Source: Prorocentrum cordatum (taxonomy: Eukaryota > Sar > Dinophyceae > Prorocentrales > Prorocentraceae). From it: a stretch of DNA of 64,000 nucleotides. Under the pieces are notes generated by a model. It was not told the origin of the DNA, searched no databases, and was given only the letters and a program-made list of their open reading frames with translations. The stretch covers positions 91,051-155,050 of the forward strand of contig CAUYUJ010020535.1 in NCBI GenBank assembly GCA_963575745.1, in the 5' to 3' direction. The translations under genes and the position numbers were made by a program. Below are positions 1-64,000 of this stretch, piece by piece; positions within the stretch are counted from its first letter, which is position 1, and each line of letters opens with the position of its first letter.

Positions 1-180
1 TTTCTGTACATAACTCGGGCTGTAGAAACTCTTTAGAGCTGATGCTCACAGAAACCGATTGCGAGTGATCAGGCGCGCTTGTCTATTGCATCCAGAGCTC
101 TGGACTTGGTCTGCTGCTCGAGCCAGGTCCGCGTAGCTATCAGCGCTCGGGCTGAAACAAATATTCGTTCTCTACTAATT
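1..180 (+). repeat. S178 satellite monomer, cut by window edge
   Basis: One monomer of the ~177-bp satellite seen throughout 21-38 kb. It contains the recurring blocks 'aactcggg-ctgtag', 'atcaggcgcg' and 'gagctctggac-ttggtctgctgctcgag'. It runs directly into an R1 hairpin module. Confidence 0.6.
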
Positions 181-202
181 CTTAGAACATAATATATGGA
201 AA

Positions 203-262
203 GGAAGCTCTACGAGTCTCCCGGCGGTAAGAAAGGTTGACGGTTTACCGCCGGCGCCCAGT
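203..262 (+). repeat. R1 hairpin module, TAA/TTA stem type
   Basis: Begins GAAGCTCTACGAG and ends GCGCCCAGTT. The arms CCGGCGGTAA and TTACCGCCGG pair perfectly over 10 bp around a 13-base loop of the GAAAGG subtype. Confidence 0.75.
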
Positions 263-743
263 TGGTCGACCCGACCAGAAGAGACAATGTGGCAACTTTG
301 GGTCGGTTTTGCTGGTATTTGAAAGATATTTGACCATTCATTTTGAGAGAATCAGATTTTTACGCCGAGCATTGGCATATAAAATTTGTTCCCAGAGCAG
401 CTGAGCTCTACGGTTCACCGCCGGCGCCAGTTTGAAAATTCGTTTGAGAACCGGTATTTTTCTCTCGTGTAGTGGGTTATGCCGCGTCTGCCAGTGAAAT
501 TCTCGGTCCGTAGATGCAACATTACCATCAAAAGACTTGCATCAACCGACTCTGTTTTGAGTCATTCTGGCACGCGTTCACGGTTTTCGGTACTTAACTC
601 GACTAGAGCTAGTTTTTTTTCTATCGGAAAACTAGGAGCAACCAACATCAAGTTGACAACAAAAAATGCAAATTCGACGTTTTTCTAAAAAAACGCTCCA
701 ATAAGCACTCTGCTTTGGATCTGAGCACTCTTACGCGTGCAAG

Positions 744-800
744 GATCTCTACGAGGTTCCAGGCGGTGACCAGGTTGACGGTTCACCGCCGGCGCCAGTT
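744..800 (+). repeat. R1 hairpin module, TGA/TCA stem type
   Basis: Stem GGCGGTGA/TCACCGCC with one mismatch (CAGG on the left arm). It is preceded by the R4 tail 'tgagcactcttacgcgtgc', as in most TGA-type copies. Confidence 0.7.
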
Positions 801-1034
801 CCGGTGCGGGGTGGAGTTAGTTAGTCGATCCGACCAGAAGATACAAAGTTGTGACTTTTGGTCGGTTTTGCTACTGTTTTGCTAATTTTGAGAAAGCCGA
901 TTTCTACGTATATGAATTTTGTTTCCAGAGAAGCACAGCTCTCTAGAGTGGGAGGGCTCTCGGACACAGCAATCGGAAGGCAATGATCAGGCGCGCTAGT
1001 CGAGAGTATCTAGACACCCGAACTCGGTCTGCAA

Positions 1035-1660
1035 TCGCGGTCAGCTGCCTGGGGGCGCCAGCATCTTCCGCGCACCTCTCGGGGGGGGCGGAAGGGGGGG
1101 ATAGCAAAGGCTTGGGTAGACAATCCGCTCACGTAGCTGATTGCCCCAGCACGCTCTGGCGCCAGAAGGCGCCCACGTATAGAAAAAATGGGCCTGGCGG
1201 CGGGGCCGAAACCAGCTGCGTGCAGCAGATTTCGTAGCCGCCCCTTTCCCTATCCGAATCCCCCCCTTTCGTTCGGCTCGGACCTCTTCGGGGGCCCCGA
1301 TGGGGGTGCGGTGACCGACCGTGCGGGGAATTCAGAATCCTACACAAAGGCCCTCGCCGCACCCGGCACTGTGTTTTGAGACCTTGGGGACCTCCAGGCG
1401 CATCGGGGCGAGGCAAGGCAGTCGGCTGGGTTGGGGGGGGGCCAAAAGGCACCGATACCGCTGCTCCCCGGGACTCTCCCCGGGTGTTCTGACCAGGATT
1501 TCGAGGCGAATCTAGCGGAGGCGACGAGGGCCTCCCAGAAGGCCGAAAAGGGGGAAAACAGGCGAAGGGAGGATGTATGGGTATCTTTTTTGAGCAGGAA
1601 CCGGCCGTTCCGGCATTCCTATAGTCCTACCAAACAGTGTTCTAAGAACCTTTAGTGGAA
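1035..1660. other. GC-rich single-copy insertion
   Basis: A ~620-bp GC-rich block with G homopolymers (7-9 nt) interrupts an S178 monomer after 'tcggtctg' and ends before satellite-like sequence resumes near 1665. Short overlapping ORFs occur on both strands but none has a recognisable motif. I find no second copy in the window. Confidence 0.4.
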
Positions 1661-1694
1661 ACCACAGAAGCCGAACAACTATTCATACTCTGCT

Positions 1695-2090
1695 ATTTTT
1701 CTGGATATGGAATTGGTTTTCTTGACTTAACTCGAGCTGCAGATGAGCTGCAGAGCTCTTAGGCACAGCATTCGGGAGGAAATTATCAGGCGCGCTATGT
1801 CAAAGTATCTAGACGCCAAATCAATCTGCTATCAGCGCTCGGACTGAAACTATTTGTACTCTGCTAATTTCTTGGAGATGGTATTGGTTTTCTTCACTTA
1901 ACTCGCACTGCAGATGAGCTACAGAGCTGTTCAGCAGAGCAATCGGGAGGGAATCATCAGGGGCGCTAGTTAAAAGTATCTAGACGCCTGAAACCAGTCT
2001 GCTTTCAGCGCTCGGGCTGATGAACTGTTCGTACTCTGCTAATTCTTTGGAGATGGTATTCGTTTTCATGATCTAACTCTGGCTGCAATG
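1695..2090 (+). repeat. S178 satellite array, two diverged monomers
   Basis: Two monomers of a diverged S178 subtype. Each has 'gagatggtattggttttctt', 'taactcg-gctgcagatgagct' and 'aaagtatctagacgcc'. The same subtype fills 3340-4255. Confidence 0.6.
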
Positions 2091-2095
2091 AGCAA

Positions 2096-2155
2096 GGAAG
2101 CTCTACGAGTCTCCCGGCGGTAACCAAGGTTGACGGTTTACCGCCGGCGCCCAGT
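2096..2155 (+). repeat. R1 hairpin module followed by R2 start
   Basis: Perfect TAA/TTA stem with CCAAGG loop. It is followed immediately by ACCTCGTAGAGCTC, the start of R2, which pairs with the GAGCTCTACGAG at the start of R1. Confidence 0.75.
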
Positions 2156-2179
2156 ACCTCGTAGAGCTCTTCGGCATCG

Positions 2180-2235
2180 ACTGGCGCCGGCGGTGAACCA
2201 TCAACATTGTCACCGCCGGGAACCTCGTAAAGGTC
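2180..2235 (-). repeat. R1 hairpin module, inverted copy
   Basis: A reverse-oriented TGA/TCA-type R1 lies 25 bp from the forward R1 at 2096-2155. The pair forms a larger inverted repeat. Confidence 0.65.
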
Positions 2236-2544
2236 CTTGCACGCGTAAGAGTGCTCAGAAACGAAGCAGACAGCTTCTCGGCGCATTTCTAGAAAACCGA
2301 CGTAAATTTGTATTTTTCGGTGTCAACCTGATGCGGTTGCTCCAAATGTGTCGATAGTAGAACTCTCTCTAGAGAGCTGATTCTCTCTCAGAATAAAGTT
2401 CAAACGCTAATGCTGGCGTAAAAATCCTGATATCTCAAAATGAACTGTTGAATATCTTTCAAATCTTAGCAAAACCGACCCAAAGTCGTCACATCTTCTT
2501 TTCTGGTCGGGTCGATCAACTAGCTCAGCCCCGCGCCGGAGTTT

Positions 2545-2910
2545 CCTCTAGCTCATCGATAACGAAGAGCTCTACGAGGTATGAGCTCGAGGAATTCCAG
2601 CGTTGGGTGGAGCTAGCACCTCATAGAGCTCTTCGTTATCGATGAGCTAGAGGAATTTTGGCGCGGGGTGGAGCTAGTGACTCATAGAACTTCCCTTAGA
2701 GCGTTAGCGGCGAAGCTAGAAGAGTAATTCCGGCGCGCTGGGGGGCTAGTTGGCAAAAAAAATCTCGACGGATGTTTTGTCTTTTTTTTTGACTCGTTTA
2801 AATTCGATTTCTCAAAATTCAACAGGTCGTTAGAGCTCTAGTGCCTCGTAGTGCTCTTCGTTATCGATGAGCTAGAGGAATTCCGGCGCGGGGTGGAGCT
2901 AGTTGGTCGA
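2545..2910 (+). repeat. R2 elements, several partial copies
   Basis: Three or more partial copies of the unit 'ctcgtagagctcttcg-(gc)atcgatgagct-agaggaattcc-ggcgcggggtggagctagt'. One copy near 2690-2760 is the SINE-like variant with 'cttcccttagagcgttagcggcgaagct', seen again at 18095-18270. Confidence 0.6.
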
Positions 2911-2944
2911 CCCGACTAGAAAGGGCAATGTGGTGACTTTGGGT

Positions 2945-3184
2945 CGGTTTTGCTAAGATTTGAAAGATATTTGACCATTTATTTTGAGAAACCAGATTTT
3001 TCGCACCTGTGAAAGACTATGAGGGCTTCTGCGTCTTAATATGAGCTCCGTAGGGGCACTTTCACTATTAAAACACTTGGCGCAACCAACTTCATGTCGA
3101 CATGAAAAATCCATAATTGAAGATTTCAAGAAAATCTTCTGCAAAGTTCTCTGCTTCGATTCTGAGCACTCTTGCGCGCGCAAG
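2945..3184 (+). repeat. R4 repeat body
   Basis: Contains 'ttgaaagatatttgaccatt', 'gactatgagggc-tctgcgtctta', 'tatgagctccgtagg' and 'caaccaacttcatgtcgaca', then 'tgagcactcttgcgcgcgcaag' leading into R1. Close copies lie at 6550-6784, 6890-7122, 7290-7542 and 9935-10172. No long ORF with recognisable content. Confidence 0.65.
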
Positions 3185-3240
3185 GAGCTCTACGAGGTTC
3201 CCAGCGGTGGCCAGGTTGACGGCTCACCGCCGGCGCCAGT
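3185..3240 (+). repeat. R1 hairpin module joined to mid-leader
   Basis: Stem partly mismatched (GCGGTGG against CTCACCGC). The base after GCGCCAGT begins abruptly in the middle of the leader repeat ('cctcatattcgatc'). Confidence 0.65.
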
Positions 3241-3339
3241 ATTTTTTGCCCTCATATTCGATCTTATTCCCGCTCGCCATCTGAATCTCAGCTCGATCGG
3301 GTACCTACTACTGCCAAAAAGCATGTGGGCGGGATCGGA

Positions 3340-4255
3340 TGTTCGGGTCATCTTGAGAGATGCTGTTGGTTTTCTGTACTGAACTCGAGCTGTAGCAGCG
3401 CTACAGAGCCGGTATGCACACCTAATCGACCCAGAATCATCCGGCGCGTTCGTCTGCAGCATCTAGAGTTCTGAACTCGGTCTGCTACCAGAGCTAGGTC
3501 CGCGCAACTATTTGTACTCCATCGATTTTTTTCCAAAATTATGATGAGTTTCTTCACTTAACTCGAGCTGCAGATGAGCTAGAGAGCTCTTTGGCAGAGC
3601 AACAAGAAGGACATCATCAGGCGCGATAGTCTGAAGTATCTAGACGCCTGAATTTGGACTGCTATCAGCGCAGAAGCCGAAAAACTAGTCGTACTCTGTT
3701 TTTTTTTTAGGAGATGGAAATGATTTTCTTGACTTAACTCGAGCTGCAGATGAGCTGCTGATCTCTTCGGCACAGCAATTGGGAGGAAATCATCAGGCGT
3801 GCTAGGTCAAAGTATCTAGACGCCTGAATCTCTCTGCTAACAGCGCTCGGGCTGAACAACTATTCGTACTCTGCTAATGTCTTGGAGATGGTGATGGTTT
3901 TCTTGACTTAACTCGCGCTGCAGATGAGCTACAGAGCTCTTCAGCACAGCAATCGGAAGGGAATCATCAGGGACGCTAGTTAAAAGTATCTAGACGCCTG
4001 ATCTCGATCTGCTATCAGCGCTGGGGCCGAAAAACTGTTCGTACTTTGCTAATTCTTTGGAGATGGTATTGGTTTTCATGAGCTGCAAATGAGCTGCAGA
4101 GCTGTTTGGCACAGCAATCTAGCGGACACAATCAGGCGCGCTAGTTTAAAGTATCAAGACGCCTGAACTTGATCTGCTATTTGTACTCTGCTTATTTTTT
4201 AGAGATGGTAATGGTTTTCTTTATCGGAAGGACATCAACAGGCGCGCTAGTTTTC
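3340..4255 (+). repeat. S178 satellite array, about five monomers
   Basis: Tandem monomers; 'cttgacttaactcg' recurs at 3728 and 3902, a period of 174 bp. Monomers carry 'gaaatcatcaggcgcgctag' and 'tatctagacgcctgaa'. Confidence 0.7.
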
Positions 4256-4289
4256 AGTGTCCAGACGCCTGAACTGGGTCTGGCATGTC

Positions 4290-4412
4290 AATTTTCCCCC
4301 AGAGATGCTTTTCCCTCACTCCTTCTTCTTCGCCACGTCCTCCTTCATGAGACCGCGCCCTCGCGCGCGCAATGCGAGATTGCCGCGCCCGCATTGCAGG
4401 AGGAAGCGCTAC
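4290..4412 (+). repeat. R6 pyrimidine/GC-rich repeat
   Basis: A CT-rich tract ('ctccttcttcttcgcc') is followed by 'ccgcgccctcgcgcgcgc' and 'gattgccgcgcccgcattg', then the R1 start. Related copies: 17250-17430 (minus), 17935-18095 and 19145-19340. Confidence 0.55.
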
Positions 4413-4438
4413 GAGTTCCCGGCGGTAACCAAGGTTGA
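4402..4438 (+). repeat. Left half of R1 split by element A
   Basis: R1 reads normally up to GGCGGTAACCAAGGTTGA. The next base belongs to element A. Bases 4427-4438 (AACCAAGGTTGA) are the left target-site duplication. Confidence 0.8.
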
Positions 4439-4439
4439 G

Positions 4440-5621
4440 AAGGAGGATGTTCATGTTGAATCCGTGGAGAGTTCTACGGCAGTTGCTGCTGAAGAAGCGT
4501 CGCTTGCTTCTCAATCAAATGATGCTGTGCTGCATTCAGCTCCTTTGGATTATTCTCTGCACTCAGCTCCTTTGGATTATTCTCTGCACTCAGTTCCTTT
4601 GGATTATTCTCGAGTGCAAAGGGAAGGTGGAGGCCCCGAGGCGCTGCCGTTGGCATCCTCGAAAACCCACGGAGAGTGCGAAGTTGACCAGCGTAAAGAT
4701 AACTGTGCTTCTTCTTCCCGACTCTGTTCAGATGAGTTGCAGAGCAATCGATCTGAGTGTCAAGCTGCCAGGGACTGGGCCCGTGCCAATGACGATGCGG
4801 TTGCTCTTTGGCGGGAATTCGAACGGCTCCCGAAAGATGAGTTTCATGCTCGGATCGAGGCGCTCAAGGCATACAAACTTCGAATGGGAATTGAGAGTCC
4901 CGAGGAGGCGCCGAGTCCAGAGGAGGATGCTGGCCGTGGGAAAGGCCAGAGGCACCGCAGAAACAGGAGGCGGGCAAGGGCGAAGGCTCAGGCAGTTCTA
5001 ACTGGCTCTTCTATGTCAAAGTCGGCCCATCCATCTACTTGCGATCCTCCCCAACCTCCGTCCTCTTTTGCGGACTTGTGCAGTTCTTCAAATCACGTCG
5101 AGTGCGCCGGCACGGCTACCACATGGGTGCTCCAGAGGCACATCGCGCGCCTGCTCGTGGCGGACCACCTGCAGAAGGATGACGCTGATTGGGATGCGGT
5201 CTTCCACGCGTGGGATAAAATGGCCACCCTGCGAGAGAGGGCAAATTTCTATTTGAAGCAGGCTTCTCTGCACCGTCTGTGTGAGGCTTACCACCGTGAT
5301 GGGGAGGAGGACGCGGACATCCAGAGACTCTGGGAGCAGTGTCGGTTGGACAAGATAAGGATGCACCGTATTGCGGGGTGGTGCTTCGGACATTGGCGGT
5401 GCTTGACATTCTACTCAAGTGGTGCTCAACGGTTGATGGAACAACGCTTGCAGAGCCACATTAGGAACCTTCGTGTAACCTTTTGGCCTCCTCATCATAA
5501 AGATTCTATGGCTTCACACCCTGGGAGTTCCACGACTGGGAGTTTATCTAATGCAGTTGTGAGGTCAGCAGTGACGGAGGACGAGGAGAAACGTAACCAC
5601 GCATATTATTTGCTTCAGTAG
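4440..5621 (+). CDS. Element A ORF, uncharacterised basic protein, 5' truncated
   Basis: Open frame of ~393 codons from the element's first bases to TAG at 5619-5621. I do not recognise the family. Visible parts in order: three tandem copies of a 9-residue repeat (HSAPLDYSL-like, about 4533-4610); a domain containing SECQAARDWA, a WRE-x-x-RLP motif and AYKLRMGIES (about 4750-4900), shared with element B; a strongly basic stretch (RHRRNRRRARAKA, about 4950-4990) that could bind nucleic acid; then an acidic/aromatic region rich in Trp, His and Leu. There is no in-frame Met near the 5' end. The frame continues past the TAG for another 114 codons, so the stop looks like a nonsense mutation (CAG TAG GCG context) or a recoding site. 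Nucleic-acid-binding ORF1 function is inference. Confidence 0.6.
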   Translation, partial: KEDVHVESVESSTAVAAEEASLASQSNDAVLHSAPLDYSLHSAPLDYSLHSVPLDYSRVQREGGGPEALPLASSKTHGECEVDQRKDNCASSSRLCSDELQSNRSECQAARDWARANDDAVALWREFERLPKDEFHARIEALKAYKLRMGIESPEEAPSPEEDAGRGKGQRHRRNRRRARAKAQAVLTGSSMSKSAHPSTCDPPQPPSSFADLCSSSNHVECAGTATTWVLQRHIARLLVADHLQKDDADWDAVFHAWDKMATLRERANFYLKQASLHRLCEAYHRDGEEDADIQRLWEQCRLDKIRMHRIAGWCFGHWRCLTFYSSGAQRLMEQRLQSHIRNLRVTFWPPHHKDSMASHPGSSTTGSLSNAVVRSAVTEDEEKRNHAYYLLQ

Positions 5622-5963
5622 GCGTGTAATTTAAGGATCAGGAAATACTGCTTCCGCAAGTCTGGCTGGGTAAAGCTCGTTCACTCTTTCACGGCTGCCA
5701 CGCTGTATCGCCTTATGGCCTCGGGTGCCGAGGAAAAGGCTGTGTTGCTTGAAGCGCTTCTTCGGGATCGCGCGAGACTTGGCCCGATAGCCAATTTGAC
5801 CCATCTGTCGACGGATATCAGAGACTTTAGTCACCACAGACTCGTTCCCAAAAGCGTTACGGAAGCTATGACATACGTGACAAATTTTCAGGATGAATGG
5901 ATGCGTCGCAATGTAAAGAACTACCGCGAGTTGGCGGCCAAGGCGGGATACCCAATTGATTGA
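5622..5963 (+). CDS. Element A ORF, in-frame continuation after TAG
   Basis: Same frame as the upstream ORF with no frameshift, 114 codons, ending at TGA 5961-5963. The residues look protein-like: a basic start (LRIRKYCFRKSGW), a Leu/Ala/Glu-rich helix-like stretch (EEKAVLLEALLRDRARLG) and an amphipathic end (NVKNYRELAAKAGYPID). Continuity of frame and composition suggests one ancestral ORF of at least ~507 codons. From the remainder of the element (5964-6480) I see only 3' UTR-like sequence ending in A-rich DNA. Confidence 0.5.
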   Translation, partial: ACNLRIRKYCFRKSGWVKLVHSFTAATLYRLMASGAEEKAVLLEALLRDRARLGPIANLTHLSTDIRDFSHHRLVPKSVTEAMTYVTNFQDEWMRRNVKNYRELAAKAGYPID

Positions 5964-6480
5964 TTGATTTAGTGATTGCACATAGGCTGACATGGTTGGC
6001 CAGAACCAGAAATTGTTTCGTTGTATTCCATACTTCCCTTATTGAACATGCGAGCAAAACAAAACTAGACGGCCTCCGTGGATTCTTCGACGGAGGTCGC
6101 TCTGTGGAGGGATGTGCTGCAGAATGGTGTTTAGGTTTGTGTGTACACGGGGCGTGGCTGTTCGTGGCGGAGGAAGCTTTCTCGCTTGATGCCTCTGCTT
6201 CTGTCGTGTTCTGTGTGATGTTTGCAGCGCAACGGCTCTGTATGGCCGTGGTGCACGTTTTGGGTAGCCACTTTCATCTCTAACCTGTTCCTACACCTTT
6301 GCAATTTCACATGTCGTGCTGCATCCTTTTCCTTGTTCCTGCATCCTATTCCGATGCCTATGCCTCAGTGGCTCGGCAGTGTGATGATAAGAGATGCCTT
6401 CTCTAGCTACCCTGTGCTCCGTTCGGGAGTCTTAGGGCTCAGCTGTCACAGCTGTCCGCGCCCTGACTCAAACTCAAAAA

Positions 6481-6515
6481 AACCAAGGTTGACGGCTTGC
6501 CGCCGGCTCCCAGTT
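6481..6515 (+). repeat. Right half of R1 split by element A
   Basis: Starts with the second TSD copy AACCAAGGTTGA, then the right stem arm and 'ctcccagtt'. With the left half it reconstitutes one normal R1 module. Confidence 0.8.
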
Positions 6516-6784
6516 GGTCGACCCGACCAGAAAAGAAGATGTGGTAACTTGGGCTTTGTTTTGCTAAGATTTGAGAGATATTTAACAGTTAATTTTGAGA
6601 TATCAGATGTTTCGCATTTGTAAAAGACTATGAGGGTCTCTGCGTCTCAGTGTGAGCTCTGTAGGCGCACTTTTACTGTCAAAACACTTGGAGGAACCAA
6701 CTTCGTGTCGAGATGAAAAACTATTTTTTTGACTTGTTCGAGAAATGCTTCCACAAGCTCTCTGCTTCTTTTCCGAGCGTGCGA

Positions 6785-6842
6785 GGAGCTCTACGAGGTC
6801 CCCGGCGGTAGCCAGGTTGACGGTTTACCGCCGGCGCCAGTT
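6785..6842 (+). repeat. R1 hairpin module
   Basis: Left arm GGCGGTAG against right arm TTTACCGCC, one mismatch at the loop edge. It is followed by 'ggccatcccggcccgggcgga', the R2-type tail. Confidence 0.7.
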
Positions 6843-7122
6843 GGCCATCCCGGCCCGGGCGGACAATGTGGTGACTTTGGGTTGGTTTGGCTAAGATTCG
6901 ACAGATATTTGCCCATTCATTTTGAGACCAGATTTTTCCCGCACCTCTGATAGACTATGAGGGCCTCTGCGTCTTAATATGAGCTCCGTAGGCGCACTTT
7001 TACTACCAAAACACTTAGAGGAACCAACTTCATGTCGACATGAAAAATGCAAAATTGAAGATTTCACGAAAATCTTCTGCGAAGTTCTCCGCTTCAGCTC
7101 TGAGCACTCTGACGCGCGCAAG

Positions 7123-7179
7123 GAGCTCTTCGAGGTTCCCGGCGGTGACCAGGTTGACGGTTCACCGCCGGCGTCAGTT
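7123..7179 (+). repeat. R1 hairpin module, TGA/TCA type
   Basis: Perfect GGCGGTGA/TCACCGCC stem. It is followed by 'ggtcgacccgaccagaac' and, 20 bp later, an R2 start (CGTAGAGCTC). Confidence 0.75.
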
Positions 7180-7542
7180 GGTCGACCCGACCAGAACGGA
7201 CAATCGTAGAGCTCTTTGGCATCGGTGAGCTAGAGGAATTTCGGCGCGGTGTGGAGCTAGTTGGCCAACCCAGCCCTGGCGGAGAATGTGGTAACTTTGG
7301 GTCGGTTTTGCTCAGATTGGAAAGATATTTGACCATTCATTTTGAGAAACCAGATTTTTCGCACCCGTGAAAGACTATGAGGGCCTCTGCGTCTTTATAT
7401 GAGCTCCGTAGGCGCACTTTCACTATCAAAACACTCGGAGGAACCAACTTCATGTCGACATGAAGGATGCAAAATTGAAGATTTCACGAAAATCTTCTGC
7501 GAAGTTCTCTGCTTCAATTCTGAGCACTCTTACGCGCGCAAA

Positions 7543-7576
7543 GAGCTCTACGAGGTTCCCGGCGGTGACCAGGTTG
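7543..7576 (+). repeat. Left half of R1 split by element B
   Basis: R1 reads to GGCGGTGACCAGGTTG and then element B begins. Bases 7567-7576 (GACCAGGTTG) are the left TSD. Confidence 0.8.
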
Positions 7577-7910
7577 CTGCTGTCCCTCCTCGGGGATCTC
7601 AGCGGCGACCTGGCCCGTCGGGGCCTCCTCAAGCTGCATCGTGCAGCTGCGGGTGTTTTGTTCTGCCTACGCAACTGCCCATCTCCCTGTGCATCTTGCT
7701 TGGCATTGTTGGCCTCTCATATTTATTTCTTGTTGCGGTTTGGTGGTGGCAAACTGCATTGTACCTTCGCCTCGCGTGGAGATAACGATTTTGCATAGAG
7801 TGATATTGTATTGCCATTCCTCTCACACGTTTGATCGCCTCGAGTGGTCTTCAATACATTTGCTTTCGTGCGGTTCTGCCACCCGCAGCTGTTTCTGGTC
7901 CTTTTTCGCT

Positions 7911-8561
7911 ATGCCGCATGTGCGGAGGGCAGGTGCTCGCATTATGCGTCGGGCGCTGGCCATTCAGAACGGTTACTGTGTGCAACGACCTATTCGCTTG
8001 CCTCTGGAAGCTTTGGTGCCACCTACGTGTCTCCCACCCCCAGGGATGGAACGGGCGACTGCCGAAGTGGTTTTAGATTATTTCGTGCCGCGTGATTCAC
8101 CTATTGCCAAAACCAGTGTGCGAAGATGGACTTGCCAGTGAAAAGTAGCTTCGGTATTGATCGATCCTGTTTCCTCGTCTACAGCCGATCGTGCTTCTGC
8201 TGACTATTATCAGACAGCTACGCTGTGTAGAAAAGCAACTTGTGGAACACAGACTGATATGGATGCTGTAGAATTAGCTGGCAACTCTTTGTGTTCGCAT
8301 TGTTCCGATTGTGGGGCTCAGACAGATCCCTGTCTTCACATTGCGTGTGGGACTCAGACTGATCTTTGTGTTCTCTTTGTTGGTGAGGCGGAGACGGAGG
8401 AGTGTCATCGAGTGCGCCTTGATCGGGGTGATGCTTTTCTCAGAATGAAGAGATTGTTTCAAACGAGTGGAGGCTATCGAGAGTTCAAAGTTGCGCACTT
8501 CAGAATTGCATGCGACCAACGGGAGTGCGGTGGAGAGTACCGCAGTTTGGAGTTCAGCTGA
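7911..8561 (+). pseudogene. Element B ORF, N-terminal part, interrupted by TGA
   Basis: Frame opens with ATG at 7911 (MPHVRRAGARIMRRA), runs to TGA 8139-8141 and then continues in the same frame (KVASVLIDPVSS) to 8561. The second half has three copies of a CGTQTD/CGAQTD motif about 20-30 residues apart, with other Cys residues, suggesting a small Cys-containing repeat domain. I recognise no family. The frame that carries the conserved SECQAARDWA domain lies in another phase and overlaps the end of this ORF (8467-8561), so a 1-nt indel has probably shifted the frame. Decay is the simplest explanation; programmed recoding cannot be excluded. Confidence 0.45.
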
Positions 8562-9021
8562 TGCAGTTGGGAGTTCCAGTGCAGTCGGGAGTTCAACAGT
8601 TCGGAGTGCAGTAGGAAGTTCCAAAGTTCGGAGTTCCGCTGATGCAGTTGTTGATGCAGTTGGGAGTTCAACAGCTGGGAGTTCTGCAGTTGGGAGTACC
8701 GCGGTTTGGATTTCAGCTGATGCAGTAGGGAGTTCCATGACTGAGAGTTCTGCAGATCGACCAAGTGAGACGCGCTCTGAGTGTCAAGCTGCGAGGGACT
8801 GGGCCCTTGCCTGTGTCGATGTAAGTGCTCCTTGGCGTGAGCTGCAACGGCTTCCGAGACAGGAGTTTCAGCGTAGGCTTGAGGCTGTTAATGCATACAA
8901 ACTTCCAATGGGAATTGAAAGTTCCGGGGGGGATGATTCGCAACAGGGGGGTCCTCAGAGTCATACTTCCAGGGGTGCATTGACGCGGAGCGGCAAGAAG
9001 CATCGGAAACGGCACAGATGA
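8467..9021 (+). CDS. Element B ORF, C-terminal part with domain shared with A
   Basis: 184 codons. Residues ~20-95 are a low-complexity Ser/Ala/Val/Gly repeat (variants of SSAVGSST) encoded by a minisatellite at about 8540-8745. Residues ~103-152 carry SECQAARDWA, WRELQRLP and AYKLPMGIES, clearly paralogous to element A. The protein ends with a basic tail (SGKKHRKRHR), matching in kind the basic segment of A. The conserved block in two insertions at equivalent sites indicates a real protein family of this element type. The ATG used here is not necessarily the true start, because the upstream frame is shifted. Confidence 0.55.
   Translation: MEAIESSKLRTSELHATNGSAVESTAVWSSADAVGSSSAVGSSTVRSAVGSSKVRSSADAVVDAVGSSTAGSSAVGSTAVWISADAVGSSMTESSADRPSETRSECQAARDWALACVDVSAPWRELQRLPRQEFQRRLEAVNAYKLPMGIESSGGDDSQQGGPQSHTSRGALTRSGKKHRKRHR
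8540..8745 (+). repeat. In-frame minisatellite (gttgggagttc-type) in element B
   Basis: Repeats of 'gcagttgggagttc' and variants with irregular 15-39-bp spacing. They encode the Ser/Ala/Val/Gly stretch. Confidence 0.6.
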
Positions 9022-9738
9022 TGCACATGTGATTGATCATGCGCGCTTGTTTTGGTCTGCCCCCCCTCTCTCTCCTCCGCTGTTTCTGCCCCTGGGCTCG
9101 CTTTGGCTCTTTGGGCTTCTCCCGCGCTCCCGCTGGCTTTCCTTCCGCTCTCCGCTGACAGGTCTCATAAGAGGATGTGGCACGTTTCTTCTCTTACATT
9201 TATGACGGAGTGCCGCGGGCGTGCATCGCGTTATGCGCATCGCATCCCGTAAAACAAATTGTTTTCTGCCCATGGGACGTGTGCAGATTTATGCTTATTT
9301 TGGCACGAAAATTGCACAGGGCATTTTCGCCCGTTTATAGTGTGTTTTACAATAGATTCGTCGCGCCGGAACTGTGGCCAGCGCCGAATTCCGTCATAAT
9401 TCATTCTGCCTACAATTACTCGAAGGATTTGTGTATCACAATTTTTCTCAGTGGTGCTGAGACGGTAATCGCTGTATAAACCAGTGGTTACTGTATGGTC
9501 TCTCACTGCTTCTAGCTTTGCTTCCATATCTATGGTCTGCATTGCTTCCCTCACTATATTGTTGGTTGTTTTTTCGTGTGCTGGCAGTCTTGTGCATATC
9601 TGTACATCTTCGCTGTTTGATGCATCTCTGCTTTAATATTTGCAGCTTCGCTGTTTTCCTGTACAGCTTCGCTGTTTAGGTTCACTGTGTCCTGGCCTGC
9701 TCTCCAGGGAGCTCGAATCGGCCAACGCAGACTACGCA

Positions 9739-9770
9739 GACCAGGTTGACGGTTCACCGCCGGCGCCAGT
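9739..9770 (+). repeat. Right half of R1 split by element B
   Basis: TSD copy GACCAGGTTG, then right arm TTCACCGCCGG and GCGCCAGT. An R2 copy (ACCTCGTAGAGC) follows at once. Confidence 0.8.
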
Positions 9771-9905
9771 ACCTCGTAGAGCTTTTCGGTATCGATGAGC
9801 TAGAGGAATTCCGGCGAGGGGTGGAGCTAGTACCTCGTAGAGCTCTTCGGCATCGATGAGCTAGAGGAATCCTGGCGCGGGATGCAGCTAGTTGGCCCAC
9901 CCGGC
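9771..9905 (+). repeat. R2 elements, two tandem copies
   Basis: Two head-to-tail ~62-bp copies starting CCTCGTAGAGC, each containing 'catcgatgagct' or 'tatcgatgagct' and 'agaggaat'. The second ends 'gatgcagctagttggcccac'. Confidence 0.65.
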
Positions 9906-10172
9906 CCGGGCGGACAATGTGACCACTTGGGGTCGGTTTTGCTAAGTTTGGAAAGATATGTGACAATTCATTTCGAGAAACCAGATCTTTGCACCTGTGA
10001 AAGACTATGAGGGCCTCTGCGTCTTAGTATGAGCTCCGTAGGGGCACCTTTACTTTAAAAGCACTTGGCGCAACCAACTTCATGTCGACATGAAACCTGC
10101 AAAATTGAAGATTTCAAGAAAATCTTCTGCGAAGTTCTCTGCTCCGATTCTGAGCACTCTTACGCGCGCAAC

Positions 10173-10229
10173 AAGCTCTACGAGGTTCCTGGCGGTGAGC
10201 AGGTTGACGGCTCACCGCCGGCGCCAGTT
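10173..10229 (+). repeat. R1 hairpin module with extended stem
   Basis: Left arm GGCGGTGAG and right arm CTCACCGCC pair over 9 bp. This copy has changed both the base after TGA (C to G) and its partner (T to C) relative to its neighbours. Confidence 0.7.
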
Positions 10230-10444
10230 GACCATTCATTTTGAGAAACCAGATTTTTTACATCCAGTATTAGTGTTTAAATTTTATTCTGAGAGAGAAT
10301 CAGTTCTCTAGAGAGAGTTTTACTATCGCAACATTTGGAGGAACCAACATCAGGTTGACACCGAAAAAGGCAAATTTGACGTTTTTTTTAGAAATGCTCC
10401 GAGAAGCTGTCTGCTTCTTCTCCGAGCACTCTCGAGCGTGCGAG

Positions 10445-10467
10445 GAGCTCTACGAGGTCCCCGGCGG
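10445..10467 (+). repeat. Left part of R1 split by RT1
   Basis: R1 is intact up to CCCCGGCGG. The next base (10468) is the first base of the RT1 element. Confidence 0.75.
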
Positions 10468-13400
10468 ATACTGCATGATGTACGCCGCCTGCATCGACAG
10501 GCTCAGGCCAACCATGGCCACCACTTTCGCTTGTTGCTTGCCTGTGATGCCAATGTGGAGCTCACGCCAGAGTTGGAGGTGGATGGGAGGAGGGTGACGG
10601 GACCAGGACTCAGAAGATCGAGGGAGAGGGGACTTGGTCGGAACGGTGCCATTGATTTGGAGGACAGGAGGGCCAAGGAGGTGTGCATGAGGGACCAGAT
10701 TGAGGAGTTCTTGGAGGAGGAGGAGCTGGCTGCGATCAACACTTTTGAAGCACGGGTGCCGACCTACTGGCACTTCGGTGAGAGTGAGCCCACAAAGGTC
10801 TTAGATTACATCTTGGCGCCCAGGCAGTGGACAGTAGAAGATATCTCGTACAGTTGGTTGCAGGACGGGCGTGTGGCACGTTTGAGCGATCATGCAGTGA
10901 TCAAAACCCTGTTGGCCCCAAGGGAACCCCAGGAGATGTACCGACACAAGGTTGTTCGGCCACACGTCACGGCACGCCGGGCATTCGAGTCCCACAGAGA
11001 GGAGTTCTGTTTCAGAGCGTTGGTGGACATTGGTATTGAGGCCACACGCCCTGACGAGATCGCGAAGTCGTTGCATCAGCATGCGTTGCCTCTGCTCAAT
11101 CCGCCTTCCTCTGCGCATCGTGCACATGCTAAGTCTAAAAAGCTAGCAGATCTTCAGCATCAGTATCGTGGAGCCCGTGGGAATCCTGATGAGAGAAAGC
11201 GCCTGAGGGAACTTATGAGGCCCCTGGTCAATGCAGATAGGCGTAGTGAGATCGAGTATACCTTCGCGAACCCTCGCAAAAGCAAGAAAGTGAATGTCAA
11301 GTCTCTGAAGATCGACGGGGAGGTGACGGAGGATCGTAAGAGGTGGGTGGAGGAGGGGATGAAGCAGCACAGCTTGAACACGATGACGAGCGAAGAGGAG
11401 AGGATGAGGAACAGCGAGCTGGTATCTGACTTACGGCGACGTGCACGAGCAGCTAGGGCACACAGCAGCAGCAGTACGATGCACGACATGCACATGCAGC
11501 TCACGATGGGGGTGGTGAACGAAGCACGTGCACGATTGAGATCTGGCAAGAGCTGCGGCCCAGATGGGGTCAGCGTGGAGCTCTTGAAGGCTTTGGCGTG
11601 GCGATCTGTTCGCCAGATTTTCCATGTGTTTCGAGATATCTTTGATGGTGATCGTCGGTCACCTGACTGCTGGAGAGAGGTACTCATCACGCTGATGCCC
11701 AAGCTGGTGAATCTAGATTCGCTCACACAAACACGCAATACAGTTGTACAGAACACGTTAGGAAAATGGTACCTCACCTGTGTTACTATCCTTATCGAGA
11801 GGTATGCTGAACAGTACATGGGGCGATTGGGCTTGTATGGTTTCGCACAGGATCGGAGGACGTGGGAAGTAGCGGGACCCCTTAAGGCCATCTCACAGCA
11901 TGCGAGCGTCTGGGGGAAAGATAGGAAAGCGTTCTTCTGTTCATGTGATATAGCACGAGCCTTCGACCATGTTAAGCTCACTACCTTGGCACGCGCGATG
12001 CACATGCTTAACATACCTGTACAGCTACAATATGCTCTGATCGAGCCCTTAACTGACACGACGGGCACGCTCACGTTCGAGGGCTTGGAGTTAGGTGGGG
12101 TACGATGGGATCGATCTCTCAGAACGGGGGGTACCGAGTCTCCCCTGTGCTTTAATTTGGTTGTGTTGGCCATGTGGGCGGAGGTCATACAGAGGTGGGA
12201 TAACGAACGTATAGGTGTGGAGATCCCGTACAGCAACATGCACGACATGACGCGCGCACATGTTTACAATCATGCGATTTGGGCAGATAACATATATCTC
12301 GTGGCCAGTACATCGGCTCAGATGCAGCTGATGATCGACGCACTTACTCACGCTTTACGTACATGGGGACTAGAGTGGAAGTCAGATTCACTTGAATCGA
12401 TGGTGGTGGGCGACCGCGATACCACTACTTTCTTCGCTGATATCCAGGGGGTGCAGGTCCCATTCAAGTCAGTCTCTCAGCTGAATGTGTTGGGAACGGT
12501 CGTCTCGCAGCAGTATGGGGGCACGCATGAGGACATGCAATTTCGGATTGACTGTGCACGACGCGCGTTTTATGGGCAAGCTAAGTATTATCGTTGTCGT
12601 GCTCTCCCTCTTCGTAAGCGGTATCGACGGTATCAGAGCCTGGTACAGAGTGTATTAGCATACGGACTGGATACATGTACGCTGGACCCTGAAGGTGTTC
12701 GATTGCTTCATACCTTTGAGGGCAGATGCCTGCTGGCCATGCATTGTCGACGGAAGCCTGCGGGACAGAGATGGGAGGTCTGGAAGCCACATATGCTTGA
12801 CACAGCGAGGGCTTCTTTCTGCTCGCTGGGATTTCCTAGCATCGTCCAGATCGTGGCGTGGAAGAGTTGGAGCGTCGCGCATTCGGTCAGCACGGCTTAT
12901 GGCAATTTTGATTTCACAAATCCTGGGCCTCCCCGGTGGAGAGGCCCAGGTTCAGGAGTAAGTTGTGAGGATGGGGTCTCGAGCGGTTCCCAGCACAATG
13001 ATGGCGCTGGCGGCCGACGTGTTGCACGCAAGGTTGAGCCACATCCTGATACCACGAGACGTGCATTTGTTGATTCTCGCACGGCATTGCTTTGTACACA
13101 CAAGACCTGGGAAGCGCACCGCATGGCTCTCACTGAGTGTCTCCGCTGTCATGGAGATCGTAGGCGTGCCTCTGAAGGCAAACGGCTGCGTGCTGGAGGG
13201 GATAGTGTTGGGCAGCGGTCTTGGCAGTACCCGTACATACAGATTCATGGGGATGAGTGGTGGGAGACCTTCCGACCAGGATATGACACATTTCTGCAGA
13301 CATGGGAAGCACTTTTACGCACGTATGGTAGGCCTAAGATATTCGAGTACTTCTGCACGAATTGGAAACAGGTACCAGGAGGAGTTGTTGGGAGAGAATG

Positions 13401-14103
13401 TAAGGAGGGAACAGGAAGGAACGAGGAGGCGACGGAGGAGGAGAACATGAAACAAGCAAGACGGTTGGCGATTATCAATGAACGGGAAGCTGTATTTGAT
13501 ATCATGTCGAACGGAGTTGGAATTGAGATCAAGGGAGACTCTTTGTTGGTCCAGAGCTGGCTTACGGGACGTTGGCGTTGTCATAATCGTGCATATCGTG
13601 AGCGTGTACACAGGTGTGTCAACGACATGTACGCACTTAGCTTTTCACACCGAGCACGGGCATCGAACGTTGGGCGAGACATATTTGTACATGAATTTCG
13701 TGAAGCAAACACCCGAGCAGACGAACTTACTCATTTGGCCAGAGATGGCCACACATTTCATCATAACTATTGCCATCGATATCCCTTCGAACGTGACTCT
13801 TTGAAGGTAGTCGCCTGTCGTGGAGGGTACGACGGGGGAGTGTGCAGCAAGGGCAGTGCATGCGGTTACTGGATGCAGGTTGGCTATCTCAACATGTCTT
13901 CGCGGGCGTCTCGGCATGGAGTGTATTCTACACGATACTCCCCCTACCCGACCTCTTCCTCTCTACATTATCATGCTGACACACCGTTGATCGTGGAGCC
14001 AGGCGCCACGATCACCGAATGTGAGTTGTCCGCTGCCGAAGCATTGACACGTGCCATACGCATACAGCTTCAGCAATTTGATGACAGTGATTTTGCTTCT
14101 TGA
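10468..14103 (+). CDS. Endonuclease (partial)-reverse transcriptase-RNase H-like polyprotein
   Basis: About 1211 codons, open from the 5' junction to TGA. Residues here are numbered from an upstream in-frame ATG at 10438, ten codons earlier. The C-terminal half of an APE-like endonuclease is visible: LLACDANVEL (~33-42), PTYWHFGESEPTKVLDYIL (~108-126) and LSDH (149-152). The RT follows: GKSCGPDGVSVELLK (~370-384), motif A FFCSCDIARAFDHVK (Asp504, Asp510), motif B RTGGTESPLCFN (~562) and motif C HAIWADNIYL (Asp617-Asn618 instead of Asp-Asp). A C-terminal RNase H-like region has GDS (Asp1034) and HEFREANTRADELTHLA (Asp1095), then YDGG (Asp1132) and TECELSAAEAL (~1193), the reverse of the usual motif order. 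Expected activity is target-primed reverse transcription; the missing EN N-terminus should make this copy non-autonomous. Its presence in the R1 loop suggests the family has a sequence-specific endonuclease. Confidence 0.85.
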   Translation: MLHDVRRLHRQAQANHGHHFRLLLACDANVELTPELEVDGRRVTGPGLRRSRERGLGRNGAIDLEDRRAKEVCMRDQIEEFLEEEELAAINTFEARVPTYWHFGESEPTKVLDYILAPRQWTVEDISYSWLQDGRVARLSDHAVIKTLLAPREPQEMYRHKVVRPHVTARRAFESHREEFCFRALVDIGIEATRPDEIAKSLHQHALPLLNPPSSAHRAHAKSKKLADLQHQYRGARGNPDERKRLRELMRPLVNADRRSEIEYTFANPRKSKKVNVKSLKIDGEVTEDRKRWVEEGMKQHSLNTMTSEEERMRNSELVSDLRRRARAARAHSSSSTMHDMHMQLTMGVVNEARARLRSGKSCGPDGVSVELLKALAWRSVRQIFHVFRDIFDGDRRSPDCWREVLITLMPKLVNLDSLTQTRNTVVQNTLGKWYLTCVTILIERYAEQYMGRLGLYGFAQDRRTWEVAGPLKAISQHASVWGKDRKAFFCSCDIARAFDHVKLTTLARAMHMLNIPVQLQYALIEPLTDTTGTLTFEGLELGGVRWDRSLRTGGTESPLCFNLVVLAMWAEVIQRWDNERIGVEIPYSNMHDMTRAHVYNHAIWADNIYLVASTSAQMQLMIDALTHALRTWGLEWKSDSLESMVVGDRDTTTFFADIQGVQVPFKSVSQLNVLGTVVSQQYGGTHEDMQFRIDCARRAFYGQAKYYRCRALPLRKRYRRYQSLVQSVLAYGLDTCTLDPEGVRLLHTFEGRCLLAMHCRRKPAGQRWEVWKPHMLDTARASFCSLGFPSIVQIVAWKSWSVAHSVSTAYGNFDFTNPGPPRWRGPGSGVSCEDGVSSGSQHNDGAGGRRVARKVEPHPDTTRRAFVDSRTALLCTHKTWEAHRMALTECLRCHGDRRRASEGKRLRAGGDSVGQRSWQYPYIQIHGDEWWETFRPGYDTFLQTWEALLRTYGRPKIFEYFCTNWKQVPGGVVGRECKEGTGRNEEATEEENMKQARRLAIINEREAVFDIMSNGVGIEIKGDSLLVQSWLTGRWRCHNRAYRERVHRCVNDMYALSFSHRARASNVGRDIFVHEFREANTRADELTHLARDGHTFHHNYCHRYPFERDSLKVVACRGGYDGGVCSKGSACGYWMQVGYLNMSSRASRHGVYSTRYSPYPTSSSLHYHADTPLIVEPGATITECELSAAEALTRAIRIQLQQFDDSDFAS

Positions 14104-14287
14104 TGATGTGTTATCCCTACGCCCTCCTGGGCTCGGGAATCATCTTCAAGTTTAGCTAAGTTATATGACACCTCAGCCCGCCTCCGTGGGTAGGTGCTCG
14201 TTTCACTGCTGCTCAAATGCCTAGCTGCGTAGCTGACACGGGCTGCGCTGAAGACCAGCGCCTCGCCAGCCCGCGTAAACACAAAAA
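10468..14287 (+). mobile_element. RT1: non-LTR retrotransposon inserted in R1
   Basis: A 3.82-kb insertion in an R1 module. The 3' side joins an A-rich tail (CACAAAAAA) to ACCAGGTTGACGG, the same position as in A and B. The 5' side ends after GGCGG, so there is no duplication but a deletion of about 1 bp. The element is 5'-truncated within the endonuclease domain. Its single ORF is fully open, which suggests a recent insertion. The ~185-bp 3' UTR contains an imperfect hairpin near 14240-14275 (gggctgcgctg / cagcgcctcgccagccc). Confidence 0.85.
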
Positions 14288-14320
14288 AACCAGGTTGACG
14301 GTTCACCGCCGGCGCCAGTT
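14288..14320 (+). repeat. Right part of R1 split by RT1
   Basis: AACCAGGTTGACGG, right arm TTCACCGCCGG and GCGCCAGTT. It completes the module begun at 10445. Confidence 0.75.
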
Positions 14321-14374
14321 GGCCGACCTGGCCTGGGTGGACAATGTGTCAACCTGGGGCGGTTTTGTGAAGAT

Positions 14375-14440
14375 ACTTCGTAGAGCTCTTCAGAATCGAT
14401 AAGCTAGAGGAATTCTGGGCGGGGTGCAGCTAGTTGGCCC
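14375..14440 (+). repeat. R2 element
   Basis: Starts 'cttcgtagagctcttcag', includes 'atcgataagctagaggaatt' and ends 'gcagctagttggcccatccgg'. A further partial copy is at 14925-14990. Confidence 0.6.
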
Positions 14441-14688
14441 ATCCGGTCCGGGCGGGCAATGTGGCAACCTGTGATAGATTTGAAAATTCGTATGAAGAGC
14501 TGGTCTTTTTCGCACCGGTTGTGGGTAATGCCGCGTCTGCTAGTGAAATTTGCAGGTCCGTAGCTGCAGTATTATTATCAAAAGACTTGAAGCAACCGAC
14601 TGTGTATAAAAAACCAAAAACGTGTTTTTTTTGAGTTTCGCTGGAGAGAGTTCCCTCTATCTGTTTCGAGCAGCGCCGTGCGAGAAAA

Positions 14689-14744
14689 GAGCTACGAGGC
14701 TCCCGGCGGTAACCTGGTTCACGGTTTACCGCCGTCTCCCAGTT
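14689..14744 (+). repeat. R1 hairpin module, TAA type
   Basis: Arms GGCGGTAA/TTTACCGCC with CCTGGTTC loop. It is preceded by 'gcgccgtgcgagaaaa', a body type shared with 15261, 23948, 24512 and 30158. Confidence 0.65.
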
Positions 14745-15260
14745 GTGAGAGATGTTTCGAGAACCATGCTGTTTGCCCGTCAAATTCTCAGATCCGTAGC
14801 TCCAATACTATTGTGAAAATACGTTGAGAAACCGACTTGTACCCAGGACATGTATTTTCGGAGTTTTGGCGCTGAGTTCCAAGCAGGCTCCCTTCTAAGA
14901 ATTTCAAAACTTATTTGCAGTATTAGAGCTCTTCTGTATCGATGAACTAGAGGAATTCCAGTGCGGGCTGGAGCTAGTTTTCCCAGCCGGCCCGGACGGA
15001 CAATGTGACGACCTGGGGTCGTTTTTCGGAAGATTGTGAGAGATTTGAACATTCGTTTTGAGAGCCGGTATTTTTCGCACCCATAGTGGGTTATGTCGCG
15101 TCTGCGAGTGAAGTTATCAGGTCCGTCGCTGCAGTATTACTATGAAAACAATTGGGGCCAACTTTGGATGAAAACCGAAAAACGTGTTTTTTTTGGAGTT
15201 GTCCAGCTAATGCTTGAGAAAGCTCCTTCCATGTGTTTCAAGGTGCGCCGCGCGAGAAAA

Positions 15261-15318
15261 GAGCTCTACGAGGCTCCCGGCGGTAAGCTGGTTGACGGTT
15301 TACCGCCGGCTCCCAGTT
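15261..15318 (+). repeat. R1 hairpin module, TAA type
   Basis: Left arm GGCGGTAA and right arm TTTACCGCC pair perfectly. It is followed by 'cgagcgcaaggtggagctagttgg', i.e. it enters R2 near its end. Confidence 0.65.
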
Positions 15319-15599
15319 CGAGCGCAAGGTGGAGCTAGTTGGTCGACCCCGCCAGAATGGACAATGTGGCGACCTGGGTCGGTTTGTCCGAGGATTGTGA
15401 GAGATTTGAGAATTTGTTTTCCAGATGTTTGTTCCCTGCAGTCGATCATTGCGCGTTCGATGGTGCAATTCTGAGGGCTGTAGATGCAGCATTTCGATCA
15501 GAAGATTTTGGGGAATCGATGTCGTATAAACTCGAAGAATAAGTTTCTCGAGTTTTCTAGCTGATATCTGAGATCACTCTTCCCTATTATCTGGGCACT

Positions 15600-16337
15600 G
15601 ATTCGGTGTCTTGAGAGCTCCACGACGGTCCTGCGGTAACCTGGTTGAGACCGGCTCCCAGTCAGAAGCGCCAGTCTGGAGTGTCCAGATGTCCAAATTC
15701 GCTCTGCTACCAGACCTCGGTCAAAAGAAGTATTCGTACATTATTCATTTTTCAGAGATGATGATCATTTTCTCGAAGTAAATCGACGGGCTGCAGAGCT
15801 GTTTGGCGCAGCACACGAGAAATAATGAGCAAAAGGGCCAGTCTCAAGTATTTGGATGTCCGAACTCGCTCTGCTACCATAGCTGGGTCCGAAGAACTAT
15901 TTGTACTCCGCTATATTGGGCTGTTTGGCACCGCAATCATAAGAAAAGTACCCGGGTCGCTGTTCTAAAGTAATGAGATGCCCCAGCTCGGTCTCCTACT
16001 ACAGCAAAGCCGAAACTATGAGAAACAAGAAAAGTACGAGCTCTTCGGCATCGATGAGCTGAAGGAATTCCAGCGCGGGGTGCAGCTAGTTAGTCCACTC
16101 GCCCCAGGTGTGGGACTTTCGGTCGGTTGGGCGGAGATTGTGCGAGATTTGGAAATTTGTTTGGAAACCTTTTTCTCCGCACCTTTAGCTGGATATGCCC
16201 CGTCTGCCTGGGGGATTCTCAGGTCTCTAGCTGCCGTATTACTATCAAATCACTTGGCGGAACCGACTTTCGATAAAAACGGAAAAAAACATGTGTTTTC
16301 GAGTTTTTCAGGTGTCGAGCAGCTCGGTGCGAGAAAA
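15600..16337 (+). repeat. Degenerate R1/S178/R4 mixture
   Basis: Contains a decayed R1 (~15618-15661), two diverged S178 monomers (15665-15960), an R2 piece (16040-16095) and an R4-like body (16130-16330). No gene seen. Confidence 0.45.
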
Positions 16338-16393
16338 AAGCTTTACAAGGATCCCGGCGATAACCTGTTCGACGGCTCACCGCCGGCTTCCAG
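16338..16393 (+). repeat. R1 hairpin module, degenerate stem
   Basis: Left arm GGCGATAA no longer pairs fully with CTCACCGCC. It ends 'ggcttccag'. Confidence 0.55.
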
Positions 16394-16639
16394 AAATTCT
16401 GGCGCCCCGGGTGGCTAGTCGGAAAAAATATCGACAGATGTTTCTCAACATTTTGGTAGATTTAAATTCGATTCCTAGTAATTCGAGCATTCGTTAGAGC
16501 TATAATATTTCCCCCCATCTTCGTGGTATCCGATCGCCATCTCAAGCTCAGGTCGATCGGATATCTATTATTGTTAAAAAGCATGCGGATGGAATCGGCT
16601 GTTCTGGTTATCTCAACAATTTCTATCGGTGTTCTGTAC

Positions 16640-17235
16640 TTACTTCGAGCTGTAGATGAGCTACAGAGCTGGCAGGCTGAAGATTTTTCAGCGCATTTTT
16701 TCCAAGCATCTAGATGTCTGAACTCAGTCTGCTACCAGAGCTGGGTCCGCGAAACTATTCGTACACTGCTAATTATCTCTAGATGACGAGGATTTTCTGG
16801 ACTTATTTTCAGCTGGCGATGAGCTACAAAGCTGTTTCGCACAGCAATCGAAAGACCATTTCCAGGCGCGCTTGTCTGGAATATCTAGATGTCTGAATTC
16901 ATTTTGCTACCGGAGCTGGGTCCACGCAATTATTTATACTCTGCCATTTCTTAGAGATCATGATACGTGACTTAACTCGAGCTGCGGATGAGCGAAAGAG
17001 CTTTTCGGCACAGCAATCGGAATATCATCATCAGGGGCGCTAGTCTAAAGTATATAGATGTTTGAACTCGCTCTGCTACCAGAGCTGGGCCCGAACATCT
17101 ATTTGTACTTTGCTATTTTTTGAAATGCTGATGGTTTCCTTGGCTGAGCTCGAGCTGGATATACGCTAAACAGCTGTTGAGGAAATCATCGGACTCGCTC
17201 GTCTAGAGTATCTGGACACCCGAACTCGGTCTGTC
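16640..17235 (+). repeat. S178 satellite array, three to four monomers
   Basis: Diverged monomers with 'gagctgggtcc' and 'tatctagatgtctgaa'. Another reverse-oriented monomer lies at about 17430-17580. Confidence 0.6.
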
Positions 17236-17249
17236 ACCAGAGAACTCGT

Positions 17250-17430
17250 AGAGCTTCTTCGTGCAATGCGGGCGCGGCAATCTCGCATTCCGCGCGCGCG
17301 AGAGTGCGGCTTCATGGAGGAGGACTGAAGAAAGGAGATGAAGGAGGGTGAGGAAGAGAAGGCGGAGGAGCAGGAGGAGAAGCAGGAGGAGAAGAAGGAG
17401 CGGAGATCAAGAAAGGCATCGTCATCTCTG
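17250..17430 (-). repeat. R6 repeat, inverted copy
   Basis: On the plus strand reads 'gcaatgcgggcgcggcaatc', 'gcgcgcgcgaga' and then a GA-rich tract, the reverse complement of the arrangement at 4290-4412. Confidence 0.55.
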
Positions 17431-17754
17431 AGCAAAAATTAGCATGGGACTAGCGCGTCTGATGATTATCTTGGATCGATGTGCTACAGAGCTATGTAGC
17501 TCATCTGCAGCTCGAGTTCTTTCAAGAAACTTACCATCATCTCTCTATAAACTAGCAGAGTACGCATAGTTTTCCGACCCAGCGTTTACCGCCGGCTCCC
17601 AGTATTGCAGCTACGGACCAGATGATTCGACAGGGAGACGCGGCATAACCCACTACGCGTGAGGAAATACTTGTTTTCAAAACGAACGGTCGAATCTCTC
17701 ACAGTCTGCAGAAAACCGACGCCAGGTCATCACATTGTCTGTCGGGCCGGGTGG

Positions 17755-17822
17755 GCCAACTAGCTCCACCCCGCGCTAGAATTCCTCCAGCTCATCGATG
17801 CCGAAGAGCTCTACGAGGTAGG
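17755..17822 (-). repeat. R2 element, inverted copy
   Basis: Reads 'ctagctccaccccgcgc' then 'agctcatcgatgccgaagag' and 'ctctacgaggt', the exact reverse orientation of the R2 unit. Confidence 0.65.
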
Positions 17823-17934
17823 AGCTACTGAGCTGTTTGGCACAGCAATCATAATGAAATGATCAGACGTGCTAGTCTAGATGGCCAAACTCGGTCTGCC
17901 TCCAGAGGTGGATCCAACGAACTATTCGTATTTT

Positions 17935-18095
17935 GCCAAATCGTTTTTCTTTTCCTTCTCCACCCTTCTCCTGCTTGTCGTCCTGTGTTTTCTCCTTCCT
18001 CAGCCTTCTTCATCTCTTTTCCTCCTCATTCTTTTTCATCTTCACGTCCTTCTTCATGCAGCCGCGCCCTTGCGCGCGCGGAATGCGAGATTGAC
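17935..18095 (+). repeat. R6 repeat
   Basis: Pyrimidine-rich tract followed by 'gccgcgcccttgcgcgcgcg' and 'gaatgcgagattg', then two SINE-like R2 variants (18095-18300) starting GACTCGTAGAGCTTCCC. Confidence 0.55.
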
Positions 18096-18439
18096 TCGTA
18101 GAGCTTCCCTAAGAGCGTTAGCGGCGAAGCTAGGAGGGTAATTCCGGCGCGCAGGGGGGCTAGTTGGCAAAATAATCTCGACGGAAGTGACTCGTAGAGC
18201 TTCCCTCAAAGCGTTAGCGGCGAAGCTTGAAGAATAATTCCGGCGCGTTGGGGGGCTAGTTGGTAAGAAATATCGACGGAAGTTTTGTCTTTTTTTGGGC
18301 TCCTTTTAATGGAATTTCTCGAAATTTGAGCATTCGTTAGAGCTCTAATATTATATCCCCCCATCTTCGAATTTAATCCCGCTCTTTTCTTGATCTCAGG
18401 TCGATCGGGTACCTACTACTGCCAAAAAGCATTCTGGCG

Positions 18440-19130
18440 GGATCGGCTGTTTAGTGTCATCTTGACAGGTGCTGTCGGTTTTCTGATCTCAACTCGAGCT
18501 TCAGAAAACTTACAGAGCTGGCGCGCACACCTAAGGCATCTAGAAACAACAGGCGCGTTAGTCTCAAGTATCTAAGAGTCTGAACTCGGTCTGCTACCAG
18601 AGCTGGGTTTGCGAAACTATTCGTACTCTGCTACTTTCTGGAGATGATGATGCGTCTCTTGACTTGACTCGAACTGCAGATGAGCTACAGAGCTGTTTGG
18701 CACACGAATCGATCGAGCATCATCAGGTGCGCTAGTCTAAAGTATCCAGATGTCTGGACTGGGTCTGCTACCATAGCTGGGTCTGAAGAACTATTGGTAC
18801 TCTGTATTTTTTGGTAGAGACGGTGATGGTTTCCTTGACTGAACTGGAGCTGGAGATGAGCTACAGAGCTGTCTGTCGCAGCAGTCAGAAGATCATAATT
18901 CTAAGCGCTAGTCTAACGTATCTAGACGCCCGAACTCGGTCTGCTACCAGAGCTGGGTTTGAAGAACTATTCGTACTCTGCCAAATTTCTAGAGAGATGA
19001 TGGTGAGTTTCTTGAGATAACTCAAGCTGCAGATGAGCTACAGAGCTGTTTAGCACAGCCATCCGAAGGACAAATCAGACGCGCTGGTCTCAAGTATTCA
19101 GATGCCCGAGCTTGTCATGCTTCCAGAGTT
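18440..19130 (+). repeat. S178 satellite array, about four monomers
   Basis: Follows a leader copy (18300-18440). The marker 'gaactcggtctgctaccagagctggg' and variants recur at 174-190-bp spacing. Confidence 0.6.
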
Positions 19131-19144
19131 GGAAACAAAAAGCA

Positions 19145-19340
19145 TTTTTTTTTCTAGAGAACGATGCCTTTCTTGAACCTTCCCCTCCTCCTCCTCCTGC
19201 TCCTCCTCCTCTCCTTCTCCTTCTGTCTCTCGTCGCCCTCCTTTATCTCCTTTCTCTTCACTCTTTCTTCTCCTCCAGGTCTTCCATGAAACCGCGCCCT
19301 CGCGCGCGCGGAATGCGATAGCCGCGCCCGCATTGCGCGA
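19145..19340 (+). repeat. R6 repeat with long CT-rich tract
   Basis: A ~100-bp pyrimidine tract (ctcctcctcctcctg...) then 'ccgcgccctcgcgcgcgcgg' and 'cattgcgcgagg', reading directly into R1. Confidence 0.6.
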
Positions 19341-19400
19341 GGAAGCTCTACGAGTTCGTGGCGGTAACCAAGGTTGACGGTTTACCGCCGGCTCCCAGTT
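19341..19400 (+). repeat. R1 hairpin module
   Basis: GGCGGTAA/TTTACCGCC perfect pairing; the left outer C pair is lost ('cgtggcgg'). It is followed by a T-rich stretch. Confidence 0.7.
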
Positions 19401-19487
19401 TTGTTTTTTTTTGTTGTTATATAAAAATGTTATTAAATGGAATTTCTTGAATTTCAACCTTGTGTTAGAGCTCTAGTAGCTTGTCTC

Positions 19488-20650
19488 CTCATATTCGAAC
19501 CCGCTGCCGGGTCGGACGAGTTGCTGCGAGGATCGTGGAGCGGCGGAGATGGGCTGCTGGCGGGCACCACCACCATCGGGCTTCTTATCTAAAACCCTCT
19601 AGCTCTCAGAGAGCCCGCCGGGAAAAACCCGAAGAGCGAAGAGATCCTTTCGGGGCGGGAAATCTTTCCTCGAGAGCTCTGGGTAGCTCCCCTGCAGCGC
19701 TGCCGAAGCGCTACCAGAAACGCTTCCACGAGCGCCTGCACGCGCGCGGGCACGCGTGGACGCTTGCCGGAAGCTTTCCCGGACACGTTGGCGGGCCGGG
19801 CGAGTTGCTGCAGGGATCGCGGGGCTGCGGAGATGGGCTGCGGCTGGCACCACCACCGTCCGGCTTCTAACTTGTGAGCGTCCAAAACCCGGATAGCGAA
19901 GCCAAGCGCGGAACGCCGCACGGGGACCTTTGCCAGGCCGCCTGAAACGATGCGCGGGACGCTGGAAACCTCGCAGGAGACGCTTGCACGGGCGCCGTTT
20001 ACGATGCGTGGAGCCCTGCAAAGAGCGCAAGGAAGATCTGCCTAGGAGCCTGGAAGAACTGCCGAAGCTCTTTCGAAGCTCTGCCGAAGCGCTTCGCGCA
20101 CCCTTGGGCCACGCGTATTGGGAAACGCTAGGAAGCCACGCTCCCGGACCCGCTGCAAGCTCCGGCAAGTTGCTGCGAGAATCGTGGACCGGCGGAGGTG
20201 GGCGTGTGCTCCTCACCGCCCACCGCCGGCTTCTTATCTGAAACCCTTAGCTCTCCAAGGAGCTATCCGGGAACTTGTAAGCGTCCAAAACCCGGATAGC
20301 GAGGCAAGGCCGCCTGGAACGATGCGTGCAGCGCTGGAAACCTCGCAGGAGACGCCTGCGAGGGCGTCTTTTACGACGCGCGGGGCTCTGTGAAACCTAC
20401 CACGACACCTCTGCCTAGGAGCCTGCGAGCACTGGCGAAGCTCTGCCGAAGCTCTGCCGAATCGCTTCGCGCACCCTTGAGCCACGCGTATTGGGAAACG
20501 CTAGGAAGCCACGCTCCCGGACCCGCTGCAAGCTCCGGCAAGTTGCTGCGAGAATCGTGGACCGGCGGAGGTGGGCGTGTCCCCCTCACCACCAACCTCC
20601 GGCTTCTTCTCTGAAGCCCTTAGCTCTCCAAGGAGCTATCCGGGAATCAT
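19488..20650 (+). repeat. R7 GC-rich repeat, at least two tandem units
   Basis: The segment 'gttgctgcgagaatcgtggac', 'cttcttatctgaaaccc' and 'ctctgccgaagcgcttcgcg' recurs; 20040-20270 and 20410-20640 match closely with a period of about 370 bp. Long overlapping ORFs on both strands are by-products of high GC. Related copies lie inverted at 31437-31735 and 33670-34080. Confidence 0.6.
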
Positions 20651-20796
20651 AAACATTTTAGCTCTCAGCGAGCTCTCTGGGAATAACTTGCACAGGGAAG
20701 CTCTGCGAGTTACTAGCCCCCCAGCGCGCCAGAATTACTTGTAAGCTTCCAGCAACTAGCTGAGGGAAGCTCTACATGTTAAGTTCCGTCCAGATA

Positions 20797-22367
20797 ACTC
20801 GTAGAGCTTCCCTCAGCTAGTTATAGCTGGAAGCTAAGAGTAATTCCGGCGCGCTGGAGAGCTAGTTGGCTCGAAAAAAAAGAACTGAACTTTTCACAAC
20901 TTTTGGTCAGTTGAAAATTATGTTCTCGAAATTTGACAATTCGTTAGAGCTCTAGTATTTTTCTCGTGATATTCGATCTTATTCCCGCTCGCCATCGTGA
21001 TATCAGCTTGATCGGGTAACTTTGAAGGTCAAAAAGCACACTGGCGGGAACGGCCGTTTCGAGTCATCTTGATACGCGCTGTCGGTATTTTGTACTTAAC
21101 TCGAGCTTCAGGACAGCTACAGAGCTGGTAAGCACAGCTATCGCACTCAGAATCATCAGGCGCGTTCGCCTGTTGAATCTATAGGGCTGAACTCGGTCTG
21201 CTAGCCGAGCTAGGTCCGCAAACCTATTCGTATTATTCGAGTCAAATGAATACGCATTGTCGGTATTTTCTACTTAACTCGAGCTGTAGGGCAGCTACAG
21301 TGCTGGTAAGCACACCTATCGCACTCAGAATCATCAGGCGCGTCCGCCTGTTCAATCCATAGGTCTGAACTCGATCTGCTAGCCGAGCTAGGCCCGCAAA
21401 CCTATTGGTATTAGTCGAGTCAACTTGATACGCGTTGTCGGTATTTTCTACTTAACTCAAGCTGTAGGGCAGCTATAGTGCTGATAAGCACACCCATCGC
21501 ACTCAGAATCATCAGGCGTGTTCGCCTGTTCAATCCATAGGTCTGAACTCGGTCTGCTAGCCGAGCTAGGTCCGCCAACCTATTCGTATTATTCGAGTCA
21601 ACTTGATACGCGTGGTCGGTATTTTGTACTTAATTCGAGCTGCAGGGCAGCTACAGTGCTGGTAAGCACACCTATCGTACTCAGAATCATCAGGCGCGTC
21701 CGTCTCTTGACTCCAGAGGTCTGAACTCGGTCTGCTAGCCGAGCTAGGTTCGCAAATCTATTCGTATTATTCGAGTCATCTTGACAAATGCTCTCGGTAT
21801 TATCTGTACTTAACTCGAGCTGTAGGCTACAGTACAGAAGTCGATTGGGAATCATCGGGCGCGTTTGTCTGTTGTATCGAGAGCTCTGAACTCGGCCTGC
21901 TGCCCGAGCTAGGTTCGCGAAACTATTCGTATTGTCCGAATCATCGTGAAAAGTGCTCTCAATTTTCTGCACTCAATTCGTGCTGGGGGAGGGCTACATT
22001 GCTGCGGGTCATAGAAATCGATTTGCACACATCAGGCGCGTTCGTTGGTCGTTTCGAGAGCTCAGAACTTGGTCTGCTGCTCGAAACAGGTCTGCGAAAC
22101 TATTATATTATTCGAGTCACCCTGAGAAGATGCTGTCGGTTTTCTGCACTTAACTCGGGCTGTAGGGTGGCTGCAGGGCTGGTAATCACATGAGTCGATG
22201 CGCAGACATCAGACGCGTCCGCCTGTCGCATTGAGAGGTCTGAACTCGGTCTGATGAGACGCGTCCGCTTGTCGCATTCAGAGGTCAAACCATATTCACT
22301 ATGAGTCAGAATGTTGGTAGGTGCTCTCGGTTTTCTGAACTTAAGTCGAGCTTGGAAGCTCTACGAG
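20797..22367 (+). mobile_element. Satellite-bearing unit with inverted ends (1.57 kb)
   Basis: Begins AACTCGTAGAGCTTCC and ends GGAAGCTCTACGAG, a 14-bp inverted repeat. Inside is one leader (about 20800-21060) then seven S178 monomers. No coding capacity seen. Whether it moves as a unit is inference. Confidence 0.5.
21060..22350 (+). repeat. S178 satellite array, seven monomers
   Basis: Monomers share 'gtcggtattttgtacttaactcg', 'cagctacag-gctggtaagcac', 'atcaggcgcgttcgcctgt' and 'gaactcggtctgctagccgag'. Spacing is about 175-180 bp. Confidence 0.8.
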
Positions 22368-22413
22368 TTCCCCGGCGGTAACCAAGGTTGACGGTTTACC
22401 GCCGGCACCCAGT
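22354..22413 (+). repeat. R1 hairpin module
   Basis: Perfect TAA/TTA stem. After CACCCAGT the sequence enters a leader copy part-way ('atttccggggagctgg'). Confidence 0.75.
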
Positions 22414-22619
22414 ATTTCCGGGGAGCTGGAGAGCTAGTTGGCATGAAAAATCTCGACGGACCTTTTGGTGACTTTTGGCTGGTTGAAAATTTTGTTCTCA
22501 AAATTTGAACATTCGTTAGAGCTCTAGTATTTTTCCCATGATATTCGATCTTATTCCCGCTCGCCATTTCGATCTCAGCTCGATCGGGTTTGAAGGCCAA
22601 AAAGCACACGGACGGGAAC

Positions 22620-23390
22620 GGCCGTTTCGAGTCATCTTAATACGCGCTGTCGGTTTTCTGAAGATAACTCGAGCTTCAGGACAACGACAGAGCTGGTCAG
22701 CACAGCTAATGCATTCAGAATAATCAGGCGCGTTCGCCTGTTGAATCCAGAGGTCTGAACTCGGTCTGCTAGCCGAGCTAGGGTCGCAAATATATTCGTA
22801 TTATTCGAGTCATTGTAGCAGACACTCTCGGTTTTCGGTACTTAACTCAAGCTGTAGGGCAGCTACAGAGCTGATAGTCACAGAAATCGATTGGGAGTCA
22901 TCAGGCGCGTTCGTCTGTAGAATCGAGAGCTCTGAACTCGCCTGCTGCCCGAGCTAGGTTCGCGAAGCTATTGGTATTGATCGAGTCATCTTGAGAAGTG
23001 CTCTCGGGTTTCTATACTCAAATCGTGCTGGGGGAGGGCTAGAGTGCTGCTGGTCACAGGAATCGATTTCGAGACATCAGGCGGGTCCGTTCGTCGAACC
23101 GAGAGCTCGGAACTCGGTCTGCTGCTCGAACGAGATCCGCGAAACTGTTGTATTATTCGAGTTATCCTGAGAGGTACTCTCGGTTTTCCGCACTTAACTC
23201 AGGCTGTATGGGGGGCTGCAGAGCTGGTAATCACAGGAATCGATCCGCAGACATCAGACGCGTCCGCCTGTCGCATTCAAAGGTCTGAATTCGGTTTCAT
23301 ACTCGAGCTCGATTGGAAAACTGTTCGTTTGTTTTGTTAGAGTCATCTTGAGAGGTCTATAATCGCTTGGGCTGAAAAACTATTCGTTGT
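22620..23390 (+). repeat. S178 satellite array, four monomers
   Basis: Follows a leader copy at 22414-22620. It ends with the pre-R1 tail 'ccacattatatattgtcag' that also precedes the R1s at 27898, 29377, 31097, 32658, 35170, 37033 and 38178. Confidence 0.75.
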
Positions 23391-23421
23391 CTGAAATTCT
23401 TTTCCACATTATATATTGTCA

Positions 23422-23481
23422 GGAAGCTCTACGAGTCCCCCGGCGGTGAGAAAGGTTGACGGTTTAGCGCCGGCGCCCAGT
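23422..23481 (+). repeat. R1 hairpin module, two stem mismatches
   Basis: GGCGGTGAG against TTTAGCGCC; GAAAGG loop subtype. Confidence 0.65.
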
Positions 23482-23947
23482 TGGCCGACCGCGCATTAAG
23501 AGACAAATGTGTTAACTTTGGGTCGAGTGTCTAATGTTTCTCCGAAATTCGAAAATTCGTTTTGCGAACGGGTATTTTTCTCACGTGTAGTAATTTATGC
23601 CGCGACTGCCAGTTAAATGCTCAGGTGCGTAGCTGGAATATTACTATCAAAACACTTGCTGGAACCGACGGCCGTTTCGAGTCATCTTGACGCGTATTAA
23701 CGATTTCTGTACTTATCTCGGGATATAGGACAGCTGCAGAGCTAATGCGTACAGAAACCAATTGGGAATCATGAGGCGCATTCATTTGTCCGATCTACAG
23801 CTCTGAACTCGGTCTGCTGCTCGAGCTGGACCCGCAAACTTATTTGTATTCTTCGAGTCATTTTGACGAGTGTTGTCCGTTTTCTGTACTGAACTCGCGA
23901 TATTTTGAAAAGAGAATCTCAATGAGTAGTGGGCAGCACTGCGCAAG

Positions 23948-24005
23948 AAAGCTCTACGAGGCTCCCGGTGGTAACCTGGTTGACGGTTTACCGCCGGCTC
24001 CCAGT
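23948..24005 (+). repeat. R1 hairpin module
   Basis: GGTGGTAA/TTTACCGCC, a G.T pair in the stem. The following base enters R4 part-way ('cattttcagaaagcag'). Confidence 0.65.
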
Positions 24006-24200
24006 TCATTTTCAGAAAGCAGATTTTTCGCACCTGTAAACGACTATGAGGGCCTCTCTGTCTCACTATGAGTTCTGTAGGCGCACTTTCACTATCAAAA
24101 CACTTGGCGGAACCATCTTCATGTCGACAATTTTTCTCTTTTTCGAGAAATGCTTCCAGAAGCTCTCTCTTTGGACTCCGAGCACTCTTACGCGTGAAAT

Positions 24201-24256
24201 GAGCTCTACGAGGTTCCCGGCGGTGACAAGGTTGACGGTTCACCGCCGGCGCCAGT
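24201..24256 (+). repeat. R1 hairpin module, TGA/TCA type
   Basis: Perfect GGCGGTGA/TCACCGCC pairing; preceded by the R4 tail 'gagcactcttacgcgtg'. Confidence 0.7.
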
Positions 24257-24511
24257 GATAACTTTTGGGTGGTTTGGCGAATATTTGAAGTATATTTAAC
24301 AATTTATTTTGAGAAAGCAGATTTTTCGCAGCTGTAGTGGGTTATGGTGCGTTCGCCACTAAAATTTTCAGGCCCATAGATGCAGTATTACTATCAAAAC
24401 ACTTGGAGGAACCGAGGTTGTATAAAAATAGAAAAACACGATTTTTCGAGTTTTTCGTTTCTCGCCTCAGAAGCTTTCTCTATGTGTTCCGACGATCGCT
24501 GTGCAATAAAA

Positions 24512-24568
24512 GAGCTCTACGAGGTTCTCGGCGGTAACCAGGTTGACGGTTTACGGCCGGTTCCAGTT
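24512..24568 (+). repeat. R1 hairpin module, right arm mutated
   Basis: Right arm reads TTTACGGCCGG. It is followed by 'ctggcgcgctggagagctagttgg', i.e. enters the leader's start. Confidence 0.65.
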
Positions 24569-24769
24569 CTGGCGCGCTGGAGAGCTAGTTGGCAAGAAAA
24601 ATCTGGACGGAACTTTTGCTGACTTTTGGTCGGTTGAACATTTGGTTTGAACATTCGTTAGAGCTCTAGTATTTTTTCCCGTGATATTCGATCTTATTCC
24701 CGCTCGCCATCTCGACCTCAGCTCGATCGGGTAACTTTGAAGGTCAAAAAGCACTCTGGCGGGATCGGC

Positions 24770-25500
24770 CGTTTCGAGTCATATTGATATGCGCTGACGA
24801 TTTTATGAACATAACTCGAGCTCTAGGGCAGCTACAGAGCTGGTAAGCACAGCTAATGCATGCAGAATGATCAGGCACGTTCGCCTGTTGAACCCAGAGG
24901 TCTGAACTCGGTCTGTGAGCCGAGCTAGGTCCGCAAACCTGTCCGTATTATTCGAGTCATCTTGACAGGAACTCTCGGTTTTCTGTACTTAACTCGGGCT
25001 GTAAGACAGCTACAGAGCTGATATTTACAGAAACTGATTCAGAATCGTCAGTTGCGTTTGTCTGTCGAATCCAGAGCTCTGAACTCGGTCTTCTGCTCGA
25101 TCTAGAAGCGCGAACTTATTCGTATTGGTCGAGTAATCTTGAGAAGTGCTCTCGGTTTTCTTCATTGAACTTGCGCTGAGAGGGGGCTACAGTGCTCGTT
25201 GTCATATGAATAGATTTAAAAAAATCATGCGCGCCCGCCTGTCGAATCGAGAGCTCGGAAATCGGTCTGCTGCCAGAACTAGGTTCGCGAAACTATTCTA
25301 TTGTTCGAGTGATCCTGAGAGATGCTGTCGGTTTTCTGCACTGACCTCGGGCTGTAGGGGGGCTGCGGGGCTGGTAATGACAGGAGTCGATTCTCAGACA
25401 TCAGACGCGCCCGCTTGTCGCATTCAGAGGCCAAAAAATATTCACTATGAGTCAGAATGTTGGTAGGTGCTGTCGGTTTTCTCAACTGAAGTCGAGCTTG
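24770..25500 (+). repeat. S178 satellite array, four monomers
   Basis: Monomers alternate between the 'agccgagctaggtccgcaaac' and 'gctgcccgatctagaatcgcg' subtypes, an order repeated in the next array. Confidence 0.75.
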
Positions 25501-25575
25501 GAAGCTCTACGAGTTCCCCGGCGGTAACCAAGGTTGACGGTTTACCGCCGGCGCCCAGTAACTCGTAGAGCTTCC
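25500..25575 (+). repeat. R1 module with complete nested inverted repeats
   Basis: Outer arms GGAAGCTCTACGAGTT (25500-25515) and AACTCGTAGAGCTTCC (25560-25575) are perfect 16-bp complements. Inside them, CCGGCGGTAA (25518-25527) and TTACCGCCGG (25542-25551) are perfect 10-bp complements. This is the most complete R1 to next-unit junction in the window. Confidence 0.85.
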
Positions 25576-26537
25576 CTTAGCAAGTTATTGCTGGAAGCTA
25601 AGCGTAATTGCGGCGCGCTGGAGAGCTAGTTGGCAAGAAAAATCTCGACGGACCTTTTGGTGACTTTTGCTCGGTTGATTTTTTTCTCGGAATTCAACAA
25701 TTCGTTAGAGCTCTAGTATTTTTCCCGTGATATTCGATCTTATTCCCGCTCGCCATCTTGATCTCAGCTCGATCGGGTGAATATTACTATCGAAAAGCAC
25801 TCTGGCGGGATCGGCCGTTTGACGGTTTTCTGAAGATAACTCGAGCTTGAGGACAGCTACAGAGCTGGTAAGCACAGCTTATGGATGTAGAATGATTAGC
25901 CGCGTTCGCCTGTTGAATCGAGAGGTCTGAACTCGGTCTGTTAGCCGAGCTAGGTCCCGAAAACTATTCGTATTATTCGAGTCATCTTGACAGGAACTCT
26001 CGGTTTTCTGTACTTAACTCGAGCTGCAGGACAGCTACGGAGCTGATATTTACAGCAAATGATTCAGAATCATCAGTTGCGTTTGTCTGTCGAATCCAGA
26101 GCTCTGAACTCGGTCTGCTGCCCGATCTAGAATCGCGAAACTATTCGTATTGGTCGAGTCATCTTGAGAAGTGTTCTCGGTTTTCTTCCCTCAATTCGCG
26201 CTGAGGGGGGCTACAGTGCTGGTGGTCACAGGAATCGATTTGCAGACATCAGACGCGTTCGCCCGTAGAATCCAGAGCTCAGAACTCGGTCTGCTGCCCG
26301 AATTAGGTCTGCGAAACTACTGTATTGTTCGAGTCATCCTGAGAGGTGCTCTCGGTTTTCCGCACTTAACTCGGGCTGTGGGGGGACTGCAGGGCTGGTA
26401 ATGAGAGGAGTCGATTCGCAGACATCAGACGCGTCTACCTGTCGCATTCAGAGGTCAAAAAATATTCACTATAAGTCGGAATGTTGGTAGGTGCTGTCGG
26501 TTTTCCCAACTTAAGTCAAGATAGGAAGCTCTACGAG
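25560..26537 (+). mobile_element. Satellite-bearing unit with inverted ends (0.98 kb)
   Basis: AACTCGTAGAGCTTCC start, leader to about 25815, four S178 monomers, GGAAGCTCTACGAG end. Its length differs from the 1172- and 1330-bp units by about one and two monomers. Confidence 0.5.
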
Positions 26538-26584
26538 TCTCCCGGCGGTAACCAAGGTTGACGGTTTACCGCCGGCGCCCAGTT
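26524..26584 (+). repeat. R1 hairpin module
   Basis: Perfect TAA/TTA stem. It is followed by a shortened leader fragment and then an R2 copy (26626-26695). Confidence 0.75.
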
Positions 26585-26738
26585 CCGGCGCGCTAGTTGG
26601 CAAGAAAAATGTCGACGGAACTTACCTCGTAGAGCTCTTCGTCGTCGATGAGCCAGAGGAATTCCGGCGCGGGGTGGAGCTAGTTGGCCCAGCCGGCCGA
26701 GGCGGAGAATGTGACAACTTTTGGGTAGTTTTGCAAAT

Positions 26739-27911
26739 AACTCGTAGAGCTTCCCTTAGCAAGTTATTGCTGGAAGCTTAAGAGTAATTCCGGGGCGCTG
26801 GAGAGCTAGTTGGCAAGAAAAATCTCGACGGACCTTTTGCTGACTTTTGGTCAGTTGAAAATTATGTTCTCGAAATTTAACAATTTCTTTGAGCTCTAGT
26901 ATTTTTTCCCGTGATATTCGATCTTATTCCCGCCTGCCATCTTAATCTCAGCTCGATCGGGTACCTTTTACTGCCAAAAAGCGCTCCGGCGGGATCGGCC
27001 GTTTCGAGTCATCTTGATACGCGGTGACGGTTTTCTGAAGATAACTCGAGCTTGAGGGCAGCTACAGAGCTGATCAGCACAGCTTATGGATTCAGAATGA
27101 TCAGGCGCGTTCGCCTGTTGAACCGAGAGGTCTGAACTCGGTCTGCTAGCCGAGCTAGGTCCGCAAATCTACTCGTGTTATTCGAGTCAGCTTGACAGAC
27201 GCTCTCGGTTTTCTGTACTTAACTCGAGCTACAGCACAGCTACAGAGCTGCTACGTACAGAATCCGATTCAGAAGCATCGATTGCGTTTGTCTGTTGAAT
27301 CGAGAGCTCTGAACTCGGGCTGCTGCCCGATCTAGAATCGCGAACCTATTCGTATTGTTCGAGTCATCTTGAGAGATGCTGACTGTTCTCTGCACTCAAC
27401 TCGGGCTGTAGGGGGCTGCATGGCTGGTAATTACTGGAATCGATTGGGAACATCAGGCGCGTCCGCCTTCCGAATCCAGAGCTCCGAACTCTGTCCGCTG
27501 CACGAACTAGATCCGCAAAACTATTCGTATTGTTCAAGTCATGTTGGGAGGTGCTGTCGGTTTCCTGCACTTAACTCGGGCTGTAGGGGGGGGGGGCTGC
27601 AGGGCTGGTAATCACATTAATCGATTCAGAGACATCAGACGCGTCCGCTTGCGGCATGCAGAGGTCTGATCTCGGTTTGATACTCGAGCTAGGTTTGCCA
27701 AACTATTCGTATTGTTCGAGTCATCTTGAGAGGTGCTGTCGATTTACGCACGAAGCTCGGGCTGTAGGAGAGCTACAGAGCTCGTACAGAAGACAATCCA
27801 GAAGCTTCGGAGGCGTTAGGCTGTTGCAACCGAGAGGTCTGAAATTGCTTGGGCTGAAAAACTATTTTTTTCAGTGTATTTACATTATATGTTGTCAGGA
27901 AGCTCTACGAG
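26739..27911 (+). mobile_element. Satellite-bearing unit with inverted ends (1.17 kb)
   Basis: AACTCGTAGAGCTTCC start at 26739, leader to about 27000, five S178 monomers including one with a G10 run (27585-27597), GGAAGCTCTACGAG end. Confidence 0.5.
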
Positions 27912-27957
27912 TCCCCCGGCGGTAAGAAAGGTTGACGGTTTACCGCCGGCGCCCAGT
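27898..27957 (+). repeat. R1 hairpin module joined to mid-R4
   Basis: Perfect TAA/TTA stem with GAAAGG loop. After GCCCAGT the sequence starts inside R4 ('atttgaaagatatttgac'). Confidence 0.75.
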
Positions 27958-28182
27958 ATTTGAAAGATATTTGACAATTCATTTTGAGAAAGCAGATTTT
28001 TCGCACCTGTAGACAACTCTGAGGGCCTCTGCGTCTTAATATGAGCGCTGAAGGTGCACTTTCACTATCAAAACACCTGGCGCAACCAACTTTATATCGA
28101 CATGAAAAAATTGAAGATTCAATTTTTCGAGAAATGCCTCGAGAAGCTCTCTCCTTCGACTCTTAGCACTCACGCGTGAAAA

Positions 28183-28238
28183 GAGCTCTGCGAGGTTCCC
28201 GGCGGAGACCAGGTTGACGGTTCACCGCCGGTGCCAGT
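28183..28238 (+). repeat. R1 hairpin module, left arm mutated
   Basis: GGCGGAGA against TTCACCGCC. It ends GTGCCAGT and enters a leader. Confidence 0.65.
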
Positions 28239-28390
28239 AATTCCGGAGCGCTGGAGAGCTAGTTGGCTCGAAAAAATAGAATTGAACTTTTCACAACTTT
28301 TGGTCGGTTGAAAATTTTCTTCTCGAAATGCCTCGTAGAGCTCTGATGGTAGAAGAGCTAGAGGAATTCGGCGACAGCGTGGAGCTAGTG

Positions 28391-29390
28391 ACTCGTAGAG
28401 CTTCCCTAAGCTAGTTGCTGGAAGCTTAAGAGTAATTCCGGCGCGCTGGAAGCTAGTTGGCTCGAAAAAAAAGAAATGAACTTTTCACAACTTTTGGTCG
28501 CTTGAAAATTTTGTTCTCGAAATTCAACAATTCGTTTGTGCTCTAGTATTTTTTCCCGTGATATTCGATCTTATCCCCGCTCGTCAACTTGATCTCAGCT
28601 CGATCGGGCATCTTTTACTGCCAAAAAGCACACTGGCGGGATCGGCCGTTTCGAGTCATCTTGATACGCGTTGTCGGTATTTTGTACTTAACTCGAGCTG
28701 TAGGACAGCTACAGAGCTGGTAAGCACAGCTAATCGATTTAGAATGATTAGGTGCGTTCGCCTGTTGAATCCAGAGCTCTGAACCCGGTTTGCTAGCCGA
28801 GCTAGGTCCGCAAACCTATTCGTATTATTGAAGTCATCTTGACTCGCACTGTCGGTATTCTGAACTTAACTCGAGATATAGGACAGCTACAGAGCTGGTA
28901 AACACGCGTCATCGACTCAGAATCATCAGGCGCGTTCGGCTCTTCCAACCAGAGGTCTGAACTCGGTCTGCTAGCCGAGCCAGGTCCGCAAACCTATTCG
29001 TATTATTCGAATCATCTTGATAGGCGCTCTCGGTTTCCTGTACTTAACTCGAGCTATAGGACAGCTACAGGGCTGATAGTTACAGAAACCGATTCAGAGT
29101 CATCAGTCGCGTTTGTCTGTCGAATCCAGAGCTCTGAACTAGGTCTGCTGCGCGATCCAGAATCACGAAACTGTTCGTATTCTTCCAGTCATCTTGAGAG
29201 CTACTGTCGGCGTTCTGCACTTAACTCGGGCTGTAGGGAGGCTGCAGGGCGGAATCGATTCGGAGACATCAGACGCGTCCGTCTGTCGCATTCAGAGGTC
29301 TGAACTCGGTCTGATACTCGAGTTGGGCTGAACACTATTCGTTCTCTGCAATGTTTTTCGACATTATATGTTGTCAGGAAGCTCTACGAG
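28391..29390 (+). mobile_element. Satellite-bearing unit with inverted ends (1.0 kb)
   Basis: ACTCGTAGAGCTTCCC start, leader to about 28640, four S178 monomers, GGAAGCTCTACGAG end. Confidence 0.5.
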
Positions 29391-29436
29391 TCCCCCGGCG
29401 GTAAAAAAGGTTGACGGTTTACCGCCGGCGCCCAGT
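29377..29436 (+). repeat. R1 hairpin module
   Basis: Perfect TAA/TTA stem, AAAAGG loop. It is followed by ~290 bp (29437-29720) seen once, apart from a short piece repeated at 29788-29815 ('ttggcgaaatgtcgaaa'). Confidence 0.7.
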
Positions 29437-30157
29437 TGGCGAAATGTCGAAAGCGGACGCGATCATACCTTTCGCGGCCTGGCTCAGCCGATTTTGCAGT
29501 TCTAACAATTCGTTTCGGCTGCTATTTGCGCAGAACGAAGCTCGGTATTACAGAAGTTACCTCGCAAATTCTTAGTTCATTCCGTCGAAAAATTCCCCCG
29601 AGCGAAGCCAGGGATCGACTTGACGTTGGCAGTCCAAAAATGCAATTTTCCAGTTTTGCAGAAAATGCCATCTGAAGCTATCTGCTTGCACTTCTAGTTC
29701 TCTCAGGCGTCTGCTTACACTTCTAGTGCCTCATAGAGCTCTGATGGTAGGAGAGCTAGAGGAATTCGGCGACAGGGTGAAGCTAGTTGGCGAAATGTCG
29801 AAAAGGGACGCGATCATACCTCGCAGAGCTCTTCGGCATCGATGAGCTAGAGGAATTCCGGCGCGGGGTGGAGCTAGTTGGCCGACCCGACCTTAAGAGA
29901 CAAAGTGGTGACTTTCGGTCGGTTTAGATCCGAAAGATGTTTGACAATTTATTTTGAGAAACCAGATTTTTCTCACGTGTAGTGGGTTATGCCGCGTCTC
30001 CCAGTTAAATTTTCATGTCTGTAGCTGCAATATTACTATCGAAAGACTTGCAGGAACCGCTTTTGGATGGAAACCGAAAACTCGTGATTTTTCGATTTTT
30101 TCGGCTCTCGCTTTAGAAGCTTCCTTCATCTGTTCCGAGGAGCGCTGTGCAACAAAC

Positions 30158-30215
30158 GAGCTCTACGAGGTGCCCGGCGGTAACCAGGTTCACGGTTTAC
30201 CGCCGTTTCCCAGTT
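30158..30215 (+). repeat. R1 hairpin module
   Basis: GGCGGTAA/TTTACCGCC. The sequence then enters the leader part-way ('caacaattcgttagagctct'). Confidence 0.65.
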
Positions 30216-30329
30216 CAACAATTCGTTAGAGCTCTAGTATTTTTTCCCGTGATATTCGATCTTATTCCCGCTCGCCATCTTGATCTCAGCTCGGTCGGGT
30301 ACCTTGTACTGCCAAAAAGCACACTGACG

Positions 30330-31090
30330 GGATCGGTCGTTTCGAGTCATCTTAATACGCGTTGTCGGTATTTTGTACTTAACTCGAGCTGTAGGGCAGC
30401 TACAGAGCTGGTAAGCACAGCTATCGCATTCAGAATTATCAGGCGCGTTCGCCTGTTGAATCCAGAGGTCTGAACTCGGTCTGCTAGCCGAGCTAGGGTC
30501 GCAAACCTATTCGTATTATTAGAGTCATCTTGACCTGTGCTGTCGGTTTTCTCTACTTAACTCGAGCTATGAGGCAGCTACAGGGCTCATTGTCACAGAT
30601 ATCGATGGGGAATCATCAGGCGCGTTCGTCTATTGAATCGAGAGCTCTGAACTCGGCCTGCTGCCCGAGCTAGGTTTGCGAAACTATTCGTATTGTTCTG
30701 CACTCAACTCGTGCTGGGGGAGAGCTACAGTGCTGCGGGTCACAGATATCGATTTGCACACATCAGGCGCGTCTGTTGGTCGATTCCAGAGCTCGGAACT
30801 CGGTCTGCTGCTCGAACTAGGCCCGCAACGCTATTGTATCATTCGGGTCGATACTGTCGGTTTTCTGCACTTACCTCGGGCTATAGGGGGGCTGCAGGGT
30901 TGGGAATCACATGGGTGGGTTCGCAGACATCAGACGCGCCCGCCTGTCGCATTCAGAGGTCTAAACTCGGTTCGATACTCGCACTGGGTTGCGAAACTGT
31001 TTGTTTTTTGGTTAGAGTCATCTGGAGAGGTCTGAAATCGCTTGGGCTGAAAAACTAATCGTTCTTTGGAGTTTTTTTCCACACTATATA
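30330..31090 (+). repeat. S178 satellite array, four monomers
   Basis: Includes the 'gctgggggagagctacagtgctgcgg' monomer subtype also found at 22000, 23030 and 32280. Confidence 0.75.
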
Positions 31091-31096
31091 CTGTCA

Positions 31097-31156
31097 GGAA
31101 GCTCTACGAGTCCCCCGGCGGTAACCAAGGTTGACGGTTTACCGCCGGCGCCCAGT
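31097..31156 (+). repeat. R1 hairpin module joined into a satellite monomer
   Basis: Perfect TAA/TTA stem with CCAAGG loop. After GCCCAGT comes a single partial S178 monomer. Confidence 0.7.
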
Positions 31157-31340
31157 CGAAAAAAAGAGGTGTTGTCGCCTCCCTGCACTTAACTCGGGCT
31201 GTAGGGAGGCTGCAGGACCGGCAATCACAGGGATCGATTCGGAGACATCAGACGCGTCCGCCTGTCGCATGCAGAGGTCTGAACTCGGTCTGATACTCGA
31301 GCTAGGTTTGTCAAACTGTTCGTATTCTTCGAGACATCTC

Positions 31341-32671
31341 AACTCGTAGAGCTTCCTTTAGCAAGTTATTGCTGGAAGCTTAAGAGTAATTCCAGAGCGC
31401 TGGAGAGCTAGTTGGTAAGAAAAATCTCGACGGACCTTTTTCCCGGAGAGCTCGCTGAGAGCTGAAGGGTTTAAGATTAGAAGCCTGACGGTGGTGGTGC
31501 CTGCCAGGAGCTCCTCCACGGCGGTCCACGTTCCTCGCAGCAGCTCCGGTGAACCGGAAACGTGTCCGGGAGAGCTTCCGGCAAGCTTACACGCGTGACC
31601 GCACGCGTGCAGGCACGCATGGAAGCGTTTCTGCCAGCGCTTCGGCAGCGCTGGAAAGAGCTGCCCGGAGCTCTCCAGGAAAGATTTCCCGTCTCCACAG
31701 GCTCTCTTCGCTCTCCGGGTTTTGAACGCTACCAAGTGGTGACTTTTGGTCGATTGAAAATGTTGTTGTCAGATTTCAACAATTCGTTTGAGCTCTAGTA
31801 TTTTTTCCCGTCATATTCGATCTCATTCCCGCTCGCCATCTTGATCTCAGCTCGATCGGGTACCTTTTACTGCCAAAAAGCGTCCCGGCGGGAACGGCCG
31901 TTTCGAGTCATCTTGTCACGCGTTGTCGGTATTTTGTACTTAACTCGAGCTGTAGGGCAGCCACAGAGCTGGTAAGCACACCTATCGCATTCAGAAATCG
32001 AGAGGTCTGAACTCGGTCTGCTAGCCGAGCTAGGTCCGCAAACCTATTTGTATTATTCGAGTCATCTTGACAGACGCTCTCGGTTTTCTGTACTTAACTC
32101 GAGCTGTAGGGCAGCTACAGGGCTCATTGTCACAGACATCGATGGGGAATGATCAGTCGCGTTTGTCCATTGAACCGAGAGCTCTGAACTCGGCCTGCTG
32201 TTCGAGCTAGGTTCGCGAAACTATTCGTATTGTGCGTATTATCTTGAGAAGTGCTCTCAATTTTCTGCACTCAACTCGTGCTGGGGGAGGGCTACAGTGC
32301 TGCGGTTCACAGATATCGATTTCTACACCTCAGGCGCGTCTGTCGGTCGATTCCAGAGCTCCGAACTCGGTCTGCTGCTCGAACTAGGTTCGCGAAAATA
32401 TTCTAGTATTCGAGTCGATACTGTCGGTTTTCTGTACAGAAACTCGGGCTGTAGCGGGGCTGCAAGGCTGGGAATCACATGAGTGTTTGCAGACATCAGA
32501 CGCGCCCGCCTGTCGCATTCAGAGGTCTGAACTCGGTTTGATACTTGAAATGGGTTGCGAATCTGTTTTTTTGTTAGAGTCATCTTGAGAGGTCTGAAAT
32601 CGCTTGGGCTGAAAAACTAGTCGTTCTTTGAGTTTTTTTCCACACTATATACTGTCAGGAAGCTCTACGAG
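31341..32671 (+). mobile_element. Satellite-bearing unit with inverted ends and internal R7 copy
   Basis: AACTCGTAGAGCTTCC start and GGAAGCTCTACGAG end. The leader is interrupted by an inverted R7 segment (31437-31735) before resuming ('gtgacttttggtcgattg'); four S178 monomers follow. Confidence 0.5.
31437..31735 (-). repeat. R7 GC-rich repeat, inverted copy inside a leader
   Basis: Contains the reverse complement of the R7 core ('ggcagcgctggaaagagctg' region). It interrupts a leader after 'cggaccttttt'. Confidence 0.55.
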
Positions 32672-32717
32672 TCTCTCGGCGGAAAGAAAGGTTGACGGTC
32701 TACCGCCGGCGCCCAGT
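32658..32717 (+). repeat. R1 hairpin module joined into a satellite monomer
   Basis: GGCGGAAA against TCTACCGCC. After GCCCAGT a satellite monomer starts part-way ('gggaggtcctgtcgatttgc'). Confidence 0.65.
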
Positions 32718-32869
32718 GGGAGGTCCTGTCGATTTGCGCACGTAGCTCAGGCTGTAGGAGAGCTAGAGAGCTCGTGGAGAAGACAATCAGAAGCATGGGA
32801 GGCATTTGGCTGTTGTTTCCGAAGATTTTTTTGAAATTGCTTGGGCTGAAAAAGTTGTTTTCAATGTTC

Positions 32870-33675
32870 TCAGGATGACTCGAACAATGCGAATAGTTTC
32901 GCAGACCTAGTTTGGGCAGCAGGCCGAGTTCCGAGCTCTAGATTCGAAAGGCGAACGCGCCTGATGTCTTCGAATCGATTGCAATGATCACCAGCCATGC
33001 AGCCCCCTAGAGCCCGAGTTAAGTGCAGAGAACCGACAGCATCTCTCAAGATGAGTCGACCAATACGAATAGTTTCGCGATTCTAGATCGGACAGCAGAC
33101 CGAGTCCAGAGCTCTGGGTTCAACAGACAGCGACCACTGGTGATTCTGACCCAGATTCTGTACGTATGAGCTCTGCTGTCCTACAGCTCGAGTTAAGTAC
33201 AGAAAACCGAGAGTTCCTGTCAAGATGACTCGAATAATACAAATAACTTTGCGGACCTGGCTCGGGCAGCAGACTGAGTTCAGATCTCGAAGTTCAACGG
33301 GCGAACGCGCCCGATCATTCTGAATCGATTAGCTGTGCTTACCAGCTCTGTAGCTGTCCTGAAGCTCGAGTTATCTTGAGAAAACCGACAGCGCGTATCA
33401 AAATGACTCAAAACGGCCGATCCCGCCGCGATGCTTTTCGCAGAAATATTTACCCGATCGAGCTGAGATCAAGATGGCGAGCGGGAATAAGATCGAATAT
33501 GGTCAGAAAAAATTCTAGAGCTCTAACGAATTGTTCAATTTCGAGAAGAAAATTTTCAACTGACCAAAAGTCAGCAAAACAGTCCGTCGAGATTTTTCTT
33601 GCCAACTAGCTCTCCAGCGCCCCGGAATTACTCTTAGCTTCCAGCCATAACTTGCTGAGGGCAGCTCTACGAGTT
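32870..33675 (-). repeat. Inverted satellite-plus-leader block
   Basis: Three S178 monomers (32870-33430) followed by a leader (33430-33675) in reverse orientation to everything around them. The reverse leader ends 'gcagctctacgagtta', a decayed unit end. Confidence 0.65.
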
Positions 33676-34080
33676 ATTCCCGGAGAGCTCGCTGAGAGCT
33701 TAAGGGTTTAAGATTAGAAGCCGGACTGTGGTGGTGCTCGCCAGGAGCTCCTTTCCGTCGCCGCACAGGCCTCGGAGCGACTTCCCTGAGCCAGCAACGG
33801 GACCGGGGAAGCTTCCGGCAATCTTCCACGCGTGCCTGCAAGCGTGCAGGCACGCGTGGAAGCGATTCTGGCAGCGCTTCGGCAGCGCTGCAGGGGAGCT
33901 GCCCGCAGCCCTCGGGGACAGATTTCCCGTCTCCAAGGGTCCCTGCGCTCGCCGGGTTTTGGGCGCTACGAAGTTTCCCGTCCCGGAGGTTGTCTTTGCT
34001 CTCCGGTTGTTGGACGCTACCAAGTCTCCGGGGCGCTGGAGAGCGCCCATCCGGCCAGAAAGGACAAAAAGTAACAACTT
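33670..34080 (-). repeat. R7 GC-rich repeat, inverted copy
   Basis: Shares 'ttaagattagaagcc', 'gtggtggtgc' and 'cttccggcaa' with 31437-31735. Open frames on both strands reflect GC content only. Confidence 0.55.
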
Positions 34081-34349
34081 TTTGCTGGTTTTGTGTAGAG
34101 CTTCACTTGGCAAGTTATTGAGGGAAGCTTAAGAATAATTCCGGCGCTCGAGAGCTAGTTGACAAGAAACATCTCGACGGATTTTTTGCTGACTGTTGGT
34201 CGGTTGAAAATTTTGTTATCGAAATTCAACTATTCGCTAGAGCTCTAGTATTTTTTTCCCGTGATGTTCGATATTATTCTGCTCGCCATATTGATCTCAG
34301 CTCGATCGGGTACTTTTTACTGCCAGAGAGCAAGCGGACAGGATCGGCC

Positions 34350-35160
34350 GTTTCGGGTCATCTTGTCACGCGGTGACGGTTTTCTCAAGATAACTCGAGC
34401 TTTAGGACAGCTTTAGAGCTGTTAAGCACAGCTGATCGATTCAGAATGATCAGGCGCGTTCGCTTGTTGAATCCAGAGGTCTCAAATCGGTCTGGTAGTC
34501 GAGCTAGGTCCGCAAACCTATTCGTATTATTCAAATCATCTTGACAGACGCTCTCGATTTTTTGTACTTAACTCGAGCTACAGGACAGCTACAGAGCTGA
34601 TGCGTACAGAATCTGATTGCGAATCATAGATTACTGTTCTCTGCTGAATTGAGAGCTCTGAACTCGGTCTACTGCCCGATCTAGAATCGCGAAACTATTC
34701 GTATTGTTCGAGTCATCTTGAGAGATGCTGTCGGTTCTCTGCACTTAACTCGGGCTGTAGGGGGCTGCATGGCTGGCGATCACTGGAATCGATTCGGAGA
34801 CATCAGGCGCGTTTGCCTTTCGAATCCAGAGCTCTGAACCCTGTCTCCATTTGTTCTGTTCGAGTCAGCCTGAGAGATGCTGTCGGTTCCTTCCACTCGA
34901 CTCGGGCGACGCGTCCGCCTGTCGCATGCAGAGGTCTGAACTCGGTCTGATACTCGAGCTAGGTTTGCCAAACTATTCGTTGCTCGAGTCATCTTGAGAG
35001 GTGCTGTTGATTTACGCACGTAACATGGGCTGTCTGAGAGCTACGAGCTCGTACAGAAGACAATCCAGAAGCATCGGGGCGTTCGGCTGTTGCATCCGAG
35101 AGGTCTGAAATTGCTTGGGCTGAACAACTATTTTTTCTATGTTTTTTCTTCCGACATACA
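34350..35160 (+). repeat. S178 satellite array, about five monomers
   Basis: Preceded by a leader at 34085-34350; one monomer is shortened near 34850-34915. Confidence 0.7.
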
Positions 35161-35169
35161 ATGTTGTCA

Positions 35170-35230
35170 GGAAGCTATACGAGCTCTTCGGCAGTAACAA
35201 AGGTTCACGGTTTACCGCCGGCGCCCAGTT
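35170..35230 (+). repeat. R1 hairpin module, degenerate left arm
   Basis: CGGCAGTAA against TTTACCGCCGG. An inverted R1 (35331-35374) lies 100 bp downstream. Confidence 0.6.
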
Positions 35231-35330
35231 TGGGTGGTTTTGCGAGTATTTGAAAGATATTCGACCATTCATTTTGAGAAAGCAGATTTTTAGCACCTGT
35301 GGACGACTATGAGGGCCTCTGCGTCTCAAC

Positions 35331-35374
35331 GGTAAACCGTCAACCAAGTTACCGCCGGGCACCTCGTAGAGCTC
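35331..35374 (-). repeat. R1 hairpin module, inverted partial copy
   Basis: Reads 'ggtaaaccgtcaaccaagtt', 'accgccgggcacctcgtaga' and 'gctc' on the plus strand. The inverted body continues to about 35715 and ends with an inverted R2. Confidence 0.6.
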
Positions 35375-35863
35375 TCTTCTTACACAGCGCTCCTCCGAAC
35401 ACGTGAAGGAAGCTTCTGAAGCCAGAGCCGAAAAAATCGAAAAATAACGATTTTTCGGTTTTCATACAGTGGGTTCCTCCAAGTGTTTTGATGGTAATGC
35501 TGGACCTTGAGCCATAAACAATTTACGAGCAGGTGCGCTATAGCTTACAACAGGGAATAAAAATCTCACTTCTAAAAACAAACTTCAAAATTTTGCATAA
35601 AGTGAAAAACACCGACCCCAGGTTACCACATTCTCTCTTTTCGTCGGGCCGGCCAACTAGCTCCACCCTGCGCCCGAATTCCTCTTAGCTCTTTGCCGAA
35701 GAGCTCTACGAGGTATATGAGCTCTCTAGTTGCACTTTTACTTACTATCAAAACACTTGGCGCAACCAACTTTATGTCGACATGAAAAAATCATGCTTTC
35801 TTTTTTGGAGAAATGCTTCGAGAAGCCCTCTCTTTTGATGCTGAGCACTCTTACGCGTGCGAG

Positions 35864-35920
35864 GAGCTCTACGAGGTTCCCGGCGGTGACCAGGTTGACG
35901 GTTCACCGCCGGCGCCAGTT
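35864..35920 (+). repeat. R1 hairpin module, TGA/TCA type
   Basis: Perfect GGCGGTGA/TCACCGCC stem, preceded by an R4 tail. It enters a leader at 'ccggggcgctggagagct'. Confidence 0.7.
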
Positions 35921-36119
35921 CCGGGGCGCTGGAGAGCTAGTTGGCAAGAAAAATCTCGACGGACCTTTTGCTGATTTTTGGTCGGTTGAAAATTTTGTTC
36001 TCGAAATTCAACCATTCGTTAGAGCTCTAGTATTTTTCCCGTGATATTCGATCTTATTCCCACTCGCCATCTTGATCTCAGCTCGATCGGGTACCTTTTA
36101 CTGCCAAAAAGCGTCCAGG

Positions 36120-37020
36120 CGGGATCGGCCGTTTCGAGTCATCTTGATACGCAGTGACGGTTGTTTCAAGATAACTCGAGCTTGAGGACAGCTACAGAGC
36201 TGGTAAGCACAGCTAATCGATTCAGAATGATCAGGCGCGTTCGCCACTTGAACCCAGAGGTCTGAACTCGGTCTGCTAGCCGAGCTAGGTCCGCAAACCT
36301 ATTCGTATTATTCGAGTCATCTTGACAGACCCTCTCGGTTTTCTGTACTTAACTCGAGCTACAGGACAGCTACAGAGCTGATACGTATATAATCTGATTC
36401 AGAATGATCAGTGGCCGTTCTCTGCTGATTTCAGAGCTCTGAACTCGGTCTGCTGCCCGATCTAGAATCGCGAAACTATTCGTATTGTTCGAGTCATCTT
36501 GAGAGAGTCGGTTCTCTGCACTTAACTCGGGCTGGGGGGGGGGGGGGCTGCAGGCTGCTAATGACTGGAATCGATTCGGAGATATTAGGCGCGTCCGTCT
36601 TTCCAATCCAGAGCTCCGAACGCTGTCTGCTGCCCGAACTAGGTCTGCAAACTATTCGTATTGTTCGAGTCATCCTGAGAGGTGCTGTCGGTTTCCTGCA
36701 CTTAAGTCGGGCTGTAGGGGGGGGCTGCAGGACTGGTAATCACAGGGATCGATTCGGAGACATCAGACGCGTCCGCCTGTCGCATGCAGAGGTCTGAACT
36801 CGGTCTGATACTCGAGCTAGGTTTGCCAAACTATTCGTATTGCTCGAGTCATCTTGAGAGGTGCTGTCGATTCACGCACGTAACTCGGGCTGTAGGAGAG
36901 CCACAGAGCTCGTACAGAAGACAATTCAAAAGGATCGGGGGCGTCCGGCTGTTGCATCCGAGAGCTCTGAAATTGCTTTGGCTTAAAAATTATTTTGTCT
37001 GTGTCTTTTCTTTTCGACAT
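36120..37020 (+). repeat. S178 satellite array, five monomers
   Basis: Contains a G13 run at about 36533-36546 in the position where other monomers carry 'gtaggggggctgcag'. Confidence 0.75.
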
Positions 37021-37032
37021 TATATGTTGTCA

Positions 37033-37093
37033 GGAAGCTCTACGAGTCCCCCGGCGGTAACAAAGGTTGACGGTTTACCGCCGGCGCCCAGTT
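37033..37093 (+). repeat. R1 hairpin module joined to mid-leader
   Basis: Perfect TAA/TTA stem. It is followed by 'gacaagaaaaatctcgacgg', which lies ~60 bp into the leader. Confidence 0.75.
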
Positions 37094-37284
37094 GACAAGA
37101 AAAATCTCGACGGACCTTTTGCTGACTTTTGGTCGGTTGTAAATTTTGTTCTTAAACTCAACCATTCGTTAGATCTGTAGAATTTTTTCTGACCATATTC
37201 GATCTTATGCCCGCTCGCCTTCTTAATCTCAGCTCGATCGGGTAAATATTTCTGCAAAAAAACATCGCGTTGGCATCGGCTCTT

Positions 37285-38160
37285 TCGAGTCATCTTGATA
37301 CGCGTTGTCGGTATTTTGTACTTAACTCGAGCTGTAGGGCAGCTACAGAGCTCATTCTCACAGGAATCGATTGCGAATCATCAGGCGCGTTCGTCTGTTC
37401 CATCTAGAGGTCTGAACTCGGTCTGCTGCCCGAGCTAGGTTCGCGAAACTATTCGTGTTGTTGGAGTCATCTTGAGAGGTGCTGACAGTTTTCTGCACTT
37501 AACTCGGGATGTAGGGGGGCTACAGGGCTCGTACTCACAGGAATCGATTCAGAGACATCAGACGCGTCCGCCTGCCAAATGCAGAGCTCGGAACTCGGTC
37601 TGCTGCCCGATCTAGAATCGCGAAACTATTCGTATTTGTCGAGTCATCTTGAGAGGTGCTGTCCGTTTTCTGCACTTAACTCGGGCTGTAAGGGGGCTGA
37701 AGGGCTGGTAGTCACTGGAATCGATTCGGAGACATCAGTCGCGTCCACCTGTCGCATTCGGAGCCCTGAACTCGGCCTGCTGCCCGAGCTAGGTCCGCGA
37801 AACTATTCGTAATATTCGAGTCATCTTCAATTGTGCTGACGATTTTCCACTGAACTCGGGCTGTAAGGGGGCTGCAGGGCTGGTAATCACAGGAATCGAT
37901 TCGGAGACATCAGACGCGTCCGCCTGTTGCATTCAGATGTCTGAACTCGGTCTTATACTCGAGCTAGATTCGCGAAACTATTTGTATTGTTCGAGTGATC
38001 TTGAGAGGTGCTGTCGATTTTCGCACAACTCGGGCTGTAGGAGAGCTACAGAGCTCGTGCACACAGAAAACGATCCAGAAGCATGAGGGGCGTTTGGCCG
38101 TTGCATCGAGAGGTCTGAAATCGTTTAGGCTAAAAAGCTATTCGTTCTCTGCAATTTTTC
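37285..38160 (+). repeat. S178 satellite array, five monomers
   Basis: 'gagtcat' or 'gagtgat' occurs at 37641, 37818 and 37993, giving periods of 177 and 175 bp. This is the last satellite array in the window. Confidence 0.8.
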
Positions 38161-38177
38161 GACATTATATATGCTCA

Positions 38178-38212
38178 GGAAGCTCTACGAGTCCCCCGGC
38201 GGTAAGGAAGGT
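38178..38212 (+). repeat. Left part of R1 split by RT2
   Basis: R1 reads to CCCCCGGCGGTAAGGAAGGT, then RT2 coding sequence starts. No matching right half is found downstream. Confidence 0.75.
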
Positions 38213-41103
38213 GAGGAAATCGGCGAGGTCCCCACCAAAGCAGACCTTACCCCGAAAGTTTCTGAGAAGTATGTTGCCGCTCGGGAGGCCGCACTTGAGA
38301 TGAAGAGGAAGAGAAATAAGGGTGAATGCACGGAGGAGGAGTTCAAGAAGGCGAGGAGGAGGTACAGATATGAGAGGAGGAAGCATGGGAGGAATATCTT
38401 GGAGTATGAGTTCCGTCCAGGTCTACAGCATCGAACATACCATAAGACGCTCAAAGTCGAGGGAGTGCTCACTTGGGACAAGTCTAAGTGGGAGAAGGCC
38501 CTCAGAGCGCACGGTCTGGCCATGTATACTGATGAACATGAGCGTGCACGCACAAACAGTAAGCTGGAGGAGATGAGGAAGAGGTTGCAGGAGGCGAATA
38601 TGCAGGAGTACCAGCCTATCGATATCGGCCTGCTCATGCGTGCTAGGTCTCGTCTTCGTTCAGGAAAGGCCGTAGGTGAGGACAACATCAGCGTCTCCAT
38701 GCTTAAGCACATCCCTTGGTCAGGTTGTCTTCAAGTCTTGCGGTGCTTTCAGCAGCTGTTTATGCGCGAGTATTGCACGCCCACAGCATGGCGCCATATA
38801 TGTATACAGCTGATGCCGAATTCTGTGAAGACTTGCGAATTCAATGACACACGAGCTTTATCATTATTTTCTTGCCTGTCAAAATGGTATATGTCATGTC
38901 TCACCTTGTTGGCCGTGGACCATCTCAAACGGAGTGTTGCCCCCGAGGTGATGCTCTTCGGGTTTGTTGCTGGAAGACGGACACACGAGATTACTGGTGG
39001 TTTGAAGAGAGTTGCTCAGCACGCGACGGAATGGGGGAAGTCATATTGTATGCACACGGCGAGCTTAGACGTGTATCGTGCTTTTGATAACGTACAGGTG
39101 GCAGACGTTGCTGACTGCCTGGAGGAGTTGAGGTTTCCACCTGAACTTAGTTTTGCGCTCATGGAGGGCCTAGCTGAGAACAGGGCCGATTTATCTTTCC
39201 AGCAGGTGGATGTCTCGGACATAGCTTGGGATAGTTGTATCCGCACAGGTAGTGTTGAGGCTCCGCTCTTTTGGTTGTGTGAGAGTGTGCTCATGTTCCG
39301 TTCTGTGGTCTTGAGTTGGCAGGAGCGGGGGATGGGAGTGCAGTTGACGCAGCAGGCAGGTACTCGTCATCTTACACATGCTATTTGGGCCGACAATGTT
39401 CTGTTGTGTGCCAGAGATCAGAGTGAGTTGACGACCATGATTGCGGAGATCAGTGTCCCACTTTATCACAGGAAGTACAGATGGAAACCGAGTAGCTTGC
39501 AGTTTATTCGCTTTGGCTACGATGAGCCTGGGACCGAGAGTTTGGATGTCTCTTTTGCGTTGCCGAATTCCCAGGATAAGCGTCAGAGAGTGACTATAAC
39601 GTTGCAGCAGACTGATCGTTTGGAAATACTTGGCACGATTCTTGAAAACAGCATGCGACAACATGAGGACTTAAATCATCGGATTTCTCTCGCACAAAAG
39701 GCGTTTTGGCAAGATAAGAAGTATTACATGTGCCAGGGTATTAAGTTGAAGAAAAGATTGCGGCGATACGACTCACGTGTAAGAAGCCGATTATTGTTTG
39801 CAGTGGAAGGGATGACAGCTGACAAAAATGCTATTGAATCGATTCATGCGTTCGAAGGCCGCTTACTTTCGAAGATGGTATGGAGACGGAAACGTGACAC
39901 TGAGAGTTGGCCACAGTTTTTCCAGAGCGTGTACTTGACGGGGCGGAAAGCACTCCGGACAGCTCAGATGCCGAGTGCGGTTCAGCTTTTTCTTTTCAAA
40001 CAGTGGAGTTGGGCAAAGGATGTGGCGACGACAACTGCTCGAAACGGGATCCGCAAAGTTGATGACGCCCAGCCTACAATTGATCCAATGGAAATGGGTG
40101 GTGCAGTGTCTCTTGATATGGATGGGATGTCTCAGAATGCGGGTGCTACTGTGCCGATTACCACGGATTTGATGTCTCAGAATGCGGGTGCGGTCGTACC
40201 GATTACCACGGGTTCGATGTCTTTGAATGCGGGTGCTGCTGTACCGATTACCAGAGATCTGAAACGACGGAGGGTGACTGTTATTGTGGCCCCTGTCATT
40301 ACTGCCCGAGGGGACCTCGCCGTTGCTCTGCCAGAGGGTCAGGAGAACAGCGCCACGAGTCAGAACCGACGACGGCTTATCTCTCAGGCGTCCCGTGCTG
40401 CTGCCAAAAGGAGCAGGAATGCTCCTACATCATCAACGCCATCATCATCATCAGCCCCTACACCAGCGCCAGCAGCCATGCGAAGAAGGTTTCGAAGTGA
40501 TATGGTGGGGGCGAGTGCGGGTGACCCTTTCTTGCAGGCCCGTTACACGATGATGCATGCCGCCAGCCCGTGGACTCAGCAGATGGATGCCGTTATTCGC
40601 ACATATAACTCGCAGGAAGCACGATCCTTTACACGTCGAAGGGAAGGTGGAAAAACGGTGGGACTTCGTCCGTGGGGCTTGCCATTTGAAACGGTGGGTG
40701 GAGATGCTTGGTATGATACTCTTGAGTGGACTCAGGCAGGGTGGAGATGTTTTATCCGTACTTTGCTTTCGGAATGGGACCTACAACATGTTTTAGAATA
40801 TGCTCACCTGCCTGAACCAAAACCCTGGAGGCCGAAAAACGACGAGGAGGAGGTGGAGGGGACGGAGGAGAGAAATAATGAGATTGCAAAGCGGCTTGCC
40901 TATAACTTCGAGAATGCCAGCGTCTGGAACTACGAGGCTGAAGGGATCCCCGTCGAGCTCTGTGGTGACTCCCAGGTGGTAGTGAACTGGCTGGTGGGAC
41001 AATATGTATGTACGACGGAAGTGTATTGTGAGACCATTGCACACATTCAAAGTATATTATACAGACTACACTTGAACTACCGCGTGAATCTGAGGCCGCC
41101 GTC
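38213..41103 (+). mobile_element. RT2: non-LTR retrotransposon in R1, truncated at both ends
   Basis: The 5' junction is in the R1 loop about 9 bp downstream of the nick position inferred for A, B and RT1, as expected for the second-strand cut. The 3' end is lost: similarity to RT1 stops inside the RNase H-like region near 41100, with no poly(A) and no right half of R1. A different sequence class starts there. Confidence 0.75.
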
Positions 41104-41125
41104 TATGATAAACCTTCGTCCCTGA
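38213..41125 (+). CDS. Reverse transcriptase with partial RNase H-like end
   Basis: About 970 codons, fully open. Residues are numbered from an in-frame ATG at 38171. No endonuclease motifs; the ORF starts in the linker before the RT. RT motifs: RARSRLRSGKAVGEDNISV (~157-175), motif A SLDVYRAFDNV (Asp300, Asp306), motif B RTGSVEAPLFW (~358) and motif C HAIWADNVLL (Asp408-Asn409). A thumb-like region resembles RT1 (LEILGTILENS, RISLAQKAFWQDKKYY). Residues ~652-696 are three 15-residue tandem repeats (MSQNAGAxVPITTDL). The last recognisable motif is VELCGDSQVVVNWL (~928-940), aligning with IEIKGDSLLVQSWL of RT1. The final residues after LRPPS are read from flanking DNA. RT1 and RT2 are distant relatives, so ADN in motif C is a family trait rather than a chance mutation. 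Confidence 0.85.
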   Translation, partial: EEIGEVPTKADLTPKVSEKYVAAREAALEMKRKRNKGECTEEEFKKARRRYRYERRKHGRNILEYEFRPGLQHRTYHKTLKVEGVLTWDKSKWEKALRAHGLAMYTDEHERARTNSKLEEMRKRLQEANMQEYQPIDIGLLMRARSRLRSGKAVGEDNISVSMLKHIPWSGCLQVLRCFQQLFMREYCTPTAWRHICIQLMPNSVKTCEFNDTRALSLFSCLSKWYMSCLTLLAVDHLKRSVAPEVMLFGFVAGRRTHEITGGLKRVAQHATEWGKSYCMHTASLDVYRAFDNVQVADVADCLEELRFPPELSFALMEGLAENRADLSFQQVDVSDIAWDSCIRTGSVEAPLFWLCESVLMFRSVVLSWQERGMGVQLTQQAGTRHLTHAIWADNVLLCARDQSELTTMIAEISVPLYHRKYRWKPSSLQFIRFGYDEPGTESLDVSFALPNSQDKRQRVTITLQQTDRLEILGTILENSMRQHEDLNHRISLAQKAFWQDKKYYMCQGIKLKKRLRRYDSRVRSRLLFAVEGMTADKNAIESIHAFEGRLLSKMVWRRKRDTESWPQFFQSVYLTGRKALRTAQMPSAVQLFLFKQWSWAKDVATTTARNGIRKVDDAQPTIDPMEMGGAVSLDMDGMSQNAGATVPITTDLMSQNAGAVVPITTGSMSLNAGAAVPITRDLKRRRVTVIVAPVITARGDLAVALPEGQENSATSQNRRRLISQASRAAAKRSRNAPTSSTPSSSSAPTPAPAAMRRRFRSDMVGASAGDPFLQARYTMMHAASPWTQQMDAVIRTYNSQEARSFTRRREGGKTVGLRPWGLPFETVGGDAWYDTLEWTQAGWRCFIRTLLSEWDLQHVLEYAHLPEPKPWRPKNDEEEVEGTEERNNEIAKRLAYNFENASVWNYEAEGIPVELCGDSQVVVNWLVGQYVCTTEVYCETIAHIQSILYRLHLNYRVNLRPPSMINLRP
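40126..40260 (+). repeat. 45-bp in-frame tandem repeat, three copies
   Basis: Units begin 'atgtctcagaatgcgggtgc' (third copy 'atgtctttgaatgcg') and keep the RT2 frame. Confidence 0.75.
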
Positions 41126-42014
41126 CCCCCCCCCTTTTAGAAAAACCTTGTTTCATAATTGGTAATCATTACAAAATCTAAAATACGATTTCAACTAATA
41201 CTTACATAACTGGAAAGTGCCTGAAATGAGTAGGTTGTCATGCCTCACAAATACACATATGGGCACGGCCTTGGCATGAAGCAATGAGACATCACCGCTG
41301 CGCACGAATCCTCGGCGCGCATTCGATCGAAATCGCGACGCCGTCGGCGCGCTCTCAAATTTAATGGGGGAGCTCTCGGGTGAATGAGCGCTGACGCGCT
41401 GACGATCATAGCAATTATGATAGTCGGCTCCGCTCTAATCGGAAAACCTCTTTGCGTTAGCGTGGCCAATGCACGCCGCACCGATTCAAGGACAGTGTGC
41501 GCTCCCTGTTGGCATTTACAACCCCACTGTCCCCGAAACTAGTATTTCTCGCCTTATCTCTTCATGCTAACCCCAGTCCCACCATTGTTTTGGCTTCACC
41601 ACCTCTTATATTCTCTTAGTGTGACTCGTGTCCTTCATGCTGCCGCTGTTGCTATCCCTCGTTGTCATAACATTGCCTCCTCCGCAACTGCCCCTTCGTC
41701 CTTCCCCTTCTTTATTCGACTCCTCCTCCCCCTCCATCCGCCAGTGCTGAAACTGTTAGCCCTGAGACAAAAACGTTAACGTCCGAGGTCAAGGCAGACG
41801 GACCCCAATCTGATTAAAGCGCCTTGCTACATCACACGCCGGCTGCATCCTGCACGAGCCGAAACTCCCGCGATATTTGCTTGAAACGTCTTCCTACTTT
41901 ATGTTCACGTCGATTTTCCGAATGCTTGGGGGTCGTTTGCAGTCGCAGTGCGAATTGCTTTCTATTCCTCGATCGTCACTCGCGGTGCTGTCTCTCAGCC
42001 ATTTTTGGAGTCAG
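41126..42014. other. Non-coding stretch after the repeat field
   Basis: A C9 run is followed by AT-rich sequence, a CG-rich piece at 41280-41500 with imperfect inverted repeats ('atcatagcaattatgat' at 41404-41420), and pyrimidine-rich DNA. I see no supported gene, and none of the R1/R2/S178 families. Confidence 0.4.
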
Positions 42015-42110
42015 ATGGGCCTTCCCGCCCGATTCGCGCTTCCTTCTGCCGCCGCGCCCGCCGCGCGGCGCAAGCGCCCGCGCCTGCAGCTCGAGGAGGG
42101 GATCGGGCGG
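42015..42110 (+). CDS. Gene D exon 1 (putative start exon)
   Basis: ATG at 42015 opens 32 codons ending exactly at a GTAGGT donor (42111). The peptide is Ala/Pro-rich with a basic cluster (AARRKRPRLQLEE) resembling a nuclear localisation signal. Phase 0 at the donor matches a possible acceptor at 42648-42649. The 539-bp intron has a strong CT tract (42165-42330) and a GA-rich tract (42500-42580). Linking this exon to exon 2 is inference; it could be a chance ORF before the real start. Confidence 0.35.
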
Positions 42111-42649
42111 GTAGGTTCGTGGTCAGGATCTGATCAAGTGGATGTGTGAAGTGTGAAGCACGATGGGTTACCGCTCCTCCCCTCCTCCTCCTCTCTGTCC
42201 TTCTCTCTCTCCTCCGCTTCCCACCCGCTTCCTCCCCTCCACCCCTTCCCCCCTTTTTCCACAACCTCCTGCTCTCCTCCCCTCCTCCCTCGACTCCCTC
42301 CTCCCCTTCTCACATCCTCCTCTTTTAAGCACGTGTGGGAGGGCAGGGAAAGTATGTTCTCCTATGCGTGCCAGTGGGCGCTGGCCTATGTGATATTGTT
42401 GGGTACGCATACATGGTACGAGCTGGATCGTGGCCCTCGTCGGTTCCCGACATGGACGAGACGATGTTTATGATGCAGGGGCCGTTCAAAGGTGAATAGG
42501 GGATAGATGAGAGGAGTAGTGGAGGAGAGACAGAAAAGGGGAGGAGGGGAGGAAATGGGAGACGCCAGGAGAAACAACATGGGATCACGAGATTGTTCTG
42601 AGGGGGTGTTTGAGGTGGGAGGAGACTCGGAAGCTGGGAAACATCTGAG

Positions 42650-44211
42650 GGAGGTGATTACGAGAAACTACCTCTTCCCGTTACCGTTGGGCAGTCTGGT
42701 GAATTTCAGGCTACACCTCGAACGGAGTGGAAGCATAAATCTTGTAAGTTTCAAAAGGTCGCCGATGATGTTTGGAAACATTTGGCATCGATTGCTATGA
42801 AGACTTCTGGTACATTGTTCGTTTCTGAGATGCCTGCTGGCATGCGCCCCGATATGATGATCATGTGGCTTCTGGATTCCGGTCTCCCACAATGGCTCGT
42901 GCAGAGAATCAGCAATCAGGGTGAGTTTGTTTGGCCGATCGACCATTCAGAAGTTTCGCAGCTAGGCATAAAAATCCACCGTCAGAGCAATGACTACAGT
43001 TTTGTTCCCCCCCGTATTGCCTGCATGCTCGATGATACAATTGATCCTGGTTGCGAGAGTAGTGATGAGGAGGAGGTCCGACGGCCACCAACTCGTGGGC
43101 GCAGTCAGAACACTCCAACTGACATGCTGCTCTGGTTGGAACTTGCCTCGTTTTTCAAAGACACGTCGCAAATGAGAAGAGCAATTGAAATAGTTGGGGA
43201 GCTGTTGAAAATACCAGATGCCGCGACCACCCTCACGATCCCCAGCAAAAATTCATTACGACTGGCGAGGCATAGACTGGATGCGATCATGATTCTATGG
43301 TGGCGGACGTGTTTGGACCATAGCACGTTTTGCGGATCGCTGCAGGCCGATAGCAGCGAACAGTCCCATTGGAATTACATGTGCCAGCGCTTGGATTTTG
43401 TAGAGTATGACGCGTCCAAATCGCCCGATGAACTAACGCAGCAAGAAGCAATGAGAACCACAGTTAGGTCTTTCACGCGTTCGTTGCTCCCTGTTGTTAC
43501 TCTGGGCCACGGTCAAGCAAACGTCGCCCACAAGCTTCACGCTGCAATCTTTTCTGCTAAGTTGATGAGCGGCTCGCAAGACAAATACAATAAGTGGAGA
43601 CGGTCTTTACGAGGAATGTGCACGGACCAGGGGTGGGAAAAAGAAATTTGCGATGCCCCGAACATAGATGATCTAGGTGAGATAGAAAAACAGCTTTCGA
43701 GGTACCGTAGCGGAGAGGTTCAACTGATGGGCAGTCAGCCTGATGCATTCTTCTTGCCCCGAGCAATTCTAGTTACTGGCCCCCTTCACATCGTTTGGAA
43801 CGGATTCGAGTCGGCTGTAAAATCGTATGAGCGTTGGCCTACATACCTTGCATTTCTTAGGAGCCTACTGTCTTTGCTTGGGGATCGAGGTTTGCGAGCG
43901 AGATTGTTTGCAACGTGCCTCAAAGGCGCTAGCAAGGCAGAGCGCGATCTGTTCAAGGCATGGCCATTCAAAGTTGTTGATTGGAAGTGGGGGTACATGC
44001 AGGATGTGTTTAGGAGACTAGCAGAGTCATTGCATGTATTTTTCAAATACTTCAACGCCGATGTGTTCAAGGCTTCTACTGGCGACCCTTCTGGAACAAC
44101 TGCATCGTTAGATAAGCAGGAGGGGCTGGGCATTGGGGGTGGGAGTAATTTGTTCTGTGAAGCCCTGTGCCTTAGCCAACCTCAACCCGATCAAAAGCGA
44201 AAGCAACGACG
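42650..44211 (+). CDS. Gene D exon 2, uncharacterised protein segment
   Basis: 520 codons without a stop, starting after a 'catctgag' acceptor (GGDYEKLPLPVTVGQ) and ending near a GTGCAC donor at 44212. The frame is open from 42608 and stops at 44219 if unspliced. I recognise no catalytic motif. Features are an early hydrophobic/Trp segment (MIMWLLDSGLPQWL), an acidic stretch (SSDEEEVRRPPTRGR), an all-helical-looking middle, and a conserved-looking block HIVWNGFESAVKSYERWP followed by LRSLLSLLGDRGLRARLF and VVDWKWGYMQDVFRRLAE. The tail is basic (QKRKQRR). The length and lack of low complexity argue for real coding sequence. It lies upstream of and in line with the methyltransferase exons. Confidence 0.6.
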
Positions 44212-44289
44212 GTGCACATGACGACGATGCATGCGTGTGAGTCGGCAGTAGAGTGATAGCCAGGACGGTATGAGAGGGGAGAGCCAGAG

Positions 44290-44608
44290 AGATGCGAATT
44301 GGAAGGGGGAGGACTTGGATATTCTTACGAGAGCCGCTGGCGAGTCAGATACTATTTTGGCCGAGTCTGAGGTATTGCACGCTTTCAGCTCTGCATGTGG
44401 GTATGTATCAGGCTGGTTTACTGGTTGTTCGTGCCGCGATCATCTTTGGAGGAAGCTGAAGCCCTGGAAGATGGCATGCTATCAATGTGTTTGGAGGGGC
44501 CGTCGAGGCTCTGATTTAGCGAGGGGTCGATGGAAGAGATTGGTAGATATGGTGGCGAGGTCTTCGGTAAACAATGGTGTCCACGCGCGCTTGAGTGCAC
44601 TGGAACCT
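44290..44608 (+). CDS. Gene D exon 3, Cys-containing segment
   Basis: Short exon in an open frame (44270-44620). Visible parts are EDLDILTRAAGESD, a Cys/Trp-rich piece (GWFTGCSCRDHLWRKLKPWKMACYQCVWRGRRG) that could bind a metal, then RWKRLVDMVARSS. The end fits a GTATAC donor at 44609. The start at 44290 was chosen because it keeps phase 2 from exon 2; the intron would be only 78 bp, so this boundary is uncertain. Confidence 0.4.
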
Positions 44609-45622
44609 GTATACGTTTGAGCATCAAGTCCGGGCTCGACAGAATGATTCTTTCTTGGCGGGAGGGAGGGGGCATGCATTCCAATCCTGGGACTTTTGGG
44701 CCGAGGGCCAAAGCTGATATTCAGAAGTGGACATGGAGAGGGAGGGTGGAGAGGAATGAGAAACACAATCTGGGTGGAAGTAAAGGCGGCGAAACACTTG
44801 AGAGGGTCCACCAATCAGTGTTCCGTTTGACGCAAGCCGTTGCGTGCCAATGTACATCTATCATCCAGCATCTGATTTGTTTAGAGTGTGACCCAGCCCC
44901 CCATTGACCACTCTCCTCCTCTTGCTGTTCATTCTCCCTCGCTGTGCCTCCTGATCTCTCTGTCTGGGGAGGGATCGGGTAGGTGCGAAGAGTTCACCGC
45001 CAAGTTCCAATACTGGGGGGAGTTGCCTCACTTGCAGCTCGGCATGTACCCGGAGGATGACGAGGGGCGGCTCATTGCTAGACAAGTGGTGGGCCAAGGG
45101 CACGCGCGCACAGGCGTGCTCACGCGCTCGTCCACACATCTCTTGGCTTGAACTGGTTTGGGTTTACCTTCGCCGCGCGATCAAGGTTTGCGCTGAGAAT
45201 GAAACTCGCAGGGCGCCAGTACGCCATGCACCTACATCGAGTCTTTGGTTGAAAGCGCCTGGCGGGCAATCTCGGGCAGTCTTGGTGCCACAATGGGTTT
45301 CGCCAGAGCCGATTAGGGTTGTCGTGGGGCTTCCATGAGCTTCATCGGGGTCATTTCGGGCTGTCTTGGGGCCACCATCGGCTTCTTCGGGACAACCATG
45401 GGCTTCTGCGGGGCCATCATAAGCTGCCTTGGAGCTTCTTCGGGGCCATCCTGAGGTTCGTCGGGGCCATCTTAGGCTGTCTTTGGGTCATGTCACGCTA
45501 TCCTGGGGCCATCCTGGACTTCTTCGGAGAGGAAACAAACTTCTCTAGGAAATCCTAAGATTTTGTTCGGCGGCGGGGCCCTGGACCTTCGTCATCATCA
45601 TTGTGCGTGTGTGTTTCATAAG
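44609..45622 (+). other. Gene D intron with degenerate 'cttcggggccatc' repeats
   Basis: At about 45330-45530 variants of 'gcttcttcggggccatc' recur roughly every 25-30 bp. No coding evidence in the rest. Confidence 0.4.
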
Positions 45623-46084
45623 ATCTGTGTGCTGCTTGACATATCAGCTCCAAGTTGCAGTGAGATCGCACGCGAGAATATCTGCTGTTCGAGTGTCATT
45701 CGAGGGGAGCGGGTGGGCGGCGAGGTGCAGAAGATGAACTGCATCATTGCTTGCGGGGATATCTCTAAGATGCACAGGGTTACGTGGGCCAACCTCCATC
45801 CCGACAGCGTTGATAACTTGCGTGCTGAGATTCTTGAGTATGCTGGGCATGGGGGGATGGCTCCACGTCTTACGAGCGAGGTATTCCAAATGAATCTTGT
45901 TTCGACTTGCGACCAACCGATCGAGGAAGTGCATGCAAAAATCCACGCTGCCAATAAGCACGCTGGGAGAACGTTCGACCCGCCATCGCTGAACTGGCAG
46001 ATCAACCAAAAGGATCTGTCTCTAGCGAACCCAATCCAATTGCACTCTTGCGATATGGTTGGACACATACTGTTGATTGTTGCA
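45623..46084 (+). CDS. Gene D exon 4, uncharacterised segment
   Basis: 154 codons between a 'tttcataag' acceptor and a GTGTCTCC donor, phase 0 at both ends. Protein-like, moderately hydrophobic sequence with several Cys (ENICCSSVIRG, MNCIIACGDISKMHRVTW) and the block IEEVHAKIHAANKHAGRTFDPPSLNW. Unspliced, the frame runs into a (GA)n tract giving a meaningless ERERERE tail, which supports splicing before it. No family recognised. Confidence 0.5.
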
Positions 46085-46124
46085 GTGTCTCCGCGAGGGA
46101 AAGGCAGCTCGGAGCAGGGCACTG

Positions 46125-46200
46125 CGAGGGAGAGAGAGAGAGAGAGAGAGATAGAGAGAGTGGAGAGGAGAGGAGAGGAGAGGAGAGGGAGAGAGAGATT
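46125..46200 (+). repeat. (GA)n / (GGAGA)n microsatellite
   Basis: An almost pure purine tract of ~75 bp inside the intron after exon 4. Confidence 0.85.
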
Positions 46201-47220
46201 GCTTGCCTGAATTCTTTGAAGGAACATTTCGCCAGATTGGTCAGCTGGCAATGTCGCGTCTTCGTGGTCCGCAATTGGGCGCGGAAGAATATATTCAGAG
46301 AGCTCTTGCGATTCCCCCTGGGCTCTGAATATCTTGGGTTCTTGGGTGGGGCGGGCCAGGGGCAAGGTCAGGGCTGGGGCGCTGTTTTCGTGTCATCGTT
46401 GTCTCCAAATCACGCAGTGAGCAAGCAGTCGCCATTGCATCACATAAGAAAGTATCAGAGAAAATTACGATTCGCTTTTGATTGTATATTCGTGACCTAG
46501 TCCCTGGGGGGGGGGGGCGAGCGACCGAGCTTTCTGTCACCAACTGCCCGATGTGACGAGAACGCCGCCTCCTCCACCTTTCCACTGAAGCCGTAAGCAG
46601 AGCGAAACGCTCTGACCTACCCTTCAACATTCCAAGCAAACAAAGAAAGAACGCTAGTATGTTACAACGAACAGTACACAAACAACACCACTGCATTTCT
46701 ACTGTTGCTGAGGCACGATGCCACTGCTGCTGCACAGTAAGCATTTGGCTCTGGAGAAGTTCGCATAGCACGCCCCTCAGGCGGTCAACCGATTACCCTT
46801 GCTACTCGAGATGGGTCGCTTAGATTCTGACTTCTTGGACAACTTGACAATGATGGTGCGAACATTAACCAACGAGCCCTGGAGGGCCCATGAGTCACGC
46901 GAATCACAGGGCCTTCTATCCATTAGCCTTCGGCTCGCTGTGCCGCCGCGCTCTAGGGTTCTCTTAAGTGCTCCATCAGGGGTCTCTCAAGGGCAATGGT
47001 TCCTGGGAACAGCATGGGGCCATCGGGATCAGGAGTAGGGCTCTGGGGGTCTATGAGCTGGGGACATCCATGAAGGGGATAGGGGCTCTGGACTCTGGAT
47101 TCGGAGCGGCTCAGCTGAGCCGTTGCCCGTCTGCGAAGCGGTGGCGGATTCTTTGTTCATCCAAACGGGGCCACCCGATTCACAATCCCAGGGCCGGAAT
47201 CAGCCACCACCCCTTATCAG
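46200..47220 (+). other. Gene D intron, remainder
   Basis: Contains a G10 run at 46505-46516 and no ORF that looks coding. It ends in a 'cccttatcag' acceptor. Confidence 0.4.
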
Positions 47221-48249
47221 CCGATGCAGCAGATGAACGACGACCAGACGCCGCCAGCCACGCGCGCGAGTTTCGCCATGGCTCAGGGCCCCAGCATGCA
47301 AGGCAACGACGGCGGCAATGGCGGCGCGATTGGCAAGGGCAGGATGAGTGGCATTGGCGGCGGCATGGGATGCAAAGGCGTGGGAGACCAAGGCATGGGC
47401 GACATGCAAAGCGGAAGCGGCGGCATGGGAGACCAAGGCATGGTGGGCGGCAGGGGCGGCGGCGGCGGCAATCACATGATGAGCGGCAACCAGATGATGA
47501 GCGGCATGGGCATGATGAGCGACAACAGGGACGGCGCCTCTGGCGGGGGCGGCGGCGGCGTGATTGGCAGAGACATGAGCGGCGATGACAGGCGTCCCAG
47601 CGTTGGCGATGAAAGAATGTTGGGCCAGCATAGCAGCCCTCACTGCATGGGCGGCGGCTGGGGCATGGTGAGCGGCATGGCGGGCGGCGGTGACAATGGT
47701 ATGGGGTGCAATCGGAGCAGCCAGAACTTTGGCAACACGATCGGCAAGGGCATGCATGGCGGCTACGATATGATGCATGGTCCCGCGACGATGATAGACA
47801 GGCACAGCAGCATGGCGAGAGGCACGATGGATGTCACCCACGACATGCTTGACGTGGCAGGTTCACAGCCGCAGCCGCCAAGTCCACCTCAAAGGATTGC
47901 GCCGACGGCGTTTCAATACATGATGATGGTGACGAATACGGACGCCAACGGTAACAACAACGGCAGAGGCAGAGGGACCGGCGTGTGCGGCGGCGACGAC
48001 CAGGTGATGCTTTCTATGGGCTTCGCGGGCGAGGTGGGGACCATGCCCAACTCAAGCGGACTCATTGCAAAACCATCGGTTCGTATTGCGGATGCTCGGC
48101 CCGCCGTTCCAAAGACTCCGCCGTTATCGAGTTTCCCCCAAACGAATTTCTTGGTGCCGCGCCCTCCCGCACAGGCCCCTCCAGCTCGCCTACTTCACCA
48201 AAGCCCAGACGTCCAGAGCCAGACCCCAGCCTCGGTATCCAAAGCAAAC
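47221..48249 (+). CDS. Gene D exon 5, Gly/Met-rich segment
   Basis: Runs from acceptor 'cttatcag' to a GTGTCATC donor (48250), phase 0 at both ends, 343 codons. The first ~200 residues are dominated by Gly, Met, Asp and Ser (GGMGDQGMGDMQSGSGGMGD; HMMSGNQMMSGMGMMSDNRD) with a periodic GGC/ATG codon pattern. The rest is Pro/Ser/Gln-rich, e.g. SQPQPPSPPQRIAP. Such composition is typical of disordered linkers. The regular codon pattern without stops supports translation. The unspliced frame ends at TAG 48292-48294. Confidence 0.5.
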
Positions 48250-48851
48250 GTGTCATCTAAAGCACCATTTCAAGGGACGTTTAAGCCGTTCTAGATGAGC
48301 ACGGTGCCCTGCTGCCAGTGACATGCGAAAAATTGTCCAAGCTCTCTTCCGACACATCGAGCGTGGGAATCCCTCCTTTTTCGAGAAATAGAGGAGGAGG
48401 TGAGCACGATGATAACGAGAGGGAGAAATGAGGAGGACAAGGAGGATGATGACGTGGAGGAAAGATGAAGGAGGAAATCTGGGGATTGGCGGGGGGCGAA
48501 GCGCAATGAAAAATCAGAGGAAGAGGTGGGCGAGGAGAAGGTCCCGCTCCACGCGAAAGTGGCACGGCTCGAGGGCTCCATGGGCCAAGGGTTCCCAGGG
48601 TTCGAAAGATCCCGAAGGGCATCTTAGTCGGAGGCAGTAAGAGGCTTTCTTGGGGACCAGCATGGGGGGCATGATACATTCGGAATCATCCGCCGACCTT
48701 ACTGGTCCATTAGGCGCGGGCTGAACCCATTGGCCTCCACAGAGCCTGCTTGATCCACTAAGGGGATCCCAGCACATTAATGAATGCGACCCCCTGCTGG
48801 AGCATAGCATAACAGCAGAGTCATCGCTATTTTGCTTGTTGGGGTTTGAAG
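48250..48851 (+). other. Gene D intron
   Basis: GA-rich over 48370-48640, then mixed sequence; no coding evidence. It ends 'gggtttgaag'. Confidence 0.4.
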
Positions 48852-49122
48852 TTTGAAAGGGGAGGGAGGTTCATTGAGAATGCGCCCCTGGCCGACATCA
48901 AGCTTGCGCTCTTCAACTCTACAGAGAGACAACACTTCTCCAGCCTTGCCCAAGAGAGGCACATGCATGCATCATTTCAGATCGCAGTGCGTCCACAAGA
49001 AGGGGTATCTGATTCTTTAAGGCAGGCGCTAGAGTTCATCAAGGATAGGCTCTCTGTTGGTACCATCTTTAGCATAGAAGACGTGCTCGCACAATCAATA
49101 TTTGGGTATGGAGAACGTTGTC
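48852..49122 (+). CDS. Gene D exon 6
   Basis: Begins FERGGRFIENAPLADIKLALF, phase 0 with exon 5, and contains HFSSLAQERHMHASFQIAV, SLRQALEFIKDRL and VLAQSIFGYGERC. The end is placed before GTGCTTTAAC because this gives phase 1, matching exon 7 across a 112-bp intron ending 'tgcccttag'. A GTTGTC donor 6 bp earlier would also keep phase. No family recognised. Confidence 0.5.
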
Positions 49123-49234
49123 GTGCTTTAACTGTTTTTGAACCAGTTCCACAGGCCGTCCATTCTGATGAATCGTTCGTCACAGATTCCAAAGAGTTGG
49201 CAATTCTGGAATTCCCTACCGTGCCTGCCCTTAG

Positions 49235-49474
49235 GCGATTTGGTGAGTGACAAATTTTTCAAAGTTGTCAACACAAATTTGTCGAAGCGGTTTGCCCAAT
49301 CCCGGGAGTTGTCTCGTCTCGGCGTGATTGCAATCAGCCCTTTGGTTGTAGCCAATAGGGACGGATCCTTGGAATCCACCAGCATCGTTCAGCATCTCGA
49401 CGTGGAGCGCATAATCAAACGGTCGTCAGGGAATGGGTTGGTTGCAGCGTTGCAGCAGGGCGAATGCATGTCAG
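49235..49474 (+). CDS. Gene D exon 7
   Basis: 80 codons in a different frame from exon 6: DLVSDKFFKVVNTNLSKRF, LSRLGVIAISPLVVANRDG, SIVQHLDVERIIKR. The donor after 'atgtcag' (GTTGTC, 49475) leaves phase 1, which matches exon 8. The hydrophobic LGVIAISPLVVAN strand suggests a folded domain, but I do not recognise it. Confidence 0.5.
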
Positions 49475-49764
49475 GTTGTCACCAGTGTCGACGCTTCGCG
49501 TACCCCCACCAGCCAATCCAAGCACGAGCCAAGAGACATGGGTCACCAGGCGAGTTACTCTAATCATTGACGTCTTGCAGCTGGCTCCAGGGATCCATGA
49601 ACAACATGCGCCGCGCTCGCCATCGTGAATGTTTCAGTGGGCTGGATGGGGGGCAGGGGAGGAGGAGTACAGAAGTAGGGTCATGTATGATCTCGATAAG
49701 TGCTCCTGAGGATGCTGGGCCTTCTCACTTTATCCTCTTCTAGCTCTCCCAACTGCGGGCGCAG

Positions 49765-50440
49765 ATGGTGGGAGGCACGGTATGCGCGACTTCCTCCAGT
49801 CGATATTCGTGTGGGATTCCACGGCTTCTGCAGAAATGTCGTTTTTGTCTCTACAGCATGTGGGGGATGTGGCAGTTACCGATGAGCAACGTTCACTCGT
49901 TTCGTGCATTTTGGACATGCAGCGCTCGTGTGACAACGACAATCCCTGTAATTTCTACGACGTTGCACTCGGCAAGCTAGTGTCTCATGACAGAAAATTT
50001 AGCATTGAGGTCGATCTCGCCACGCTGCAACACATGGTGGAGACACGAGTTGTCAACGCCCAATTCACTGAGTTTGACGAGATGTGTGTTCGCGTCAATC
50101 CCAGTGCAGTCTCATGGGCAGTACGCATGCAAGTGTCAGCAGGCAATCGAAATGTTGTTTCTCATTTGGCAAGGGGTTCCCTACAAAAGCATCCAAAACT
50201 TGCACTGGTTACGTATTTGATTTCCCGTGGCTGGGCGTCAGCTCCTGGACAGAGATTAGATTATTACGCAGAGGGATTCCCGCCAGAGTTTGACGCCAGA
50301 CTTTCAAAGTCAAAGATGTACTTCCTAGCGCTCGCCCAAGCAGATACAATATTTTCCAAGTTTCGCCGGGAAGAAGGAGGGCCTTGGGGGGATCTTTGGG
50401 GGCGGGTGCCAGAGTTTCGCCTGAGCTCGAAAGAGCATGA
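49765..50440 (+). CDS. Gene D exon 8
   Basis: 225 codons from acceptor 'gcgggcgcag' (phase 1 with exon 7) to donor GTGATT at 50441 (phase 2). Protein-like throughout: FLQSIFVWDSTASAEMSFLS, SLVSCILDMQRSCDNDNPCN, NFYDVALGKLVSHDRKFSIE, VDLATLQHMVETRVV, ALVTYLISRGWASAPGQRLD, SKSKMYFLALAQADTIFSKF. No catalytic motif recognised. The next intron (50441-50813) is strongly G-rich. Confidence 0.55.
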
Positions 50441-50813
50441 GTGATTACTTTGCATGTCTTGCAATCCCTATCAATGTACCTTTCCTTGTTTGGAGGTGAT
50501 GATAAGACGTAGAATCGAGGACGAGGGCCACGCGGACAGGGCAAGCAGAGTCCAAGAGAGCAAAGGATGGAACGCAAACATCTGGAGGAACATGAGGGGA
50601 GGACAACGAGGAGGTATACAGGCTGGCATGTGGCGAGTTGCGGGGAGGAGGGGGAGTGGCGAGGAGGTGGTGTTAGTGGTGGTGGTGAGGAGGAGGGGGA
50701 GTTGTGACGAGGTGGGGGAGCCCTGGGGTGGTGGTGGAGGGGTAGAGACCAATCCAGGGAAGTGCAGGCCTAGTACCATTTATCCTTCATGGTATGACTG
50801 CTGCGTACTACAG

Positions 50814-51487
50814 AGCCTTACTCACGATGACGAACCACGATGAGTTTGACAAGCTCATGGGTTTACTCGAGTCGGCACCAAACCCATTGGCGATCAAAAG
50901 TTCCCAGTTTGAAGAGTTGCTTGATATCGAAGATGAACCAGAGGACGAGTTTGACGGAGCATTGCCGCTAGCTTTGCCTGCTATCCCTCCAGGAGAAGTT
51001 CCTCACGGGGACGTGTTATTGTTCAACCGCATGGCGGTTGTTGCTGCGAGAGGGGCCTTTCATCGCAGTGTTGTTGATTTGAGGTCTGAATGGGTTGGTA
51101 GGTTCGGTGGCAAGGAATTCAAGATATATTTCGACAATTGCTCACATAGTTCTGGCAAACAGCGCGCTTTCATAGCGTGCCGAAACAGAAACCATGTCGC
51201 ATGCTTTAAGAACAGGCAGCTCGATATGTTTCCTAATGCACGAACCTGCTGCGCTTGGCTGCTCGCATGGGCGAAAGCTGGTGTCTCTAAGGGCCCTGAG
51301 TTTACCAAAGAGGCCCACCGTTTCTATGAGCCAGCAGATGGTGAAGTTACCGCTGAGCTGGACTCGATTCAAGAGGTTTGACGCAGTCCATTTCGACAGA
51401 GACCAGGGAAAACAAGAAAAGGCAACTCATCGATTTCACAGTTCTGGGTTTCTGCGGATGTGCGAAAGCATAATGAATACATTCGGG
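50814..51487 (+). CDS. Gene D exon 9, with in-frame TGA
   Basis: Starts after 'gtactacag' in phase 2, matching exon 8. Reads LLTMTNHDEFDKLMGLLESA, an acidic linker (DIEDEPEDEFDG), then FKIYFDNCSHSSGKQRAFIA with CRNRNHVACFKNRQLDMFPN, and CCAWLLAWAKAG. The Cys/His spacing could bind a metal. TGA at 51379-51381 interrupts the frame, but the same frame continues with GKTRKGNSSISQFWVSADVR and KHNEYIRG to a GTTAGT donor at 51488, in phase with the first methyltransferase exon. Either a nonsense mutation or a very short intron (24-54 bp) explains it. Confidence 0.5.
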
Positions 51488-52597
51488 GTTAGTGAGGGGG
51501 TTGGGTTCCCCCAAGAATTGCAGCTGACGTCATCTCACCTTCCAATTGCTCTCTCTCTCTATCTCTCAATATCTTCCTCTAACTTCCTTCATCGCACGAC
51601 CCATATATCGTTCTCGTCAGCTCTCCTCCTTCTCGTCTCTCGTTCTCGTCAACTCTCGTCCTTCATGGGCGCGCTCCTGCATCGCAGTCCTGTCAAGCGA
51701 GCATCTCCACGTTGCGACGGATTGACTGCTGCACCCGAGTCCCTCTAGTTGTTCTTTCGATTGCTCGAGTGCCAGCGTGCCTCCTTCTCCCTCCCTCAGG
51801 GCTTAGGGTCTGTTTTTTACTGCATGATCCGAGATCTGATGACTAGCTTGAATCATTGCCTGAGATTGGGTTCAGATACATGCGCATGCAGAGCAGACAA
51901 ACGATAGCGCAACATTGCATACAGCGTAGCATTAGCATACGATGTGCTAAGTTCGCATAGGGCGCTCGATTGTGGTACTATCCTCACCCAAATGCACAAG
52001 CGTGAGCATCCAAAGTAAACAGGAGTGAAATGACATGCATGACATTGACCAACACGTCACACGCGTACACGAGACAGCCAGATACGACAGCAGATCAGCA
52101 TATCCCCACTCAGCAGGGCAACGGAGGTTCAGGGAATCAAGTTTGCATCTGAGAGGGCGTCTGAGAGGGCTCGGAGGAGAGGTCTGCATCTGGGAGTGCA
52201 TCTTAAAGCGTCAGGGCGTCAATCCCCAACGAAAGAGGCTTCTCTGAGGCGTTCCCAGAGCCCGGGGGGGGGGGTCAAGGAGCCGCTCCAGGCTTCAGGG
52301 ATCTGCTCCTGGTTTCCTTTTCAAATTCGGGAGCCGCTCCCGGATTTGGGGCCGAATTCGGGAGCGGCTCCCGGATTCGTTTTCGAATTCGGGAGCCGCT
52401 CCCGGATTTGAGGCCCGAATTCGGGAGCCGCTCCCGGATTCGTTTTCGAATTCGGGAGCCGCTCCCGGATTTGAGGCCGAATTCGGGAGCCGCTCCCGGA
52501 TTTTGTTGGCCCAAGAAAAGGGGTGAGGAGCGGTTTCAGCTTTGCCTACCATCAATGACTACATGATCTGCGAAAGGCCATTTGTGTTTGCTCAGAG
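51488..52597 (+). other. Gene D intron with palindromic minisatellite
   Basis: 1.1-kb intron in phase 1. Pyrimidine-rich at 51540-51680; the palindromic array is at 52323-52503; the acceptor is 'tgctcagag'. Confidence 0.5.
52323..52503 (+). repeat. 31-bp palindromic tandem repeat, six copies
   Basis: Copies start at about 52324, 52355, 52386, 52418, 52449 and 52480. Each has the perfect 6+6 palindrome GGGAGCcGCTCCC within a longer near-palindrome running from AATTC to GGATT. The centre base is G in copy 2 and C in the others. Confidence 0.85.
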
Positions 52598-52827
52598 CGC
52601 TTATTCCTGCTCGGTTGCAGCCCGCGGCTCAATGTCTCAGCATGCGCCCAGGGAGTTGCCCTTCAAATGGCTCTGTCGTCAACGTCGGCGCGGCTTGGGT
52701 GCGCCAGTCCTGGGCCCAGGAACTTGTGAGAGCCCAACGACCAGTAAAGGTGCTAGAGTTATGCTGTGGGCTCAAAGCTGCCCGTCGAGCAGCACTGGAG
52801 CTGGGCATAGCCTGGGAGTCCACAGGG
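52598..52827 (+). CDS. Gene D exon 10: C5-methyltransferase motif I
   Basis: Phase 1 start (ALIPARLQPAAQCLSMRPGS) after 'ctcagag'. Contains SWAQELVRAQRPVKVLELCC GLKAARRAALELGIAW: a beta-strand followed by a Gly-containing turn, as in the SAM-binding motif I (LxLFxGxGG) of C5-cytosine methyltransferases. Here the second half is CCGLKAA rather than FAGIGG. The 3' boundary is uncertain. Phase 0 with the next exon requires ending near 52827, which would imply a GA-starting intron (GGG|GACCGA). GA donors are known in dinoflagellates. Confidence 0.65.
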
Positions 52828-53076
52828 GACCGACGAGGCCTTTGCTAAATCCAACACGCACCTCCCAACACCTTTCCACTCCACCCTCCACCCGAACGCA
52901 CCTTTGCCTCCTTTCTTCCCTTTCCACTCCACCCTCCACCCGAACCTTCTTTCCTATCCTATCCCTCACTATCTTCCATCCCCCTGTCTCTTTCTCCCTC
53001 ACCCTCATCACTCGCGCTCTACTTGACGATATCATGCTCTCTCGCTGTCCTCGGGGTCTTCCCTTGTCCTGGGCAG

Positions 53077-53415
53077 GATTACGATGTCAATATCAAGCTT
53101 AAGGGCGCGCTGATCGATCTGGTCGGCGAGTCCGAGATGTTGCATATCGGGAAGCAGACAGGCGACATCACTAAGATCCCCTTGACTAGCTACGACCTTA
53201 CTACAGATGGTTGTGTGGCTGGTTTCCCTTGCCCACCGTATTCGTCGATGGGAAAACGATAGATCGATCTAGATCATAGAGCTGATGTTGGTGTTGCAGT
53301 CCTCAAAGTGATATGCCACCTGGCCAACAAAGGCAAACTACTCTGGTTTATACTTGAGAACGTTACGGGCATCCTGTCGAAGAGAAAGGCCGATAAGGAT
53401 TGCGATGAATATGGG
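53077..53415 (+). CDS. Gene D exon 11: C5-methyltransferase motifs IV and VI
   Basis: Starts after 'cctgggcag': DYDVNIKLKGALIDL (motif II region), GKQTGDITKIPL (motif III region), then GFPCPPYSSMGKR. PCPPYS is motif IV, with the catalytic Cys codon at 53230-53232. After one in-frame TAG (53260-53262) the frame continues IDLDHRADVGVAVLKVICHL, then KLLWFILENVTGI; ENV (53356-53364) is motif VI. This motif order and spacing is diagnostic of the family, which transfers methyl from SAM to C5 of cytosine in DNA. The TAG falls between the two key motifs, so if real this copy is dead unless the stop is read through. Confidence 0.8.
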
Positions 53416-53589
53416 GAGTGATTCTAGCAATTTTCTGCCACTGCTCACTGCTTCATACCACGATGCGTACACTCATAGTCTGACACGCGCACGCCTTCTT
53501 TCAGCAGAGTAGAGTGGTGGTGGGGAGAAGGGGGGAGCGAGCAAAGGCAAACATATGGAGGGCAGGAAAGCTATGGTGATTGGGTGCAG

Positions 53590-54010
53590 CGTGAATTACT
53601 CGCTGGCTTACCTGCTGGATGGTCGGTGCACATTTTGAGAATGAACAGTATCGATTGTATGCTGCCTCAGAGTCGGGAGCGAGCTTTCTTCAGAGGAGGG
53701 GCAGGGCACTGTCATGATATCGAACGCATCTTTGTTATGAGCTGTGTGTTTGCACTAATAGGGCTACTCGCCGATGTGTCACGAGAGGAGTGGGGATCCT
53801 GGATCCTGGAATCCTTGGGCTGGGGCCTGGGGTTTGATGTTCTAGAAGCTACCACGCAACGTTTTCTGCTCGGGAAGGGGGCGGCAGGTACTGCGCCATA
53901 TTTGAGAATGACAGCTTGCCAGCGGCGCATCCTCAGTGCGCCGCACACATCAGTCCAGAATGCAAACATCCTAGACTTCTTGGAGAAGACGCGCGCTGAT
54001 GATTCATTTG
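53590..54010 (+). CDS. Gene D exon 12: C5-methyltransferase motif VIII
   Basis: Starts after 'attgggtgcag': RELLAGLPAGWSVHILRMNS, then PQSRERAFF at 53665-53691, which is motif VIII (PQxRxR). The rest corresponds to the start of the target-recognition region (RMTACQRRILSAPHTSVQNA, NILDFLEKT). The frame ends at TGA 54012-54014 unless spliced at GTTGAC (54011). Intron 53416-53589 upstream would begin GAGTGA if phase is kept, a second candidate GA-AG intron. Confidence 0.75.
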
Positions 54011-54174
54011 GTTGACGCCGCGTCCGCAAACCCCATCTGGTTGGTTGGAGGTCGGGTATGACGCGCCAGGACACCCATCCATCGCCTAGCTATAACGCCA
54101 GTGGTGCTTGTCGCCACCACCGCCACTGCCAGCATGCATCGTTGGCGAACCATTGACCAGCGAACGCCCGACTG

Positions 54175-55965
54175 CACACAGCAACCCTAAGCCATAAGCC
54201 CGGAGCCCTGAGCCCAAAGCCCTAGGCCCCTAAACTTCAAGTCCTAAGCCCCAAGCCCTAAACCCGGAGCCCTAAGTATGCCACAAGCCTGAGGCCCCAG
54301 CCGTTAAGCCCTAAGACCAAAATCCTAAGTCCTAACCCCTCACCCACAAACCCTCAGCCTTGAGCCTTAAGCCCTGAGGCATAAAGTCCTAAACGCTAAA
54401 CCTCACCCCTAGACCCTGACCAGCCCTAAGCCCGAAGCCCTAGCTACTACCCCCTGAACCCAAAGGCCAAGGCCCAAAGCCCCACGCCCTAAGCCCAAAG
54501 CCTTAGGCTCTAGTTCGAAATCCTAAGACATGTCCGCCAGGCCCTAAGCCAAAAAACCTGGGCCCTGAGCCCTAAGCCCGAAGCCGCACCTTCTAGGCCC
54601 GACACCCGAAGCCCGAAGCCCTAAGCGCTGAGTCATAAGCTTTCTAAGCTATAAGCATCCACCCCCAAGCCTTAAGTCCTAAGCCACTAAACCTTTGGCC
54701 CTAAGCCTGAAGCCCAAAAACGAAAGCCAGAAGTTCTTAACCCTCCCCCTGAACCCTCAGCCGCTCAGCCCTAATCCTAAGCCCTACCCCTAAACCCTTA
54801 CCTAAGCATGAAGCCCTAAGCCCTAACCCCTTACCCCAAAGCCCTAGCCGCTACTACCCCCTAAGCCTAAGGGCATAAGCCCAACGTGTTAAACCACAAG
54901 CCATAAGTTATGAGCCCGAAGGCCTAAGTCCTGACCCCAAAGCCCCAAACTCTAAGCTCCTGATCCCTAAGCACCATGCCAGCAGCTCTAAACCATAAAT
55001 CCTCACCCTCAAATCCTAAGCCCTAAGCCCCAAGCCATGGGCCCCTAACTCTTCAGCCTCAGCACACAGACCGAAGCCCTACGCCCTCGCCCCTAAAACC
55101 TCAGCCCTGAGCCTTGATACATAAGCTCTAAGCTCTAACCCTTACGCCCTAAGCCCAACCCCCTGACCTCAAAGCCCTGCCACCCTGAGCCCAATGCCCT
55201 AAGCCCTAAGCCTCACGTCTCAGGCTCTAAGCCCTAAGCCCGAAGCCTTCGCCACCAACCACTCAAACCTAAGCTTGTAAGTCTGAAGCCTACAGGCCTC
55301 AAGCCCTACGCCCTCCCCCCATAACCACTAAGCCCTGGGTCCTAAGCCCTATCGCCAATTCAAAATACCCTAGCACCTAAGGCACAAGCCCTATAGCCCC
55401 TAAACCGCCCTAAACTCCCAGCCCTAACCCCTAAGCCAAAAGCCATAAGCCCGCCCCTGATCCCGATTCCTTAACCCCTAAGCCCCAAATCTTGAGCTCT
55501 AAGCCCTAGCATTCTCACCTCACCCCCATTCTCAACCCAAAACTCAAAGCCCTCAGCCCTATAAGCCCTACGCCCCGGGGGCCCTATAAGCCTTATGTAT
55601 TCGACCCTGTAAGTCTTATAAGCCCAATGTCAAGCCCTATAAGCCCTATAACCTTAAGCCCTGAGCCCCAGCCCCTAAGACGTAATCCCTGAGCGGGAAA
55701 CCTCAAGCCTTCAGCCCTGAGCCCGAAGCCTTACCCTCACCTTCCTAAGCGCGAATCCCTGATAAGCCCACAGCTCACCCCCCCCCCAACCCCATCTGCC
55801 CTAACCCCATAAGCCCCAAAACATAGCCAGTAAGCCGTAAGTCCAAAACCTTAACCCTTTAAGCCCCAAGCCCTAGGCCTTGAGCCTTGGCCCTTAACCC
55901 AGAATGCCTAAGCCCGAAACCCTTAGCCCAAACAGCCCTAAGCCTTAGACCTCACGACTTAAGGG
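54175..55965 (+). repeat. Degenerate telomere-like minisatellite (CCCTAAGCC)n
   Basis: About 1.8 kb of imperfect copies of CCCTAAGCC and CCCTAAAC, with insertions such as CCCGAAGCC. It resembles CCCTAAA telomere repeats, but almost no two copies are identical and the period wanders between 7 and 14 bp. No coding evidence. It lies between two methyltransferase exons, so it is intronic if gene D is one transcription unit. Confidence 0.85.
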
Positions 55966-56334
55966 GTTCTGGTGCCAGGGGTTGGGTTCCGAACCATGGG
56001 GGGGGGGGGGGGAACAGGAATGGGGAGCCTCGGGAGTGGCCCGACCCCCTCCCCTTTGGAAGGGAAGGACCAGGGTTGATGGGGAATCTAAACCACCCCA
56101 CCATTTCACTTTACGGGGGAGGCCAATGGTGTTCTTTTCGAACTTACCTTCGATGTAGGTGCAACCCCCTCACGCGCTGCGTGGCCCCATGGAGAGCTCC
56201 ACCGCATGCGCGCCTGGTTCGCAGCCCAGCGCGTCGGTTCCTAAATGTCTGCGTAGCCTGAGAGCGTTTCGCCACCTCATTGTTTTTTCCTCACCCAAAC
56301 AACCTTCTTGCTGCGCACGCCGCCTTCCGTTCAG
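55966..56334 (+). other. Gene D intron end, with G13 run
   Basis: A G13 homopolymer at about 55999-56011, then mixed sequence with a good polypyrimidine acceptor 'ccttccgttcag' ending at 56334. Confidence 0.4.
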
Positions 56335-56635
56335 CATATGTCGTGCTGAAGATCGATCTGATCATTGAATTTGAATACGATGCTCCCGCCCCCTGCTGAC
56401 CCCCATGGGGTCTGTCGGCTGATTTCCTGCACTTGAGTATGAAACAACAGATGAACGTCATGACCCAGATGGACCGAAGTCGGGACCACTTTGTGACAGA
56501 TTTTGATGCTTGCGATCACATTGGGATTATTGATGCTGCGCGGGATCCTGACAGAAAGGTCGAGAACGACATATCTTACGGCAAAGCCCGTACATTTCGG
56601 AGGGTGGGGGCGGTACATGTGCGGACAGCACAACA
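56335..56635 (+). CDS. Gene D exon 13: methyltransferase target-recognition region
   Basis: Acceptor 'ttccgttcag' gives phase 1, matching exon 12: YVVLKIDLIIEFEYDAPAPC, then in-frame TGA at 56397-56399, then the same frame resumes: ADFLHLSMKQQMNVMTQMDR, HFVTDFDACDHIGIIDAARD, PDRKVENDISYGKARTFRR. The 'IIDAARDPDRKV...ARTFR' block occupies the place of the variable target-recognition to motif IX region. The donor GTCATC at 56636 leaves phase 2, which fits the final exon. The exon may instead begin after the TGA (acceptors at 56451 or 56469). Confidence 0.5.
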
Positions 56636-57467
56636 GTCATCTCAGCATGGGATGTAGGTCGGGGTGCGGTGCGGCGGTGCAGCCTGGATCGCATGCAGCG
56701 CGAACGCAGGATGAGAGGGCGGTCGAGCATCCCAAAACCTGTTGAGTCGCCTTGGCGCTTCTCGCTTCTCATCCATACCAGTTTCCCCATCTTACTGTTC
56801 CTCATTAACTTCTTCCTCATCATCATCATCTTCCACTGCCTCCTCATCCTCTTACTTGTCTGGTCCTGTTTGTTGCGCGACTGGCGCAGAGAAGGGGAAG
56901 GGCGAATTGCGCACATCTCTGGATTATACCTTGCGATCATATGAAGCCTATCTTCGGGGAGCGTGGCAGGATTCGCCGCTGGGCAGTGGGCAATTTGTTG
57001 CTATGGTAGCGCGCATCGGAGCTTGGGGTGATAACGCGAGAGGTGTAATGAACGTCATGCACGTACTCAAAACAACTCCTGCATATAAAGAGAAAGGGGG
57101 ACACATGCAGAGGGGATTGGCTACACATGCGCGTGCATTTGAGATCGGAACAGAAAGAAACTGGAGATATATAGCGAGAAGAAGAAACCTGAGAGACACA
57201 GACATATAGAGAGCCAGACAGACACAACCACAGAGAAACACAAAACACACTGAGCGGAGGAGAGAAGAAATAATGAATGAAGAAAATTCCCGCTTACACC
57301 GAAACGGGTTGAAATTGAAAACATCGTTCCGTCTTGGTTCCAGGGCTGGGAGGGCATCGTTGCAACTTGTAACCCTGCTTGTTGTGGAAAGGGGCACCTC
57401 ATAGTCTCATAGGCTCAGAAGTAAGCGATGCGGCACTAGGGCCATAGCGAATCTTACACCTGGACAG
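56636..57467 (+). other. Gene D last intron
   Basis: 832 bp. Contains a pyrimidine-rich block (56790-56870) and an open frame (56742-57209) with a plausible acceptor at 56889 (DYTLRSYEAYLRGAWQDSPL). Splicing from exon 13 to the final exon keeps phase without it, so that ORF is left as intronic or an alternative exon. Confidence 0.4.
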
Positions 57468-57684
57468 CTCGCCTCTGGAGGGATCGGGGAGGCTCCTGAA
57501 TCGCAACGAGAAGGCGAACATGTCTGGGATATCCCCGCACACGCTGCGGACTTTGTCCGATGATGATCTAGACACTGCAATTGGAAACACAATTCCTGTG
57601 GGTATGATTGGGTGCGTTATGGCACCTGTACTCGTAGCTTGGACCCATGCGCTAGTATCAGGATCCAGTGGCAGTGTCCCATGA
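57468..57684 (+). CDS. Gene D final exon: C5-methyltransferase motif X
   Basis: After 'acctggacag', phase 2 with exon 13: SPLEGSGRLLNRNEKANMSG, ISPHTLRTLSDDDLDTAIGN, TIPVGMIGCVMAPVLVAW, ending at TGA 57682-57684. AIGNTIPV (57577-57600) is motif X (GNSVPV-like), and the preceding GRLL...EK...GISPHTL matches the usual lead-in in which the protein recognises pre-motif X helices. This places the C-terminus of the methyltransferase 3.7 kb downstream of motif VIII. Confidence 0.7.
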
Positions 57685-58819
57685 TCGAGAAAATGACAGT
57701 TTTCACGTCCCATGTTTTTTTGGAATGAGTTCATGCGTGTCAGCCTATCTCCTTGCCGAAAACTAGGTAGGAGAAACGAGGAGGGGGGGAAGGAGGAGCA
57801 ATCAGAAGGCATAGGACACCACATGTTGTTTACGCTGGATGTGCTGATGCTCCCCCCCCCAAAAAAAAAGAACTGCAGGCGGGATGATTGGCGCGTGCTG
57901 TCGGAAAGGGTGGATAGATTGATAGGGAGGCGAGGTGGATGAGGGCGGGGAGGATGAGAAAGAGAACAGTGGGAGGAGGCAGAAGGAGAGAGGGGGAGAG
58001 AGCGAGAGAGAGAGAGAGGGAGACAGCGAGAGGGAGAGCGAGAGAGAGATAATAGAAGGGATGAACTCTGTCGGAAGGTCAACCAATCGATCCCGTCTCA
58101 CGTGATTGTCTCGACATTCAAAATAAACGAGCCATTCAATCGGCCAAGCCTTGTCGTGGCCATGCGCGTTCGATTGAACCCACTGGCCGACTATAGATCC
58201 CACTCAGAACGATCGGTCAAACACTCGAATACGGCCATGCCTCCACGTCCGCGTCGTCTTCGAGCCACCACTCGGCCGAGCTAACCCTCTCATGTCAACT
58301 TGGCGTCCTCGTGTTCGTCCCCCTCTCCACTCTGTTCCCCATCCCCCTCCTCCGCCTCCTTCGGATGCCTCCTCCTGCTCTTCCACCTCCACATCCTCCT
58401 GGCCTTCCTACACATCCTCCTCAAACTCCCCCTCCACCTTTTTTTGGAGGGACATCTTACCCACGTGTGCGTCCATTGAAACGTTCGGGGTCACATTGTG
58501 ATCGACGCTCTTGTACCTGTGTTCTGTTGCAAGAATCTCGGGCTCAAGGCAGAAGGCTCGTTCGTGAACGCTTGCACGTACTCGCAGGGTTTGGCACTTC
58601 TGCGTTAGCATCGTGATGAGCGCCTCGGGTACTCCGTCGAAGGAGGGGCTGGGCTGAGGGATGAGAGAGTTGCATGAGGATGTTCGCTGATGCTTCACGC
58701 GTATCAGCAGTTGTGTTATTGATGCGTGGTATGTTGCAAGATATCTCTTACATGTAATGCCACGTGTCACGCATTGCAGCTTGATTCAGTGTGCGGCTTG
58801 GGTTGCGTTTGAGTTGTAG
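57685..58819. other. Intergenic region between genes D and Z
   Basis: Holds a (GA)n tract (57955-58055), a C10A9 run (57854-57873) and a CT-rich tract (58320-58440). Short ORFs on both strands have no recognisable content. Confidence 0.4.
57955..58055 (+). repeat. (GA)n microsatellite
   Basis: A ~100-bp purine tract of gagaga with scattered C, resembling that at 46125. Confidence 0.8.
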
Positions 58820-58830
58820 TTCGTGCAAGG

Positions 58831-59268
58831 GTGGTTGGGGAGGCTGGTGGTACTTCGACACCGCAGCTGCATTCGCCAGCGACGCCAGGCACGCCTTCTG
58901 CGGACTCCATGATGTGCCAGGTCATGCCGGGGGCGACGAAGGCTCTCTGCTGCAATTGTGAGGAGTACTGCCCGTCATCCCAGTGCGTGGTGTGGTCGAA
59001 AAACCAGAAGAGTTGCATTGATTGCAAAAACAACTACAACCGCCAGAATGAACGTTGCAAAAAGGATGGTGCCCTTAAGAAGTGGTGGAAGTTCGATTTG
59101 AGCAAGGATGAACGTATCCAATGGTTTCGCACGAACAAGAAGCCAGATCAGAAATCCACGCGCCGCAAGTTTGAGAATCCTGGCTTCCACGAACAGGGCA
59201 ATACTCAGGGAGTCCGCCAATCAGAGGAAGATCTCTATTCCTACATCCCGCTGGACCTGAGGGCCCCC
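58831..59268 (+). CDS. Gene Z exon 1: Cys-rich module
   Basis: Frame open from about 58820. The first ATGs are at 58909 and 58912, so the start may be there or in an unseen upstream exon. A Cys-rich block reads CCNCEEYCPSSQCVVWSKNQ followed by KSCIDCKNNYNRQNERCKKD, a CxxC-x4-C-x5-C-x9-CxxC-like pattern that could bind zinc, then KKWWKFDLSKDERIQWFRTN, rich in Trp and charge. I do not recognise a named family. The donor GTAAGA at 59269 leaves phase 0, joining to exon 2 as LRAP|DEWI across a 398-bp intron with a long CCTCCT tract. Confidence 0.65.
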
Positions 59269-59359
59269 GTAAGAATCAGATAGTTCTTCCACTCTAACCC
59301 CTCTTCCCTCCATTCACCGCGTCCACTCGAGACTCGGCCTAGGGGGGGCGGAGTGGACG

Positions 59360-59525
59360 ATTTTTCATCCTCATCCTAGTCCTCTTCCTCCTCCTCCTGC
59401 TCCTCCACCCCCTGCTCCCTCTCCTCCCCCTCCTCCTCCTCCTCCTCCTCCTCCTCCCCCTCCTCCTCCCCCTCCTCCCCCTCCTCCTCCTTTTCCTCTT
59501 CCTCGTCCTCCTCCTCTGCCCCGCT
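59360..59525 (+). repeat. (CCT/CTC)n pyrimidine tract in gene Z intron 1
   Basis: A ~150-bp pyrimidine-only stretch. The minus-strand poly-Gly/poly-Glu ORFs here are translation artefacts of it. Confidence 0.85.
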
Positions 59526-59666
59526 GCCTGACGAAGCGCCCATGGTTTCCTGGCACGGCTCAGGATCGGCCCGAAGCGGCCAAGTGTTTCTCAAAGCGAT
59601 TCCATGGGACATCGTGACGCGATTCGGTCCTCTCGATGCTTCGTCTCCTCCTCCCCGCCCCTGCAG

Positions 59667-60683
59667 GACGAGTGGATCATCCGGGAGAGGCAGCTGGGCA
59701 ACTGTGGGAATGGTAGCGTCGAGGAGCAGAAGAAGATTGCCATCAAATCTTTTGAGGAAAAGGTCCAGGACAAGGACGCCCCCAAGAAGAGGCGAGGGAG
59801 AGATTGGCTCATCGGCATCTTCAAGGGCGTGGAGGACCGACTTGGGAGGTTCCAGACTTCGGAGAACTCTTGGAAGCGGCAGAAGACGGTGGAAACCGCT
59901 GATGATCTGAGGCAAGCTCGCTTCTTGTCGGATAGTGCGAGCGCCGCTTCGTCGAGGGTCCACGATGAGCAGCTTGAAGCGAACCGAGCTAAACTTTACC
60001 AGAGTACGCCACAACCTGAGATCCCAGACCACCTGGTGAGGCCCTGCAACCGGGAGCTGAACATGGAGATGGACGACGACATCACCTACGAGATGCAGAG
60101 AGACATCTTAGCCAAGGAGGAGAACGACGCCAGAATCGCTGAGCAAGAAGATCATGATGATCATCTGGCCCAGCAAGCTGCACGCGTCAGGGCGCAAGCC
60201 GCGCAGACCGCCATCAAGCAGGGGCGCCCGAAGAAGACCAAAGCTGAGGTCTTGGTTGACTTGCAGAAGTTGGTCCGCGATCGATGCCAGATGGTCAAAG
60301 ACACGAAGGAGAAGATCGAGCGGTCAAAGAAAAATGCTGAAGATGAGGCCGATGAGCTGTTCGGCAAGAAACGTTCTGACGAGGCCGCGGCGCTCAGGAC
60401 CGCGTTCGAGAACGAGATCGATGCATACTTCTTGGAGTTCGACGCCCTGCATAAGAAGATCAGTGAGACAGACCTCGCACCGTTGCTTTCGGCTGAGGAG
60501 GTCGACCTTGCAGACGTGAAAAAGAAGGTGATCGACCAGACGAAGGACGCGTACAGCAAGCTCAAGACATATGCCGAGAAGTCGGTTGGGACCTACAAGA
60601 AGGGCGTGAGGAGGATCGGGAAGAGCATCAAGGTGAAGGATTCGTCCACCGACGTCCCGGCGCTGACACAGAAGCTCCGTGAG
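59667..60683 (+). CDS. Gene Z exon 2: charged, helix-rich segment
   Basis: 339 codons from acceptor 'gcccctgcag' to donor GTGGGC (60684), phase 0 at both ends. Strongly charged: KKRRGRDWLIGIFKGVEDR, a long Glu/Asp/Gln/Ala stretch (DILAKEENDARIAEQEDHDD), then RCQMVKDTKEKIERSKKNAE and KVIDQTKDAYSKLKTYAEKS, with heptad-like spacing suggesting coiled coil. A Lys/Arg cluster (QGRPKKTKAE) could be nuclear-targeting. Without splicing, the frame runs into a poly-Leu tail encoded by the CTC repeat, which supports the donor chosen here. Confidence 0.65.
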
Positions 60684-60739
60684 GTGGGCAATGGGCAAAT
60701 AATGAAACGAAGTTTGCTTGAGATAGCTTCATGCTCCTT

Positions 60740-60885
60740 CTCCTGTCTCTGCTCCTGCCTCCTCCTCATCCTCCTCCTCCGCCTCCTCCTCCTCCTCCGA
60801 CTCCTGCTTATGCTGCTGCTTCTCCTCCTGTTCTTCCTCCTCCTTCTCCTCCTCCTCCTCCTCCTCCTCCTCCTTACTGTCATCG
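60740..60885 (+). repeat. (CTC)n pyrimidine tract in gene Z intron 2
   Basis: CTC/TCC triplets over ~145 bp within the 440-bp intron 60684-61123. Confidence 0.85.
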
Positions 60886-61004
60886 CCATCTTTTTCTATC
60901 CCCGACTTTGATGCACGCCTTTCTTCGTGCCTCCCCAACCTCCTCTCCTCTCCCCTCGCCACTGTAGCTGGCAAGGGGGCTGGGGATCGGCTGGGGGGCT
61001 AGGG

Positions 61005-61056
61005 ATCCCTTCTTTCTCTTCGGAGAGGCAGAGCTCCCCGAAGAGAAAGAAGGGAT
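61005..61056 (+). other. Perfect 19-bp inverted repeat in gene Z intron 2
   Basis: Arms 61005-61023 (ATCCCTTCTTTCTCTTCGG) and 61038-61056 (its exact reverse complement) with a 14-base loop, about 70 bp before the exon 3 acceptor. It could sequester splice signals or be a fold-back insertion; function unknown. Confidence 0.85.
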
Positions 61057-61123
61057 GCGAAAGAACACTCGCCCAAATCGAATCGTGCCCTCACGACTCG
61101 TGGATTTGGTGACTAACCCACAG

Positions 61124-62005
61124 GTGGTTTCTGCAAATCCTGGCGACCCCAACAGCGGCGTGACAGTCGTGGCCAAGCCAGGCACGGAGTACAACGGCGT
61201 GGTTGTACTCATCAAGCCAGATGCAGCCTTTTCTTTTGAGATGACCGCCATGACAAGCCAGCTGATGTCTCACGCCAAGTGGATGAAGAAACAGTTGAAA
61301 GATGGTGTGACTTCGGGCACGTCCCAATATAAGCCTGCACTGGGAAAGAAGGTCGAGGAGGCCATCGTCACACATCACCCACATGCTCAGGGCTTCAAGC
61401 CTTGCCTCTTGCGCGGCCACTCTTTGAACATGAAGAACGAGATCTTTGGTTTCCAGCACTGGGCCGTCGGGGACACCCACCTTTTCGTCGGGCCCAGCGC
61501 CTATGGCATTGGAGAGGCGCGCCTGCTGCTGGACGGTGCAATCATTGTCGCAGGAGTGCTGATCTCAGAACTGCCTGGCGAGGACCTGCGCCAGAAGATT
61601 CAGGGAGCTTTGACGTCCGGGGGCAGCGAGACCTTCATCAATTTAGTGCGGACACCAGGCAAGGGCTTCCTCTGCGTGCATGATGAGCCACACAGCGTCC
61701 TCTGCATCCCCAACGCCTACCTGGTTGCGACCACTCCTGTGCCCGATCCCAATGACCCGACCAACGGAGCTTGCGGCGTGCGCTGGGGCTTGATGCCTAA
61801 CCTGCCTGGGTTTTTGAGCCAGGCGAAGGAGAACTTGGACGGTATGGCCACCACATACACCGCGCTGGCGCAGAATGCTGACTTCACCTCGTTCAAGGAT
61901 TACGTCACCGAAGGTCTCGCTGATCAGCCAGCAGCCCCAGCGCCTGCGCCCGTTCCAGATGCTTTGCCAGCCCCAGAAGCGGAGGCCGCAGTCTCAGCCT
62001 GCTAA
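61124..62005 (+). CDS. Gene Z exon 3: uncharacterised C-terminal domain
   Basis: 293 codons after acceptor 'aacccacag', phase 0, to TAA. Reads VVSANPGDPNSGVTVVAKPG, NGVVVLIKPDAAFSFEMTAM, FKPCLLRGHSLNMKNEIFGF, GDTHLFVGPSAYGIGEARLL, LDGAIIVAGVLISELPGEDL, LCVHDEPHSVLCIPNAYLVA, then an Ala/Pro-rich tail ending AAVSAC. The alternation of beta-like hydrophobic strands and Gly turns, without low complexity, indicates a folded globular domain. I cannot assign it. Codons favour G/C at the third position more than the RT ORFs do. With exons 1-2 the product is about 750-780 residues. Confidence 0.7.
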   Translation: MVSANPGDPNSGVTVVAKPGTEYNGVVVLIKPDAAFSFEMTAMTSQLMSHAKWMKKQLKDGVTSGTSQYKPALGKKVEEAIVTHHPHAQGFKPCLLRGHSLNMKNEIFGFQHWAVGDTHLFVGPSAYGIGEARLLLDGAIIVAGVLISELPGEDLRQKIQGALTSGGSETFINLVRTPGKGFLCVHDEPHSVLCIPNAYLVATTPVPDPNDPTNGACGVRWGLMPNLPGFLSQAKENLDGMATTYTALAQNADFTSFKDYVTEGLADQPAAPAPAPVPDALPAPEAEAAVSAC

Positions 62006-62030
62006 GTGCTAGACTTCACCCTCGCATCCC

Positions 62031-62180
62031 ACCAAACCACCCCAACCCAACCCGAAGGCTCAGATTTACCCTCGATTTCCAGTGGGGGGGGGGTTGGGAA
62101 ACATCGAAAAAACACGTGTGGAACCCTTACCCCCCCCAACCCGAAATTCGGGTCTTCGGGTTGGGTTGGGGTGGTCTGGT
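62031..62180. mobile_element. 150-bp MITE-like element with 27-bp terminal inverted repeats
   Basis: Left end 62031-62057 and right end 62154-62180 are reverse complements at 26 of 27 positions; the core is CCACCCCAACCCAACCCGAA. No coding capacity, with G9 and C8 runs inside and a nested short palindrome AACCCGAAATTCGGGT near the right end. It lies 25 bp after the gene Z stop codon, probably in its 3' UTR. No clear target duplication is visible. Confidence 0.75.
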
Positions 62181-63386
62181 AGGTAGTCACACCCTGTCCC
62201 TCCCTCCTCTAGCCCCGAGCCTTGCACATGGCAGTGTCAAATGCTAGTCTAACGATCTTTTCTCTTGGGGCTTCTTCTTTGGAGCTGGGAGGCACGCATT
62301 CTAAGCCTGCAGCGTGCAACGAGCAGTATGCGTGGCCCTCATCCGCGCATTGCAGGATCTTCGAGGCCACATTTTGTGTAGTTGTCTGGTCTAGGCCTCT
62401 GGATGTCTTGATTCGACGGCCGCCGAATCGCAATTCGTGTCGTGCGAGCCCTGTCCTGCCCGGGCCTTTTTCTTTGGAAGTTCACGTGGTCATGCGCGGA
62501 CCTTTCGCCAAGCCGAGGATCTGGTCGGCTGAACTAGAGAGGGGAAGGATATAGGAGGGAGGTTGAAGGATGAGAGGTCAAAGTAGGAAGGCAAGGGTGA
62601 GAAATCAAAACAGATGATCCATGGTTCCGCTTTCTCTGGCTGGTAAGCCTGTAGCAGAGTATGCCTGCAAACGTCTAGCGAGTCTTACGCTATGAGTGTC
62701 GGTGCTCGGGTGTTGCTCGAGGTAACGCTTGAATCAGATGCACAAGGGCCATTGTCATCAGCATCATCATGTCCTCTTCCTCAGCCATCCGTCGTCCATC
62801 TTCCCCTCCCATTCTTTATCCATCTCGGCCCCTTCTCGCTGCCGCAGTTCTCCTTGAGCTCTTGCTGAAGCGTCCTCTGCTCTGCTCGTCCTGATGCTCC
62901 TCCTGGTTTGCCTTTCGCTTCCTAAATGCGCGCCTGTGGCCATCTCTGATACGCCTCCGAACCTCAATCTGCTTCCAATCCGTCCCCTTCACCGTAACCG
63001 CCCCCTCTCCGTCCCCCACTCCCACACTTTCGACAGACAAACGGGAAAAGATAACAAGTTGCTGGTGTCCCGTCTTGGACCTCTCTTGGGGTCGTCTGGG
63101 GGCCCTGGGCAGTCTTCGGGCCTCTTCGGGCACTCAGTTTCGACGGACAGACTGCCTTGTTGTTCCTACTCCGACTGGCCGACCCTTCTTCTCGCCCTCT
63201 GCCGCCCCCAGCCGCCCCCCCCCCCGTTCCACAATCCATCCTTTTTCGTTGGGGGAGGGAGGGTGCGGATGAGGAGGAGAAAGCAGAGGGAGGAGGAGAG
63301 GTCATGAAAGAGGAGGTGTCAAATTTTGGTACTCGATTCCTGTTTGGTCTCTTCCTTTTCGTTTCCGTGCTCCTTTTTCTATGCAG
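62181..63386. other. No supported gene
   Basis: Overlapping ORFs occur on both strands (62209-62554; 62816-63307) but none shows a recognisable motif or convincing splice phase. A minus-strand reading at 62209-62433 (VASKILQCADEGHAYCSLHA) looks somewhat protein-like. A C11 run lies at about 63216-63226. Confidence 0.35.
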
Positions 63387-64000
63387 CCGATTGCGTACTC
63401 ACGGCCGCAGCCAAAACGGCAACCGGCCGAAGCAATCGCGTCTTCCTTCACTGGTAGCGGTTGCAGTTCAAGTGGCGGTACTTCAAAACCAAACATATAT
63501 CAACATTGGGCCAACGCATTAGCATGGGCGCACAGACCAAGAAAACCTCGGCTTAGTAACCCGCGGCGTGGCACGAAAAACGTGCGAATACGCCGAAGGT
63601 GTTGGATTTAACTCCCAATGTTCCAACGCTCTTGCAATCGTTGGTTTGAAAAGCCCTGGGCACTTCCCTTGCCGTGTCAACGCGCTGCGCCATCAAGGTG
63701 ACCTCACGCAAACCGTTTCGCGTAACTGCGCAGCGAATGTTCAAATGGATATTGCGCGCCTAGAATTATCAGAGTAGGGGGCGACAGTTTGCGGATATAC
63801 CTGTTTCTTATGAATAATCAAAAGGTGGGGGGTCCAGGACAAAGGTTTATTATACCACCGTCTTGGGGTTTAGATCCTTGGAAGTGGTTTTATCGTGAGG
63901 GAAATGAGCGTGCTGATGCTGAAACTTGGAAGGCCCGCGCGGGCCAGAACCATCGTACTTTCGACCCGTGCATTCATACTCTCAGAAGGGAACAAATAAA
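63387..64000 (+). pseudogene. Probable RNase H fragment of an RT1-like retrotransposon, frameshifted, runs off the window
   Basis: After a strong acceptor-like tract ('ctttttctatgcag') coding-like sequence appears in two frames: frame one to about 63570 (PIAYSRPQPKRQPAEAIASS), frame two 63568-63777 (RKTCEYAEGVGFNSQCSNAL to QMDIARLEL), then frame one again from about 63755 to the end (IIRVGGDSLRIYLFLMNNQK to WKWFYREGNERADAETWKAR). GDS and the N-x-x-AD motif match the corresponding two motifs of RT1 (GDSLLVQSWL, EANTRADELTHLA). The switch of frame inside the motif-3 strand indicates a 1-nt indel. Assignment rests on two short motifs. Confidence 0.4.

Follow-up and report, generated by a model that had tools for sequence, protein, structure and literature searches.

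The window analysed here is a 64,000-nucleotide stretch of the genome of the dinoflagellate Prorocentrum cordatum. In it, four elements (A, B, RT1, and RT2) each interrupt a copy of a hairpin repeat module, which we call R1 (Table 1). Our reading of the window bore out several claims of an earlier note on this DNA: A, B, and RT1 split R1 at one 3' position, GGCGGT^R; the target duplications of A and B are exact; RT1 begins one base before that position (-1); and all four elements lie in the + orientation of R1. The note had also placed RT2 at the common junction. This is seen only in part, as there is no right half of R1 after RT2 in the window, where RT2 departs from its family at 41103/41104. 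The junction does appear in a duplicate of RT2 on the same contig (C19686, at about 52.6-55.6 kb), which ends AAAAAAGGAAGGTTGACGG and has 99.7% identity across 301 bp around the 5' junction and 99.5% across 1,755 bp within the element. Because the duplicate shows the R1 junction, the +9 reading for RT2 holds. Similarly, the description of all four elements as coding retroelements fits RT1 and RT2, which code for reverse transcriptase (RT), but A and B have no RT within the window. A is probably 5'-truncated, and the 3' end of B has no A-run.

Table 1. Interrupted R1 modules and their inserted elements in the window.
Feature	Positions	Strand	Basis
R1 left half 5' of A, ending GGCGGT	4405..4426	+	window reading
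A target duplication, 5' copy AACCAAGGTTGA, 12 bp	4427..4438	+	exact match to 6481-6492
Element A: ORF1-like coding region (frame open as far as 5621) with a long 3' UTR, the tail hairpin CTGACTCAAACTC, and an A-run	4439..6480	+	
R1 right half 3' of A	6481..6514	+	window reading
R1 left half 5' of B	7544..7566	+	window reading
B target duplication GACCAGGTTG, 10 bp	7567..7576	+	exact match to 9739-9748
Element B	7577..9738	+	open frames 7569-8141 and 8449-9021
R1 right half 3' of B	9739..9770	+	window reading
R1 left half 5' of RT1, stops at GGCGG, 1 bp short	10446..10467	+	
Element RT1: 5'-truncated ORF2, stop at 14103, 3' UTR with hairpin, A-run	10468..14288	+	
RT1 ORF2 domains: partial APE, RT with a WADN motif, and an RNase H that is apparently permuted	within 10468..14288	+	
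R1 right half 3' of RT1	14289..14319	+	window reading
R1 left half 5' of RT2	38181..38203	+	window reading
RT2 target duplication AAGGAAGGT, +9	38204..38212	+	second copy seen only in duplicate locus L119
Element RT2: RT-coding, without APE, 5'-truncated, 3' side cut off inside RNase H	38213..41103	+	

R1 is an abundant repeat in its own right. With at most one mismatch, GGCGGTRACC occurs 58 times in the window, as compared to 5.5 expected. Genome-wide counts were taken on the 4.13-Gb assembly that contains the window, and there one exact 21-bp R1 core has 4,701 copies (reversed control, 0). On inspection by eye, the arms GGCGGTRA and TYACCGCC form 8 base pairs. R1 forms the fixed 3' end of units whose 5' start varies. 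We read 59 intact R1s that contain no element, and a rule for which left and right subfamilies are paired is kept in 84 of 85 intact R1s. The window also contains two more right halves of R1, both orphans, at 404-431 and 17577-17603, and an R1 that is shortened internally at 15616.

We asked what lies next to other copies of these families. None of the sampled copies has an unrelated 3' flank: R1 sequence follows the tail in all 54 copies that we read from the RT1, A, and RT2 families. For the RT1 family (30 copies read, including the window copy, of 40 scored and 95 candidates), the right half of R1 is complete in 25 and partial in 5. For the A family (20 read of 40 scored and 720 candidates), it is complete in 14, partial in 5, and minimal, with AACC only, in 1. 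For the RT2 family, all 4 copies read (of 40 scored and 103 candidates) are followed by R1. The sample from each family was limited to its best-scored copies, and some loci duplicate a single event (L053/L057, L094/L095, and the RT2 pair). The 5' ends are more varied: at one extreme much of the left half is missing, and at the other ~12 bp are duplicated. Among 30 junction loci, 11 start in the left half of R1, no left half turns up within 1.5 kb in another 18, and the match at the remaining locus (L035) is an intact R1. Eleven 5' ends of the RT1 family are in view: seven lie in the left half and one just outside it, L043 has an intact R1 upstream, L061 has no R1, and one is masked. In all 19 insertions that were typed by eye, both halves belong to the same R1 subfamily.

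Across the assembly, an A-run fused to the right half of R1 was found 446 times for one R1 variant, as against once for the reversed control; patterns with AAAAA preselect A-tailed elements. The common junction is used by at least eight RT-coding families, as well as by elements without a visible RT, and by nine tail clusters. In R1s of the GGTGACC type, the G is retained at the junction (AAAAAGACCAGG), so the break lies after GGT.

Some R1s have been used more than once. We found 11 shortened right halves, and in eight of these a related element follows directly (L046, L047, L048, L058, L079, L083, L084, and L086), which shows serial insertion into one R1. The other three (L055, L090, and L097) have no identified follower. 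L058 and L083 retain just ~6 and ~4 bases of R1, respectively, and in L048 the right half of R1 reappears behind the second element. Also, contig C2965 contains an element of the type that encodes protein P0001, then CCAG, and then an RT1-family element.

What kind of elements are these? RT1 is a copy, truncated at its 5' end, of an APE-type LINE with two ORFs. Of the endonuclease, the copy in the window keeps the C-terminal part and has lost the N-terminal part. In a full-length copy (L072), an APE-like endonuclease lies N-terminal to the RT; it aligns to PF03372 over positions 2-225 of 225 (E = 5e-5), at 1 bit below the Pfam gathering score, and matched no PDB chain. The RT domain of RT1 matches RVT_1 with E = 1.9e-10, that of RT2 scores 25 bits, below the 29.6-bit cut-off, and the closest PDB match of the RT family profile is L1 ORF2p (E = 2e-10). 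On contig C2965, an ORF1 of 374 amino acids precedes ORF2. A copy on C21239 has ORF1 too, which makes two copies in all, and ORF1 has no match in Pfam. Of 38 scored copies, 33 have an open ORF2 frame of 1,348 amino acids, and all 38 are free of internal stops. The elements also show 5' truncation, A-rich 3' ends (except for B), and target duplications of variable length, and we saw no LTRs at the elements that we read.

The proteins of A and B have one short domain in common. The frame of B at 8449-9021 is 47% like A over 89 amino acids and 86% like an open frame of L010 over 182 amino acids; the upstream part of that L010 frame is in turn 87% like the N-terminus of the RT protein P0002 over 102 amino acids. 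Furthermore, two A-tailed loci (L107 and L108) have RT-like coding about 2 kb upstream, so A may also exist in a longer, RT-coding form.

Two features of the ORF2 proteins stand out. The catalytic motif of the RT reads WADN, which is a change from aspartate to asparagine. The RNase H-like domain has D, E, D, and D invariant across eight families, in a permuted order; in a wider family set, the E was not seen in L012 and L019. Because the predicted structure of this domain was poor (pLDDT of 42), we compared orders of the two halves instead of searching with the fold. The half-swapped profile matches the RNase H 3u3g across the swap point (E = 3.4e-6), whereas the profile in natural order matches one half only (E = 2.7e-4). 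The RNase H is apparently permuted.

We are confident that A, B, RT1, and RT2 are site-specific insertions of APE-type non-LTR LINEs, made by target-primed reverse transcription on the loop side of the left arm of R1. The ORF2 endonuclease would nick the bottom strand at 5'-...GGTY^ACCGCC-3', and the freed 3' end, which is ..GGTT in many R1 copies, could prime on the A-run of the element RNA. A later cut of the top strand, from a few to ~12 bp downstream, would then give the target duplication. R1 would be reusable after insertion, because the right half retains its side of the nick site. It is plausible that the element's own APE cuts R1.

Could the halves of R1 be the terminal sequences of the elements instead of target DNA? 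All 54 tails do carry some bases of R1. But the tails are 97-100% identical, while the R1 halves that adjoin them differ (CCAAGG, CCAGG, CCTGG, or CAAAGG, and TTC or TTT) and agree in subfamily, left and right, at each locus, so we conclude that R1 is the target. At L066, for example, both flanks of the insertion carry the same private variant of R1, CAGGCT. Nor would this explain the thousands of R1 cores, the intact R1s with no element, or exact target duplications of differing length. We reject this idea and give it almost no credence. Another concern is that a few insertions might have been multiplied by duplication of R1 arrays, so that the junction was inherited rather than chosen. Some duplicates are real (the RT2 locus and the two pairs mentioned above). 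However, the loci differ in R1 variant, in A-run length, in truncation point at the 5' end, and in the sequence past the R1 end CAGT, and the common junction recurs in nine tail clusters, so we reject duplication as the main cause and consider it very unlikely.

It is a little less far-fetched, though still improbable, that the R1 hairpin forms a cruciform in which a host nuclease makes a nick or a DNA end becomes exposed, and that the LINE primes there with no specificity of its own. The break does lie within a palindromic arm and adjoins the loop. A nick in a symmetric structure should not prefer one side, yet genome-wide the mirror arm gave 3 matches and the same site in the opposite orientation gave 0, with both of these patterns being stricter or including fewer R1 variants than the main pattern. 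We prefer target choice by the LINE.

Our broader proposal is more tentative, and we consider it possible rather than probable. A dinoflagellate clade of LINEs, with a WADN RT and a naturally circularly permuted RNase H, may have specialised on the 3'-terminal hairpin of a retroposon-like repeat that spreads independently. Each new copy of the repeat would be a landing site, serial insertions would follow, elements without RT would exploit the same machinery, and this chain would have helped to build the 4-Gb genome. If this is true, then the target is self-expanding and supports a chain of parasites, with each new repeat copy adding a site. A repeat in thousands of copies may be a safe landing site for LINEs. 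The system provides a concrete way in which a giant genome could tolerate insertion on a mass scale. Sequence-specific LINEs serve as models for target-primed reverse transcription and as starting points for adding genes at chosen sites. In our case, a single lineage has many families and a new target that is dispersed and very abundant, and young, open copies are available, so the question of how an APE finds a structured repeat becomes testable. With their WADN motif and what appears to be a permuted RNase H, these would be unusual enzymes.

We also looked for relatives elsewhere. A protein search (5.8 billion entries), which scored the ~8,000 candidates with the most words in common, found close relatives (P0001-P0003) and distant ones (P0004 and P0005); a P0001-type element is present in the same genome. 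In the viral contigs that we scanned, R1 was not found, and of 51 stretches that fit the pattern for RT relatives, none was confirmed. Within the window, there was no match to Rfam, and a search for the DinoSL site that allowed up to 3 mismatches found none. In our searches of the literature available in PMC, we found neither R1-targeted LINEs in a dinoflagellate nor a permuted RNase H in a retrotransposon.

Among known systems, the Tx1 clade includes Tx1L of Xenopus laevis, which is like our elements in being an APE-type LINE and in having a specific target sequence that lies within a different dispersed repeat. The host and the target sequence are different, the duplication of Tx1L is longer, and here there are many families at one site, with a WADN motif and an RNase H that is apparently permuted. 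LINEs of the R1 clade (a name unrelated to our module label) include R1Bm, on 28S rDNA, and TRAS and SART, on telomere repeats. They share with our elements an APE-type endonuclease, a fixed 3' junction, and a multicopy target, but here the target is a dispersed hairpin module instead of rDNA or a telomere repeat. In having ORF1-like coding and no visible RT, A and B resemble HAL1, the ORF1-only half-L1 of mammals; that A and B depend on RT1-like ORF2 proteins is hypothetical, and L107 and L108 do have RT-like coding upstream. The earlier note's list of known targets (RNA genes, telomere repeats, and microsatellites) was incomplete, as transposons appear among the listed targets as well (PMC4640811); Tx1L is such a case. 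Finally, SymbioLINE-Dnmt of Symbiodinium is another two-ORF LINE from a dinoflagellate, and the phrase "target site" does not occur in the accessible text of the paper that describes it (PMC5890265). According to the same text, its ORF1 is a DNA methyltransferase, whereas ORF1 here has no counterpart in Pfam.

The earlier note claimed that four coding retroelement copies (A, B, RT1, and RT2) sit inside copies of a dispersed hairpin repeat, R1, and that they have their 3' junction in common. We agree: this can be seen in the window for A, B, and RT1, and in a duplicate of the locus for RT2. (R1 is the earlier reader's label and has no connection with the R1 clade of LINEs.) The proposed target duplications, 12 bp for A and 10 bp for B, are both exact in the window; the RT1 junction is exact, with 1 bp lost. 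In the window, RT2 follows the R1 left half plus 9 bases and diverges from its own family at 41103/41104. The duplicate lies about 76.5 kb upstream on the same contig (window 38100-41103 versus C19686:52560-55615) and matches the window locus with 99.7% identity at the 5' junction (301 bp) and 99.5% identity within the element (1,755 bp). It keeps its 3' end, AAAAAAGGAAGGTTGACGG, with the same unusual R1 variant as on its 5' side, so RT2 follows the junction rule. At 41103/41104 the window copy, which has lost its 3' part, stops matching the duplicate, and repeat-poor DNA replaces the repeat-rich stretch of the window at this point, which is either the breakpoint of a duplication or a join made in assembly. 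Farther along, 54185-55247 holds about 1 kb of degenerate, telomere-like CCCTAAG/CCCTAAA-like heptamers with strong strand asymmetry.

The common junction also holds in the copies that we read elsewhere in the genome. Our tail queries exclude R1, so they did not select for it. R1 follows in all 30 of the RT1-family 3' flanks that we read, the window copy included (29 are distinct; L053 and L057 have common flanks): in 25 of them R1 runs as far as the right half's far arm, and the other 5 keep 6-14 bases. The RT1-tail copies are 97-100% identical (40 scored of 95 candidates). Among 20 A-family flanks (of 40 scored and 720 candidates; L094 and L095 have common flanks), the right half is complete in 14, partial in 5, and reduced to AACC in 1. 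R1 was also present at 4 of 4 RT2-family 3' ends read (40 scored of 103 candidates).

The 5' ends vary: at one extreme much of the left half is gone, and at the other the offset is about +12. On the 5' side of 30 junction loci, 11 start in the left half, one match is an intact upstream R1, and no left half was found within 1.5 kb in 18. For the RT1 family, 11 5' ends are in view. Of these, 7 start in the left half and 1 starts just beyond it; of the other three, one has an intact R1 upstream, one has no R1, and one is masked. By eye, the left and right halves belong to the same R1 subfamily in 19 of 19 typed insertions (14 of the T/AAGG type and 5 of the G/NGG type), of which 11 were preselected on the right side; L040, L051, and L067 were not typable. 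Of 85 intact R1s, 84 are paired in this way. Because the halves agree, and because one locus (L066) carries a private variant, CAGGCT, on both, the insertions show that individual R1 copies were split.

A single R1 accepts serial insertions. Sequence from this lineage directly follows 8 of the 11 shortened right halves: RT1-family 5' ends at L046 and L086, an A-like element at L084, a B-like element at L079, and RT, APE (apurinic-like endonuclease), or ORF1-like coding at L047, L048, L058, and L083. Some of these matches are weak (L047, E 6e-4; L058, E 7e-15 at 26% identity; L083, E 2e-6 over 31 aa), and no element was identified behind the other three (L055, L090, and L097). At L048, the R1 right half reappears behind the second element, and contig C2965 has a P0001-type element, then CCAG, then an RT1-family element.

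In the window, R1 has approximately the sequence AGCTCTACGAGKYYCCCGGCGGT-RACC(A)-AGGTTGACGGTTYACCGCCGGCKCC(C)AGT. Besides the halves separated by A, B, RT1, and RT2, an edit-distance scan found 28 intact copies, 26 in + and 2 in - orientation, none of them beyond the initial 38 kb; it broke up one additional copy at 28184. The incomplete copies in the table are possibly insertion scars or truncated units. There are also weaker left-half matches, part of them at chance level (9 left and 1 right after shuffling). The window is the end of a 155-kb contig in a 4.128-Gb assembly, and an exact 21-bp R1 core (one core sequence) occurs 4,701 times in the genome, versus 0 for the reversed control. Conservation in 59 intact copies is about 1.5 bits up to CAGT and falls to at most 0.2 immediately past it, and in 103 of 139 cases the sequence beyond begins at varied points inside a few common repeat units. 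Therefore, R1 forms the constant 3' end (CAGT) of units that lie head to tail and whose 5' starts differ. With their sharp 3' end and varying 5' start, these units resemble 5'-truncated retroposons (window 1-38180; loci L001-L070).

Incomplete R1 copies and apparently permuted RNase H domains
Feature	Location	Method
Orphan R1 right half, without left half	404-431	edit-distance scan
Orphan R1 right half, without left half	17577-17603	edit-distance scan
Internally shortened R1	15616	edit-distance scan
Apparently permuted RNase H	window 13435-14100; L011, L012, L016, L017, L019, L021, L028	
Apparently permuted RNase H, further carriers	L030-L034, L036-L038, L119; P0001, P0002	

The RT1-family copy on C2965, which is 99.7% identical to the window's RT1 over 2,376 bp, carries an ORF1 of 374 aa, which matched nothing in Pfam, and immediately after it ORF2 with APE and RT; ORF1 is present in a second copy (L046). 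The APE match covers the entire Pfam model and scores 1 bit below the cut-off. Counting ORF2 only, an open frame of 1,348 aa is present in 33 of 38 scored protein matches (of 11,249 first-look candidates), with an internal stop in none of the 38. The 30 junction loci form nine tail clusters (of 9, 9, 3, 3, 2, 1, 1, 1, and 1), and loci in seven of these encode RT1-homologous C-termini. RT2 is an eighth RT1-homologous family at the junction, and the P0001 type would bring the number to nine. In the A cluster and in L010, ORF1-like coding alone is in view. RT-like coding was present in 2 of 20 slices taken some 2 kb upstream of A tails (L107 and L108), so relatives or neighbours of A may encode an RT. 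Several tails have a predicted hairpin, then a short single strand, then the A-run, with folding z-scores of -3.0 to +1.1 for the eight tails tested.

The catalytic motif of RTs is usually YADD or [YF]ADD. It is WADN in RT1 (window 11500-12660), RT2 (38207-41122), and the RT1-related proteins P0001, P0002, and P0003 (5 of 5), and RT1 belongs to a family with many open frames. By position, WADN is probably equivalent to YADD (alignments to solved RTs did not cover the motif). Separately, 63810-63947, beyond the repeat-rich region, encodes, in a short stretch, 46 aa with 50% identity to P0002 in its C-terminal region. In the C-terminal domain, including that of the RT2 family, the parts of RNase H are ordered GDS - N.RAD - [FY]DGG - T.T..EL. 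In at least eight families, RNase H appears to be circularly permuted, with its C-half ahead of its N-half. All four catalytic residues are invariant in eight aligned families; the catalytic E was not seen in L012 or L019. A half-swapped profile of eight sequences matches RNase H 3u3g across the swap point (E 3.4e-6), while the natural-order profile matches over one half only (E 2.7e-4). Pfam RVT_3 matches are weak: 3 of 8 members when swapped (best E 0.0023) versus 2 of 8 in natural order (best E 0.027). The predicted structure is poor.

Could the structure of R1 be enough to make it a hotspot? We disfavour this idea, because the insertions are asymmetric with respect to both strand and arm. 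The junction pattern AAAAANCCARGGTTGACGG, which represents one R1 variant only, occurs at 446 places in the genome versus 1 for the reversed pattern; patterns for the mirror position on the other arm and for the same site in the opposite orientation, both narrower than the main one, gave 3 and 0 matches. In a looser scan, which covers the A-run/R1 side only, the A-run ends directly after GGT^R in 40 of 43 distinct places (counted by eye in the first 100 rows; the full number of matches, 4,255, includes long A-runs more than once). Where R1 has GGTGACC, the G is retained at the junction (AAAAAGACC), so the break is placed after GGT. Insertion by target-primed reverse transcription accounts for a 3' junction that is constant and a 5' junction that varies, as well as for the A-run, the duplications, and the truncations; its putative step at R1 would be a bottom-strand nick at GGTY^ACCGCC by the element's own APE. 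Our search of the literature in PMC found no report of this R1-targeted LINE lineage. Judged by its mode of insertion rather than by clade, the lineage that splits R1 works like the known systems with which we compared it.
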